Positions 1-64,000 of a stretch of 64,000 nucleotides of DNA are shown here, piece after piece. Made by a program: the position numbers and the translations under genes. How positions within the stretch are numbered: the first letter of the stretch is position 1; the number at the start of each line of letters is the position of its first letter. Source of the stretch: Alitta virens. Taxonomy: Eukaryota > Annelida > Polychaeta > Phyllodocida > Nereididae. Below the pieces are notes generated by a model. It was not told where the DNA came from. It did no database searches and was given only the letters and a program-made list of their open reading frames with translations. The stretch is taken from contig OW028574.1 in assembly GCA_932294295.1 (NCBI GenBank), forward strand, positions 53,814,797 through 53,878,796, given 5' to 3'.

Positions 1-203
1 TAGCACTTAAACATTAAACCTTCGTACGCAAACTTACTTTAACAAGACTATGCATCCTCCAATTGTCCCGAATGCACTGACAACTAATAGAGGTCTTGGG
101 ATCCGCATATTTGTCCTTTTTGTGTTTACCAGAGATTAATGCATACCAAGCACCATGCTTGACCTGAGGGGGTTACCCAAGGAATCCCCACCTGCCTGAT
201 TGA

Positions 204-211
204 TGACGTCA
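204..211. promoter_or_regulatory. Full palindromic CRE (TGACGTCA) just upstream of the BROX start codon
   Basis: An exact 8-bp CREB/ATF site lies 20 bp before the BROX ATG, probably in the 5' leader or core promoter. CRE sites close to transcription starts are typical of broadly expressed genes. Binding is inferred from sequence only. Confidence 0.4.
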
Positions 212-231
212 TTTGAGGAAGAGCAACAAAT

Positions 232-3200
232 ATGGCGCACTGGTTTCACAGAAATCCGCTGAAGGCGACTTCCACACAAACATTTGAGCTCAGGGCGGCA
301 GCGACGACCTCAAATGCACAGAAAATATGCACGTAAGAATTTAAAGAAAAATCTTACAGTATAATGGAGCCATAATGTACGTAGGAACCCTGAAAACCCA
401 GGTTTGAATCTGACATGATCATGTAAAAAATGATCCACATCACACAATGATGACCATCATGACAGCCTTTTTTGCTTTGATCATCAAATTTCCATTCACT
501 GTTATATAGTGTTAATTTATCTAACTTTAATATAGCACTAAATGAATGTTTCTGTAATTAACCTTAATTGTTTTTTCACTATTGTCACTTGTCAAATCAC
601 GAGGAAATACATCCAAAGAAAGTGAATGACTAATTTTAGTGTGATATGCCTTCAACAGCCTTGGCCTCTGCCATCATGTGTCATGACAATATTTGCTTTG
701 CAGTTTAGCAGTTATATTGAATGAACATATAATCTATCTATACCATATTACTGTTAGCTAACGTAAGAAGGGTGTGGCTGCAACATGTATCGCATGGCTA
801 CTTTAATTAGCAATTATATACATCGAGATACTATTGACTTTTATTTTATGAAATATTTGCCTAGATGTCAATATTTGGTTAGCAGTGGTACCTCTAATTA
901 GGCCATTGAATTATCATGTAAATATCTAATTATCTGCTATGTATCCGATAATGCATTATTAAATTATTCTAAAAAAAAATTTGCAGTTCTTCGGTAGACG
1001 TTTATAAGCCTTGTAGGTGAAATTTAATGATTACAAAATGTATATATAACTCATTTCCAATTTTTCAATGATAGTTTTAGTTGTGGTTTTATTTTCTGAC
1101 GTTGTTAATTCTCTTTTATTTACAACATAATATATCTATATATGTCGTGTCTGACATTGATCTGCATGTCAATAAAAATGATATGTAATTATACACTTAG
1201 AATAACAATTGCTTTTAGATATAAATGTATGCTACATGGCACGGGGTTTAGAATTTATGCAATCAAAACATTAAACTGTTAAAATCATCAAAGGGGTGGT
1301 TAAACAGGGTCCAACAGAAGTTAGATAATCTTAATGATCTTTCAGGGAACTCCGCCATGCCCGTGTACAACTCCTAGACTTGATATCCAACCCTAACAAT
1401 GAGATTATGACGATGAACCAGGCAGCTGAAAAGTATTTTTCACTGCTGCCGGGGTTTGTGATATCCATGGATGACAAACAGGGTGACAGTAAACTCAGAT
1501 ATGCACTGAAGTTTCGCTGGACGAACACGCTCCTTGGTGGAACACCCACGTAAGTATTCGCTTGAATTATACCTGTAAATTGGACCTAAGGTGGGGGTCA
1601 TTTTCAGCTGAATAAACAGCATGATTGGTCAAAGAAAGAGGAATTAACCAATGAGGCCCTTTATTCAGTAAGCATTTGATGAGACATTAGGCTATTTTTA
1701 TTTCAATTTGGTTCCTAAATTATAAATAGAAAAAACATAAGCCAAAAGCTAGTGTTACAAAAATAGATTCGCAGTTTGTAACCGCATATGTGCTACTAGG
1801 GCCGTCATTTCTTCATGAATCATGTACAATTATAATAATTATATAAAAATGGTTTTGAATTTAAGTATATTTCTTATTTGACATGATTATAGACTTGCAT
1901 TAAGTACTTTGACATTACAGGGAAGTTCAGGACATAGTATTTGAAATATGCTCGATGCTGATGAACATAGCTTTGTGGTTCACTAAACATGCTGCTAGAT
2001 TAGCTTCTAAGGATGAGTAAGTATATGGTGTTATCTTAGATTTTTCTATCTGTGTCATTTTGCTCATCTGGGATTGATGCACTCTCTCTGCATCTGATTT
2101 GATTGATGAATTAAATGCTGTCCTGTGGTGTCTTGCAGACCCAACATGGATGAAGCTAAAGAGGTCCACAAATGTCTTCGCAAAGCTGCTGGAATATTTT
2201 CTTATGTGAAGGTAATTTCTGTCTTGTTAATCAGGTTTTATAAACCGCCCAAATCTATCAGCAACAGATTAGTGCATTTGTGCACAAATTTGTGAGTTGA
2301 TAAGATTGTTTGTTCTGTCTTTTTTTAATTTAACACATTGAGTTTAGTGTGATGTAATAACTTATTTCTCTTCAATGTACAGGAGGAATGGGTCACAAAA
2401 TTATTGGAAGTTCCAGAAAAGAACACAGATCTGGACAGCAGAGTCCTGGCAGCTTATATACATCAGTGTACTGGAGAAGCTCAGGAAGGTCAGTTGGAAT
2501 TTTGTGGCCTCAATAGAGCGATTCAGGTTTTAGTTTGTGATCTATTTGAAAGGGGAAAAAACAAATACCAAGTGATGCAGTCTGACTTCTGTTCATCGTG
2601 CCTCTGATTAACGCAAACTTCCATTATTCACGGTACCTGCACTACCCCCAACTCACCAGACATGATTACTTAACCCAAAAACATTGCCTGAACTAGTAAT
2701 TACATGTGCAGCAATTAAAATTTATTTACACTACTTCATCATAATATACATAATCTTGAATGTTCCGGTTGAGCGAACATGTTGGAAATCGGTGCAAGAG
2801 GGCATGGAGAGAACTTGCCCAAGCTACTGATCTGTTCACTTTAGCGCCTTTTTTTATTATCAGTTTCATTGTGGACGCCAGTTCACAGTCAGAGGACAAA
2901 CCGTAGGCTGAGTTGGCTCACCTGAAATTGCGTGGCGCGTGGGTTTTGGTGTAATTAAAAGACCTGCTAATGCCAAAATCTGTTTCGTGTGATGAAAATA
3001 CGACTATGTACCAAATTTCATAGTCTAGCGATGAATATTAACAAAGTTATTGGCGAGTTTGCCCCGTTTATTGATAAGATTCACACTAACTCGGCCTATG
3101 CAGTGTTCTCTTACTGTGAACTAGCCTCCACAAACAATAACGACACTTAAGTGAACAGCAAATAACTCGGGCAAGGAGAGAACCTTTTGTATATTGTGGT

Positions 3201-6159
3201 CAGCATTTTATGTATCCTGAAGGGCGCAATATAAGGTCTGACTGTATTGATAGTATTTCAATTGTCATCATGATCATCTCTATTGTGGCCTTTGGGTAGC
3301 AAAAGATTTATAATAATAATAAATAAATTTGTAAGTGCCTGTTTTAGAAAATATTTCTGCTGACCGGTGCTTGGGATTAAAGAAGCCTATTGTTCATAGA
3401 CAGTTTTGAATAAATTAGTTTTTAATTTCCTCTTAAAGCCATCATTGGTGGAGAATCATTTGATTTCTTCAGGTAATTAATTCAGAGGTGAGGAGCAATG
3501 GCTGAGAAAGCACGAGCCCCGAAATTGGTTTCTAGACTGAGATTTATAGTCGGACTCTTATGAGTTTATATTTTTCTTTGCAGTGACCATTGCCAGAGCG
3601 ATCGAGTTGAAACATAAACCAACCATCGTCTCAGCTCTTGCTTACGAAACTGCTAAACTCTACACTGATGCAGGTAATGTGTGATGTTAGATTTATATAA
3701 TGATATATCCTTAGAAGTGATGGTGAGTGTTGTAATATTATTAATCCATAAGGTAATGATCCAAATAAAAGCAATGATTTTACTTGATTTTTTATTTGAT
3801 TTTTTGGTTGTAGATGATTCCTTGAACAGTTTGGATGAAAAAGTTGTGTCCAAGTGGAGGAAATATCTGCAGTTCAAAACCAAGATTTATTATGCATATG
3901 TGAGTTAATTTGTTTACATGGATATTGTACAGCTTTCAGAAATAGTTACGATACAACACCAAGGCTAGTGCTATTTCCTTGCATTTCGAAAAAAATAAAT
4001 GTGTCTAAATGTGTATAATAATTGGTGTGATGACAAATTACAGGCATACAACTACCACGGAGAGACAATTCTTGCAGAAGACAAGTGCGGTGAAGCAATA
4101 AGATGTCTCCAAGAAAGTAAAACTAGTAAGTATAATGATAAAATCTACCTCTTAGTGAAACCATGGTAGTAACTTTGCCCGTTCCATCCAAATCGGTACA
4201 TGTTATGCCATTTTCCAAAGACTCGTGTATTTATAATCCCTCTTTTGCCAATTCGTGTTTCGTCAAATCTTCTCTAATGGCCACCTGCATAGAACGGTCA
4301 CTTGCTGTTAACCATGATGACCGCTACATTGCAACTCCCCAGAACTTAATTTTCATTGTTTCATTGTATATCCTAGTCTCTGATGGCCAAAACGATCAAT
4401 TCTTGGATGACTGCTTGATATCGGTTTGGGTATATTTTATGACTTGTATGCTGTTTATTAAAATTTTATTTTGGGGATATTTCAGATTATGAGCAGTCTC
4501 TTGTGTTAGGAAAGGAATACTCCAGTCATAAAGGACCTGGAACAACGTGCAAGCCACATGAGCATCTGTTCTTCCGAAAACTTGGACCAGTTGTGAGTCG
4601 AACTTTAGAAAAATGTATCCGAGAAAATGGATTCATGTAAGTTGTAAAGATTACTCGTGGTATTTCATGTCAGTTTAATATTACAGTAGTCTAGATTTTG
4701 TCAAAGGATTGTCAACGCCTGTAGTGATGGATTGGTGTGATGAAATAATTTATTGTCTGACAAGAAAAATAGATTATCAGTAAAAGTAAAAAGGAGATTG
4801 AACCATCGCTAATGTAACTTATTAATGGAATGTCTCCTGCTGGCCATTAGTAATTTATGAGAGATTGTCATTGTAAAGTGTTACTTTTGTTTGGGCAATA
4901 AACCTTTTTGTCAAATGTTTTCATTGGCCTACTTTGAGTACTAATTTCTGCTAGCTTTGTTAACCATGTAGACTCAACTGAATTAGATTTGGTTTTCACA
5001 CAGATACCACCAAAAGGTACCACCAGAGGCCCCTGCTCTACAACTCCAGGCCACCTATGGCTTAGTCGCCCCAGAAGAGTTCAAGATCCCAGATCCCAAT
5101 CCATTGTGGTCTCCTGAAACTTACAATGCTTTCAATATCTCTCTCACTCCAAAGCCAGATCCGGTATGTATGCTGAACTTAAATGAACTGAGCTAAACTG
5201 TGCCAAACTGGACTGAATGATTTGAGCATTTGGTCAATTGGCAGCTAGATCTGATATCAGAAACATTTATTGTTATCGTTGCAATAATTATGTAGTTCGA
5301 ATAGTCTTTCAAACTTTTCTTCTTCATCCATGCAATCATAAGGGATTTAGTCAAACAAACTGTTAACTGCTAAAGAGTATAACTGATATACATGGTGCGA
5401 ATGAAAAACTTAAACCACTTGAGGATGATACTACATGCTGATCAGTGTTATAAGTTTGCACAAAGTCATGGATCAGATGGGTCAGTACCTTGCATAAAAT
5501 AAGTTGTGTTGACACAAAATTTAGTTCCTTTGAGTTATTATTTCTCAATATACAAGTTAGACTTATAACGGCGATCAGCAGGGCAACTCTTCAATACAAG
5601 TGTAAATGTAAATGTAGGCGATTATAGACTAGAGTCACCGCTGAAGCAGTTTCAAGAGAGTTTACAATTATACTTTTGGCAGGCCAATCCAGAGTCATTC
5701 TCAACTCCCTAGGGAGTATTCAGCCTTGAGCACGGGGTTAACTGCAGGGGCTTAAGAGCTCATACTAGTGCCATCACTGTGGGTGCCTAATGCCAAGTAC
5801 CCATTGCACCTGGGTGGGGTGAGGCAATGGTTGGTGGGGATCTGCCCAACTCCTCGAAGCCGTGGTGGATGTTCGAACCTACAACCTTGCGGATAGCAGG
5901 CGAACACCTTAACCGATAGACCACAGCATCCCAGTGGGAAGATTTTTTGTCGGCACCCTGTATGGGGAGCATGTTTCGCTGCAAGTTATGGAAAAGAGTA
6001 GCGAAGGCGTTTCTGATGGAACTCTAATTATTTGTCTTTCAGAAGGAGCAAGACAAAAATGAGGAAGAAGAAAAGAAAGATCTACCACCGGTCAAGGAAG
6101 CGGACATCCCGGCCTCAAACAAGGATCCCAATACATTCAGTGGATGTGTCGTGTCATAG
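232..6159 (+). CDS. BROX: BROX: BRO1 domain and CaaX motif-containing protein (11 exons, complete)
   Basis: Exons: 232-332, 1346-1549, 1921-2016, 2139-2211, 2383-2488, 3584-3673, 3814-3899, 4044-4125, 4486-4636, 5004-5163, 6043-6159. Phases agree throughout, giving 421 residues (about 410 in vertebrate BROX). The first exon begins [13 protein letters not shown], the family's conserved start, and was found by searching upstream of the obvious exons. The BRO1 body follows, with family segments such as [17 protein letters not shown] and [14 protein letters not shown]. The tail is acidic and lysine-rich and ends in GCVVS, so the last four residues form a CaaX box for prenylation. In vertebrates BROX is a farnesylated BRO1 protein that binds CHMP4/ESCRT-III and acts in nuclear-envelope repair. 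Here that role is inferred by orthology. An intron at 2489-3583 and one at 5164-6042 hold no further coding exon that I could see. Confidence 0.95.
5690..5940 (-). repeat. tRNA-derived SINE in the last intron of BROX
   Basis: Read on the minus strand, 5862-5940 looks like a tRNA: an A-box-like TGGTCTATCGGTTAAGGTG and a B box GGTTCGAACATCC about 30 bp later. A GC-richer body unlike the AT-rich intron follows. This is the usual build of a Pol III tRNA-head SINE. No cloverleaf is intact, so it is not called a tRNA gene. Exact ends are uncertain. Confidence 0.7.
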
Positions 6160-8073
6160 AAACTTCGTTGTGGAGATCAAATGTTTATTACGTCAGTCTG
6201 GTCAATGCAGTAATGCTAGAGTGAAGTGAAATATCTCAATATATATCAAAAATAATAATTACTGAGCTTTTTTTTTTTTTTTCAGACTGTTGAATTGTAT
6301 ATTGAATCATGGCCCAAATCAACATTCATGTAAACGGCAGACATACCCCACTTGTTTATCGAAGATTTAAGGGATATAGAATATGTATTATGAAGGATAA
6401 ACATAACTTTGCATAAGTTGTATTAAGAGCAGTGATTCAATGCAATTCAAACAATGTGCCCTGTTATATATGTATATTAGCTTGGCTGCATGAAAATACA
6501 GAAAAAAAAAAATTAAAGTGTTTAAAATATAAGGAATTCTTTAATTTTTTCAAGTTTGGTTGTTCGTGCTGACAATTAATTTCAACGATACATTGAAATT
6601 GGATAATGTCTTTTCTACAAAATCCGGCTTTGTCTGTTGATTCAAGCCATTTGAAAGTGTCGTCAGTAGCTGTGAAATACTTGAATTGTGGCTGATAATG
6701 TTCAAATCTGTATAGTACAATATTCAAACATTGCTGCAAGGTGTGGTCTTGTACCTCTGTAATTATTATTAGAGATGTAAAAAAATGGACAATTTGTCTA
6801 AGGTTAAAGACGAAATTGGTTATACTTGTTAAATATCATATATGATTATGAACATATCCAAATGTTAGATTGTTACTTGTTAGGAATCTATAGTTCTTTT
6901 TTTTTTGTCCTTGATATTTCGGTGCTGCTCCTCATTGATACTTGACAATAACCTGTTCAACCCTTTCTCATTTTATGACTTCTTCACCAGCATATTTTCT
7001 TCTTTAATTGACCAATTCTTTGTTTTTCTTAATACATTGTTTGCCTTTTCATTTTGAGGGGAATCTGGGAGGTGTATTTCTCTGCTGAAATTGCTGTTAA
7101 TTTTCACCATGCATGCAGTGATTATTTGTCAAGTTACTTTTTAAACAGCGCTATATCTTTTTGTTGGCCAAATCAATACTATGCACATTAAAGGCGTAAC
7201 GACCATCATATGATATTGGTTAGATTGTCAGAGAGATTCACAAATTTACCTGTGTATATTTCTTACATGGGATGATGTTTATGATTTCCAGTGTTAAAAT
7301 AAAAAAAGCCTTAAATGAGCCATTTAGGAAATTAGTACACAATATATGTACATATGTTATTGCTGTGTATTTCTTCTTGTTTCTATTTTTTTAATATATA
7401 TATATATATTATTTGTGATATGAGTTGTAGCCAATATCATCTTTCTGGTAGAACTCTTTAACATTTGCCAAATTTGTGAATTTACCTCTTTGGTTATAAC
7501 ATTAACTTTTCCATTATCTTTTATCTTTGTTATGTTTTTTTGTTAGTTTTGTTTTCACTCAAAATTGAATTTGCAGGCTTATCTGTGTTGATGTCATAAC
7601 AATTTACTATCTACAACATGTACAGTGTAATTATTATTAGGTAGATTGGGATAAACTGGAAATATTTGGGATGTGTAAAATCTAGTTCTGCATTCCTCAA
7701 TCCTTACCTACTTGAGGTAGTAAATATCTGAAAAAAGTTCAACTATCCAATGTTAAATAAAAAATAAAGTTTATATATATATAAAACTATTTTTTTGAGT
7801 CAAGCTTTTTGTACTGCGTCATTGTTAACCAAGGTCTCTGCTGTATCTTTGATAAAGTCTGGTCTTAGCTAGTTCGGTAAATGGCTGTTACATTTCTGGA
7901 AACTGAAGATGGTATGCCATATATATGAATATGAAATACGCTGTCTATCAATTGTGAAGTTAGTTGTTTACAGTGGCAGAATGTCCAGAAGAAAAGATTA
8001 TATAACTGCACTGAAGCTCCATGCATGAACTGTGCCAATATACTCTTCACTGTTAACTATTGTATGTAGCCTA

Positions 8074-8087
8074 GTTGCCATGGTAAC
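8074..8087. promoter_or_regulatory. Perfect X-box (RFX-type) palindrome
   Basis: GTTGCCATGGTAAC is a perfect inverted repeat and matches the X-box consensus GTNRCC(N0-3)RGYAAC used by RFX factors, the main transcriptional drivers of ciliary genes. It lies 1.1 kb beyond the stop of the CIMIP1-like ciliary gene and also inside the likely BROX 3' UTR, so which gene it serves, if any, is unknown. Confidence 0.45.
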
Positions 8088-8810
8088 ATGTAAATGTACA
8101 TTAATACTCCGTGCTGTTCCATCACTTTGTTCTTCATCTGCACCGAATGCTTAATGTGTTGAATAATCTCAGGAGTTCTTGCTCCCACATCGAGACTGAG
8201 TTTCACAATTTAAAAATTAAAGTTTTTAAGGCGAGAACACAATATGTATGGCAGTGTTCGGGAGCTTTGCCAATTCGCAGTTAAGAATGTAATCCATGTA
8301 GCTACATGTACTGGTATGTGTTGCAGATAATTGTAATTGACATATTAGTCACATATATGTGTATTTTGACAGGGTAACATTGTTAAATTAATTTCAATCA
8401 GTATGAGTCAATTTTGATAATACAATCTTCATGTAATTTTGCATAATTTTATGGGGAAAATAAAACTGCCACTTTTTTTTGCAATGTGTGAAAATTAAGA
8501 CATCAGCTGGGAGCAGGAACTCTTGATATGTATCTGAATATAAAAACTTGTCAAGTTCTTTTCTTATAAAATGTAAAAATATATATACATAGGATTTTAC
8601 TGTGATATTTGAATTATTACCAATTACCTAAATAATGTTCATGTTGTATATGCTTTTTAATCCATTATTCAGAGATAGTATATAATATTGCTGCCTAATA
8701 GCATTGCTCAGTTGGTTCGGTGACTGGCATGAAAAGAAAAGGGGTGAAGTTCTGGTGGTGATTTTTCTGACAGGTTTAAGGAGTGTTATGCAGTTTGTTG
8801 GTTGCCATAG

Positions 8811-8824
8811 TAATAATTGTACAT
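8811..8824. promoter_or_regulatory. Second, near-perfect X-box-like site
   Basis: GTTGCCATAGTAAT differs from the X-box consensus only in the last base. It lies 0.35 kb beyond the stop of the CIMIP1-like gene. Two such sites within 740 bp are unlikely to be random, but function is unproven. Confidence 0.3.
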
Positions 8825-8994
8825 AGCATTTCAGTTGTTAGAAATTTTTGGGTTTTTGTAAATGACTATCATGCACATATAACAAATAAATATTTGTATG
8901 TACAGTTGATTTGCTTATTAAATTGTCCGTCTGTTAAATAGTAATATTAGGAGTCTTTGGGAAGAATCTCGTTCATGTCGGTTTTATACATGAA

Positions 8995-9000
8995 TTTATT
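8995..9000 (-). terminator. Candidate polyadenylation signal of the CIMIP1-like gene
   Basis: TTTATT on the plus strand reads AATAAA on the minus strand, 175 bp after the stop codon at 9175. It is the closest canonical hexamer in a sensible position. Confidence 0.45.
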
Positions 9001-9174
9001 TTCATGCTTTGGTGAAATGCATTTCAACTATTTGCACTGTAGTATGTAATTGTGTGCCTTGTATGACTTAATAACTTCAATTGAACCTAAAAATTCAAAT
9101 AACAAAATATTGATATGGTTTAAAAATTAAAGAAGAAAAATTAGTTCATGGATAAAATTTTCCTGGTGAAGTTA

Positions 9175-9797
9175 TTAAAATCCATCCATTGGCCACTTAA
9201 GCAGGTTGAATATTCCCCTTTGGGCGTATCTTGTGAAACCGTAAATTTCTAACTGGCTTTCTTTTTTGGTGGATTTCCATCCAATTTCTTGCGACACTGT
9301 TTTTGGAGTAACACGAGGCAGTCGCTGTACACCTTGTGCTTTAGCTTGGATTGATTTTGTATTACTTTTGATATTTTGGATATCGAATGTTTCTTGTTTA
9401 ATTTCTGGCAGTTTTAGATCATTTGCATCAAGCTGTAAAGATTCACCTCTGTATTGTTTGTTGAGCTGAAAATGTGAGAATTGAAAAAGAAATTATATAG
9501 ATATAAGTCATATATAAGTAATTGCTGTAGCAAATTACAAATAGGATTAAATATTTGCCATTACATCATTATATAATTCTATGAGAAATCCCCATTTTGC
9601 TGGCCATTGGTGTGAACAGGACATATTTTCTCTTCGCACATGGTCTTTCCTGGATGAGAAAAAAAAAATCAAATACTGGTTAGATTATGACTCGGATAAA
9701 CAAGACACTTGTTGAATTCTAAAAAAATAATCTACCATATTTCATCTTTTCGAACAAAATTGCTAGGCTTTGGGTAATTAGCATTCCTGTTTGCCAT
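9175..9797 (-). CDS. CIMIP1-like (C20orf85/LLC1 family) ciliary microtubule inner protein, 3 exons
   Basis: Exons in gene order: 9736-9797, 9565-9649, 9175-9465, giving 145 residues (vertebrate C20orf85 has about 137). The gene is cut into pieces too short to stand out as long ORFs. Supporting the model: an ATG opening MANRNANYPKPSN, a TG|G split codon giving the family's DEIWK, then QWPAKWGFL (human has NWPQNWGFL), and a C-terminal GW-S...LE...G...L-WP pattern. All splice sites are GT..AG and phases agree. Members of this family bind the inner wall of axonemal doublet microtubules in motile cilia; that role is known for vertebrates and inferred here. The start is fixed by alignment to the family N-terminus. 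It is head to head with ZC3H14 and convergent with BROX. Confidence 0.85.
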
Positions 9798-10001
9798 GGT
9801 GTAGAAATTGGCGCGAAATTATCGTCAAGGCGAGAACAAGTAACTTCGCGGATTAAAGTGTGCGTGGCAGCACCAGCTGTTACAGTTCGACGCGCCATCT
9901 GGCGCATTTTACGAAATTGCACATGCACCGGAAGTTGACGAGAGGGACTGAAGTGACACTGAATTTACGTAGGAAAGTCGTGAATATTCCATGTTATAAG
10001 C
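9798..10001. promoter_or_regulatory. 204-bp bidirectional promoter between the CIMIP1-like gene and ZC3H14
   Basis: The two divergent start codons are 204 bp apart, so both 5' leaders and promoters must share this interval, unless the 5' UTRs have non-coding first exons further away. The segment is clearly richer in GC and CpG than its surroundings (several CGCG and GCGC steps around 9810-9910), as expected of a CpG-type divergent promoter. It also contains a GATGGCGCG-like YY1-type core on the minus strand. Confidence 0.6.
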
Positions 10002-13000
10002 ATGGAAATTGGAAATGAATTGAGTGACAAAATCAGAGTAAGTAACGAATGCAATGTAAGCGCGATTGCAGTGCATGAAATGTCTTGAATGTGGTGTCTG
10101 AACTCTTTCGTGCATACTTCTTGACAGAATTATCAGTGGCGGCATTTTTTGGCATTCAACAGATGTTGAACTGCATTAACTGAGATTTGCCCAATATACA
10201 AAAATTGCTTGTTGGATGTTTGATCCCAAGTGTCACTGATTGCCTGACAATTCAACATCGCCTCACTTTTGCCTGGCAGCACGTGACATAGCTACGTTAA
10301 TTAGTTGTACAAAATTTGCCATTTCCATGGATATCTGAATTGCCCTTAGCCTATGGCCTTGCCCCAGTGAAGATCCCACTCCATCTCGTTGTAAGTTGTA
10401 TCCGTGTGTAACCAGGGATGCGGTCGAAACGGCAACACCCATAACACCAACAACCACAGATGATAGACAACACAGCAATTATATCACAGCATTATTTATT
10501 TATTATTGACAATTGTACTCACGTACATAACATAATGAAATGACAATAAAAATCATAGTTAAAAAGTATAAAAATGGTAATAATTGTGAGAAAAAAAAAA
10601 GCTTTGCATCCTCACAACATTGACACATGTTCGCCAGCTCACAAACTGATACTGTGCGAAATTCTCAGCACAAGTCATCTTCACGAATCGTCGATGTCAA
10701 GGTGTCACTCGTTGTTGCTTGAGCAGAGCGACACCTTGACCTCTCAGGCCGTAATCACAGAGTGTTTGCAACTGCTGCCTTCTATAATATGAGCGGGCAA
10801 TAGTCATTCCTGGGTGCTTGGAGGTGTCCTCTGGTTAAAAATACAAGTTTATGGGCCAATCAGAGACCAGATTACAACACTGTAGGCCAAGCGAAAATTG
10901 ACCTGTGTGACTTCGTAAGTGCAACATAATGAGTATTTTCTGCTGCCTGAAGTGAGACAGAACACTGAAGGTCCATCTTGCCAGTTTAAGTTGCTAGGGG
11001 TAGCTCTATGTCTTTCGTACTCTGATGGCTTGGTAGAAGTCAGTGATGAAACAACTTGCTCTCATGCTCTGTGTGTACTTCATTTTCTGTGGATGTTTTC
11101 AGTACATGTGTTAAGAAGATTACTCTTCAAATCTTTCCTCCCCTCCCCCTCTAAAACATGGTTTTCCAGCCACTGAAGTTTCAAAACCTCCTGGAAACCT
11201 TGTTTAGCATGAACATTGTATATTAAAATTTACAGTAAATTTCAATACAATTCTCAATGTTAACAGGCGACATATCCTCTCGGTCTCAAACTTACTACAT
11301 TGACCAATGTATTTGTCTCTTTTTCAGTCGGCTATTAAGGCCAAGCTGGTTGATCTGGGAGCTTATGTGGGTATGTGCTTTTCTACTTTGGGATTCAATA
11401 TAAATATTACAATTTGAAAGTGATGTTCCAATATGAACATTATCAACATTTTAGACAATCCATTCTGCTTTTCTGTGTACAGTGATCTTGGAGAAACTTT
11501 CGTGAAACATGCACAAGACAAAATATAACTTCATTCATATTATTATGTTATTTACATATTTGCAGACGATGAACTGCCAGATTATATTATGGTCATGGTG
11601 GCCAACAGAAAAACTCAGGAGCAGATGACGGAGGATCTCAATCTCTTTTTAGGATCTAACACAGAAAAATTCACTTCATGGTGTGTATTTCTATGTTTAT
11701 TTATTGAATATATTTTTTTAAAGAGGTGTTTAATAATTTTTTATACAAGTGTAAATTAATCTGCTCTTTCAATTTCTAACATATCATTAATTAGGGGTCT
11801 TTACTGGTTCACGATATATCGATTCAATCAATACGATTACATGAAGCACTTTATTGGGTCTACCGATAATCGTTTGACTTCTTAAATCCGTCCATTTCCA
11901 TGCACAAAACTCGTATTCGCCAAAAATTAAGTGTTTTCGTGAGTGATATTATGGTACCACCACTATACCCTAGTGGCAGCTGTTGAAAGTAATTGCACCA
12001 CCTGGTGAATTTTGCATGCACTACCGTTCGTCAGCTTAATTTTGTTGGCCCCACTGTGTATTTTGAAGATTTTATGAAGAGTTTTCGTATTAATCGATGT
12101 ATCGATTGTCCAATCAATAGATACATATCGTATCGTTTGAAACAAACGATAAGGACCCCTGTCATAAATTTGGATTCATTATTCAGGTTGAGCGCGTTAC
12201 TCGCCAAGTTGAAGGCTGTCACGTCTTTAGGTGAGTATTTTGACAACGATTCAACAAGAATGCAATTAATGCTGTAATATAATTGCTGTGTTGCAGTCTA
12301 TTTGCTTCAATTGCCTGTACATTAATGATGATATACAGTTCATGTGAATGCTTTAATAATGGGTAACTGTATTTATAAAGGAGAGGGTGAAAGTGAAAAT
12401 ACAGAACAATCGCCCCCTGAAGAAACTGCACCCCAGAAAGAGAAAAATGCTAAGGCTACCTCAGCAACAACTTCTAAAACTACTCAGTCACAAGGTGCAG
12501 TGGAAGAGTTAGAGCCAGAATTGACAATAAAACCGGATAGAGGTATGTATGGAACTTCCATTATCTTGAAAATTATGACGTTATTCAAGTTCATTCATTA
12601 CGCCCATCATGTCAAAAGTAACTTTAATCTCTTTTATACATGAAGTTAAATCAATTTAACGATGGCAGATGACATTTATTTTTAAAATGTAATACTACAA
12701 AAAGATTCATACTAGTTTCTCTCTAGTAAACATGCTCTTACTTTTTAGTAGACGTGACAGCCTTCAACTTAGCAATTAAAAACAGAGAAAGATGTAGTTC
12801 TTACTTTTTACATGTTTTAGCTGACATAATGTCCTTTAACTTAGCAATTAAAAACAGAGAAAGGCTGTAATGCATACATAATTTTTATGCCGTTGTTTAC
12901 AGATGAGTTTGAGGAAGAAGAAAGACTGGAGAAGAAAAAGGCCATGTTAGCAACGCAGAGCAAAGTAGCCACAAAAACACCTCCAAAGAAAATAACTGTT

Positions 13001-16000
13001 CCCAAGTCTTCAACAGAAAAGGTACGTTGGCCTACTGATTGCTAAGCTTACATGTTCTTTTTTACAAAGAGAAGGAATGATACCTTTAAATGGCTGTCAA
13101 ACAAAGAGGAAGAGAGCTTATGAGGACTTTCAAAGAAAATAGATTTTACTTCGCATCTATTTTTGGTTCTGCGAGTCAATGGAGATGATGTCACGCGTAC
13201 CCAGAATTCAGTGCGTTCGCGCGGTTTCCAGAAGAAAGACGCTTTTACTTCGCTGCATTTTTTCGGACTTATTTACCTCAATTTAAGGACTTTCATTTAC
13301 TCCTGGATTGTCCCGGACATCCAGAGGGAATAATATGGTTTCGTATTCGTAAAAAGAAAAATAATACCTGATTGGTTGCTCTTAGAATTAAAAAAGATAA
13401 ATTGTGAGTGTTTAGATTCTGATTTGCACCCATGGTACTGAAATAAGACACTGTATTGGGTTTGTTTGACTTCTTGCAGGTCAGTCCTAAGTCCACATCG
13501 ATCAAAGCTCGTCTTGGAGAGAAGGTGTCACCAAGATCATCTAGTGAAGTGAGTCAGTTTCTATATATAGTCATATTTCACTCTTTTTTTTTTTTTACTT
13601 AATGATTATACTGTAATCCAGAGCTTGGTTGTCTTACCATTATGGCTATTAGATTTCTGCAATCTCAATGTAGATATTGATCTTCGCTGCTATTTCATTG
13701 CTTCAGTGCAGGTATTGAGACTTGATTTTGATTCCAGGCTAGCATGGCTCGTAAAAGAAAGACTCCGGGGTCAGTAGTTGGATCAATTGTCAAAAGAGAC
13801 ATAGACCTGGAAGAAGAGGAGTATGACCCTCATAAGCCAATGATAGGCAAAGTTGCGAGTACAATCCGAGTGGGTAATCGAAGGTGAGTTACAGTTCAGA
13901 TTCTGGTTATTTTTTAATTGTTGGTACTTTTATTATCCAGAAGGTTGCAAAGCAAGCCTTCAGGATATTGTCAGAGGATAAGATGTGAGAGAGTGGAACA
14001 TTCAGGAAAATTTTCAAATGAATAGGCTCAGTGGATATCAAGCTGAACAGTGTCACATAGGGCTCAGTATACTTTAAAATATATAGATTAAAAATATTAG
14101 GCTCGTTTTTTTGAGAAAGATATCAGTAGTTTGCTAAAAAATGCTAAATTAGGGCTCTTTTCGCAGCATTTCGCTTTTTTTGTGGCTCTTGGCCTTGTGT
14201 GCAACCCACTTCAGTGCCCCTGGTGGCGAATTTAAGAACTAGGTTCAAGCGGCAAAAATGGCGGGAAACACCACTAATTGGATCCAATTGGATCCCACCT
14301 TTTCAGACCTGTCCAGAAATGCATTTTATAATTAACATATAGCCCCATTTGGTAGTACTTCAGCACTAACACTACCAATCCACTACATGTACAATATCAG
14401 CACCTTCTGGATTCAGCGCCGTAAGGCTCTAGTTAATTACTAAGGAGTATTAAGCACAAATCAAATTTTGATGCAAAACTAGTATTTGGTGCTGAAGATT
14501 AGTAACCTGTAATAAGCACAACCATGTTGGAACAACTGAAGCAGCACTGGTTTTTTAATACCACTGGTTTGTATTTTTGTCACAATTTATTTTTGGTAAA
14601 GACCAAAGCACCCATGATCATTGTAAGTTTTAATATGTAAGCTGTTCAAAGGAGCTTTGACAGTTTTTATGCTTCTTTGTCACAGGTCGTCAGTACCATT
14701 GTCTCATCAGGCCAGCAAATCCTTGGTATTAAAGGCAGTAACAGAAGCTCACCATTCAACTGAACAAAGATCCACATCGTCCAAAATGGTCTCAGGTATG
14801 GATGGTTCCCTGTTTGGATTATTTTCTTAGGTTCAAGTTGGAATGAGTTCTTTCAGCAGATCATTAATTACGCTTTGCTAAGACATGAATAGCATATTTT
14901 AGGATGTATATATTTTTGTATGACAGATCAAATATCGCGTCCAATACATCGTCGTCTGGGTGCCTTGCCGCGAGAGTCCAGTAGGTCAGAAGTGGCTCGG
15001 AATGGCAGCTCAAGGTCACACAAAGGCTCAGAAAGATCTGTAGAGTTGTTTGTACGACAGGGAGATGACAGATCTTCAGGACGAACACGGCAGGGAGATG
15101 GGGACACATATGAACAAGGTAGCTATTGTTTGGTAACTATTTTAAGGCTGTATGATTTGGCAATCACTGTGTGCAAATTACAATATGAAAAGACCAATTT
15201 TAGCTGGTGGTAATTTATTAGAAAATATGGTTGGCTTTCAATAAGGCAATGGTGAGGAAAAGTATCACCAGAGGTCACTGACAATGAAGCAGATAAGTAT
15301 CGTTTGGTGATGTCATCTATTTTGTGATGTTATCCATGTAACTATTATGTAGTGACGTCATCCTGTTGTCTTTTACCTGCTATGGTGACAGTGCCCTCTG
15401 GTGGTATTTCTCCCCATTGCTGGTGCTTGAGGTATGTCATGTGTCAGGAAAATCACTTTCATCTGTAAATCTCTCCCCAAAGACGAGATTGTAATCATTA
15501 ACTGCAACAGTGTTTGTTTTAGGTGTAGGTGACGTTCGAAAGATCGAGATAAAACAAAGTGATTTGTCCGACAACGAAGAAGACAAGCCTGAGATAGATG
15601 AACCACAAGAAGAAAATTCAGAGGGTTCTGTGAGACATATTGAAATGAAACAAGATGCTCAAGAAGATCGGATACCCGAGACCTTAATACAGAGCGGAGC
15701 TGAAGATACAGACTTCACAGATGAGGAAGCTAATCCAGTGATCCCTGCAGCTGAATCTCCGCGCGTAGTCACCCAAAAGTAAGGGGAATTAAACCTTTTT
15801 TTCTCATTGTATTTTTGTCCTTCACAAATGTCTATTTTCCATTGTGATGTTCTGAGAATCATTAACACATTTTCATGACAGATTTTAATGTGGCAGATGC
15901 AATAGTTACAAAAATACCAACTAAACTTTCTTTGTAATATGTGTCATTTGTTTTCGTATATTTACTCATTTATGAGCCTGATTGTTTTACATAATTCTGT

Positions 16001-18386
16001 AACTCTGACATACTCTGCATAAATTTCAGAATTCCTGCTTCTGCAAGACCGTCCAGTCCCAAATTTGTTGTTACTTTAGATGGAGTGGATCAGAAATTGG
16101 TGAACAAAGCAATGAATGCTGACCTTGAAGATTATGACATGGAGACAGATATGAACTTGAAAGAACCTTCAGCACAAGAAGTGTCGGTCCGACTGGGGAA
16201 TGAGGAGGGTGAGTTACTAATAGTTACAAAATGGGCAATTATTTACCAATAGAGGGAGCTATCAGTAACTATGCTTATTCATTGCTCAGTGACGTCATCT
16301 GAATATGATGGCACTAACTGCACTTAATGACCCCATTGTATGCCTATCTCTTTAACAATTATTTGGCCGCAGATACTGATAGCCCCCTCTGTTGAAAAAT
16401 AAGAGCATATTCTCTGATGCTTCCTATAATTAACATGCCAAATATAATGTGACATTTGGTTGCTGTCATTTTTGGCCTTGAATGGCCTTGAATGATAGGT
16501 TAATTAAGTGATGAAGTCATCATTGTTATGTCTTCCTGTCAATTAATATTGTAAACTTATTAATGTGCGAATTGGTGATCATGCATAATTCCTGTTGTTT
16601 GCTGTTGCCTGATAAATATGCTGATGACTTTCTGTCTCAGATGATGACGACGACATGGGTCCCTTGAAAAAATCCAAAATGACAGAACGTTGTTGGTTTT
16701 GGCCGGCTTGTAAATTGGGAAATGATTGTGAATACCACCATCCCACTGTGGCTTGCACGTAAGTTATATAAAAGCTGTGGAGTAATTTTTTGGCACTCAC
16801 AGTTCACTTAGCTCTTAATTGAAAATTTTTTGTTTTTGAGTGGATATGAGTCTGATAGTTTTTAAATACCACGCTGAATGAGTGACAGATGTGGGTCAAT
16901 ATTGTCAGATAAATTATACATTTACATGACCAAAGCAAAATGGCAGCGCCCATGAGTTTGTTGTTTGGGTAGAAAAATCAAATGAATTTGTTCCCCACTG
17001 GATGGATTGCTCAGTTTTGCGTCTAAGCGCTTGATTAATGGAGAAAACGACCGACTTTCGACTCTAGGCGATCATCGTCAAATGAATATTATTGTACATA
17101 TTGAGAGATGGTTACTTGCAACTAATATTTTCATAGTTGTCTTTCATTATATTTCCAGAATGTTTCCACGATGTAAATTTGGTGACAAATGTCTATATAT
17201 TCATCCCAACTGTAAATTTGATGCCAACTGCACTCGACCGAAATGTCCTTATACACATGCAAGTCAGAGAGCCGCAACATATCCTGTTGTTATTCAGCCA
17301 GTAAAAAGTAAGTGTTGATTTTTCCGTCTGGTCTAATGTTACCGTTATAAGTAATCCTTGATGCGTTTGTCTAATGGAATAGTTAAAATGTTATTTGTGT
17401 GAAGGTGCTCCAAACATTTTGTATCTAGAACTCAATTTTGTTTCAGTTTTGCCTGTAGCTAAACCGTCGGCATTCCTGGCGGCATCCAATCGTATCTCAT
17501 CCCAGCAGAAAAACTCTTCTGACATCAAATGTCGCTTTTTCCCCAAATGTACCAATATGAACTGTCCGTATAATCATCCTAAGGTAAGGGTTGTTATTAT
17601 AGCGATATCCTTAATGCCAACTGAAGACTAACAATGCAAAACTGGACCTTGGCAGTACACACTATAATAATTATTGTACACAGCACACACTATAATTGTA
17701 TGCCTCAGAGCCAACTAACATCTCTCTTCTTAGTCTTTTTACCAGCCTGTTAGGTTGTCCTGCTTGGAATTTTTCGTGAACTTTATATGTTAAATTATAT
17801 CTTTTTAAAATCATGTGTAAATAAATTTTAATATTGTTAAAAAAAAATTTTGAAATCTAAAAAAAAATTCAAATTTTCTGTGTGCCGCTGGGTACGAAAT
17901 AAAGATGATATATATATGATATGACTTTCATACAGATCCAGCTAACCTTAATATTTCACTTTCGGCAATATTCCTTCATGCATGTGATCTTCAAGTTCTA
18001 CCATCATTTGTCATACATTTAATTTTTGTGTTCTGTTCTTTTGTAGCCTTGTCGTTATGGTATAGGTTGTACAAATAAAGCAACATGCACATTTTCACAT
18101 CCTGCTCTTCCAAGCAAAGACCAACTGAAGTGGATGCCTCCCAAACATTCAAATGTCACGTAAGTTTTGGATTTGTAGATATTTTATAGTTGTGGTAAAA
18201 ATAATTTTACTGTGTAACTTATACAATTTTATCCTTAAATTTTTCAAGTCGAATTTGGTAATTTTAGTTAACCCAATTAGTTAAAACAGACAAAATAATA
18301 ATTATTGTCTTTTAAAGGATATTTACCAATATCATATTATTTTCCTATATTTTTTCAGGATTAAGCTGGATGAACATGCTGAATGA
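10002..18386 (+). CDS. ZC3H14: ZC3H14: CCCH zinc-finger nuclear poly(A) RNA-binding protein (17 exons, complete)
   Basis: Exons: 10002-10037, 11328-11370, 11566-11680, 12187-12230, 12381-12542, 12903-13021, 13480-13548, 13738-13883, 14686-14795, 14927-15118, 15523-15778, 16030-16208, 16641-16758, 17159-17307, 17447-17583, 18047-18159, 18359-18386. Phases agree; 671 residues (human long isoform about 736). The 12-residue first exon (MEIGNELSDKIR) matches the vertebrate start and fixes it. Residues 1-70 form the PWI-like fold of Nab2/ZC3H14 (DDELPDYIMVMVANRK). A long acidic and basic low-complexity middle includes PKFVVTLDGV, also seen in vertebrates. The C-terminus has five CCCH fingers, two C-X5-C-X5-C-X3-H type first, then two with X4 and a last with X5. 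The yeast homologue Nab2 controls poly(A) length and export. The nuclear RNA-binding role here is inferred by orthology. Confidence 0.96.
12766..12864 (+). repeat. Short 72-bp-period tandem duplication in a ZC3H14 intron
   Basis: The stretch AACTTAGCAATTAAAAACAG followed by AGAAAG occurs at 12766 and again at 12838, 72 bp apart, with similar sequence between. It is a local intronic duplication with no sign of coding. Confidence 0.6.
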
Positions 18387-20018
18387 GGTCTTTTACTAAA
18401 GCATTATTTATTACTGTATTGTATCGGCTGTATGATCCAGATCTGTATTGTATAAGCTTTATGATCCAGATACGAGAGTAATTTCTTCTTGAAAAGCATG
18501 GCAGAGTTACTACGCTCAATTTTATCTATTAAATTTCTCATCAGTATCTTTTAATCTGTGTCATATCCTTTTGATATTATTGTAATATTTGTACATAGGC
18601 TTAGGAAATACTAAATCAGCCTGTTTTTCTGAGAATATCACAGTTACCTTTGAATATCGTCCCAAGATATTTACAGAAATGATTTTTCACTTGTTAATCA
18701 TCCATGTCAATATTGTAAAGTAAACATTTGTATTTTGGTAAAATGTAGCATTTTATCATTGAAGAAAGTATTATTCAGGAATATTTGTAAGGTTATTTGC
18801 TATTTGGGCTGGGTCCCTTTGGAGAACTTGAGACTGAGCTGAAATTTTATTGTAAATATTTGGACATTTGTCACCTTATTTTTAGCCATTGTGGGACAGT
18901 GCTTGAATAAATGCTGTCATATTGTGATTTGTTATTTTGTTAAATACTATGTGTTGGTGTCTTGTTTTACTTACAAGAGTAGTGGGGTGGTGGTAAAATG
19001 TGTTGGCATGCAGTCTAATTAATGTTAGTAAGTAAAATAAGGGTGATATTTACAACCCTGATCACAAGTTACAGCTGCTGGATGTGGCCTGGCCAGCTGA
19101 CATTGAAGAGAAGTTAGGTTTGCTTTATTTTCTTGTGTTGATTAATGGACAGTCCTAAAAAAAAAAAGAAAAACCATGAAAATAACAGAGTACTTATGCT
19201 CGTAACATTGGTTGATGACATGAGTCAATCTTTGTTAGACTGCCATTCTGTCTGGGCCAGCAATTTGGAGTTCAGATTTGAAAAGGTTGTCTCCAAGGTC
19301 TGAATAACGCTGAATCAATCTGAAAATTAAATTAAAGGTTATGCGTAACCCATTGTTTCCATGGTTGCTCAGTAATTAAAAATGCCTATGATATGGATAG
19401 TTTTTTAATCATTTGTTAATCGAGACCTTGAACTGACAATCTTCCAAAAAGGTCATGTCTCCAAGGCCTGTGAATATCGCATGGCAATGTAGTTAACATG
19501 CAGCTAATGCAGGGTCAAGTTAACTGGCTGTAAAAAGTTTCATTGCAATAAAAAAATTTCAGCTTATAGCTGCCTAATCAAAAATGGTTGTAAGTCTAAA
19601 CATATATATCTTAATGGTTAGCCTGGCTGGGTCTAGTCACAGTCGAAGCACCTGTGATGTACATTTGCTCAGGTTTTCCGTGTACAGTGGCTTCCTGTGG
19701 TACAAAACTGAACTGTCCGTTTGGATAAATCAGCTTGTATGACAAAATATAAATTATATTTGGGGGATACATCAGGACTGAGTCATATTGGAGTAAAATT
19801 TAAAATGGCTTGAAGCGTTTTGCAGACTGGTGGAATTCTTATCCGTTGGATATTTAAAAATAGGCAGTGAAGAATGTGCCTGAAACGTGGCTAAGCAGAC
19901 CTTTGATTATGGTAGTAAGGCCACTTTTCTGCCAGTTCAGCTCTTTAATTTTTCAAGATTATACCACATTAATGACTTCAGTGTATTGGCTTGTTGAGTG
20001 TTAAGACGGTAATTAAGC
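18387..20018 (+). other. ZC3H14 3' UTR (polyA signal 18906-18911) and intergenic DNA
   Basis: The AATAAA at 18906-18911 lies 520 bp after the ZC3H14 stop and is the likely end of the transcript. From about 18.95 to 20.0 kb I see AT-rich sequence without supported exons. An upstream exon of the 21.2-kb ORF may hide here, but none can be defended. Confidence 0.4.
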
Positions 20019-20021
20019 TAA

Positions 20022-20670
20022 AGGGGGTTTCACACATAGCCGGATCAGACGCCGGAGCGTCCCGGAGTAACATTTTATTACCTCCGGGGGGTTCCGGGAT
20101 CAAAGAGCTGTTAAATGTCAACAAAAAATAAATGTTTGACGATGTTTACACGATGTCAATACGGTCTCAACAAGAAGCAACACGGAGCTAACACGACTGT
20201 CCCGTTTAGAGTGAGGAGTGAACCGGATTTTCACGGTGCCTTCGCGGATATCACCGGTCTTTACACCGTGTTCATTCGTGTGGATCCGTTGTGGCTCCTT
20301 GTACTCTCCGGCGTTAATGGCGGCGAAATATTCATGCCCGGTTGACACCGGATGTAGCCGGAGACATGCCAGAGTCAATACGGAGATTCCCGGAGATCGG
20401 CGGAGTCTACTGGGCGTCTACACGGGTCTACACGGATCTACACGGATTAAATCACTCCGGGAACTCCGGCATGAAAAATCAAACATGTTTAATTTTTTCC
20501 CCCGGAGTCCCAAGGTGCTCCCGGAGCGCCCCGGACAATGACGGACAATGCCGGACAATCCCGGACATGAACACGATGTCTATACGGCTTTCCCCGGAGT
20601 ATGCGGGAGTATTCCGGAGTTGACCTCCGGGACGCTCCGGCCTCTGATCCGGCTATGTGTGAAACCCCCT
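20022..20670. mobile_element. PIF/Harbinger-like MITE, 649 bp, TAA target-site duplication
   Basis: Both ends carry an inverted repeat of about 46 bp starting AGGGGGTTTCACACATAGCC, with one mismatch visible. It is flanked by TAA at 20019-20021 and 20671-20673, the 3-bp TWA duplication typical of PIF/Harbinger elements. The interior is much richer in GC than its surroundings and is packed with CCGGA/TCCGG words and short near-repeats (for example two direct copies of TACACGG-type words near 20420-20445). Short open frames inside it resemble nothing and come from the repeats. No transposase is present, so it is non-autonomous. Confidence 0.85.
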
Positions 20671-21244
20671 TAATAAGAATTTGTTGGTTGAGTTGTTAAG
20701 TCTATGCAGACCAACTGCCAAGAGTATAGGCTGTAATCTTTGTCGAAGCTGTTCAGTTATTGATCTGTATTTTGATCTGTGATCTGCTCGTGAGAGCGAA
20801 TCAATGAACAGTTCCACTGGGCTGGAGTGAGGAACCTTCTATCCAGTGCTGTAAAATGCTAAGAGACATGTGTCAACATGGCCAAAACATTCACAAAGAG
20901 GCTGATATCGCCTCGGACGGCTTAATCCATGTCTTAAATCACAGGATTGTCGTGGATATAATAGTCATTCCAGCAGTGATTTTATTGATTAGTAGTTCAT
21001 AGTGATTGGATAGTTTGTCTTCCATGACTGACTTATTGGTTATTATAAAAGCTATTTATGTGTTAGATCAGTCTGATATTGTATGAACCTTCATTAAGGA
21101 TGAGATACTGACTGGACTCGGATTACATTTTCTAGGCAGATGTTTCAATGAGAATGAAATCGAATAGAAGTTTATAATGCAAAGCTGCATACATCTATAG
21201 TTTGGATTACAATTAAGGTTACAATTAAGCCCTTTATCTGCAAG

Positions 21245-21815
21245 AAAAACAAAAGTGCAAGACCAATCACAATCAAAGGAGGATTTAAAATCAAATGATG
21301 TTGATATCAACAGTGGCTACTGCGATACAAAAATCTCAATTCATGTTACTGATGAAAATGATGTAGAAAGTGAGAGAGATTCCGAAACGAATGCTGCTAG
21401 GCTGGCTCAGAGGCGGTCGAAAGGTCGCTCGAACAGTTTACCCAATGGTATTTTAAGGAATCACTTGAAACCATTCATAGCGCTATCCAATATTTCTGAA
21501 GATGAGGACTCTGATTATGTCGGAGGTCGTAGAGGACGTCGAGTGTCATTCTCTGTTCCAACAGACTCTGAAAATAACTCCGTGAAAGATGACAAGAGTA
21601 CAGCAAAAGATTCTACCGGACTGTCTAAGTTACAAGTGCAGGTAGACAGAGATCCTCTACCCACAGGATCAAATGTCTTTCAACAGGTCATGGCTGAGGT
21701 TGGCCCTCCGAAGGACTCTACAGTTGCTACTCCCCCACCAGGCAAATACGAAAAAGTGAAAACTCTCCACATCACCAAGAAGGACAAAAAACGAAACAAT
21801 ACTGCCTATAGCTGA
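21245..21815 (+). CDS. Terminal exon of an unidentified gene; PP1-docking protein (SILK + RVxF motifs)
   Basis: The frame is open from 21201 to the TAG-type stop near 21815, with no in-frame ATG before about residue 150. It is therefore read as a last exon entered by splicing, best at an AG at 21243-21244; the upstream exons were not found. Counting from the codon at 21255, the ~186 residues are hydrophilic and probably disordered. They hold a 14-3-3 mode-1-like RSNSLP (58-63), a GILR (65-68) that fits the PP1 SILK consensus [GS]IL[RK], and RVSF (96-99), a canonical RVxF PP1 site preceded by basic residues. An acidic SEDEDSD stretch lies between the two. SILK placed N-terminal to RVxF is the arrangement seen in known PP1 regulators. 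The gene family is unrecognised; PP1 binding is inferred. Confidence 0.6.
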
Positions 21816-24035
21816 TTGCTTGAAGTGCTTCTAATCGCAGTCAGTTATTCTGTCCACCTGATTCAAATTTGTAATTTATGCCATGTTTGTATGTTGCCAT
21901 AAACAGGTGCCAAGTGTATGTCGAGTAATTTATATATTTGGAGTATCCTCAAACTAAAGTGCTGAATACAAAGGAAGTGGGATCTAAGTTTGAAGCTTAG
22001 GTTCATATTCTAGTCTATTCATCAGTATCAGTGTTAACACATGACAATAATCCAAGGATTAAACCAACGATAACATCAAAGTCTCAAAGGTATGTTTATT
22101 GAATTTAGTGGTATGTACAAGTTGTGCTCAATAGAGTCTTTAAGGAGCTATAAATTAATATTGTCTTATGACTGGATTAACCCAAGGTGATCTTGGATTG
22201 TGATTGATTTTTGCCGAACAATGGTGTATTGATTTGTGAAGGTCGATCTCAAGGCTTTGTGAAGGGACACAATCTAAGATTAGTTCTCATGAAATAGTCC
22301 ATTAAATGGCTCAGCTGGTGAATTTTTAATGCAATGATCCAAGAAACAAACCTCTCACTTTGAATTTTGAGACCTTGCCAAGTTTCAAAGGCAGCTGTTT
22401 CGTGATAGTATTTGATAAAATATAACGAGCCTCTGCATCATTTTTATTTGTTGATTTATTAATAATTTTATTTTGTTGATTTATGAATCATATTTTATAG
22501 TTTTTGCAAAGTCAAATGTATGACAATAATTATTCAGGATGTATTACATTGTGAATAAATCAGACAGAATATGACACATTTTATTACCATAGAACGGGGT
22601 GATTAAACATTTAAATCATTGGGGTATCTTCTCTGACTTTTGACAACAGTCACGATGGTGCATTTTGATAGTCACATTGACATATGTTGGCTATGTTTTA
22701 CAAAATTTGGAAAAAAACAGGAAAAAAAAAAGGTTTTCGTTCCTGGAGCAGAACTCTGGCACTATTGCACCTACATGCCTAAAACTTTGTCATAATATGA
22801 CTAAAGTATTGCAGTGGTGCCTTTTGGGGGTCTCATGGTGGTAAATACTAAAGCATTTTCAAAATTAGGTCGAAATAGGGAAAAATCCTACTTTTCAAAC
22901 CTACATACAAAAGACACTATTTACCTTACATGAATGAAATTGTATCAATAAAATATCTAAATTATAGTATTTTCACTTTTCAAAGTTAATTTTGATATTC
23001 ATTTCATGCTGATTACATAACAATGGAAAATCAGGAAAAAATGTGTTAAATTGTGTTTCCAGAGCAGAACTCTGGCATTAATGCTCTTACCCTAACAATA
23101 TTTTATATGTTGTAACTCTATATAGTTCAGCATTTTGATAGTCACATTGACATATCTCAGCTGTGTTTTAAAATATTTAGAGAAAATAACATAAACATTT
23201 TCGATGAACAGGGCTCTCACACAACTGCACCTACATGCATACAAAACTTAAATCTAAAATAGTGTAGAGATACCTTCTGTCAAACCCTCGTATCAATGAA
23301 TCTATGATCCTTACATCAGTAACATTTATTAATGATATTTCTAGATTATAGTACTTTCACTTCTAAGCTGCATTTTGTCATTTTTTCATCCTTCCTTTTT
23401 TTTTTCATAATAATGGAAAACTGCTAAAAGTTGTGCTGCTTCCTTCATATCCTTAGCATCCCATACTTAGCAATGACAGCCGTAAATGTTGTACATACAA
23501 TTATTAAATATTTGATCATAGTATTGCCATGCTCAACTCATTCAACAGTTTTTGTTTATAATTAGCAATTTCATAATAATTAGTTGCATAATGATCCGTA
23601 TTACTTTCACTTGACTCCAATACTTATTATTGTTTTTCTTCATATACACCTGTAAAGTGTTCGGTTATAAATACTGATTTAAATGCCATAGATTTAATGC
23701 AAATCAGCAACCCAACAATTCAGTAACTGTTAAAGGAAATATGGCAATTGATAATATATAGTTCCTTCAGTTGCCAGATAAGTGTAAACAGCAAGCAAAA
23801 AATATTTTGACTTCTAAAGGCGTTAAAATGGGTGTGTTGAGTATCATTCCATACAAAATAAACCTTTAAGATTTGTATTTAGCCTTTATTTATTGGCTTT
23901 TGGCTGCTTGATGCTTCAATAAGTTCCATAACCTGATTCATTTAGGACATAAGAAATACCCGGTTCACCAATTTTGCAGAAATATTTTATTCAGTCGTTC
24001 TAAAAATTTCCCAAAACATTTTGTATGCATATATA
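21816..24035. other. Non-coding interval between the PP1-docking ORF and the polycystin gene, with diverged tandem repeats
   Basis: No exon can be supported. Two diverged copies of a ~0.4-kb unit lie at about 22640-23030 and 23110-23440. Both begin with CATTTTGATAGTCACATTGA (22661 and 23131), continue with a GAGCAGAACTCTGG-like word (22745, with another at ~23060), and end near a TAGTATTTTCACTT-like word. The rest is AT-rich 3' flank of both neighbours. Confidence 0.5.
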
Positions 24036-24041
24036 TTTATT
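24036..24041 (-). terminator. Candidate polyadenylation signal of the polycystin gene
   Basis: Reads AATAAA on the minus strand, 146 bp after the stop codon. Other hexamers occur further on, so use of this one is a guess. Confidence 0.35.
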
Positions 24042-24186
24042 TACTTTTTATTGATAATCGAGTTCAGGTGCTGGTAGTTGTTACCTTTGTCTACAAGAAG
24101 AATATCTTAAGAGAAGTACTTGAGATAAGCATTAGCCCAATTTTTAACATAAAGCTATCACTTGATGTTTTGATTACTAGCCTTTT

Positions 24187-27100
24187 TTACTCTGACATAT
24201 ATAATATCCTTCTGGATTTCTTGGGAATCTTTCCTAAGATCTCAGCAGGTTTGGTGCTTCCGAAAAGAATGGTTGAAATGCTTTCATTAGAGACTGGTTG
24301 GTGATCATTCTCTTCATTAATTGGTTCCTCATCTGGTTCTCCAGCCACAAGTCCACGAAGATTGTCAAAGAAATGATCTACGACTTGGTGATCTTCAGGA
24401 ATTATGCTATCATCCCCTTTGACTGCCTCCATGTAATTGCACAAGAGTGTGATGAAGAGATTAACCATCAGATAGATCATGGTACACAAGTAAACGATGA
24501 GATACACTTGTCCTGGTAGACCGATGGCTCGACGAATTGATTGGTAGTCAAAGTTGCCCAAGAAATTAGAACACAGTGCAATTGCAGTGTTTTTGATGCT
24601 GCCATATTTTATATATCTAGATCCAAATGCAAGATGGCCAAGTGAAAGGAACGCTGCATATACCACGAAGACAAGGAATCCCATTCCCAACAAATCGGAT
24701 GCGGACTGAGCCACGGTCGCTGACAAGATGGCAATTGTTTTGTTGTATCGGAGGATATGCAAGAACTGAAGCATTACTAAGAATGTTGCCAAACCCAGGA
24801 ATGTCAGGAAGATGTTGTCCGAAGTTGTGACGATTTGGAAGTTGGCTACCTCACCTGAAACAAAGGTGCCAAATTATCACGATATACCCTCAGGTTATGT
24901 CAATGGCATATATACATTTTAACGACATTTAGAGGTCACAAAAGACCTATTTTTAGATTGATCATGGTTTTTTGCATATATTGACACCTTTTGATTAAAT
25001 TCCAGCCAATATAAGATATAAAACTAAAATTTACCAGAAACTTATGCAGGAAACTCAAATGAAGTGTAATGACACTGTTATTATGCAAAGTTCCTTGTGC
25101 ACCAATTATGTATAATGATGATAAAGATAGTGGCATGGCAATCATATTTATTTTGTTTTATGATTTATACACCGTTATTGTGAAGTTTATAATGGGCCAT
25201 TCAAGGCAATTAAATTATGAGTAACAATTACTTCGTAATAAAAATACTCACCCCAATGATGCATCATATATTCCACACTTTTCACTGTCCAAACAGATCT
25301 GTATGCATAGATTGACAAGGCTATTATGAAGAATGAGGATGACACAAGGATGGTCCAATTCCAGAGACTTTTGAACCATGAGCATTTGTGTTGTATGATA
25401 TCCAGAATCAGATATACGGTCATCACCAAAAAAACCAAAGTGCACAGAATTTCTGTCACGATTGCGATCACTCCAGCACCGCCATTGTACCGGTATAGTT
25501 TAACTGACCGGATATCAGTCCAAAAATGGGTTTCTCCGGTCGGGGGAAGTTCAAAGGATATGATGACCTGAGTGAACAGTCCGCTTTGCATGTTGAACAC
25601 ATTAAACTCAGCGAATATGACTCTGGTGTACTGGTCAATCCATCGGGATGAGTTTAAGCCATCTAGAATTTCCAGCGCTTCTGGTTTGGTCAAACCAAGG
25701 TTAGCAACATAACCACCTCCGTCGTAAGTCGTTAGAAAACCCCAGAATGGTAAACCTCTCAGCTGAGATGATGTGTTGTACATGAATGCCTTTTCTAGGT
25801 TAGTAAGCTTCTCTCCTGTGCTTTGACCTTCTGAGATTGGTATCCACCCTAAACTGTGATTCCTTGTTTCATGAGTGCTTTTTTGTGTTGGGCTGTAACT
25901 ATATGTGCACCTCTTCGTGGCCATATCTGTTGGTTCTGGGATTTCACAGGTCTCTGAAAAAGATTCAAGGCTTCCAAATCAACTCAGTGTCAACAATCTT
26001 GCAAAGTTGTGGTGCTCACTATGAGACAGTCAAAGGGATAGGCCAATTCCAGAAAACATGAGCGTTTGTGCTGTACGATTAGAATCAGATAGGCAACAAA
26101 AAGACCAGGGAATTTCTGTCACAATTTTAAGTAATGTAGTAAAATTACCTCACGTTTTACATGGCAACTCACCCAGCCAGTGTCTGTTTAAAGCTAAATT
26201 AAGGGCAAAGCTGTGGGTTTCTCATGATATGTCCCTATCAAACCATTGCTGTACTGGTAGTATTATAGTTATATAACAAAGAGATCATCTATTGCAATAG
26301 TTTAAGATATTTGACATCATCCACTGCAATAACTTCTTCCTAAGCTATTTTACTGTACCAACTGTAATTAAATGTTAGTAAAAGTCATTCCTGATCAATA
26401 TATACTATATATATGAGAGTATTTAAATATGTAATGGAATGACTTTAGAAATTAATGAGTAGATGGTTGATGTTTACCATTCTTCACCCTCAGTTGTCTA
26501 AGTCTTGGAGGCCCTAGCCTCATTGCATAAGTGTTAGCAATAAACTTTTGATCATAAGCTGAAACTAGTTTCCCATTGTAGTCTTTGTAATAATAAACTG
26601 CATCTACAAAGTCTTTCTTAAGCCATGCATGTAACTCTGATATTCGGTGAATCTGCAAATGGAGATCAAATCAAATTTTGAACAGGTATCAATATTGTGA
26701 AACAAATCTGGGTGATTTATCACACCACATTTGTGATGTATAAAAGTACATAACACCTGATATAAACAAGCTCTTTGACTCATATTGCTTAAAAATCAGT
26801 CATTTCAGCATTTTCATAATTCACAGATTATTTAAAAGTTTAATTAAAGGTGACAAATATGAAAAAACTTAACATCAAAATTGTCCGATAACCAAGAAAA
26901 ATCGATGCGTCTGACTAAATGGCGTTAGCTGATTCTAGATTTCAAACCACAATTTGTCTAGTACGTTAACATTTTTATAGTTATGCACTGATTAGTTTGT
27001 CCACATTTGGAACACCGCGTTTCTTGTGGTATCAAAATAGTAGTTAACTGGTGTATATATGGAGGTGGTGTTACTTCTAGATATTTTCCCATTCGATTCT

Positions 27101-27881
27101 TCAGGTCTGTGTTTTGGAGGTAGACATCTGAATCTTGGTTGCCATATGCTATGATGAGTAGCATGAGCAAAAACAAGCCTTGCAGGAAGATCTCTCTTAT
27201 CATATTACTGATCTTCTTGTCCATCTTCTTCTTCTTCTTTGCTTCTTCTATTTCATTTGTATTGACATCTGTGTGAACTAAATCTGTAAATGTAACCTCA
27301 TACATGAATTACTGTGGTGATTTGGGAAAATTGAAACTTGCTATTTACTGCTCCTAAGGGATAAATTTTGAATATAATACCACTACGATTGCTGAAATTT
27401 CTTGGGTGGGTTATAAACAAGTTTATCAAAATGTGTTTGCTTTTATAAATTCAGACAGCGCTAAAAAGTCATCACTTACAGTCATGATTTGAACTTGTAA
27501 TTAATTCTTAGGAGAAAAAAGTCAAATGGATGCATTTCAATTGAATGACATATAAACCTCAAGTTCAGAGAGACATCATGTTTTGTTTCCAGTGATGATG
27601 ATAGTACGTTAAATTTACATAGTGGTTAAAATATATTGGCTTACATTTGAACTGCATTAGAAAAGAAAGTCAACTAAATACCAGAAATGGAATATGCTTG
27701 GGTTGAATTGAATACAAATGACTTAGATCAGCCTTAAGACGAACATTTTTGAATGAATGAATTTACCTGGATTGGAAAAGATGTCAAACCAGTTTTGTTG
27801 TTGACCATAACTATCTTCATACTCTGACACATCAGTGTCCTTTTTGAATAGGAAAGACAGCAGTGCGGATATTAAAAGGAC
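24187..27881 (-). other. Polycystin exons 27767-27881, 27075-27283, 26478-26652, 25252-25953, 24187-24854: TOP domain, channel helices, C-tail
   Basis: After segment 6 (FLQGLFLLMLLIIAYG) comes the extracellular TOP domain: IHRISELHAWL, GLPFWGFLTTYDGGGYVANLG, WIDQYTRVIFAEFNVFN. Segments 7-11 follow, ending with LLGMGFLVFVVYAAFLSLGH, a pore loop and GQVYLIVYLCTMIYLMVNLFITLL. The pore reads SNFLGNFDYQSI (LGN at 24553-24561), aligning with LGD of polycystin-2. The C-tail after the last helix is short (about 80 residues) and no coiled coil is evident, unlike human PKD1. Basic KKSRR lies near the end. Confidence 0.93.
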
Positions 27882-30800
27882 CTGCAATAATGAATAATGA
27901 ATGCAATTGTCTTCAGCCAGTCGTTCCTCTTGTTACATAATACAATGAGATACTCTAATTTGATGTTGAGTAACTTCTGGCATTAGTTTGCGTAATTACC
28001 TTCACTGGCTGAATCACCATGACCGATTCAAAGAAGGACAAGAAGAACGCAGTCAGCCATGCTCGTGACTTCTCGCCACCCCAGTCAAGAGCGTAGAAAA
28101 TAGTGAACAACGCCGATGCAAGGACTGCGATAACAACCAAGAACCACCCAAATCCAATGCACCAGTGGGGTAAGGGATACTTTTTCTTCTCTCCTTCTGG
28201 AGTCGGTGGTGTTATGATCTTGTATTGCTCTTTTGCTTTATCGTCGCCCGGTTTCCTTCGTTTGGTGTAATATGCCTCATCGGATGTTTCAATGAAAGTC
28301 TTGATCTTACGAGGAAGTGGCATTGATTTTGTGAAGAATATTGTTATTAAGAGGATTGGTGGTATGACAATCAAGCTCGCAAGAATGCTGTTAGTCAATT
28401 CCTTCATGGTTATTGTTATCGGTCCTATGGTGAAGAGCCCTCCTGTTGTTCCACCTTCAGCAGCTTCTTCAGGACCAGTGTACCACATGGCATTAGTTAT
28501 CATTGTCAAATATAAGATCGCTAAGCAGACAGATATTCTTTGAGCCCTTGTGAAGACTGACGGGGTGTTTCGGAATGCAACAGACAGCCAAATATGGTCA
28601 TCAAACATCTTCCTATTCAGATTATTACGAAGCAGGACTCCAGTGTTGGAACTACTACCAAAGGTGGATACTGTCAACACCCTCTCTGTCTTTCTGTCCC
28701 CTCTTGTTTTGTCAAGCCATTTGTTGTTATGAAACACCCACCTGTAATCAGAAAAAAAAGCATATATGTTGTTCATGGTCTTTACAGCACACAAATTTGT
28801 GAAGCACTGCTATCTGGCCCACTGTACTAAATAGATGGCAAATTTTCTAGTAGTGCAAGGAGTATAGATATGTTGCAGTGGTAAATCGTCGTCTAAGGCT
28901 ATAATTCGATTTGAATTAGTATTTCATCTCTTGTATGTGGCTTTCCAGTAATTAAGAAGACCTTAAATTTTTCACATGTCACAAAATATTTCATTCTGAT
29001 TTGTGTGAATAGATATAACTTCTTACCAATGGTTTCGCTGAAGGTCAATTATAACGACTTTGTCCAGGAACCAACCACAGTCATTTCCTTCTCCAGATCC
29101 ATCATGCCAAATTCTTATGGACATTAGTTCTCCAAGATCATGCTTGGTGTTTAGCAGGAAAAAATTTATATCGCCTCGTCCGAAGTTCTGTCAAATAATA
29201 TATATGTATTAATAATACAACAGCGAGAATACAGTTTGATCCTTACATCAGCCAGATTTCTTAAATTACAAATTCAAGTTATGATGCATTGTTCGCGAAA
29301 CATTCGCAACCAACCTTATATATTAAAGTGGCATTGCAATACATTTTTGAAATACATGTACCTTTCGATTTCCATCATCCATCTGCCTTATCCCTGTGTC
29401 AGCATTAGATCCACATAAGATGAAGTAAACTTTGGAGTTAGTCTGTGAATGTCTCTTGATCCCAGTGTACACATGAATCTCATATCGGTGTGGAGCTGAT
29501 GCCATATTGGCTACCAGGGGTAAAGTTGTCCACTAGAATAATAAAATGAAGCATATTAAGTAATTCAGCAACCCAGAAAACATCCATTTTTGCCCAGCGT
29601 TATTTTATTCTGTTATCTTTAATATTGTCTCATTAACATGCAAAACCATCTGCTGGTATCTGCCTGAGAGCAATTCATGACCTGGGGACCAATTAATAAA
29701 GCGCCTTATTAAATTGAGACTGCATTTTTTTTTTGTAAAAGAACAAGAATAACTGTTGTGATTAAAAGTATTGTAACACTAAAATGGCATCACTTAATGA
29801 TTTGAGAGATTTATTGTTAGCTAGTGTTTGTCCAATTTGGGATGGTCCCTGCCTGTCCTAATTAGCCCATCAGTTGCAAAAATACAGGACGTATAGCCCT
29901 AATCACTAACTCACTTGTCCAATTTGGCATGCTGTCAGGGTTAAGAATCAGCAGATGAGCTTTTGATTTTTGAATATTTTATGTAGCATGCAACTTATAG
30001 CGAGCTAAATTCATTATTACTATACAGCATGTTGGCTGAGAGTATTATGGTTGATTTATTACTGACTCGAGCAGCATCTTGCTTGTCCAGCATCCTGCAG
30101 TAGATGAGCAAAGGGATGTAGAGTAGAATGAATCCAATAACTGTAGCAACAACTGGCATGTTTTCAATGAGTTTGGCTCCAAAGTTATCGAACAAGTTAC
30201 TGAAGTCAATTGTGTTAGGTCCTGAAAACATTCCGGCTCCCAGACTCCCAAAAAGATTACTCTTGAAGCGAATTCTGTCTGGTGTGGAGTCCTCTTCAAC
30301 CTGGGAAGCAGGAAATTTTGTCGCTATTTTAAATAATTCGATATCATTCTATATCTGTCGTTACTGTCCTACAAACCCTTCCCTCTGATTCAAAGACATT
30401 AAGTGTTGACATGTAATTATAGACACTTTGAAAAACAAGTTATAGCAGGTTAGAAAGAAATGTCAGTTGAGAATTAGCTGGCCTGAACCGTAAGGGGAAC
30501 TGAAGCGCACCTCTAACCCTTAGCCACCCAAGTGGATATCAAATCCTTTCTGAAATGCATGTGTTGTCAGGGTGATACAGATTTTTCAAGTCACGTGCAT
30601 GTGGTTTTTACCAGGACAGAATGGTAAACAACCAAATTGATATATAATATAAAAGACATGTAATTTAAGGGTGTTGCAACAAATGCACAAACCTCTGCTA
30701 TATGTTCCTCCCAAATTTCATTTTCTTCATCCCACTTTTGGATCTTGATCTCTGCTATTCTCACCCTGTAATAAACGCCTGGTCCTCCTTTGCATTCTGT

Positions 30801-33800
30801 ACCTTCGTAACAGCCTGGACAAGAATTACGAAATCTCTAGTTCAGGATGCTATATGAGTTTAATGTGAGAGAGCATTGACTAATTAACTTGATGAGTGAC
30901 GCTTAATGTGTTGGCTAGAAATCTTTGTGAAATACATTTTAGATTTAGATCAATTTATTTTCATAATTGACATTAAAGGTATATATCAAATTATATTAAT
31001 GAAATGAGAAGATGCAATTATGATGGAGACCCCTCAAGCTAGCAAGCTAAGAGGTGCCACCAATGAAATGAGAGATGAGATGAGTGACATGGAATGGAGG
31101 AAATGTTAGTACATACTTCTGAAGCGGACTCCAACGATCAATGTCCGATTGCCATCATCCGTGTTTGTCTCATTGGAGAAAGGAGTGGTATGGTTATCGA
31201 AGACACTTTGTGTGGTGACTTCTTTAGTTGTCGTCTCTACAGGAGTGGTTGTAGGTGATGCTGTTGTTGTGTCGGGTGCTGTCGACGTTGTCGTTGCATT
31301 AATTGTTCCATTAATGTCTTCGTCAAGAGAGTCGAAGTTAATGACTGATCGAGTGTACTGGTCCAATGAACCATTAAGAGCCATTTCGAGCTGTAGAGCT
31401 GAGAGTGTCACCGTGTATGCAGCTTCTGGTAAGGTAAAGTTCTCATCATATGTGGCATTTTCGATGTTGACATACTGACTTGCAGGAAAGGTATAATTCC
31501 AGGAGTAATTGCTAGGGGTTGGATTCTCATTGACTGCGGCAAACACCTCTAAGATCTCGAATTCCCTTGGGTATATGTTGATCTGAATTGGTCTGGCTGG
31601 TTTGCTGATAGTAATCTTGTGGTACACCAAGCCTGCAGCTCTTGGCTTGTCGATGACTTGCGGCTCGGGCAAATTCTTTGGTGCTAACGACACCACAAAC
31701 GGTGAAGCTGGTTTAATGGACTTGGACAGTGGTCCTACGCTTCTCTTTTTTCTGCTTCCACCAACTTGCGTTTCCACCACACATTTCTGCACTCTCATAT
31801 CCAGCACACTGCTTTCCACCCCTGTGTCAGTTTGGTTTCCATAGATGAATGGGTTGATATCCATGAAAATCATCTAAAATGTGAATGAAAACGAACCAAG
31901 TACCATGATTATCATGGTCAAAAAATATGGCCAACAGCAATAACTGCTGGGATGTTCTTAGTAATTATCTATGAAATTAAGTTCACCCCAATAAGATGCA
32001 TGAAAATTTATTATATAACCAGTTTGATCCTTATCTGAAGCTTTCAATGATTACAAAATTTAAAAACCATCCCACCAAATATTAATATTTTGATGACTAT
32101 TAATTAGAATAGTACCTACAATTTTCATATTCTGTATATACTATACTGACCTTGTATTCCACACAACCAACATCTTGTCCAAACAATGTTCTCCCAGGGG
32201 GCAACTCAGCTCCACCTTGTTTGTTATCGATAATATTTGAAGACTTCAAAAGTTTGTCATCCATAGTTTGAACCATCGCAGTGATTTCTGGTTTCGACAT
32301 AACACGATCTGGATCTCCTGGTTCCATGTCTTCAGAAACGATATCCAGAATGCTATGGCAGTTGTCTATGCCTTGTCGCATCACATTAGCAGCCTAGCCA
32401 AATTTAAACCGCAAGAAATAGAATTAAGTGGAAACTTATTTAAGTCTCAGTAATTTATATTTCTTAATGTCACTGTTTAATAACTAGGGTTGAACTTTGC
32501 ATTTGAAAAATGTTGTCTGACAAATTGTTCCAATCTTAAAGTTTTAGAATCTTTTTATGCATCTTATCTGTATTTGCACTTTCCAGGCCCATAAAATGAT
32601 TATAAGAAAACTAAAACTAAACTAAAAAATACTACACCTTTCGTTTGATTTCTTCTAGTTCTGAGAGAGTTTCGTTTATGTAACCTAGTGTTGTCTGAAA
32701 TTACAAAGGACTCATAAAGCCATAATACAATAATTATTCATTGAGTGGACAGGAAATCAAATGCATATTGGTCATCAACTCTTTATTCACTCACTGCATG
32801 TAATGGACTGGCAGTTGTCGCCAATTCATCTGTGCCATTCTGGAATTAAATCAAAACAGCTTTGAAGAAAATAAAAATTCAGTGGGAGTACAATGTAACT
32901 AGTCTGCACATAAAAAGGTCAGGAAATGGCGAAATGCAACTTACTGTCTTTTTGTTTGCTTCATTATAAAAGTAGTCAGAGGCAATCATACAGGTCAGTG
33001 TGCTTCCAATCAGATCTAAAATTTAAATCAAAATACAACAATACTACTTCCAAATGTATATTAACATTGTAATTCTAGGAGCATATTTGCTTTATCTACA
33101 GTGCCACAAAGTGTTTTGAAGGAAATGTGTAGTTGTAAGTGGTAGAAGTTAAAAAACTCTTTTATGTCAATGAAGTAAAAATCCAGCATCAATATATTTA
33201 TATGATGTATTTAGTGCTGGCTATCCTGGTTGTTCCAACACTTTGGGGGCACTGCATGTTTGTGTTGCCATATCGGATAAAGCTACATCTATATTTCATT
33301 GCTTACCACTTGCCATTAATGTGGGGTTTTCAACACTTCCATTGTGTTTGAAGTCCCTGAATGTGCCTGTAAGGTTTCCCAGCCTGTTGGTCCCAATTTC
33401 CTGTGTATATTGATGAAATGTCATAACATGAGCACACTATAACAAAACATATGCGATGATTAATATTATCAACCAGTGACACTAGTAATTTATGCACACC
33501 CTGTTGTACTGTTTACATAATGATGAAGAAAAAAACCAACGCCTAACGAGAAGTGTAAACCTAATCAGAGGCACGATCCGTCATCTCACAAGACAGATAT
33601 CCTTGGTGTATTACTGCACCTATTTCCATAATCAAAGTTCAGTATGTTTAATAGATAGATAGATAATACTTCATTTCCAAATGTTGGAATTCTTTGTGCA
33701 TTTCAAATACAGAAAAAGATCATACACACTGAGACGCACACAAACATATGTATCACAGAGAAACATGAGCATACGTGTCACAGACATACCTACAAAAGGC

Positions 33801-36800
33801 ATAATCATGCAAAAAATCACAGAAATGTTCACGTGTAAGCATCTCCAATTATGATAGTAATGATCAAATATGCTGAAAGTTAATATACAATTTACCAATG
33901 CGTCTACTTCAAGTTCTTCTTTCTTGATAAACACCGTTCTCATGACTTCACTGTGTTGGGACAAAGCTTCTGGTTCCTCAATTGCAAACTCACCATCAGA
34001 TACCTTTTTGATCAGGTTTGTTCTTGCCTGGAGCATTAAAATTTAAATATTAAGTAAATGAGTAACAGTTATGGTGTTAAATAAAATTGATAGTAATATT
34101 GTGTAATCATATACATGTATTATTACCTGAATTTTGTCTTTTGTAATGTTTTCAGCTTTTTGCTCATCTGCCACTCCCTGATACTGTAAATAAGAAAGGG
34201 TCATCCAACAATCGGTGAATTTGAGCTTCATCATATATGTCACATATATCAAAGGTTCAAATTCACATCTCTTCCCTAAATGCATGATTATATAGCTTTT
34301 GATGATTTTCATTTTAGATAAGAAAACTTATCAAGCTGAATAATATGCTGATTTGATTGGATACTGTAGTTCTCTACTTAACAGCCTAAAGCTGTACTAA
34401 AATTCAAAGGGGCGTTCACATTGTCACGTATAAGACCTACATATGACCACAGATAAAAAAATATTTTTACTCTTGCTCATCCTTTGCCATACGTAGTTCA
34501 CTCGGTGAACGTTTCAAGGATACTCTTGCTTATCCGTAGGACGCTCCTGCTAGAGTTAAATCATCCGTGACCATACATGGAGATTGCAAAAATTTTTAAT
34601 CATGCTTAAAACTTTGGTGGACGTTCTAACAGAAACACAAGTGACCAAGTATAGCCCATTTCTTACATCCGTCGGCATAAGTAGGTCTGAAACGTGACAG
34701 TGTGAACGCCCCTTTATAAGTTATCAGGTTGAAATCGGGCTTTATTCTGCAAAAGTTACATTTAAAGTCTGATGATGGATGAATAAACTTACATAGTCAG
34801 TGGGCACATTCAGCTCTGATATCATGGCATACACCATAGAAACAGCAGCTTGGGAACTGCCATTCTTCAATAGAGCATCAATGGGGTTGCCCTCCCCTTC
34901 TGATGAGGCAGACATGATTGAGTTCATCACTTCATCAGCTGGTTTAGGTTTGGGAATCACCTGAAAATTTCCAACAATGTGTTTAACAGTAGAACAGATT
35001 AAAATGTGCATGTTAGGCATAATTCTCAATATTGGAGTGATATTAAACTCGAACAAACTGCAACTATCATAAGCCAGTCTTAACGTTAGACCCTCGATCA
35101 GGCCCCTCCGCAGGAGAGGGTCTAATAGAATTCAGGGGAGCAACAATCCTAGTGGGGGAATAAGCAATTTGACCATGTAGATAAGTATATATTAATCATA
35201 AGAATACAATTTGTCGAGAACCTGTACCTCATGTAATGATGCAATGCTGTATTTCACCATATTCGAAGAACTATTAAATAAAAATTAACATGTGCAGTGA
35301 ATGACGACTTTAAGCGTATGCTGTGTGTATCCATTTTCGACCATCGTTTTGCAGACTCGTCCTGAGGGTCTGCATTCAGACATATCATATGCTGTATATT
35401 GTTAATGTATGGTTAGTCCCGCAGTCAGTATTGTGGTGAGTGTTGTCAGTTTTGTCTGGGATAAGTGTCTATTGAACATTGCGTAGGGCCAAGTAAATGC
35501 ATGGGGTTGTATTATTTGGACAGTAGAAATTCAGATGAAGGCCAACCAACTATTGGTTTTAAATTAATAAGGTAACTACTGTGTCATAAATCAATTTTAT
35601 CTATAGTATATATATGGAAGTTTGATTTTAATACAGAATTTGGTTTCTCCACAGAACACAGTCCATTTCCATGAGGCAGGTCATTTGTAATGTATATCAT
35701 CCTATGCTCACCCTGACATGTGTTTGGTATCTTTTGGGATCATTGACTGTGTCATATATGTAGACAACAATATCAAGCTGGAATCCATTTTGGTAGTTGT
35801 CATAACATGTTGCGTCACCCACAGGAAATGTCGTTGGATCTGTGAATGGTCTGTATCCATAAGAGAATGGAAAGGGTCTTTCTGCTGAAGGAAGTTTTAA
35901 GCGAAAATCATATTTCAACGGAGCATCTGGATTTTCAGGTCTCCATTCTTTCCATCCATCACAAGAGACTACAAATGTGGTGTTTGAGGCAATTCCTGCA
36001 ATGTAATAATGTATAATCAAAATAACTCCAGAATCTTCATGCATACTTTTGCCTTATTCATCAATATATTTAGCTTAGATTGCCACCTGCAGCATGGGGT
36101 GGGTGATATTATATTAATGACATATAAACTTGAAGGGCTATTTACATAAATCTAGCATAACTGAAGTGTGCATTGCACAGAGCCTTGTGTTGGCCACTGG
36201 GTTTCAGGTCTTCACCCAGTGTTACCATACTTGCCCTCACCACGGAGACAAATTTTTTTTAAACAAGTCCTACTCTACACTACTTAAAAAAGTAAATATA
36301 ATGTTTATAAAAACATAAATTGTTTTTTTAATTACGCAGGCCTTCGTAAATTATGATACAAAGCATTTCATGTGAAGTGAAACTCACCTTCTCTGGGCTC
36401 CACCCAGCAGTAGCCACCATACGCGGGTTGGTTCGTAAGGAAAGTAAAGTTTGCGACAACCTTTACTGAATGAGGCATGGTGTAAGCTTCCAGTACCATC
36501 ATGTGATCTTTGCCAGGTGTGAGTGAATTTGCTTCCACAAAAATGCTCTTTTCGTGAACACCTATGACACAAATTAGTGTGGGAAAATATTAAATACGAA
36601 AAAATAATGTGGGTGGGTGAAACAGGGGTTTACATCGTGTATTTCTGCACCTCGTGGGCTGGTTCAGTAGGCAGGTGTCACAGCAATGAGGCAAAGGATA
36701 AAACAGCTGTCCGAGGTCCCACCAGGTAGTGAACTTATGACCAAGAAGTGCCTATCGCTATACTTCACATAAATGATGTGCCTGCTCCCCCGAATCCGCG

Positions 36801-39800
36801 GCGCACCGGGAATTCTGGTGGGATTAGGCACGGACTTCAACCTCTCTACTGACCCTAGTGGATAATAAAATCCCCACTGAATAACGCTGCCCGGTCAGTA
36901 GTTTTATCATTTGAATGTTTCCCATACCAATGACGTATATTGACCAGTATGAGGTCATTTGATTGTCGGCTATTGTTCTCCGTTCGTGACATCATTAGCT
37001 CACTAACAAATATGCCTGTACCCCCACCATGCTTAGCGTGTCCTAATCTGTGCTCAGGACCCATCAGTTGGTAGCCCCGCGCAGTTACTGAGCCCCTTGA
37101 TACTAATGGATAACAATAAATACAGTCATGTCTCATAATAACAAACACGTAGGTTCCCAAGGAATTTGCTCATTATAACAAGTAATTCAGAAAACAGAAT
37201 CAGACCAGCTGGGATCTAAAATTGAGATATTCACATGGTGTGTGCCTCACTTTCTTTTTTGACTAAAATAAAGATCAGTCTTGATTTTAGACATGTTCTA
37301 CATTGACCTTAAATTCCAACTGCTGGGTCCCAGGTTCGATTCTCGGTCGAGCCTAAGTTGGATGGCTGTTTTATCCTTCGTCTCATTGCCATGGTCTCTG
37401 CCTGTCTTAATTAGCCCAACTGGTGCAGAAATAGACAGACAGACAGACAGAAAATATTTATTTTGACCATAAACTTACAATTTACATAAACAAAAATAAT
37501 CAAGGAAAACTGGTTATATTATGGTCATAGGAGACATTCACTAAGGCCAAAAGCCGCTGACGTGCATGCCACCTATGAGCCATTTGGTGTTATAATATAT
37601 GAGTATTGCCTACAAATGAAAGGAAAATCATGGTAAGGATTGCAAGTGCTACAAGCAGGACAGTACCAAATTATTACCTATATTTACATTAATTGTTTTA
37701 ATCACATGTTCGCTGATGGGCTACCTTGTACTGCATACATAACAGTTTGGATTAGTACAGTCTGTTTGATAGGCATTGATATATACCCTTTTTTAGATAG
37801 AATGATAAACCATGAAGACTATGTGCGCTCATTTTATCTATGATAATTTTTGTAATTGATTAATTAGTTGTGGTAATCTATTTTTGATTGAGCTTTTTGA
37901 CAGTTGGTACCTGAGCCAGGGGATTACTAATAGATGTCTGTCTCTTGTTGGATAGGGGTGAATATCAGGATGTAAAGCCCCAATCACACAAACACACACA
38001 TTGACCTTGGATAATGAATATGGTTTTTATGAGTCTCTGTTGTGGAAATATCAATTTGTAAATTATTATCATTATACGTACCAGCAGAAGTCATCACATT
38101 CAGGTACTCGTACTTTTTGTAAATTAGTCTTTCATCCTCAGCATAGTAGAGGCTCCATGTGTATCGTAAACCTCCAAATTTTGTTTCACAATTTCCATAG
38201 CAGTCAGCCGCCACAACAAGCCTTGAAGCTGTGCCTTTTCTGTTCTTGCAATTTTCACGACATCTGTGACATTTTTATAATATTCAAGTATATGGTAGTG
38301 ATTGTCATTAGAGTACAAGTTTAGGGTCTTATTATTTCATGCTAAAATAGTCGGATTTATTGTAGAGGTTTGTAGTGCTCAGTTAACCATTTGACTTGGG
38401 TCTATTTGTTGGCATAATGGCAAAAATATACACCAACATTTTTTTTTTTGGAATGACAGAATAAGCTACGTTTTAAGACACAATTTGGGTATTTCTGCAT
38501 CCTTCTCCAACTGTATTTAATCTTACCTGTTTTTCAGCCATAGTATGTCACTAGTCATAATCAGAGGCATTTTATATGTTGGATGAAATCTGTATTGTCA
38601 CTGTGAAAAATCTGACAAAATAACTAGAAAAGTTTTAGTGTATGTACCTGAGCTCCATGATTGGTGCCCTAAAGAATGGAACACAGAGGAACTTGGTGTC
38701 TGATCCTGATCTAGTGTCCTTCCGAACTGTGACAGTGAAGTGGAAACATGATCCAGGCACTAAGTAATCTGTAGGAAGTGGGTAGAGACCTTGGCTATGA
38801 GGCATGACACCAGGTGGTTCTCCATAGCATCCATCAGGGTTTCCAACAAGTTTCATCATAGTTTCGTCTTTGTATATTTCATCGTAGTTCAACTCTGAGG
38901 CATTGAAAGTTCCATTCACTCTTTCGCATGTCCACGTGAAGGTCATTGCTGTTTTATTCCATGGCTCAACGTCATGATCAAACGTTGCATTCAGAGAGTT
39001 TATTGTAAATGGACTTCCTAACTCGACTGTCTCTGAATAATTCCCAGTCAGTCGAACAGTTAATGGAGTTTTCACTATTTTCAGGTAAGCCAAAGCACTG
39101 TTATTTGTTCCTTCAACATTCTTCATTTGTATTGTGAAGTTCAGCACATAAGTTCCATAAGGTAGTCCACGAACTGGATGTAAGAAGTTCTGATTCATGT
39201 ACTGAACTTCAACAGGTTGGCCATTCCCGGGTGGGTCTATCTGATAAACCGTCCAGGTCATCAATACGTGTGGTGTTTTTATGCAGTCTTGATCGATGAC
39301 AGTTGGAATTTCTAGTGTTTTAGACCTCATATTTATTAATGGATTTTTTGGATCAGTGACGTTGGGGAACATTGTAATATTAGGCACTAGACAGTACCAT
39401 TCTAATACAATAGCATCGGTGGTCAAAGTGTCATTGCTGACATGATTGAAAGCAAAGACTGTGACGGTGAATACTCCCCATGTTTCGTACTCATACTCGT
39501 GTTCAATTTCCATAGTTTGGTCTTCTATTAGAATAAAAGTTGCGTTCTCTGTGTCTGCAAAAGGACTACACACTTCCAATCCATACAGTGTTCGACTGAT
39601 GTTATCACCCATGTCCCAAAGGAAGCAAGATCTTGCTCCAAAGCGAGATACATTTAGGAAGAGCACTGATGTATTCTGCCAGTACACACTTTCATTGAGG
39701 TTTAGTGATTTTAAAATTACAGCATCCAGTATTACTTCAGTTGTTACATTCAAAAGGACATGGGAGACCATATTACTGACGTTCACCGTGGTATTTAGCA

Positions 39801-42800
39801 GTCCCAGGAAAGAACGATCAAATGCGAGCATTTTGTGGAAGGTATCGTTTGGTTTAAATGATGGCAAGTAGAAATGAGTAGGCCATCTTCCAATGAAGCT
39901 GAAGTCTAAGTGGACATCAGTTAGAGGTAGTTGCCCTGGACCAACATCGATGAAAAAGTCAATCTCTGCTGGTGTGTAGAGGACTGATTCATTGGCAGTC
40001 AAGTTCATGTTGTAAGTAACTGGATTTTGAACAACAATATGACGAGAGAGAGTCTTCATTTCTTTGCTCACAGGGTTCCAGGCTGTGACATTTATGGTGT
40101 AATTGCCAATTAGCTGGTACCATTTATCAGTCTGAAAGCTTTGGTTATTGGCAAAAATATCAGGATGCTCCAAACGACGGAATTCACCATCACCGAAGTC
40201 TATGTCATAGATGACATTTGACCCATTTACCACAGTGATATCTAAAGTGAACGTTTCCCTGGGTACAACTCCAACTTTATCAGATACTAAATTCAGTCCT
40301 TCTATCACTTCGTATACAAACAACCAAGACTCCATTGTTTGGGAACCGACTATATTTGAGCAATTAACACTGACTGAGATATTGTAGCCAATGTAATCCC
40401 GGTCAAAATAAAACTCTGCTACATGATCAACCCCTTCGGTTATATTTATAGCGAAGTCTTTAGCCATCTCTTCACTGTCAAATTCATAACTGCAGAATGG
40501 GTTTGTTGGTAGGGGAACAGAAGCATTAGGTGTTATGGTGTAGATATTTTCACCTAGGGGCCATGGTATAATGTTTAGGCCGTGTAAAGTCAATTCAAAA
40601 ACTTTGTGTTGCACAATGACTTCATACGTGGAGTTAAAGGTAGCATTGAAGTGTTCATTGATTGCCATAACTTCAACACTGAAATTACCTTTTATTTTAT
40701 AGGTATGTGTTGTCATCAGGGGCTCTTGGAAGGAGAGGCGATTTGGATGAACAAGGACCGAGAGGTCACCTTCGTTGTAATTTATCTCATACTCCACATG
40801 GCTACCCTCTTCTATTGTGATGTTGAATGGTAGAGGTATGAAGGTGGGCCAGCTGAGACTTGCAGGGGTAACATTTAGCGCTTTTATAGGTTGCTGAAGA
40901 ATAACCTGTGCAGAATAAGTGATGTTACTGACATGATTTGCACAGCGAATGTGTGCTCTTGCATCCGGTTGGTCCGTTGTATAATTATGTGTCCAAAAGA
41001 TTGGTGATGTTCTCACAATGCCAAACTGATCAGTTTGGATGTTCGTTGTGCTGTTTGGATCATTATAATCAAATGAACACCAAACATTAATTGGAGCATC
41101 TAATTCATTGATGTCCTTGATCTTTACAAATGTCTTCAATGGGTTGGGGACATAGAAAGGCAATGATTCATCATAGATTACGAGGAACTGATCAAGTGGA
41201 GGTTCAACTGTAATGTCAATATTCAAGATACTAAAACCAAGTTGGTTGCTGATATTTGCTAACATTGTGTAGTTGCCAAAATCGTGATAAGAATGAGCCA
41301 CTGAGACAACTTTGTAGCTGTACTTCTCAGTATGGTTGCCACCGATCCAGTCCCAGTTGTATGTGGTGCTGTCATTAAAGTCTATGAAGAAACGAACATC
41401 TGTCCCAATATCCCACCGCAGTGTCAGTGTTATAGTATTATTCAGCATGGTGAGATATGAACTGCTGTTGAACTGCTCTCCTTGTACAGGTAACCCTGAA
41501 ATGAAGTTCATTTCCTAATAAACTTTTTGGGTTACAATCAGTAATATCAATGTGATGGCATATACTGTAGTACATTGGGAAATGCTGAGAAGTTCCTACA
41601 AAAGGTTACTAGTGATAGGAACTGAAGCACCATCAGAATATCTCATTGTAAACTATGGGATTTGTGGACAATGTATTATACAACTTCATTCATATCCCGA
41701 GTTTATCTAATTTAACATCAACACTGAATACTCGTAAATGTTGTTTGTTATCAGTAAACTGAGTAGTGTGGATTTTACCTTCACAATTTTTGTGGGCTGA
41801 GGCATTCAAGCAAATCATGTTATTAGACCCTCTGAAGAGCTCAAATGAAGCTTGTTCAGCTGGGTTCATCTCTAAGCAGAAGAAATTAAAGTCTTTACAC
41901 ATTGCCTTTGGTACCCGTACATTAACAGTCCCTGTGAATGTTATGTTTTTGCCAACTGCCAAACCGGCTCTTAGATCTTCATTCACATCGGACAAAATTG
42001 GTCCTTCTTTGTACAAAGCGGCACGCTTTCGTCGAGTGGATGACAAAGTCATGTCTTCCGAACTGAGCATCAAAGTGAAGTTGAAGTTCTTCCTATCGAG
42101 GTCTGGGTAATGGATGACATTAAAGTATACATCCTCATTTCTGAGTGTAACCGAGAAAGGCATTCCATCATAATACTGACGAATAAAGGAGAAATTTGGA
42201 TCTGTTGTAAATGATATCATGTTGATAACAATTCCTGAAAAAGAAAAGATGATTATTGACATAAATGATACAGAAAATTCTGGAGAAAGTTAAGACCTGA
42301 CAAGTGATCAAAAAGTAAGTACAAGGGGAAAGTCTGTGGACGGTAAAGACTCGATCTAAATGTATTAGAGCCAATAATAGGCCAAGTGACTTTCAAAGTT
42401 CACTGGTCGAACTCTCAAGAATTTATACTTGCAGTACACAGGTGCAGGATCGGAAGATGAATATCAAACTACGGAAATTTATACCAACAAGGATACATCA
42501 TATGAACCTGACATGACATGAACCTGACATCACATATTTGACGGACTCTTTGATTTAAAGACTTTTCTTACTTTTTGATTTTATTTACAACATACAATGT
42601 CACAAAACATTTTGCATTAAAATTCTATGAACAAATTTAAATTTAACATTCTTTCAAAAGTGAGGTTCTACAGTGCTCAAGAACTAACCTGGTTCACAGT
42701 CTTTTGTCCGACCAAGCAAGTAGCACTGAACGTTGTCAGAATAATCCTTCTCCTTGTAAGTTGCATTTGCAGCATTCCTGAGCAGGAAGCACACATGGGT

Positions 42801-45800
42801 GGTATTCAAGCATTCCCAAATCGTCATTCCAAGGTTTACAGTTATTCTCAAAGTCTTTGATGAATTTACAGCCAGTTGTGATGATGCCTCAGTTGAAGTC
42901 ATGGCACTATCATACATCTTGTACTCTGATATTAAGTTCGTATTGTAGTCTGTTGCTTTCGGTGTGTAAAAAAACAAGACTTCAAAGTTCTTCAAACCAT
43001 TCGCATACTCAAAGATGTCATATCCATTTTTGTGTTGAATCTCTAGGTTGAACACGTATGAACCTTCAACAGCTCTGACGATTTGTTCAGCTCCAGCATA
43101 GGTTACATTTAATGTGCTCACATCAATATCTGTAATACAAAAAAAAAAGTATTAACAAGTATTGTTTCCCGAGTATCGGAGGTGAAATTGTTATCAAACA
43201 AATTTACAAAAAGATAATGCTGCATGATAGACAAGTTTTACCTGGATTTTTGAAATTGTTATTAAACTAATTTACAAAAAGATAATGCTGCATGATAAAC
43301 AAGTTTTACCTGGATTGGTGAAATTTTTATCAAACAAATTCACAAAAAGATAATGCTATGCGATAAACAAGTTTACCCGGATTGCAGTTTACCGAAGGCA
43401 CCAAATCGAAGCATGAGATGTCGTTTTCTGGGTTAGTCTCAATAAACATTGCTCCAGGGCCACTTGTAAGATTGACACACAGGTAAGCCATCTTGTAACA
43501 AACATCTTGAGGAATAAATACAGTTAGTCCGTACTCCAATACTGTGAATGAATCATCGAGCAATCCGACAGTGAGATTTGAATGTGTTGAAATCTTCACC
43601 GATGTATTTTCATAAGTTGTTTCTCCTGTGGCCAAGTAAGGAGGTGAACTTGATGACGCAAAGAAGAATTCAGCATGGAAATTTTCTCCCGTCAGTTTTG
43701 AGTTGTCAGGAATTTGTGCTCCTTCGACATGTGTTACATTTACAGTAACATTCGCTGATAGCGAATAGCCACGGACCAGGCGATCAGGAGGTGTAGTTAT
43801 TGTCGATATGGTTGGGCGTATGTCAGTTACTAAAATGGAATAGACATGCTATGCTGAACAGCTGTCAACTGCATCTTTGAAAACAAAGGCACGTAACAAA
43901 ATACAGCAGACTAAACAACAGAACTCATAGACTTGGACATGCGGATGACATCATGTTAATCCATGAATCCCACTGACAGCCAATGGGAGTCCGGATTCAC
44001 ATGGCATCACATGGAGTTTTGTTTCCAAGTCTATGAAATCTGCTGTGAGAAGTTTCTCATTTTGAAATAAGACTTACATGGTACACACTGCCTATTGATA
44101 TCCTTGTAATAATAACGGCATTGACAAGTGAATAATTCACTCATGGGCTGCTGGGGAATACATTCTGAATACTCTTCAGTGCATTCCTTATTCCATCCAC
44201 ACTGATCATAAAGTTGGCGCTTTGCTGCAGATAAAATCAAGGTGGGTTATTGGCTGGTATTAGTACTGAAGATACCAATTGTATTTTATCAATCTATTTT
44301 GTTGCGAATTGTGGATGTAAGATGTATTCATACAATGGTGTCAGAGTTTATGCCTCAACATTTAAGAAAGATGTTTACAAATTGTAATGCCAGATTTTGT
44401 CTCAACATATACATGTATAATAGATACGTACAATGTATTTAAATGATATTAAGTTAGCTTTTGGGTGAGTATATGTAAAAATAAAAAATAAAATCTATAT
44501 ATTATGCTGTCAAATTTAAGGTCAGTATAACTACTATAAGTATAAAAAAAATTAGATTGCAGCAAGTTTCATTTAAATTTTAATTTTTAAGCTTACCGAC
44601 ATCACTGTGAACAGAAATCTCACACAGAGTAAGATATGTAGAATTTCCATTGGCCAGGACAGCAACATAGCGACCTTTGAGAGGCTGCAGGCATACGACT
44701 TTGACCCATTCGCGGTCAGCTGCTTTGGATTTTGTTTGCCCACACAAGGAATATCCATTGGCAGAAAAGTTTCCTTGAGCAAATTCATTGCCAACATATA
44801 TGTCTATATTTTCCAGGGCTTCAGCTGCAATTTACACACACAGCAATGAAAATATTGGTGGTTTGTTTAAGATAACATTCTGGTCACCCCTGTAAAATGG
44901 ATTTATCGTTAGTATCATATTAGTCTAATGGTGAACTGAGGAACGTCTATGTGGCTTGAGAAAATGAAATTAATCAACAGCATCGTACCTGAAACATCAC
45001 CATTAAGGAGTCTGACTTGTGTGACCTCATATTGCCTTTTGAGGTCTACCAGAAACCATGGATCTGCAGAGGCAAGCGGTGACCTTGAACAGTCCTTTGC
45101 ATTTACATCTGTGGTGATTTTTCCATCCACAGCTTTTTCGCCTGTTGGATCGTCCGGGTCATTTGGGTCGCGCCAGGTTTTTCGGTTCGATGCCAGATTT
45201 ACTGAGAAAATAGTATTTTTTTACTCCCCGCCACTTTTTTAAGATAAAAATTGCTGCATAGTAGAAATTACATTACATTATATTATTTGGCTGAATCATT
45301 CCAATTTTATTTCAAAATAAACATTGTATTTAATGTACTAGATCAGTGGAAGTATACATACTGGAGTTGGACACATAATAATAATATGGACTTGTAGCAA
45401 ATGGCGTATACTTGTATCAGTGAATACGACTTCAAATACACTTTTACATACAAGCATACATTTGTGAATGTGTTCGTTTAGCCTAATCAGCTGATAGCAT
45501 GCCCAAATTGGGCGAAAGTTGGGCTGATCAGTACGGACGCCATGTAACCTGGTTTAGTGATCTTAGGGTGTGGAAGCAACTTACTTTCTTCTGCTTCAGA
45601 TGGCAGGATCCTCATGATAACTTTGGATGCATAGATGGGCTCGTGTTTGTAAGTGGTCCACACTGTCCCACTTGTGTCATTGACATTGAGGTCACCAGTG
45701 AGTCGTCCAGTCATGCAGTTTGGATTGTCATTGTACCACCAGCCTCCATTGAAGGTACCTGATCAAATGGAATGTGAAAACATACACTGTGTTATGATTG

Positions 45801-48800
45801 TGTTTTTTGTTGTAATTTAGGCAAGATGCGCATTACAAGATTCCTTGGTTCAACAAAACCTGTGGGGTTTTATGTCCTGAAGTTTACATTGTGAGCTAAA
45901 AAAAGAGTACATGAACAGCGTACCAAGCTACTTGTTTAACAATACTTAGTTATAGGTTAGTTGCACAAATACAGGAGTTAATCAGTAGTATTAGCACCGT
46001 AATATTGTTTATTGCATTATGTAGTTTTAATGTAACACTGCATCACTGATATGTGCCATTAGCACTGCTTTCAATATATTCACTGGGTTGGTGTTTGAAA
46101 TGGTACCTGCACAATTGTTGTTGGAGTTATCATTATCATAGGTGGAGAATGGCTTTCCACTGGCTTCACTGACCAGTCCAGTGGGTCCACATGAACCTCC
46201 CTCATACTGACCAATGGTCACTTTGAACTTCTTGGTTTCATCAGCAACACTAAAGGACGAGAATTCACAGGAATAAAACCGGCCGTCTGTGGCATAGAAG
46301 TCGATACGAAGAAGGTAGCTTCGACTCTTAGTCAAAATGTACAGCAAGAAGTTGCCAATGTAATAGTCCGATTCCTTGGTGCCAAAGCCTTCTTTGTATG
46401 CCACCCATGTTTTTCGGAAAGCAAAACTCGGTGTTTCGTGTCGCATAATTACAGTCCACAGGTCAATACATCCGAGGGTTGTTGAAGGATAACCCGGGGC
46501 AGTGATATCTGGCACTGCTTCTTGGTAGCATGAATCTGTCTCTGTAATGCATTAGTAGAGTAATTCACTTAAAAGTTGAAATTCATAACGATTTTTTTTC
46601 CCATAATTACTAACAGAAATTTTCACAACAGGTATTGAAACTATTTATTATGAGTAGTTATTGTTTTCTAACGGGCTTTTCCTAATGTCAGTATGTGTGT
46701 CATTACATGGTAGCTAATGATAAATTGGTCAATCCGTAATTGTAATCAGTGGGAGAATGCCATAAACACTGACCTTGAATGCGCTGTCAAAATTGTGATG
46801 TGAATCTTACCTTTGTAAATGCAACCAAAAAGCTCAAATTGTACTCCTGGCTGGTCTACAAAATCTTCCACGGTGAAGCGGAAATACTTGCCGATCGGAA
46901 GAGATGGAAATGACACGGACAATGGGTAGTAGTGGTCGTGCAAACCATCAAGTTTCTAAATGGGCAATAAATAGCATTCGTATAAATATTTAGTAAGGAA
47001 ATGCTATTGTGGCTCACATTCTGGATTGCTATTCCTCTCCATGTTAACTCTGACTAATAATCAAGTAAACAATTACATGTGGATGATATACAAATACAAT
47101 CATAGTCTTTTAGTATCTGAAAGGCTATGTCATTGGGCGGCAAAACGTATATATTTATATATAATTATATTCAAATTCCTGGCTATCCGAATATGCAAAA
47201 CAGTAAAGCAAGTATTGTGGTCCTTGATTACTGCATCGGTTCTATGTTCAACACAGCCAACACAATACACTCTTTTCACAGAGCAACCATGTTGGCAATT
47301 TTGCCTCATTTTGATTACGTCATATTATGACATCATTACTTCTCTATTGTTTTTGCACTCTGTGACCTCACCATGGCCATTGTCTACTGATGGCGTCACA
47401 ATACTATATCTGGGTGCAAAGAGAGGCTGCCACGTGAAAAGGGTGTATGTTTGCTCAGTTTATACACTAACAAGCCAAATGTTGGTCCTATGTTAGCCTC
47501 ATTGATATGACATAAGATAAATCAAATTTTGTCAGATGTCAAAGCACTTACATTGTTACCAGTAATAGGATCTGGTATTGTGGTGTAGGTTATTCCATCA
47601 ATTGACACTGTGAATCTGAACTTTGTCACCCATTGGATGTTGTCAGGCACAGTGGTACCAATCATTAGTAGTCTTGTGACTGTCATGGGGACAGCAGTTC
47701 TCACCTATTGGAATCACAGAATTATTATTTAAAAAAAATTATATTGATACCATAGCATCTGGATTCTGTGATGGTAAATGGTAAACAACTTACCTCCAGG
47801 TAGCCACCATAGAACTGAAAGGAAAATTATCAATATAATCAATTAAAGTTTGTACAAAACCATGATGGCGATTTTTAACAAATACAAGATATGTAGAATA
47901 GAATACAGTATACCTTTACGATTTTCTTTTCTTGCTGATTTTAAAAATTGCACTTTAATATTGCACGTTTTAGATGATATGCTAGTGTATTTATTATAAT
48001 TCCTTGTAAAGTGCACTTGGATACTTTTAGTAGTAAATGTAGTGCAATATAGATTGACTAATAATGTTATTTTATTGACTAATCAAGTTTTTATATAAAT
48101 GGTATGCCATTTTAAGTGTAAAATAGACTTCTTAAAGTTTGGCATTGAGACTTTACAGTTAAATCAATAATAGGACCTATGTACTGCTCGTGGATTACTG
48201 TTTACAACTTGCTCAAAATAGTGGATAATGAGATGAGCTTTGGTATGACAGCGATGATATAGACTGAGATGGTTTTTTACAGGAAAAGTGAGAAAAAGGT
48301 TACCCAGAATGGAGTCCAGTATCCAGCTTTTGTTCGTATTTCAACTGTATTTTCATAAGGGATACTGCCGTAAATGACCTGCTCTGGGGTAACCCACACA
48401 TTGTAGTAGTTACTTGCATGTAGAGTGACAGGAACTGGTTCGTCTCGCATGATTGCTAAACCACATGTGCCTATAAGTGGAAATTGTGGTAAGTATGATT
48501 TGTTTCACGGTATAATTATTTGTACCTCGTGTGCATGATTATCTTCATATATTTGAATAGTATCCCTGTAATAATTACGTGGAATGGAAGCATGTTTTGC
48601 TCTCAGTTGGCAGCTGATATCATGCATTTCAAGGCATGTGATTGGACACTTTCCACTTTTCTGATGTAAAGTTGTTATCTGTTTGATTGTTTATAGTTAT
48701 CCTTTGATATTTGTTTTAATTCTTTTGTACTCTTAAAATTTTACTAAGTTTTCCATGAAACTTGGAATCTGTGACGGCTAAATAGGGATTGAAATAGGAT

Positions 48801-51800
48801 TAGCAGACAAGACATGAAGTGATGTCATCTTCTGACTCTGTGCAAAATTTTATTTAATGTAATTATTACTGGTGATAATAATGTTTGCGGGATAAAATTA
48901 TGCAAGATTCTATATAAATTTATTGTTCTCCAACTGCAGATAGCATACAATGACTTTGGCTACTACCATCAAGTCTTCAGTTTGTGTCTTCACATTAGTC
49001 AATAACAATTAAAAAAAGCTAATGATAACAGCTTTGCAAAAGAAAGAAAAATTTCATTAGGTTAAAAAAGAAATGAGAAAAACAAGCAATGTCTTGTAAT
49101 AAAAGCATGATATATGTACCTTCTCGGATGACTTCCCAGTAGTCGTAGCCGTTATTTGTATCTCTCTCCAGATTCAAACCATTTATCCGGTTGACCGGTA
49201 TCAGCCAACAAGTATTGTTATGTTTCATGTAGATGACAGAAATACATGAAGATAAGAACTTTCCATCTACACAGGCTTGAAGGCATTCTGTGGTGTTTAA
49301 GTCCACTAAACGGGTCATTAGTGGATTGTTGGTCACTCTTTGGTCAAACAAATGAGTCCAGACCAGGTCAGAGTTTTCTCCTGAAAATGGTTGTGCACAA
49401 TCAATACTTTTTTTACAGCCAATTTTATAGACTAGAAACTCTCTGCTCGGGACCCTTGAATAAGCATCGCAACGCCGTTACAACGCTTGTTCAGTGCCAT
49501 TTCTACCGTTACAACGCTTGTTCAGTGCTTTTTACGAAAATAGTACCTTCTGCAGTGGGTGGAATTCCACGGTAAAGTTGTTCAATTTCATGACGTTAGT
49601 AGAGTTTAAGTCAAAAGAAATCGTCTGAACTAATTTCACAGTGAGTGGCTTCTTGGAAGAAAGAAATAAGGCGTAGTAATCGCACTACTTTGTATGCAGA
49701 CGACGCGTGGAAGCATTTCCCTCCCCGATTCTGTGGGAGCGGCAAATCGGTTATGAGAAAGGCCGGTGCTTTGCACCGGATCGTAGCGCTGCCTTACGGA
49801 AGAAAACGTAGCACTGCTCGCCAAGTAATTAAAATGAATATAGATGGCGCAGGCAGTCGACTTGTACACAGGACCTCCAGAGCAGAGAGAGCTGCTCCAG
49901 AAGACGTCATGTGAATGTAGGACTCTCATTGGCTGAGGGACTGCTTTAACCAATAAGAGTTCTCCATTCACATGACGTCCTCTATTGCAGCTCTCTCTCT
50001 GCTCTGAAGTGTGTGTTTCAGACAATACATGTTTCACTGGTGTCCATCCAATACTTTGTTTGAAATCAGCCAAGATATATTTTGTCCTAATACAATGATT
50101 GTTTTTAACAAACAATGTTGATAAGCTTACAAGTTCAATGTCTAAGGCCAAACAATATCTTGGCTGATTTGAAACAAAATTTTAGATGGACACCACTGAA
50201 ACAGTCGTTTGTCTGAAACAGACAATCTTTTTAAGAGTGCAAGTGTATGAAATTGGCTCTAAATATAGTGACTTTTATAAGTACATTGGTTATCAAAAAT
50301 GTTGGTGATGATACTGTTATCATGACAATAAACAACATTTTAGATTTAAAAGATCTGGATGTAATTTAAGCCCAAAAATTCCCTTAAATTTTTAGATGAT
50401 TTGCAATCCCTTCTTTAATTATATTACACTCACTAACCTGATGATTCTGTCTCACACAAGTAATAATACTGTTTATCCTCTGATTCTGGTATAAGATGAC
50501 CATGCTTTTCATGATATCTAGCCCACTTCTTTTTTGAATTGTACTTGATGTATAAATCAAAATAGTGATATCCGATTGTAGTGTTGTCAGACCATTGCCA
50601 AGGTTCCTTTCCGTCGGATGTTAGTGTGTTGGCACCGCTCCACACATCTCCAAGGACACTGAACATGAGTCATTTACTTCAATTAAGGCTATTTCTTCAT
50701 TTTCTATCAACCGTACAACAAACAAGTATTAACTTCTCGGAAGCGTGGTTATAACCCAGATAGCATTCCAAATCGTTTCAATGTCGGCACGATGTCAGCG
50801 ATGTCAAAACAATGTTGTAACGACAGCGGCCAATATAGAAACGACGCTGGCCCGATTTGGAATGCTATCTGGGTAATAAGTGAAACTATAAATAATTGGT
50901 CTCCATTTAGCTGTTATACTACATGGCCAATTGTGCCACGTGCGTTTTCCATGCGTTTGGATCAACGAATGGAAAACGCATGGTTTTTGCTTCATTATAA
51001 TTAGCTAAAAACCATGCGTTTTCCATGCGTTTATCCTTCTCATGGAAAACTCACGTGGCACATTTGGCCATGTAAACCTGACACATCACTTGACAATTCT
51101 AAACTTTATAGCTTGTACACTATAGTGGCACATAATTACAATATGTTAGGATGTATTGCATTGTACTGAATACATACCCGCCAGTTAGAGCCTTGATAAA
51201 ATCCAGAATAAAAGGACTGTCTGGTTTCGACAGTGTTCCTTTGGCTACCCAAGTGTTCTTTCCTTCCGCCTGGCAGTTGGCTTGAGCATCCGGAGCAGTC
51301 GTTGGAGTCCTCACCAACCGGAAACACCTTTTGTTGTACTGAGCATATCCCGGTGGACAAGCTTTAAAGATACAGCGTGAGTATGAATAAAATTATAAGA
51401 TAAATTTGAATAAAAGCTGTTCTTGACAAAGTCAGTAGCCTTGGTCTTATTAATTGTATGCTAATTTGCTAGGTGCTGTCGTGGTGGCAAATGCCTGTGC
51501 TGTCACTGAACTATACTACTACCACTACTGCTACCTTATCTCTACTGGAATTTCGTAAAGGTGAGTTAGTTAACTTACAGCTAGTCTTTTCTCCATTGGC
51601 ATTCAACTTCAAACATGCTTCTTCCAAAGAATCATAGTGCACTGGGGTCACTGATAGCTTCAAGTATCTCATCACTTTAGGAAGCTTTAAGCTGTAGGTC
51701 TGTGCCTGTGTAACAATTCAGCATGTCATATCATGTAACAAATACACAAAATATTTTAAAAAATATGTGTTTATCACAATAACTTACATCATTTTAGTAT

Positions 51801-54800
51801 ATGAAATATACTTACTGTCATATCAGTGTGCCACATCCCTACTGGCAAATCTTGCCACTGATCTACTTGACGACCTTTGAACTTAACATCTAAAGTCATA
51901 TTTTCCAGTTCACCACTAACGCCAATCTGATAGATGTAGTAGACAGATGCCAAGTCTAAAGTAAGGCTGTGTGTCCCATTTGGTTGGAAGCACCATGAAG
52001 AGCAGTTGAAGGCATTCTTGTAAGTAGGTAGAGATGAAGCTGTTTCGTTATTGTTGGGACAAGCTGTATGGGTGGTTGCTGTGACTGTCGTGTCAGATGA
52101 TGTTGGTGTTACAACTAGTGGCATACCTGATGAATAATTGCATATGAGAATGCTTGGCTCTAATGCATCAATTGTGAAGTAATAACATTTTTCAGGGGCA
52201 TTTTGGCTAGATTTTATCCCAGTCGAGCCTAAGTTGGATGGCTGTTTCATCCTTCGTCTCATTGCCATGGTCTCTGCCGGTTCTAATTAGCCCAACTGAT
52301 GCAGAAATACAGGACGTAAAGCCCTAATCACACACACACACACATGGCCAGATTTTAAAAGCAATCCTTGACTGAATGGTTTGCCTCTCCAAGGGCCATT
52401 ACACACAACAATGCTGGCAATAACTATATTTCATTCATGACAAAAAACCAAATCTTTTAAATCAAAGCAGCAAATATATTAACTTACGACTTCCATCAAT
52501 TTTTCCAAATAAGTCGAATCGCAGTGCCACCTTGCGATCATAGTCAGTTGGATAAATTCGGATGTAGCGGGTGGTCACTGGAGGTGTGAATGGGGTGAAA
52601 GCAGGATATGCAAAATACAGCTCTACATTACCGGCAAACACCTGAAGATGATTTAAACCAAAAATGTTGATGTTTGAGCCTAGGTTGGTTCTATGTACAA
52701 TGTATATAACTGTCGGTCCAGCATTTGGCCAATAGTGCTGACTTTGAGCCATCATTAAGTTTGATATGGAACATTTACCTGAGGGTTGCCACTACCATCC
52801 ATGATGTAACTCCATATTTGTGATTCATTGCTTTGGGACACTTTGTAAGCTGTGACAAGGCCTGCTGGTTTGCCTGCATTCTTGCCTTTAGTCTCTGGGG
52901 GCCCTTCTTGTAGTAGGATGCCTTGGACTTCATGAGGAACTACAAGGTTTACCTGAAATATATTTGTTATTTGTGGTCTGATCGATTTATGTTCATGAAG
53001 GTTACACAACAGCTACGCAACTAACAGAAAACTGATTGTCATGTTATGGTGTAGCTTGGCTGCAAATATGGCTGTTCTTATTTGGTTTTAGCAGGATATC
53101 TCAAAAAGTTATGGATGGATTTGGATGAAATTTGTTTGGCAGATGGATACTGTCAAACCCTAGTACTGATTGAATTTTGGAGGTGATCTGGATCATATCC
53201 TGGATCCGGAATACTGTTCCAGGATATACAGTCAATGCAATAGTATATACTGGGCTAATCAATTTTGTTCTTCATTCCATTTTGATGTTCAAACACCTCT
53301 AGTTAATGGAGGGTATGGATCACACTATGGATCTGGACCCATGACAAATATTTGATCTGGTCAAATAATGTATGGAAACATGATACCTTTATGAAGAAGT
53401 ATTTTTGGATCATCCAGACCACATTTGGCCAATAGTGAATTGGCGCAACATTGGGCCAACAGTAGGTCAACATTAGGCCAACTGGAGAGTGGGCTGCCTG
53501 AGCTTTGATGTCATTTTCCTTAGTCTATCTGTTAGCGGGCCAGCCTACTGTTGGCCAAAATTCGATGTTGAGCCAACGCTGGGCCAACTTTGAGTTAACA
53601 TATCATTTTGCCATCGGTAGACCCATGTTACAGTGGGGCTTACCTATCATTGGTCAAATGTGGGCCAAACTGAAATTGGGCCTACACTGAGCTAACATTA
53701 GGCTGACTTTGGGTTGACATGTCATTTGGCCATCGTCCAAGCTACTGTTGACCAGACGTGGGCTGCACTGACATTGGAACAACACTGAGCCAACATTAGT
53801 CCAATGCTAAGCCAACTTTGAGTTCATGTCTTTTGGCCATCGGTAGGCCTATATGACATTGGCTGACTTGCCGTTGGCCAAATGTGGGCCAACCTAACAT
53901 TTGGCCAACATTGGGCCAATTTATACTGACTGGTCTCCAAAAACAATTTGAAACACAGCACCAGGGACAATATGTGAATGGACATTGACCTAACAGTGCA
54001 TGCATATTGGGTCGGCAGTAATTCCTGTGGGTCTTGGCGGAGGATAGCACTCTCTGAGTCTAGTTTTTTTTTTTTTTCATTTCTATGATAAGGGAATCCA
54101 TACCTGCTTTTGTGGACAATTTGTTCTTTGGTTTGATATATATTACTGGCTTTAAGACTTGTTGTGTATCTTCTGTCGAAGAAGCTCACCTGGAACCAAT
54201 CTGATGTGCTCTTCTCATCTTCTGGCATCCAGGCTCCATTGTAGTCGTTCACTGGAATAAAGTCATACCGAGCTGTTCTGGGAGGCCAAGAGCCTCCCTT
54301 CCTATGCCACGATGATGCCTTCAGTTGGTTGTCGCCAATTTCACCGGTCTTCATTCCAAGTCTGTATCCGTCTACAGAAAATGTTGTTGCTACTATTAAC
54401 TAAGTTTACATCCATTATTTTGTTACATTATGATACAATGTCTTGTAATAGAAGGAAATTTTACTTAGCTAAATATGAGTTTCAAATGTTTCGACCCTGA
54501 TAGCAAGCCAAGTTGGATTTACACTTGGCCAAAATTGAGCTTGTACTGTTGACGCTGGCTTATATCAGTGCTTATATGGCATGTCATTTTGGAATTGCTG
54601 CTAAATTTTGGCTGGAAAAGTGCTTGCTTAAGAAATTATAACCAATTTGTCTCACCAAAGTTTTCTAAGTTGGAAGCCAATGGACATCCTCCTAGGTCAA
54701 TCCGCAAACCTAAACCATTTCCGAAAACTGCATTTGGAACCAGTCTGAACGTGTCAGCAATTATCGATCTTGACAAAATGCTGTGATATTGCCAATATGA

Positions 54801-57800
54801 ATCATATGTTCCTGGAAATATCTGTTATAAAAAACATTTCTGTTAAAGTTTTATTTCTACAAACAATTAAGAACACTCAAATCTTTTTTCCTTTTTCTTT
54901 TTAGTATATTGTACTTTTATTTACTTGAGTTGCTGAGCTTCCAAATTTGATGTAGGGAGTCCAACCAGGTGAAGAGTCATTTTTGTAGAGGAGAAAGAAT
55001 TGTGTGATGGAACCATCTTCAGAGGTCCCAGGTCCTTGGATTATAAATTCATTAACATGCACAGGTGAGCTGAAGGATATCTGGAAGTAAATTTGGATTA
55101 AAGTTGCGAAAACGACAAATCATTACTGATATCATTTACCATGTTATCCATTCTACTGGTGAACAAGGCTGTGTGAACAGAAGTTAAACCTTATAATCAA
55201 TTCCAGAATCTTGTATTTTAGTTCAAATAGTTTTTAGCATAATCATAAAGTTTAACTTACTGGCTGCTGCAAATGTAAGAACAAAATGTTCTGCAGTTTT
55301 TAAGAGTGAAATATTTTTTAAGGAGCTGTGTCAAGAATTGGTAATTTAAGTGGTTTCTTCGTTAAACTTGTCCTAAAATGAGATGTGTACGAGAGTTTGG
55401 TATGACTGACAGCAAGTCTGCTTATTTTACTTTTCAATATTTGTCATCATTTTGAGGATACCTGGACCCATTCTCTGAGTGGTATGTCATAAGCTGATGC
55501 TTTCCATCCTGGCTTGCTGTCCAGTAATGAGTTAGAAATTGACCACCCTGGTTCACTGCTGTAAGAGGTCACTGTTGGGCGATGAGTGGAAGCTAGGGCA
55601 GTCCTCAGGGAGGTGCTACAGTTAACAGCTGAATAAAAGATGATAAATAATTCATAATAATAACTGCTAAGACTAAAATTACAAAGGAGTGAGTTTCTAC
55701 CCAGTTAAATATACCCTCTGTAGGAAGTGTGGTACTCTCCAACATAGTAGACCACCTATTAGACCAGTTTCATATGCAGACCCTCTCCTGCTAGGTGGCA
55801 CTGAGGGTCTGCCAGATTTCCGATGGAGCAACGATCCTGGTGGGGGAGCAAGGAATTTGACTGTATTTCAGCTTATTTTAATTATAAGAACAAAATTACA
55901 CTTCACTTTAACATGATGATTTAGGGAACTATACTCTGTTTGCCGCTACGTTGAAATCCTTGGGCGCAGTAATTGTATCGAAATAACATAGTATAACATA
56001 AGACAGTAAACTTTGATACAATTGAACACCAAAAAAAAATTGTCACTTCTTCGAAAACCACTCACCTCTACAAAACGTCTCGTAATGCACAAATCCAGAT
56101 GCATAGGTGAGGTTTGCTTGTGTGCTGTTTGCGTAGTAGCACAAACAAGACTTATTATTCAGAGAAAAGTCGACTGACATGTCATTTGTAGGAAGAAGCA
56201 GACGACAACGTTCTAAGCACGTGCCCAGATCACGTGCGTCTGAGATGTTGGTGTATACTTCCAACTGTATTCGAACATTTGGTCTAGCAGTCCAAGTCTG
56301 TTGGCAGTCTGATAGTTCATCTGCGCTGACTGAAAATAGGAATGTTAATAATCTGATGTTTTTAAGCTTTGATTGTAAAGAAAGACGAAACCTAATTTAA
56401 ATTCAGGACGACAATTGAAAATGGTCCGAGAGGCAAAATTTGGTAAAGTTAATTTCAACAATCTGCGCATGTCCATCTACGATCAAGAAAATCATCAATC
56501 ATCCAAAGAAAGTTATTATAATGGTATCTGAACGCTTAATGTACTTTAATCATAAAGTTTAACTTCTTACTGGCTGCTGGAGTGATACAACCGCCAATGT
56601 AGCTATAATCTGAAGTACAAGGAACTGCTCGGTAGGTGGCGTCACTGAGCAAAGCAGCACAAGTTCCACCGGAAACGGAAGTGGTTGACCAGTCAATGGA
56701 AGTAGCTGGGGTTCCATCCGACCACTTCCAAACTCCACTGATTTTCTCAAGGCCAATGAAACTTTGTGGTGCCCTGAAGTTTACGAAATATATTAATATA
56801 TTGACATGACTGCAAATACATATTCATATGTATACACATTTTAGAGGTTTTTTTCCCCCTTTTAATCCTTTGTCAACAAATCATTTGTATACTCCATTTC
56901 CAGTAAGCTAGCCATAAATAAATGTTTTAAAGAATTGTCATTTCCAAATGCTTTAAGGATACAGGTCAAACATACATGGCCATTTCTCAAGTGACCTTTT
57001 CTATTGCTCTTAGGAGTGATATAAGTTCATATAACAAACAGTGGCATTGCTGTGCTATTCTTGCATTTTAAATATAACTAAGTTATATCCCTCGCTGGGA
57101 GTTATCAACATTTCGTTGTTGAAATAGCTCCATGAAAGTTTTAGTAAACTCCCTCCTACATGGGATACAGCGACACATCTAACTAAAAGATGCTAACCTG
57201 GCCACGTAAAACTTTCTGAATTGGTTCATCCTGGCTGATGTTGAAATGGTAGGTTGTAAAGTTTTCCCAGACCATTGAATATTTGAACAAGCTTCGTTCA
57301 TATACCAAGCCATTGTTGGAGATGGATGGATGTAGAAACAGGAGCCTTGGTCTTCTATCATACCAGTTGGACATCCTTGAATAGAAAATATCCAGGATGA
57401 AGCTTTTTGTTTTTGTGAATGCTAAGTACAGCTTCCTTTTGAAAATGACGTACATTGAAAACATTATGGTGAAGAAAATGTCCCTATAGCTTCCTAGATT
57501 ATGTCACATCAACCCAGGCTGAGGGTGGGGGCCTAGCTCTGTGGTAGCGCTGGGCTTCCAACACTGGGTCCTGGGTTCTATTCCCGTTCGAGCCTCAGTT
57601 GGATGGCTGTATCATCCATCATCTCATTGCAATGGTCCCTGCCTGTCCTAATTATTCCATCAGGTGTAGAAATACAGGAGGTAAAGCCCTAATCCAGCCC
57701 ATTCACTCAATGCTGGGCCAATCTGGCATTCTATCCTGGATGTCAAATTAGGTCAACATCCATTGGCCATAATCTCCATGGGCGGCCCTAGCTTTTGCTT

Positions 57801-60619
57801 TAAGGTGTGGTTTTGCAGCATGCCATTGCATTAATTTGCGAATTTCTCGCTGTATATTAGGGCCTACTGATTGTTTTGTGTGAAAATTATTTTTGCTTCT
57901 GTTATTGTGATGTATGCCTACAAAATATATCAATATCAATTCCAATGCCAAGCCACACTGAGCCAATATGGCATGTAATCGGAGTTAACGAAGAGGACTA
58001 AGATCTTAAAGGTCCATTTTGATGGCTTCTGATATGGCTGAGTTCTCCTAGCACTTTTTAAAATCTAAATGGTTAATCAGCCTTATTGAGTATGTCCAGT
58101 ACTCCATAACTGGTATGTCATGTATGCCAATACATCTGACTTCTTAAGTAGAAGGCATTTCATCAAAAATGACGTGCAAAAACGTCCAACCTGTAAGATG
58201 CTATATTGGGGTTGGAAGGATGATTTTAGTTAGACATGTTTTATTTCTATGATATCATATAGAGTGCTGCTAATGACAATAATTAACAATGAGAAAAACA
58301 GGTCGTATTACTTGATGCAACTTTCCCATGTAGATCTATTCCCGCACAAACTGATTCATTGACCGAGGGCAGCTCAATCAGTAACTTCAATGCTCGAATG
58401 TGGGGTGCAAACTTGATCTCCGTCTTGTTGTCCATGAATGTAAAGATCTGAAACAAAGTGTAGGCGTCCACAGTACTCCACTTGGTATGAATTTCACATG
58501 CACTGGAAGTTTACTTGATGTTATTTTTATCATTTTTCAATCAGTTGATCATCTGTACCATATCCCAAATCTATACAGTATGGAAAAAGCTTTGGCTGAA
58601 CCATCGGAATTGGAAGATTTTACTGATACAATTCTTCACATACAACCATCATCGCCTATTATCCCTATTATACAGGGTCTGCATGTGTATTGTGCATGCA
58701 AATGACATCAGTAAATATTATAGATAACATTTCTCAACATGTAAGCAATACATGTCCAAAATCTCAAGAAACGCCCTTAACAACTTGGCTTTCATATATT
58801 TATTGTGAGAAATAACACTGACTGAAAAAACTTACCTGGGAATGCAATACTTCAATGAAAGGACTTTGAGTGCCACTAGTCGCATAGCTTATTTTAATGT
58901 TATATTCGTCAATATCTTTTGACAGATATAGTACTAGTTGAGTTATGTAGTGCAACATTTTGAGGTCAATGAGGACAGACTTCTGTGAAGTGTGACAAAT
59001 TCCATTGCAACCATTTTGAGAATGTTGCAAGGCACAACCTCCTGTCTCCTCAACCAGTGCACCTGCATCTAATCTGGGCAAGTCTGAAAAAATGGAAGGG
59101 AAAATATACATAGTATTATAATATCGGTAGATTCAATGCTGCTCTGCCCTTGAAGGTCCTGGGCCTCCACGCGGCGAGGGTGGAAACACTTGGTGTGAAG
59201 TCCTCTATCCCCAGTGGCTAAAACAGGACAGTGCACATTGCACAAGCTGCTCCAGCTATCCAACGCAGACACTTATTGATTTTTTACATGCTTCTGGTTT
59301 CTACTACCAACTATAGATAATCACTTTTACCCTAGGGAGCCTCTACATAGCCCACTCAGGTGCTGATGAGGCGTTAAACAATAACACTACCTACCTACCT
59401 AGATTCAATGCTGAAAAAGAGGAATAGTGCATGTGTGTATGTGGGAAATATGTTAAGAGACCACTACAATTACCAGATAGGTGAATTTACAATTAACTAA
59501 TCCAGAGTGTGCCAATTAATTAACCTATGAAAGACTGTCATTGTAAGAAAGCTTTGAGCACTAAATTCTTTATCAAAATATACATGCATGTGTGCAATAC
59601 TAACTCAACATAAATGGAAATTATTCACACCTTCAGGATAACCTTGGAGTTCGAATCGCAACGCAGCAGACGAGTTGAATTTCACAGGCAATATTCTGAT
59701 TGCCCTGGAAGTCACTTCTGGATCAATGTCAATCTTCATAGGCCACAGTCTGTTGAAATTCCCCTGGTAAACCTGAATGGTAATAATTGTGAAAAAAGGC
59801 ATGTGTGGATGCAATTTGTACTGGTCCTTATGGTGAGATGAGTGGTGATTTGACACCGGTGGTGAGTTAACTAGATACCGTTATAACTAAGCAATAAATT
59901 ATGTTGAAAGTTCAGTAGGCTTCAAAACTCAATGGTGAGATTCTGCTGTTAACGTTTTTAATGGGACACATTCCTACCTTTACTGTACTGTTAGGCCAAG
60001 TGTGGGGAGACCAATTCCATGTGTCATTTGACATCTCAATGGAAAACTCCTGAACTGACAAGGCCTCTGTGGCTGATCCTTGAATAATTATGCCATGGAT
60101 ATGATGGATGATGTACAGGTCAACCTGGTACCACATTTCAGGGTCATCAGCATTCCAAGCTCCTGGAAGCCCATCACCTCCACTGTAAAAGATCCTCCCA
60201 GCATGTGGTTGACCTATCACATTTGTTGGCGGCTGTTTCAGTTGGTTTACTCCAATGAAGCCTGACCTCATTCCAAGTTCTGCTTCCTTCTGGTCACCTA
60301 AAAAAAATGTACATAAAATTCTCTAAAGAAGCGGTATATATGTTTATTATTGCAGTTGGGCCAATATAATGCATGGGTGGGCTCCACCTCTCTCGCTCCT
60401 CATCAATCAACCCTCGATAGTGGCAATAACTTGACTTATAGGAATGCCCTTTCCGTCTATCTATTTATCTATCTACCTGACCAGCTTATAATGAGACCAA
60501 GTTATGAACACTCTGGCAGCCCCACGTTGTCTCCAATTATTTAAACTGCCCATACCACTCTTTATGACGAGGCCTGTGTCATAACTGTCATACCAAATCT
60601 TGTATCTCATTTTTGGCTA

Positions 60620-60673
<54 letters not shown>

Positions 60674-63600
60674 ATTGACATGATATCATCATAATTGATA
60701 CATGGGTCAAACATACAAATAACATACAGTAATAATATACAATAATACAGTACTTTTACAGTAATAAGAAAATAATACTAAAAGTGTTAAGCTAACAGTC
60801 TATATTAAATGTTGTAACTATGTATTTTACAGCAAGTTGGTCCCGGTTGTGACTAGTAAAAATACTAATAATACAAATAAAAAAAAACAGACAAATATAT
60901 ACTGCTTGTCCCAGTGGTTTAACCAATCTGGCTATCCATGTATGGTTTATAAATAATAGTATGCGGAGCCCAGGGAAAGAAAACAAAAAAAAAAACTAAA
61001 ATAAATAAATTTATAGGACAGGGTTTAGAATTATGCCAAGAGCATTAATTACACCTGCTTATATAGAGAATATAAAGAACATTTGCATTTTCAAGTTAAA
61101 CATACAAATTATTCACATGTATGAACATGATTTTGTATGATCTCAAGCAAGTGTGAAATACATGTATTATATACTTGATAGGTTTTGGGCTAATAAAATG
61201 AAATTATAACCTCGACACTCTGTTGTCTCTGTGTCATACACACCTTCAGCGAAAGGTAACAACAATTCTGCCAGCTGTAGTGCACCACTGTTGTGGGCTC
61301 CAATCTTGTATTTTGCAAAACTCGGGTCTCCTTTTTTGGATATGAAAACCAGGGCTTCTCCGTTGCCAAAGGAATTGACATTCACTCCCAAGGCACTCAA
61401 TGATGTACGGTAAGTGGATTTGTGGTCATCGAAGTCTGAGGATGTTGCTCCTATAGCTATTGTGCCTATAAAATGAATTAAAACATCAACAGTCATACGA
61501 GCAAAACTATTCAGGTGATATCACAAATGCCTACCTTCCTTCTAAAAGAAGGTTGGTGTGAGATCATGTAAAGCCCTAGCATACTCTGGTACTGGATACT
61601 ATAATAAGTATATCTGCTATTTGCAGTACACTGCTTCACATCCTCCAGGCCTCCACCTTACATCCAATTGCACTGACTTGGAAACTAATCTCATAGACTT
61701 GGGAGCTAAACACAAGAGAACGTCATGCAAGTCCAATTGAAATTGTGCACAGAGTCAGAACATGACATCACTTTAGGTCTTGTCTGCTAATTCTTTTGTA
61801 CTCTTTGAATTGCTTACCAAGTTTCTCATAAAACTTGGAAACTGTAAACAATCAAACAGATAACACCTGTATACAATAAAACAATCTAACAAAGCAAAAT
61901 TTTTACAGCATGACCAACAAACCTGCACTGAGACTGTTTAAGTAATTGTCAAACCCAACAGCCCCTGAAGAATCGGATGCAAACTTCCTGGAGTTCATCA
62001 TTGTACACCCTTGGTCAGTCATAATCAAAGTGGCCAGTGTAATGCCTGAAGGAAGTGACCAAGATTCTGCAGAGTGACCATTGACTGCCACTAAAGATGT
62101 TTGATCATCCGGATTTCCAAAACCAATCAACTCCACTGCACAACCTGGGGATAGAGACAGTGTTTAAAGCTGTATATGTTATGGCAATTATGACAATATT
62201 TTTGCTTTAGTATTTAAGAATTGTAAGTCAGTGACTAGGTTCTTAAAGTGTTCTTAAGGTATTGGTGGCCATTTTGATATGATATTGAGGACCTACAATT
62301 TACAATATAGTTTGAAACAGCTGGAATTCAGCAGGCCAAAATGTCAACATACATTACCAAGGTTAGAGGATCAAAATCAACTTTAGCTATTGTCTGTTTG
62401 AAATTTTGATACCGTCTAATGCAAAATGCCTTTTGGTGTCTTCATTTCTTAAAATATCAATTGGCTATTATTAATAGACATGGCTGTTGTCCATTTACTT
62501 ATGAATATTTGACAATTTTCAGAAAGGTTGACACCCTCAAAGACAAATGTGTATGAGGAGAGGTACAAGAGATGATTTATTTTTCAAATGATTTATTCAT
62601 TAATTGTTAAATTTTATCGACCCAAGAAACGTTATCCTGCATGGGACAAACTTTTAAAGTCATGATCACACAAACTTTTCGTAGCATATTGATACATATA
62701 TCTTATATACACATATTCACTCACCCTTGTCGAATGGTAGACCAGAGCCACACCCATATATTTCAAACCTCATGCAACAAGATACTTCACACTCTGTGGG
62801 TTCAATCCTCACAAATCGGGCTGAGATTTTTGGTCGAAACCAGTGCATCATTAGGTCATCCCGGTTAGCATTTCCCTCAAATATCTGGAATATTTTAGAC
62901 ATGGTTGGTATATGGTGTGCAATGAGGAAGTGTTGCAAACAACCAGATTCACTAAAGATGTCTTCAATGTGAGTCCTAAGTTACGTGAAAGACCCGACGC
63001 TCTCATGGAAATGTGAGAGCGCAGTTGTTTGCTTCCGTGTGCGTACGCCATCTTGGTAAATTTCACCGGTTACTTTCAGGATACTCTACCAGTTTTGACA
63101 AATAACATGAGATATATTTTGCCTTTGATGATAATCGGTACAGTAAATAGAAAATATTTCATCTATGGTGAGGTTCTATTGTAGGCCTATGTTGGTTCAA
63201 CATTCAGTAGCTCCTCAAGGCTAGATTCGACTCCTGCATATCTTAAGAACTACGGGAAGATATAAGAACTATGCCCACCCCTATACAAGCTCATCATTAA
63301 GACCAACAATTTTGCCGAATTATTGGTTTAAATGGTGAAGTGGTACCATTGTGCCAGTGTAACTTGGTTTAAGAGAACCAGTTAACTTTTAATGCTTAAG
63401 TGTGCTTAATAGTGTAGTTGTCTTAAGGGGGAGTTGCACCTATATGTCCTCACAGCCTTAGGGCAAATTGATCTTGTATCAGAGTGGTCGATTCTTGTGT
63501 GTAGAAATACCATACATCTGAGAATATGTTATTGATGATGTGTTCTATATTTACTTATTTGTGAATATACTTCAGTAATGACCCCTCTGGTCGTGCAAAC

Positions 63601-63995
63601 AAAGTAATGGACAATATTCAGAAAACGTTTACTCTATGCTCTTGAGCGTTGGAGTGGATTATGTGAATGATGATTGGTATTTGTATTGCATATGTAGTTG
63701 TTGATTGTGCTCACATACTGGCATGATTAGGCATATCAATACTTTCGTGATGCCATAATGGAAGACCAAAATACACATCATTAAACTATCGACCGTGATC
63801 TGTTTGATTGGATCTATTACTGGAATGATATATATATTTGTATACCCTTTGTCTGCCCCATTGATCTAGTATTGGTGTCCAGTAAATACTGTTGTTGCTG
63901 ATCAATAACTTGAACTTCTTGACGAAGCAGTTTTCTGTAAGCGAGCTTCCTTGTGTGACGATTCTGTTGATGTTCGTGACACGCCTCAAATCAGT
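24187..63995 (-). CDS. Giant polycystin-1-family receptor/channel with lectin-type ectodomain (57 exons; N-terminus beyond right edge)
   Basis: I join 57 exons into one gene of about 5,270 residues in the window; the exon list is divided among the domain entries below. Reasons for one gene: the reading frame and exon phases run unbroken from 63995 to the stop at 24187, all 17 junctions between ectodomain modules are phase 1, and I see no stop, signal peptide or polyA site between modules. The C-terminal half (PKD repeats, REJ, GAIN-like region, PLAT, TOP domain, 11 membrane segments) is the polycystin-1/PKDREJ family core. The N-terminal half is built of carbohydrate-binding and adhesion modules not found in vertebrate PKD1. 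Vertebrate PKD1 also has a C-type lectin and PKD repeats, and sea urchin sperm REJ proteins combine lectin, EGF and REJ domains. Likely a plasma or ciliary membrane receptor that joins ligand recognition to a channel subunit. The chance that the 5' part belongs to a separate gene is small but needs RNA data. Confidence 0.85.
28000..29532 (-). other. Polycystin exons 29362-29532, 29027-29187, 28000-28741: PLAT domain and membrane segments 2-5
   Basis: RYEIHVYTG opens the PLAT/LH2 fold, with NFGRGDINFFLL, LMSIRIWHDGSG...GWFLDKVVI and NHWWVFHNNKWL as in other polycystins. Four hydrophobic segments follow (CLAILYLTMITNAMWY, SLIVIPPILLITIFF, WFLVVIAVLASALFTIFYAL, and FLSFFESVMVIQPV running into the next exon). 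PLAT domains bind lipids or proteins on the cytoplasmic side. Confidence 0.93.
29838..29925 (+). repeat. Tail fragment of tRNA-derived SINE family
   Basis: Matches the 3' half of the copy at 57528-57740: GGTCCCTGCCTGTCCTAATTA, a CAG...GCA/GCAA..AATACAGGACGTA step and AGCCCTAATCAC. Confidence 0.7.
30067..30300 (-). other. Polycystin exon 30067-30300: degenerate GPS and first membrane segment
   Basis: Family members usually read C-x-CNHLTSFG before the first helix, with cleavage at HL|T/S. This exon reads FKSNLFGSLGAG (NLF codons 30250-30258): no cysteine, no His, no cleavable Thr/Ser. PNTIDFSNLFDNF, normal for polycystins after the GPS, follows. The helix VVATVIGFILLYIPLLIYC is membrane segment 1. 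Confidence 0.85.
30693..34183 (-). other. Polycystin exons 34127-34183 to 30693-30814: GAIN-like region with mucin-like stretch and furin-type site
   Basis: Exons 34127-34183, 33896-34027, 33307-33400, 32945-33015, 32795-32839, 32638-32694, 32151-32393, 31117-31873, 30693-30814 form the helical then beta parts that precede the first membrane segment in adhesion-type receptors and polycystins. Exon 31117-31873 has an RKKR furin-type motif (31742-31753) and a Thr-rich O-glycosylation-like run. The last exon carries KWDEENEIW, the relic of the GPS start. Confidence 0.75.
34406..34715. mobile_element. MITE-like element with TIRs, ~310 bp, in a polycystin intron
   Basis: The ends form an inverted repeat AAAGGGGCGTTCACA...TGTGAACGCCCCTTT, which extends with gaps for ~45 bp (TGTCACGT..., AGACCTAC...). 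The TIR start resembles that of the PIF/Harbinger-like element at 20022 (AGGGGGTTTCACAC). No clean target duplication remains (CAA versus TTA). Confidence 0.7.
36636..36720 (-). repeat. Reverse-oriented SINE family fragment
   Basis: The reverse complement reads GGATAAAACAGC...-type family sequence: TATTTCTGCACC..GTGGGCT, CAATGAG-C-AAGGATAAAACAGC are the opposite strand of the copies at 37318 and 52214. Confidence 0.65.
37318..38000 (+). repeat. SINE copy split by a nested insertion (37434-37960)
   Basis: The head 37318-37433 matches other copies up to GTGCAGAAATA. The missing tail (CAGGATGTAAAGCCCCAATCAC) resumes at ~37965. The inserted 0.5 kb starts with (GACA)n at 37434-37452 and is followed by AAAATATTTATTTT, which in reverse looks like a retroelement 3' end with AATAAA and a simple-repeat tail. 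AATA flanks both sides as a possible target duplication. Confidence 0.65.
38648..41495 (-). other. Polycystin exon 38648-41495 (2,848 nt): PKD repeats and start of REJ domain
   Basis: One long exon without introns. At least four PKD (Ig-like) repeats can be seen, for example WDWIGG...HSYHDFGNYTM, VIYDIDFGDGEF...YQLIGNYTINVTAWN and FLWDMGDN...YETWGVFTVTVFAFN. Many N-x-S/T sites occur. The last ~300 residues begin the REJ module (CLVPNI..., FTWTCERVNG, FHFTVTVRKDTR). PKD repeats are mechanically strong beta modules in polycystin-1. Large unsplit exons are also seen in vertebrate PKD1. Confidence 0.93.
41779..43829 (-). other. Polycystin exons 43377-43829, 42689-43129, 41779-42234: three tandem ~150-residue Cys-containing beta repeats
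   Basis: Each repeat is one exon of 441-456 nt between phase-1 introns. Each has a long beta-strand-like stretch and then a common tail: C-x(4-6)-(Y/H/F)-x-C-(V/F/L)-L-like, an N- or D-rich turn, a C (SCFDL, QCYLL, ICLNA) and a last C (NCNPG, DCEPG, NCEG). I do not recognise the domain; an Ig- or cadherin-like fold is possible. The third copy contains RRKR at 42023-42034. Confidence 0.7.
43182..43385. repeat. 68-bp tandem repeat, about 3 copies, containing a splice donor
   Basis: The word GATAATGC recurs at 43213, 43281 and 43349, a constant 68-bp step, with high identity between units. Each unit includes, on the minus strand, AATCC(A/G)GGTAAA, which in the innermost copy is the real exon end and 5' splice site (exon ends 43377). 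The other two are intronic copies of that donor. Confidence 0.85.
44078..44224 (-). other. Polycystin exon 44078-44224: EGF-like module
   Basis: Six cysteines in about 45 residues (DQCGWNKECTEEYSECIP...FTCQCRYYYKD...QCVPC), one exon between phase-1 introns. It separates the lectin-type half from the repeat/PKD half. Confidence 0.6.
44597..45201 (-). other. Polycystin exons 44989-45201 and 44597-44824: fucolectin-like (FTP) F5/8C domain
   Basis: Begins INLASNRKTW, with AVDGK, a DPWFLVDLKRQYEVTQVRLLN core and a LTLCEISVHSD end, which are the landmarks of eel-fucolectin/tachylectin-4 domains. The fucose-binding residues were not checked. Confidence 0.8.
45585..46541 (-). other. Polycystin exons 46107-46541 and 45585-45758: fibrinogen-related domain
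   Basis: WTVIMRHETPSFAF...W--Y--GFG, then YYIGN, LLRIDFYATDGRFY, FSTYDNDNSNNNCA and GGWWYNDNPNCM make a complete C-terminal fibrinogen fold. The DND calcium loop and the Cys pair around it are kept. Ficolin- and tachylectin-type members of the family recognise acetylated sugars. Confidence 0.88.
46811..48470 (-). other. Polycystin exons 48304-48470, 47794-47814, 47552-47704, 46811-46955: F5/8C domain 7 with a 21-nt microexon
   Basis: Four exons form one discoidin domain: GYWTPFW | FYGGYLE | VRTAVPMTVTRLLMIGTT... | ...KYFRFTVEDF...VQFELFGC. The second exon is only 21 nt, in frame, with good GT..AG borders. Without it the first strand of the fold would be cut. Confidence 0.75.
48668..48830. 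repeat. Intronic dispersed repeat, copy 1
   Basis: Shares TTATCTGTTTGATTGTTTA, ATTCTTTTGTACTCTT and GCAGACAAGACATGAAGTGATGTCAT-type ends with 61766-61868, partly in opposite orientation. A palindromic centre (AAGTTTTCCATGAAACTTGG) suggests a MITE. Confidence 0.55.
49120..49380 (-). other. Polycystin exon 49120-49380: PAN/apple domain 2
   Basis: One exon between phase-1 introns, with TTECLQACVDGKF, SCISVIYMKHNNTCWLI and GYDYWEV, a clear PAN/apple signature. It sits directly after lectin domain 2, as in the first copy. Confidence 0.75.
49475..49528 (+). repeat. 31-bp direct repeat, two copies
   Basis: CCGTTACAACGCTTGTTCAG plus TGC occurs at 49475 and 49506. It lies in the intron between PAN domain 2 and lectin domain 2. 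Confidence 0.8.
49645..50010. repeat. GC-rich insert ending in a long hairpin
   Basis: From ~49660 the base composition rises, with a small stem GCCGGTGC-TTT-GCACCGG near 49762-49780. At 49878-50008 two ~55-bp arms are inverted copies of each other (AGAGCAGAGAGAGCTGCTCC...GACGTCATGTGAATG and its reverse complement) around a ~17-bp loop. Repetitive origin is likely; open frames crossing it are not credible genes. Confidence 0.6.
50014..50220. mobile_element. Hairpin MITE-like element, ~75-bp inverted arms
   Basis: Begins TGTTTCAGACAA and ends TTGTCTGAAACA, with the arms matching through TGGTGTCCATC and AAATCAGCCAAGATAT. It directly adjoins the hairpin at 49878-50008. No target duplication is clear. 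Confidence 0.7.
50754..50874. mobile_element. 121-bp palindromic MITE-like element
   Basis: Starts ACCCAGATAGCATTCCAAAT and ends with its reverse complement ATTTGGAATGCTATCTGGGT; flanks are AT-rich (TTATA and AATAA). Confidence 0.75.
50921..51072. mobile_element. 152-bp palindromic MITE-like element
   Basis: ACATGGCCAA at the left is matched by TTGGCCATGT at the right, and the arms share GTGCCACGTG and GTTTTCCATGCG words in reverse complement. It lies 46 bp from the previous palindrome. Confidence 0.7.
51579..52126 (-). other. Polycystin exons 51816-52126 and 51579-51705: divergent F5/8C-like domain 6
   Basis: A Ser/Thr-rich opening leads to SLTLDLASVYYIYQIGVSG and MRYLKLSVTPV, a weak discoidin pattern. 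It has two exons, like domain 3, and sits in the same place in the duplicated block. Confidence 0.55.
52210..52345 (+). repeat. SINE family copy in intron of F5/8C domain 5/6
   Basis: Reads GTCGAGCCTAAGTTGGATGG, TCATCCTTCGTCTCATTGCC, AATTAGCCCAACTGATGCAG, then AGGACGTAAAGCCCTAATCAC and a (CA)n tail, the full 3' portion of the family. Confidence 0.8.
53075..53360 (+). repeat. Dispersed repeat with 'GGATTTGGATGAAATTTG' core
   Basis: Contains AGGATATCTCAAAAAGTTATG, GGATGGATTTGGATGAAATT and repeated GGATC(C/T)GGA words, a composition unlike the rest of the intron. I recognise it as interspersed-repeat type but cannot name the family. Confidence 0.45.
53420..53935. repeat. Degenerate TTGGCC-rich tandem/palindromic repeat, ~0.5 kb
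   Basis: Words such as TTGGGCCAAC, TTAGGCCAAC, TGTTGGCCAA and GGGCCAACTTTGAGTTA recur every 20-60 bp with much variation. Three of the longer units contain CAACTTTGAGTT and a (C/G)GCCATCG(G/T) word, suggesting an older ~100-120-bp unit. Confidence 0.6.
54656..55628 (-). other. Polycystin exons 55462-55628, 54925-55080, 54656-54821: F5/8C domain 4
   Basis: Three exons, with GWKASAYDIPLREWVQ, then VHVNEFIIQGPGTSEDGS, then TFRLVPN and a RIDLGGCP end. It occupies the place after the lectin-PAN pair, like domain 7 in the second copy. Confidence 0.8.
55750..55870. repeat. Dispersed repeat also found at 35081-35165
   Basis: AGACCCTCTCCTGC, GAGGGTCT and GGAGCAACGATCCTGGTGGGGGAGCAA-type words are shared with 35081-35165. 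Both are intronic and unrelated to the flanking exons. Confidence 0.5.
56066..56329 (-). other. Polycystin exon 56066-56329: PAN/apple-like domain 1
   Basis: A single exon bounded by phase-1 introns. Cysteines follow the apple pattern: CLERCR in the middle, SCLCYY after it, and a closing FCR. PAN/apple domains mediate protein or glycan contacts. A WSC domain was considered but the Y-GC-Y start is missing. Confidence 0.6.
56571..57375 (-). other. Polycystin exons 57198-57375 and 56571-56773: C-type lectin domain 1
   Basis: Starts RCPTGMIEDQGSCFYI and continues to FIGLEK-SGVWKWSDGTP and a late C...C pair, the long-form CTLD pattern. The EPN/QPD and WND calcium-sugar motifs are absent, so classical calcium-dependent sugar binding is unlikely. 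The inner intron is phase 2, as in lectin domain 2. Confidence 0.85.
57528..57740 (+). repeat. Most complete copy of a tRNA-derived SINE family
   Basis: The head has a tRNA A-box-like CTAGCTCTGTGGTAGCGC and a B box GGGTTCTATTCCCG about 35 bp later, as in Pol III promoters. A unique body (GTTGGATGGCTG, CATCTCATTGCAATGGTCCC) and a tail (AATACAGGAGGTAAAGCCCT) follow. Fragments at 29838, 36636, 37318 and 52210 share the body and tail. Confidence 0.8.
58312..59083 (-). other. Polycystin exons 58836-59083 and 58312-58447: divergent F5/8C-like domain 3
   Basis: Two exons with a galactose-binding-like pattern (VLIDLKMLHYITQLVLYLS, then a second exon ending ...LLIELPSV). It lacks the LGM start and final GC. 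Its two-exon structure matches domain 6 in the second copy of the block. Confidence 0.55.
59130..59405 (+). repeat. Probable second SINE-type repeat ending GGCGTTAAACAATAAC(ACCT)n
   Basis: A GC-richer segment ends TCAGGTGCTGATGAGGCGTT, AAACAATAAC and a (CCTA)n run. The ending with a short simple repeat is SINE- or LINE-like. No A/B boxes were recognised. Confidence 0.4.
59631..60297 (-). other. Polycystin exons 59978-60297 and 59631-59772: F5/8C domain 2
   Basis: A textbook discoidin domain: LGMRSGFIGVNQLK start, GAWNADDPEMWYQVDL core with IIIQGSATE, and a RAIRILPV...ALRFELQGY end. The intron found after WFQ in the related domain 5 is absent here, because WYQVDL is read through. Confidence 0.9.
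60626..60668. repeat. (TA)n microsatellite
   Basis: About 21 TA units in an unbroken run, followed by ATTTTATTGACATGA, which could be a retroelement 3' end in reverse. Confidence 0.9.
61211..62144 (-). other. Polycystin exons 61923-62144 and 61211-61465: ILEI/FAM3-type (GG) domain
   Basis: A ~150-residue domain: a VELIGFGNP start, DQGC...R-FD-like strand, then LSAGTIAIGATSSDFDDH and a second half with LSALGV, FGNGEALVFISKKGD. This is the pattern of ILEI domains known from FAM3 cytokines and from large extracellular proteins such as PKHD1L1 relatives. Glycan binding is suspected for the family. Assigned from pattern memory, so moderately sure. Confidence 0.65.
61766..61868. repeat. Intronic dispersed repeat, copy 2
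   Basis: Partner of 48668-48830: CATCACTTTAGGTCTTGTCT, GCTAATTCTTTTGTACTCTT and CAATCAAACAGATAAC are shared, some in reverse complement. It lies in the intron of the ILEI domain region. Confidence 0.55.
62725..63995 (-). other. Polycystin exons 63846-63995 and 62725-62884: F5/8C (discoidin) domain 1, partial
   Basis: The exons give the later two thirds of a discoidin fold: a DL-RV-I-I-TQG strand pair, then ARFVRIEP and a closing C-C-MRFEIYGC, the usual end of F5/8C domains. The first third lies off the window. F5/8C domains bind glycans or phospholipids. Confidence 0.8.
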
Positions 63996-64000
63996 CTGAA

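Follow-up and report, generated by a model that had tools for sequence, protein, structure and literature searches.

A PKD1-family polycystin gene of the annelid Alitta virens whose predicted ectodomain stacks lectin and adhesion modules

The closest relatives in kind of the Alitta virens gene described here are most likely the sea-urchin REJ proteins and the s-Themis receptors of ascidians (sources cited below by PMC number were available as partial texts). As a family, SpREJ1-10 combine C-type lectin, PKD, REJ and PLAT domains with 1-11 transmembrane (TM) segments, a combination that the annelid protein shares; SpREJ1 includes one EGF, and SpREJ10, like the A. virens protein, is without a GPS (PMC1934368). 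The lectins described there are of the C-type and SUEL types, as against about 15 modules here, and the words “fibrinogen” and “discoidin” have 0 occurrences in that text (PMC1934368). In Ciona, s-Themis-B is similarly PKD1-like, with REJ, LH2 and PKD channel domains, and is paired with fibrinogen-like recognition (PMC7018956). There, however, the fibrinogen-like part (v-Themis-B) is encoded by a separate, nested gene on the opposite strand, while here it belongs to the same chain, and s-Themis possesses a hypervariable region as well as a GPS (PMC7018956), while here the GPS has decayed.

Human PKD1 has the PKD repeats, REJ, PLAT, 11 TM segments, polycystin (TOP) domain and C-type lectin in common with the annelid protein, but also LRR, WSC and a working GPS; Pfam detects neither LRR nor WSC in the part of our protein encoded in the window, the membrane part of which is nearer to PKD2L1 than to PKD1 in the comparison with PDB structures. 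To our knowledge, a large module stack has not been described for human PKD1L1 and PKDREJ. These two are, like the A. virens protein, members of the 11-TM family lacking the HL[ST] tripeptide (PMC9672506). The skeletal REJ protein of Acropora is another multi-pass REJ/PLAT/PKD protein from outside the vertebrates; it also has WSC and a conserved GPS, and the available part of its description does not mention a lectin stack (PMC4890752). Among the open-access matches listed, including PMC8260672 and PMC7344649, as far as their partial texts go, there is no polycystin with a fibrinogen-related domain, an ILEI domain and several discoidin domains, although automatic gene models of like architecture may well exist in the sequence databases.

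Extent of the gene and its exon chain

The window (the whole stretch of 64,000 nt that was analysed; 37% GC, 0 N) includes on its minus strand a phase-consistent chain of 57 exons, running from position 63998 to 24187 (15,795 nt; 5264 aa), obtained with a gene finder and curated by hand. Introns and domains mark the DNA as animal. The only stop codon of the curated chain is at 24187-24189 (-). At 63998, the chain is still open, with the gene start and the N-terminus located beyond the window. The introns have a median length of 383.5 nt and the longest one in the window part measures 1,520 nt. The features of the gene are given below, the domains in the order in which they follow one another from the N-terminal side, then the short sites.

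62725..63998, minus strand: discoidin-type (F5/8) unit D1, truncated on its 5′ side where the window ends; exons 1-2; Pfam F5_F8_type_C 58.1 bits
61244..62144, minus strand: ILEI (FAM3-like) domain; exons 3-4; Pfam ILEI 31.9 bits (cut-off 27)
59631..60297, minus strand: discoidin domain D2; exons 5-6
58312..59083, minus strand: weak discoidin-like unit D3; exons 7-8; F5_F8_type_C_2 at E=0.23 only
56571..57375, minus strand: C-type lectin-like domain 1; exons 9-10; Pfam Lectin_C exactly at its cut-off of 22.6 bits
56066..56329, minus strand: weak PAN/apple-like unit 1; exon 11; cysteines and position
54656..55628, minus strand: discoidin domain D4; exons 12-14; Pfam 47.2 bits
52488..54371, minus strand: discoidin domain D5; exons 15-17; Pfam 56.7 bits
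51579..52126, minus strand: unit D6, discoidin-like but sub-threshold; exons 18-19; Pfam 20.9 bits against a cut-off of 28.2
50438..51361, minus strand: C-type lectin-like domain 2; exons 20-21; PDB C-type lectins 3.6e-6; Pfam 14.7 bits (cut-off 22.6)
49120..49380, minus strand: PAN/apple domain 2; exon 22; Pfam PAN_1 25.6 bits when scanned alone (cut-off 21.4)
46811..48470, minus strand: discoidin-like unit D7; exons 23-26; Pfam 23.8 bits, below the cut-off
45585..46541, minus strand: fibrinogen-related domain; exons 27-28; Pfam Fibrinogen_C 102 bits, 5e-29
44597..45201, minus strand: discoidin/fucolectin-like unit D8; exons 29-30; Pfam F5_F8_type_C_2 38.9 bits, F5_F8_type_C 33.5 bits
44078..44224, minus strand: small cysteine-rich EGF/EB-like module; exon 31; Pfam EB at E=0.034 only
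41779..43829, minus strand: three mutually homologous repeats, family unknown; one per exon in exons 32-34; four cysteines invariant
38648..41495, minus strand: PKD repeats and the start of REJ in one 2848-nt exon; Pfam PKD, REJ
35712..38263, minus strand: remainder of REJ; exons 36-38; Pfam REJ 178 bits, 3e-52
31117..34960, minus strand: GAIN-like region by its position (REJ to TM1); exons 39-47; no Pfam match
30067..30300, minus strand: TM1; exon 49; hydropathy
29027..29532, minus strand: PLAT/LH2 domain; exons 50-51; Pfam 48.9 bits, 1e-12
24187..28741, minus strand: TM2-TM11 with the polycystin (TOP) domain and the channel; Pfam; PDB PKD2L1 3.6e-50
42023..42034, minus strand: furin-like site RRKR, within an insertion in repeat 3; motif
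31753-31742, minus strand: furin-like site RKKR in the GAIN-like region; motif
30240..30814, minus strand: GPS remnant upstream of TM1; without HL[ST] and the core cysteines
24544..24561, minus strand: pore filter LGNFDY; alignment with LGDFDY of PKD2L1

The exon finder, a dynamic programming procedure trained on the long frames of the window itself, returned 73, 59 or 57 exons under three values of the intron penalty; a loose 141-exon model, which filled the introns with tiny exons, was discarded. Curation started from the 59-exon model: exons 59399-59410, 49686-50003 and 36807-36854 were removed as they lacked support, the module at 44078-44224 was inserted and two exons at 51.2-51.7 kb were given other ends. 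It was not blind, the 57 exons of the initial annotation being known beforehand. Some Pfam scans preceded it, so that the first piece scanned still included a dropped 4-residue exon and the REJ piece a 16-residue exon dropped afterwards, while the exon-31 module was missing from these scans.

The finder demands GT-AG borders and admits no internal stops, so neither constitutes independent evidence. We therefore draw on the ectodomain half of the gene (41.5-64 kb), scored with codon values taken solely from the polycystin half (24187-41495) and with splice-site values that combine this same half with a generic prior: it yielded a chain of 36 exons with a score of 393.1, against 50.9 for the opposite strand and, in 20 dinucleotide shuffles, 27.8 at best and 12.2 on average. 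The chosen frame was the best of three in 33 of the 34 ectodomain exons, in part because the finder picks stop-free frames, and known Pfam domains continue across exon joins. The single chain of 57 phase-consistent exons proposed in the initial annotation is upheld by the curated model and by this excess over the shuffles. It is highly improbable that the locus is a pseudogene or an assembly chimera: the 15.8-kb coding chain is readable without stop or frameshift (which the finder requires, yet the shuffles yield nothing comparable), the window has 0 N, and no observation in favour of either reading came up.

That the chain represents one gene and not two is very probable. The other reading, whereby the model has fused two adjacent genes at 41.5-45 kb, one for a lectin protein, secreted or membrane-bound, and the other for an ordinary polycystin, is decidedly improbable. 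It could draw on the seven AATAAA/ATTAAA words between 41.4 and 46.6 kb, of which that at 44584 is directly behind the last discoidin exon (D8), and on a conceivable alternative start at 42262, where an ATG is followed by a hydrophobic stretch leading straight to repeat 3. Nevertheless, the coding exons in 41.5-45 kb are separated by gaps of 164-454 nt, a tight fit for the 3′ end of one gene plus the promoter and signal-peptide exon of the next, and all the junctions there are in phase 1. Five hydrophobic candidates led by an ATG occur in 41.5-46.1 kb. Only one, that at 42262, has a phase-1 donor, and its start falls in the polypyrimidine tract of the acceptor with the top score in the 59-exon model.

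Downstream of the polycystin gene, the exon-chain score of the region 1-22.5 kb is 218.6 for the plus strand, compared with 17.0 for the minus strand; the plus-strand chain is probably another gene. Two open frames at 16986-17628 (+) specify Nab2-type CCCH zinc fingers (zf-CCCH_2 41.6 bits, and 24.5 bits with a cut-off of 25.8), and we take this to be, probably, a ZC3H14/Nab2-like gene converging on the polycystin gene. A 204-aa open frame at 21201-21812 (+), polar and serine-rich and unmatched in Pfam at E 0.01, may be an exon belonging to the neighbouring gene.

Lectin and adhesion modules of the ectodomain

About eight discoidin-type domains, and a fucolectin-like one, had been proposed. 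Of the eight units counted here, with the fucolectin-like unit among them, five pass the Pfam cut-off (58.1, 52.8, 47.2, 56.7 and 33.5 bits), while D6 and D7 score below it and D3 is reached only at the E-value listed. For D7, comparison with a profile of D1, D2, D4 and D5 gave an hhalign probability of 90.5%, against 0.1% for the control (the unknown repeats). D3 and D6 have identical two-exon phases. The ILEI domain (E-value 1.9e-7) and the fucolectin-like domain, D8, both exceed their cut-offs, in agreement with the initial annotation, as does the fibrinogen-related domain, which has strong Pfam support with its 102 bits. The solved structures closest to the latter are ficolins (ficolin-1, 3.4e-26); in the alignment, its calcium loop is two residues shorter than that of ficolin-1, and the aspartates are kept in part.

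One of the two predicted C-type lectin domains is just at the Pfam cut-off and the other falls short of it, resting on its match to PDB lectins. For the first one, the best single-domain PDB lectin is found at 2e-5, and the 3.8e-9 obtained for Ly75 adds up the contributions of several lectin domains. Calcium-dependent C-type lectins have EPN/QPD and WND as their classical calcium/sugar motifs; inspection of the sequences by reading revealed these in neither domain. PAN 2 passes when scanned alone (inside a longer piece it scores 20.7 bits, under the cut-off of 21.4), while PAN 1, for which Pfam gives no PAN match, is the weakest of all the module assignments: it can be aligned with PAN 2 in a two-sequence alignment, yet the pair is outside the best 28 of 153. 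Of the proposed EGF, what stands is a small cysteine-rich exon in phase 1-1, absent from the 59-exon model, with a weak resemblance to EB.

Phase-1 introns occur at 18 of the 18 borders between ectodomain units, which is the pattern that exon shuffling leaves. A block of four modules (discoidin, weak discoidin, C-type lectin and PAN) is probably present twice by duplication. In the intronic sequence at 53300-54060, there is a short repeat with a WPNVG-like translation and a period-11 array at 53446-53482.

AlphaFold, run on the three rows of the unknown repeats, returned a mean pLDDT of 52.3, and Foldseek with the repeat model found no match reaching E 0.001; the top rows were Ig-domain chains, a hint at most that the repeats might be Ig-like. 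A 68-bp unit stands three times in tandem at the end of exon 32 (43181-43384); its two downstream copies hold donor-like words, CCAGGTAAAACTTG (43313 and 43245), besides the exon's own donor. Since 68 is not a multiple of three, use of the first donor-like word (43313) would shift the frame.

The polycystin half and the GPS remnant

The initial annotation had described a full PKD-REJ-GAIN-PLAT-11TM polycystin, and this is sustained for PKD (67.7 bits, 9e-19, in 4 stretches), REJ, PLAT and the channel (Polycystin_dom 137 bits, 7e-40; PKD_channel 88 bits, 9e-25) but not for GAIN/GPS, for which there is no Pfam match. Hydropathy past residue 4250 gave 15 windows, merged by hand into 11 clusters, which fits 11 TM segments; an extra hydrophobic window at residue 3038, within the PKD region, we read as part of the PKD fold. 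Residues 2463-3420 (the PKD-repeat region) contain 43 N-glycosylation sequons, and the 1962-residue lectin stack contains 24.

For the membrane part, the solved structures rank in the order PKD2L1, PKD2, then PKD1 and PKD1L3. In the alignment with PKD2L1, the acidic filter residue of the PKD2 type (LGD) is replaced (LGN). Asp523 of PKD2L1 guards the filter, and the filter of the PKD1L3/PKD2L1 channel is “KDDD” (PMC8357825, partial text). The LGN filter and this mixed filter together suggest that the annelid subunit may pair with PKD2-type partners and contribute the odd position. As we read it, S6 of the annelid protein has no positive charge, whereas S6 of PKD1 has three (PMC7728438, partial text). 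The 221-aa channel exon was also compared with prokaryotic and viral contigs and a phage collection, animals being outside the scope: there were no relatives in the prokaryotic contigs (89 pattern matches, 0 confirmed), the viral contigs (5 matches, 0 confirmed) or the phage collection (0).

The sequence ahead of TM1 reads IQKWDEENEIWEEHIAEVEEDSTPDRIRFKSNLFGSLGAG, in which two tryptophans occur with GPS-like spacing but without HL[ST]. The only cysteines of residues 4160-4260 (4167 and 4173) are upstream of the core of the remnant, and Pfam detected neither GPS nor GAIN in the 660 aa of the GAIN/GPS stretch. By its sequence, the cleavage site has decayed. Such a loss would not be unique: SpREJ10 is without a GPS (PMC1934368) and human PKD1L1 and PKDREJ are without the HL[ST] tripeptide (PMC9672506), exceptions which imply that an HL[ST] GPS does not define the wider PKD1 family. 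Unlike in PKD1, the outer part is probably not shed by self-cleavage. The furin-like sites RRKR and RKKR could replace the lost cleavage, although they are not rare enough for certainty: in 2000 shuffles of the first 4240 residues, the chance of two RX[KR]R was P=0.064 and that of two four-basic runs P=0.021.

Possible functions of the receptor

We rather favour the view that the gene encodes an 11-TM channel subunit of the PKD1 family, intact within the window, in which an adhesive ectodomain is coupled to ion flow. The stack would bind molecules of the matrix, the egg coat or neighbouring cells; the three repeats, the PKD repeats and REJ would form an elastic arm; and a cation pore made with PKD2-type partners may open on pulling or on ligand binding. 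The outer part would stay covalently attached unless cut by furin-like proteases. The “multi-ligand glycan sensor” coupled to a channel, as first proposed, is retained with respect to adhesion modules and channel, but glycan sensing exceeds the evidence: with C-type lectins devoid of the calcium/sugar motifs and a short calcium loop in the fibrinogen-like domain, “adhesion” is the safer term. Discoidin domains, moreover, often have a protein or a lipid as the bound partner.

Where such a channel would work is a matter of competing readings. Somewhat short of an even chance, it could serve in the cilia of epithelium or sensory neurons, as a subunit of a chemo- or mechanosensor with modules that provide anchorage to mucus or matrix. 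LOV-1 of Caenorhabditis elegans functions in cilia (PMC9829181) and PC-1/PC-2 channels have been recorded from cilia (PMC7728438), both according to partial texts, and the REJ and PKD array would be fit for an elastic tether; on the other hand, normal ciliary localization of LOV-1 requires an intact GPS (PMC9829181), which the A. virens protein does not have.

Possible too, if on the unlikely side, is a gamete receptor of the REJ/s-Themis kind: a polycystin of the sperm surface, or one that reads the egg coat, contact with which would open the cation channel. REJ and C-type lectin modules also occur in the sea-urchin sperm REJ proteins (PMC1934368), and the PKD1-like s-Themis of Ciona has REJ, GPS and LH2 (and, in type B, also the PKD channel), its partner v-Themis being fibrinogen-like (PMC7018956). 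Themis offers the closest functional picture precisely because a REJ-PKD channel is paired there with fibrinogen-like recognition. Its genetics, nevertheless, involve allelic hypervariability and a nested fibrinogen-like gene on the opposite strand in the first intron (PMC7018956). In the window part of the A. virens gene, where the longest intron has 1,520 nt, a nested opposite gene is unlikely (the first intron is beyond the window), and the fibrinogen-like module is within the protein and not in a partner. There is a slim chance that receptor and ligand of the ascidian type are fused here in one chain which, with its duplicated lectin block and its GPS self-cleavage lost, would be a covalently tethered channel for self/non-self or gamete recognition, with release, if any, of the furin type.

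For an adhesive PKD1-family channel subunit, as we prefer to see it, the outer part deserves attention: the natural ligands of polycystins are a matter of continuing debate, and it is in the outer part that these proteins vary most among animals. A shuffled ectodomain and a lost self-cleavage site would make this gene a natural test of whether the channel can function without GPS cleavage, and a second one of whether any adhesive stack can drive a polycystin channel. With fibrinogen-like and polycystin parts in one chain, it would combine two kinds of module which, in ascidian self-sterility, meet between sperm and egg.
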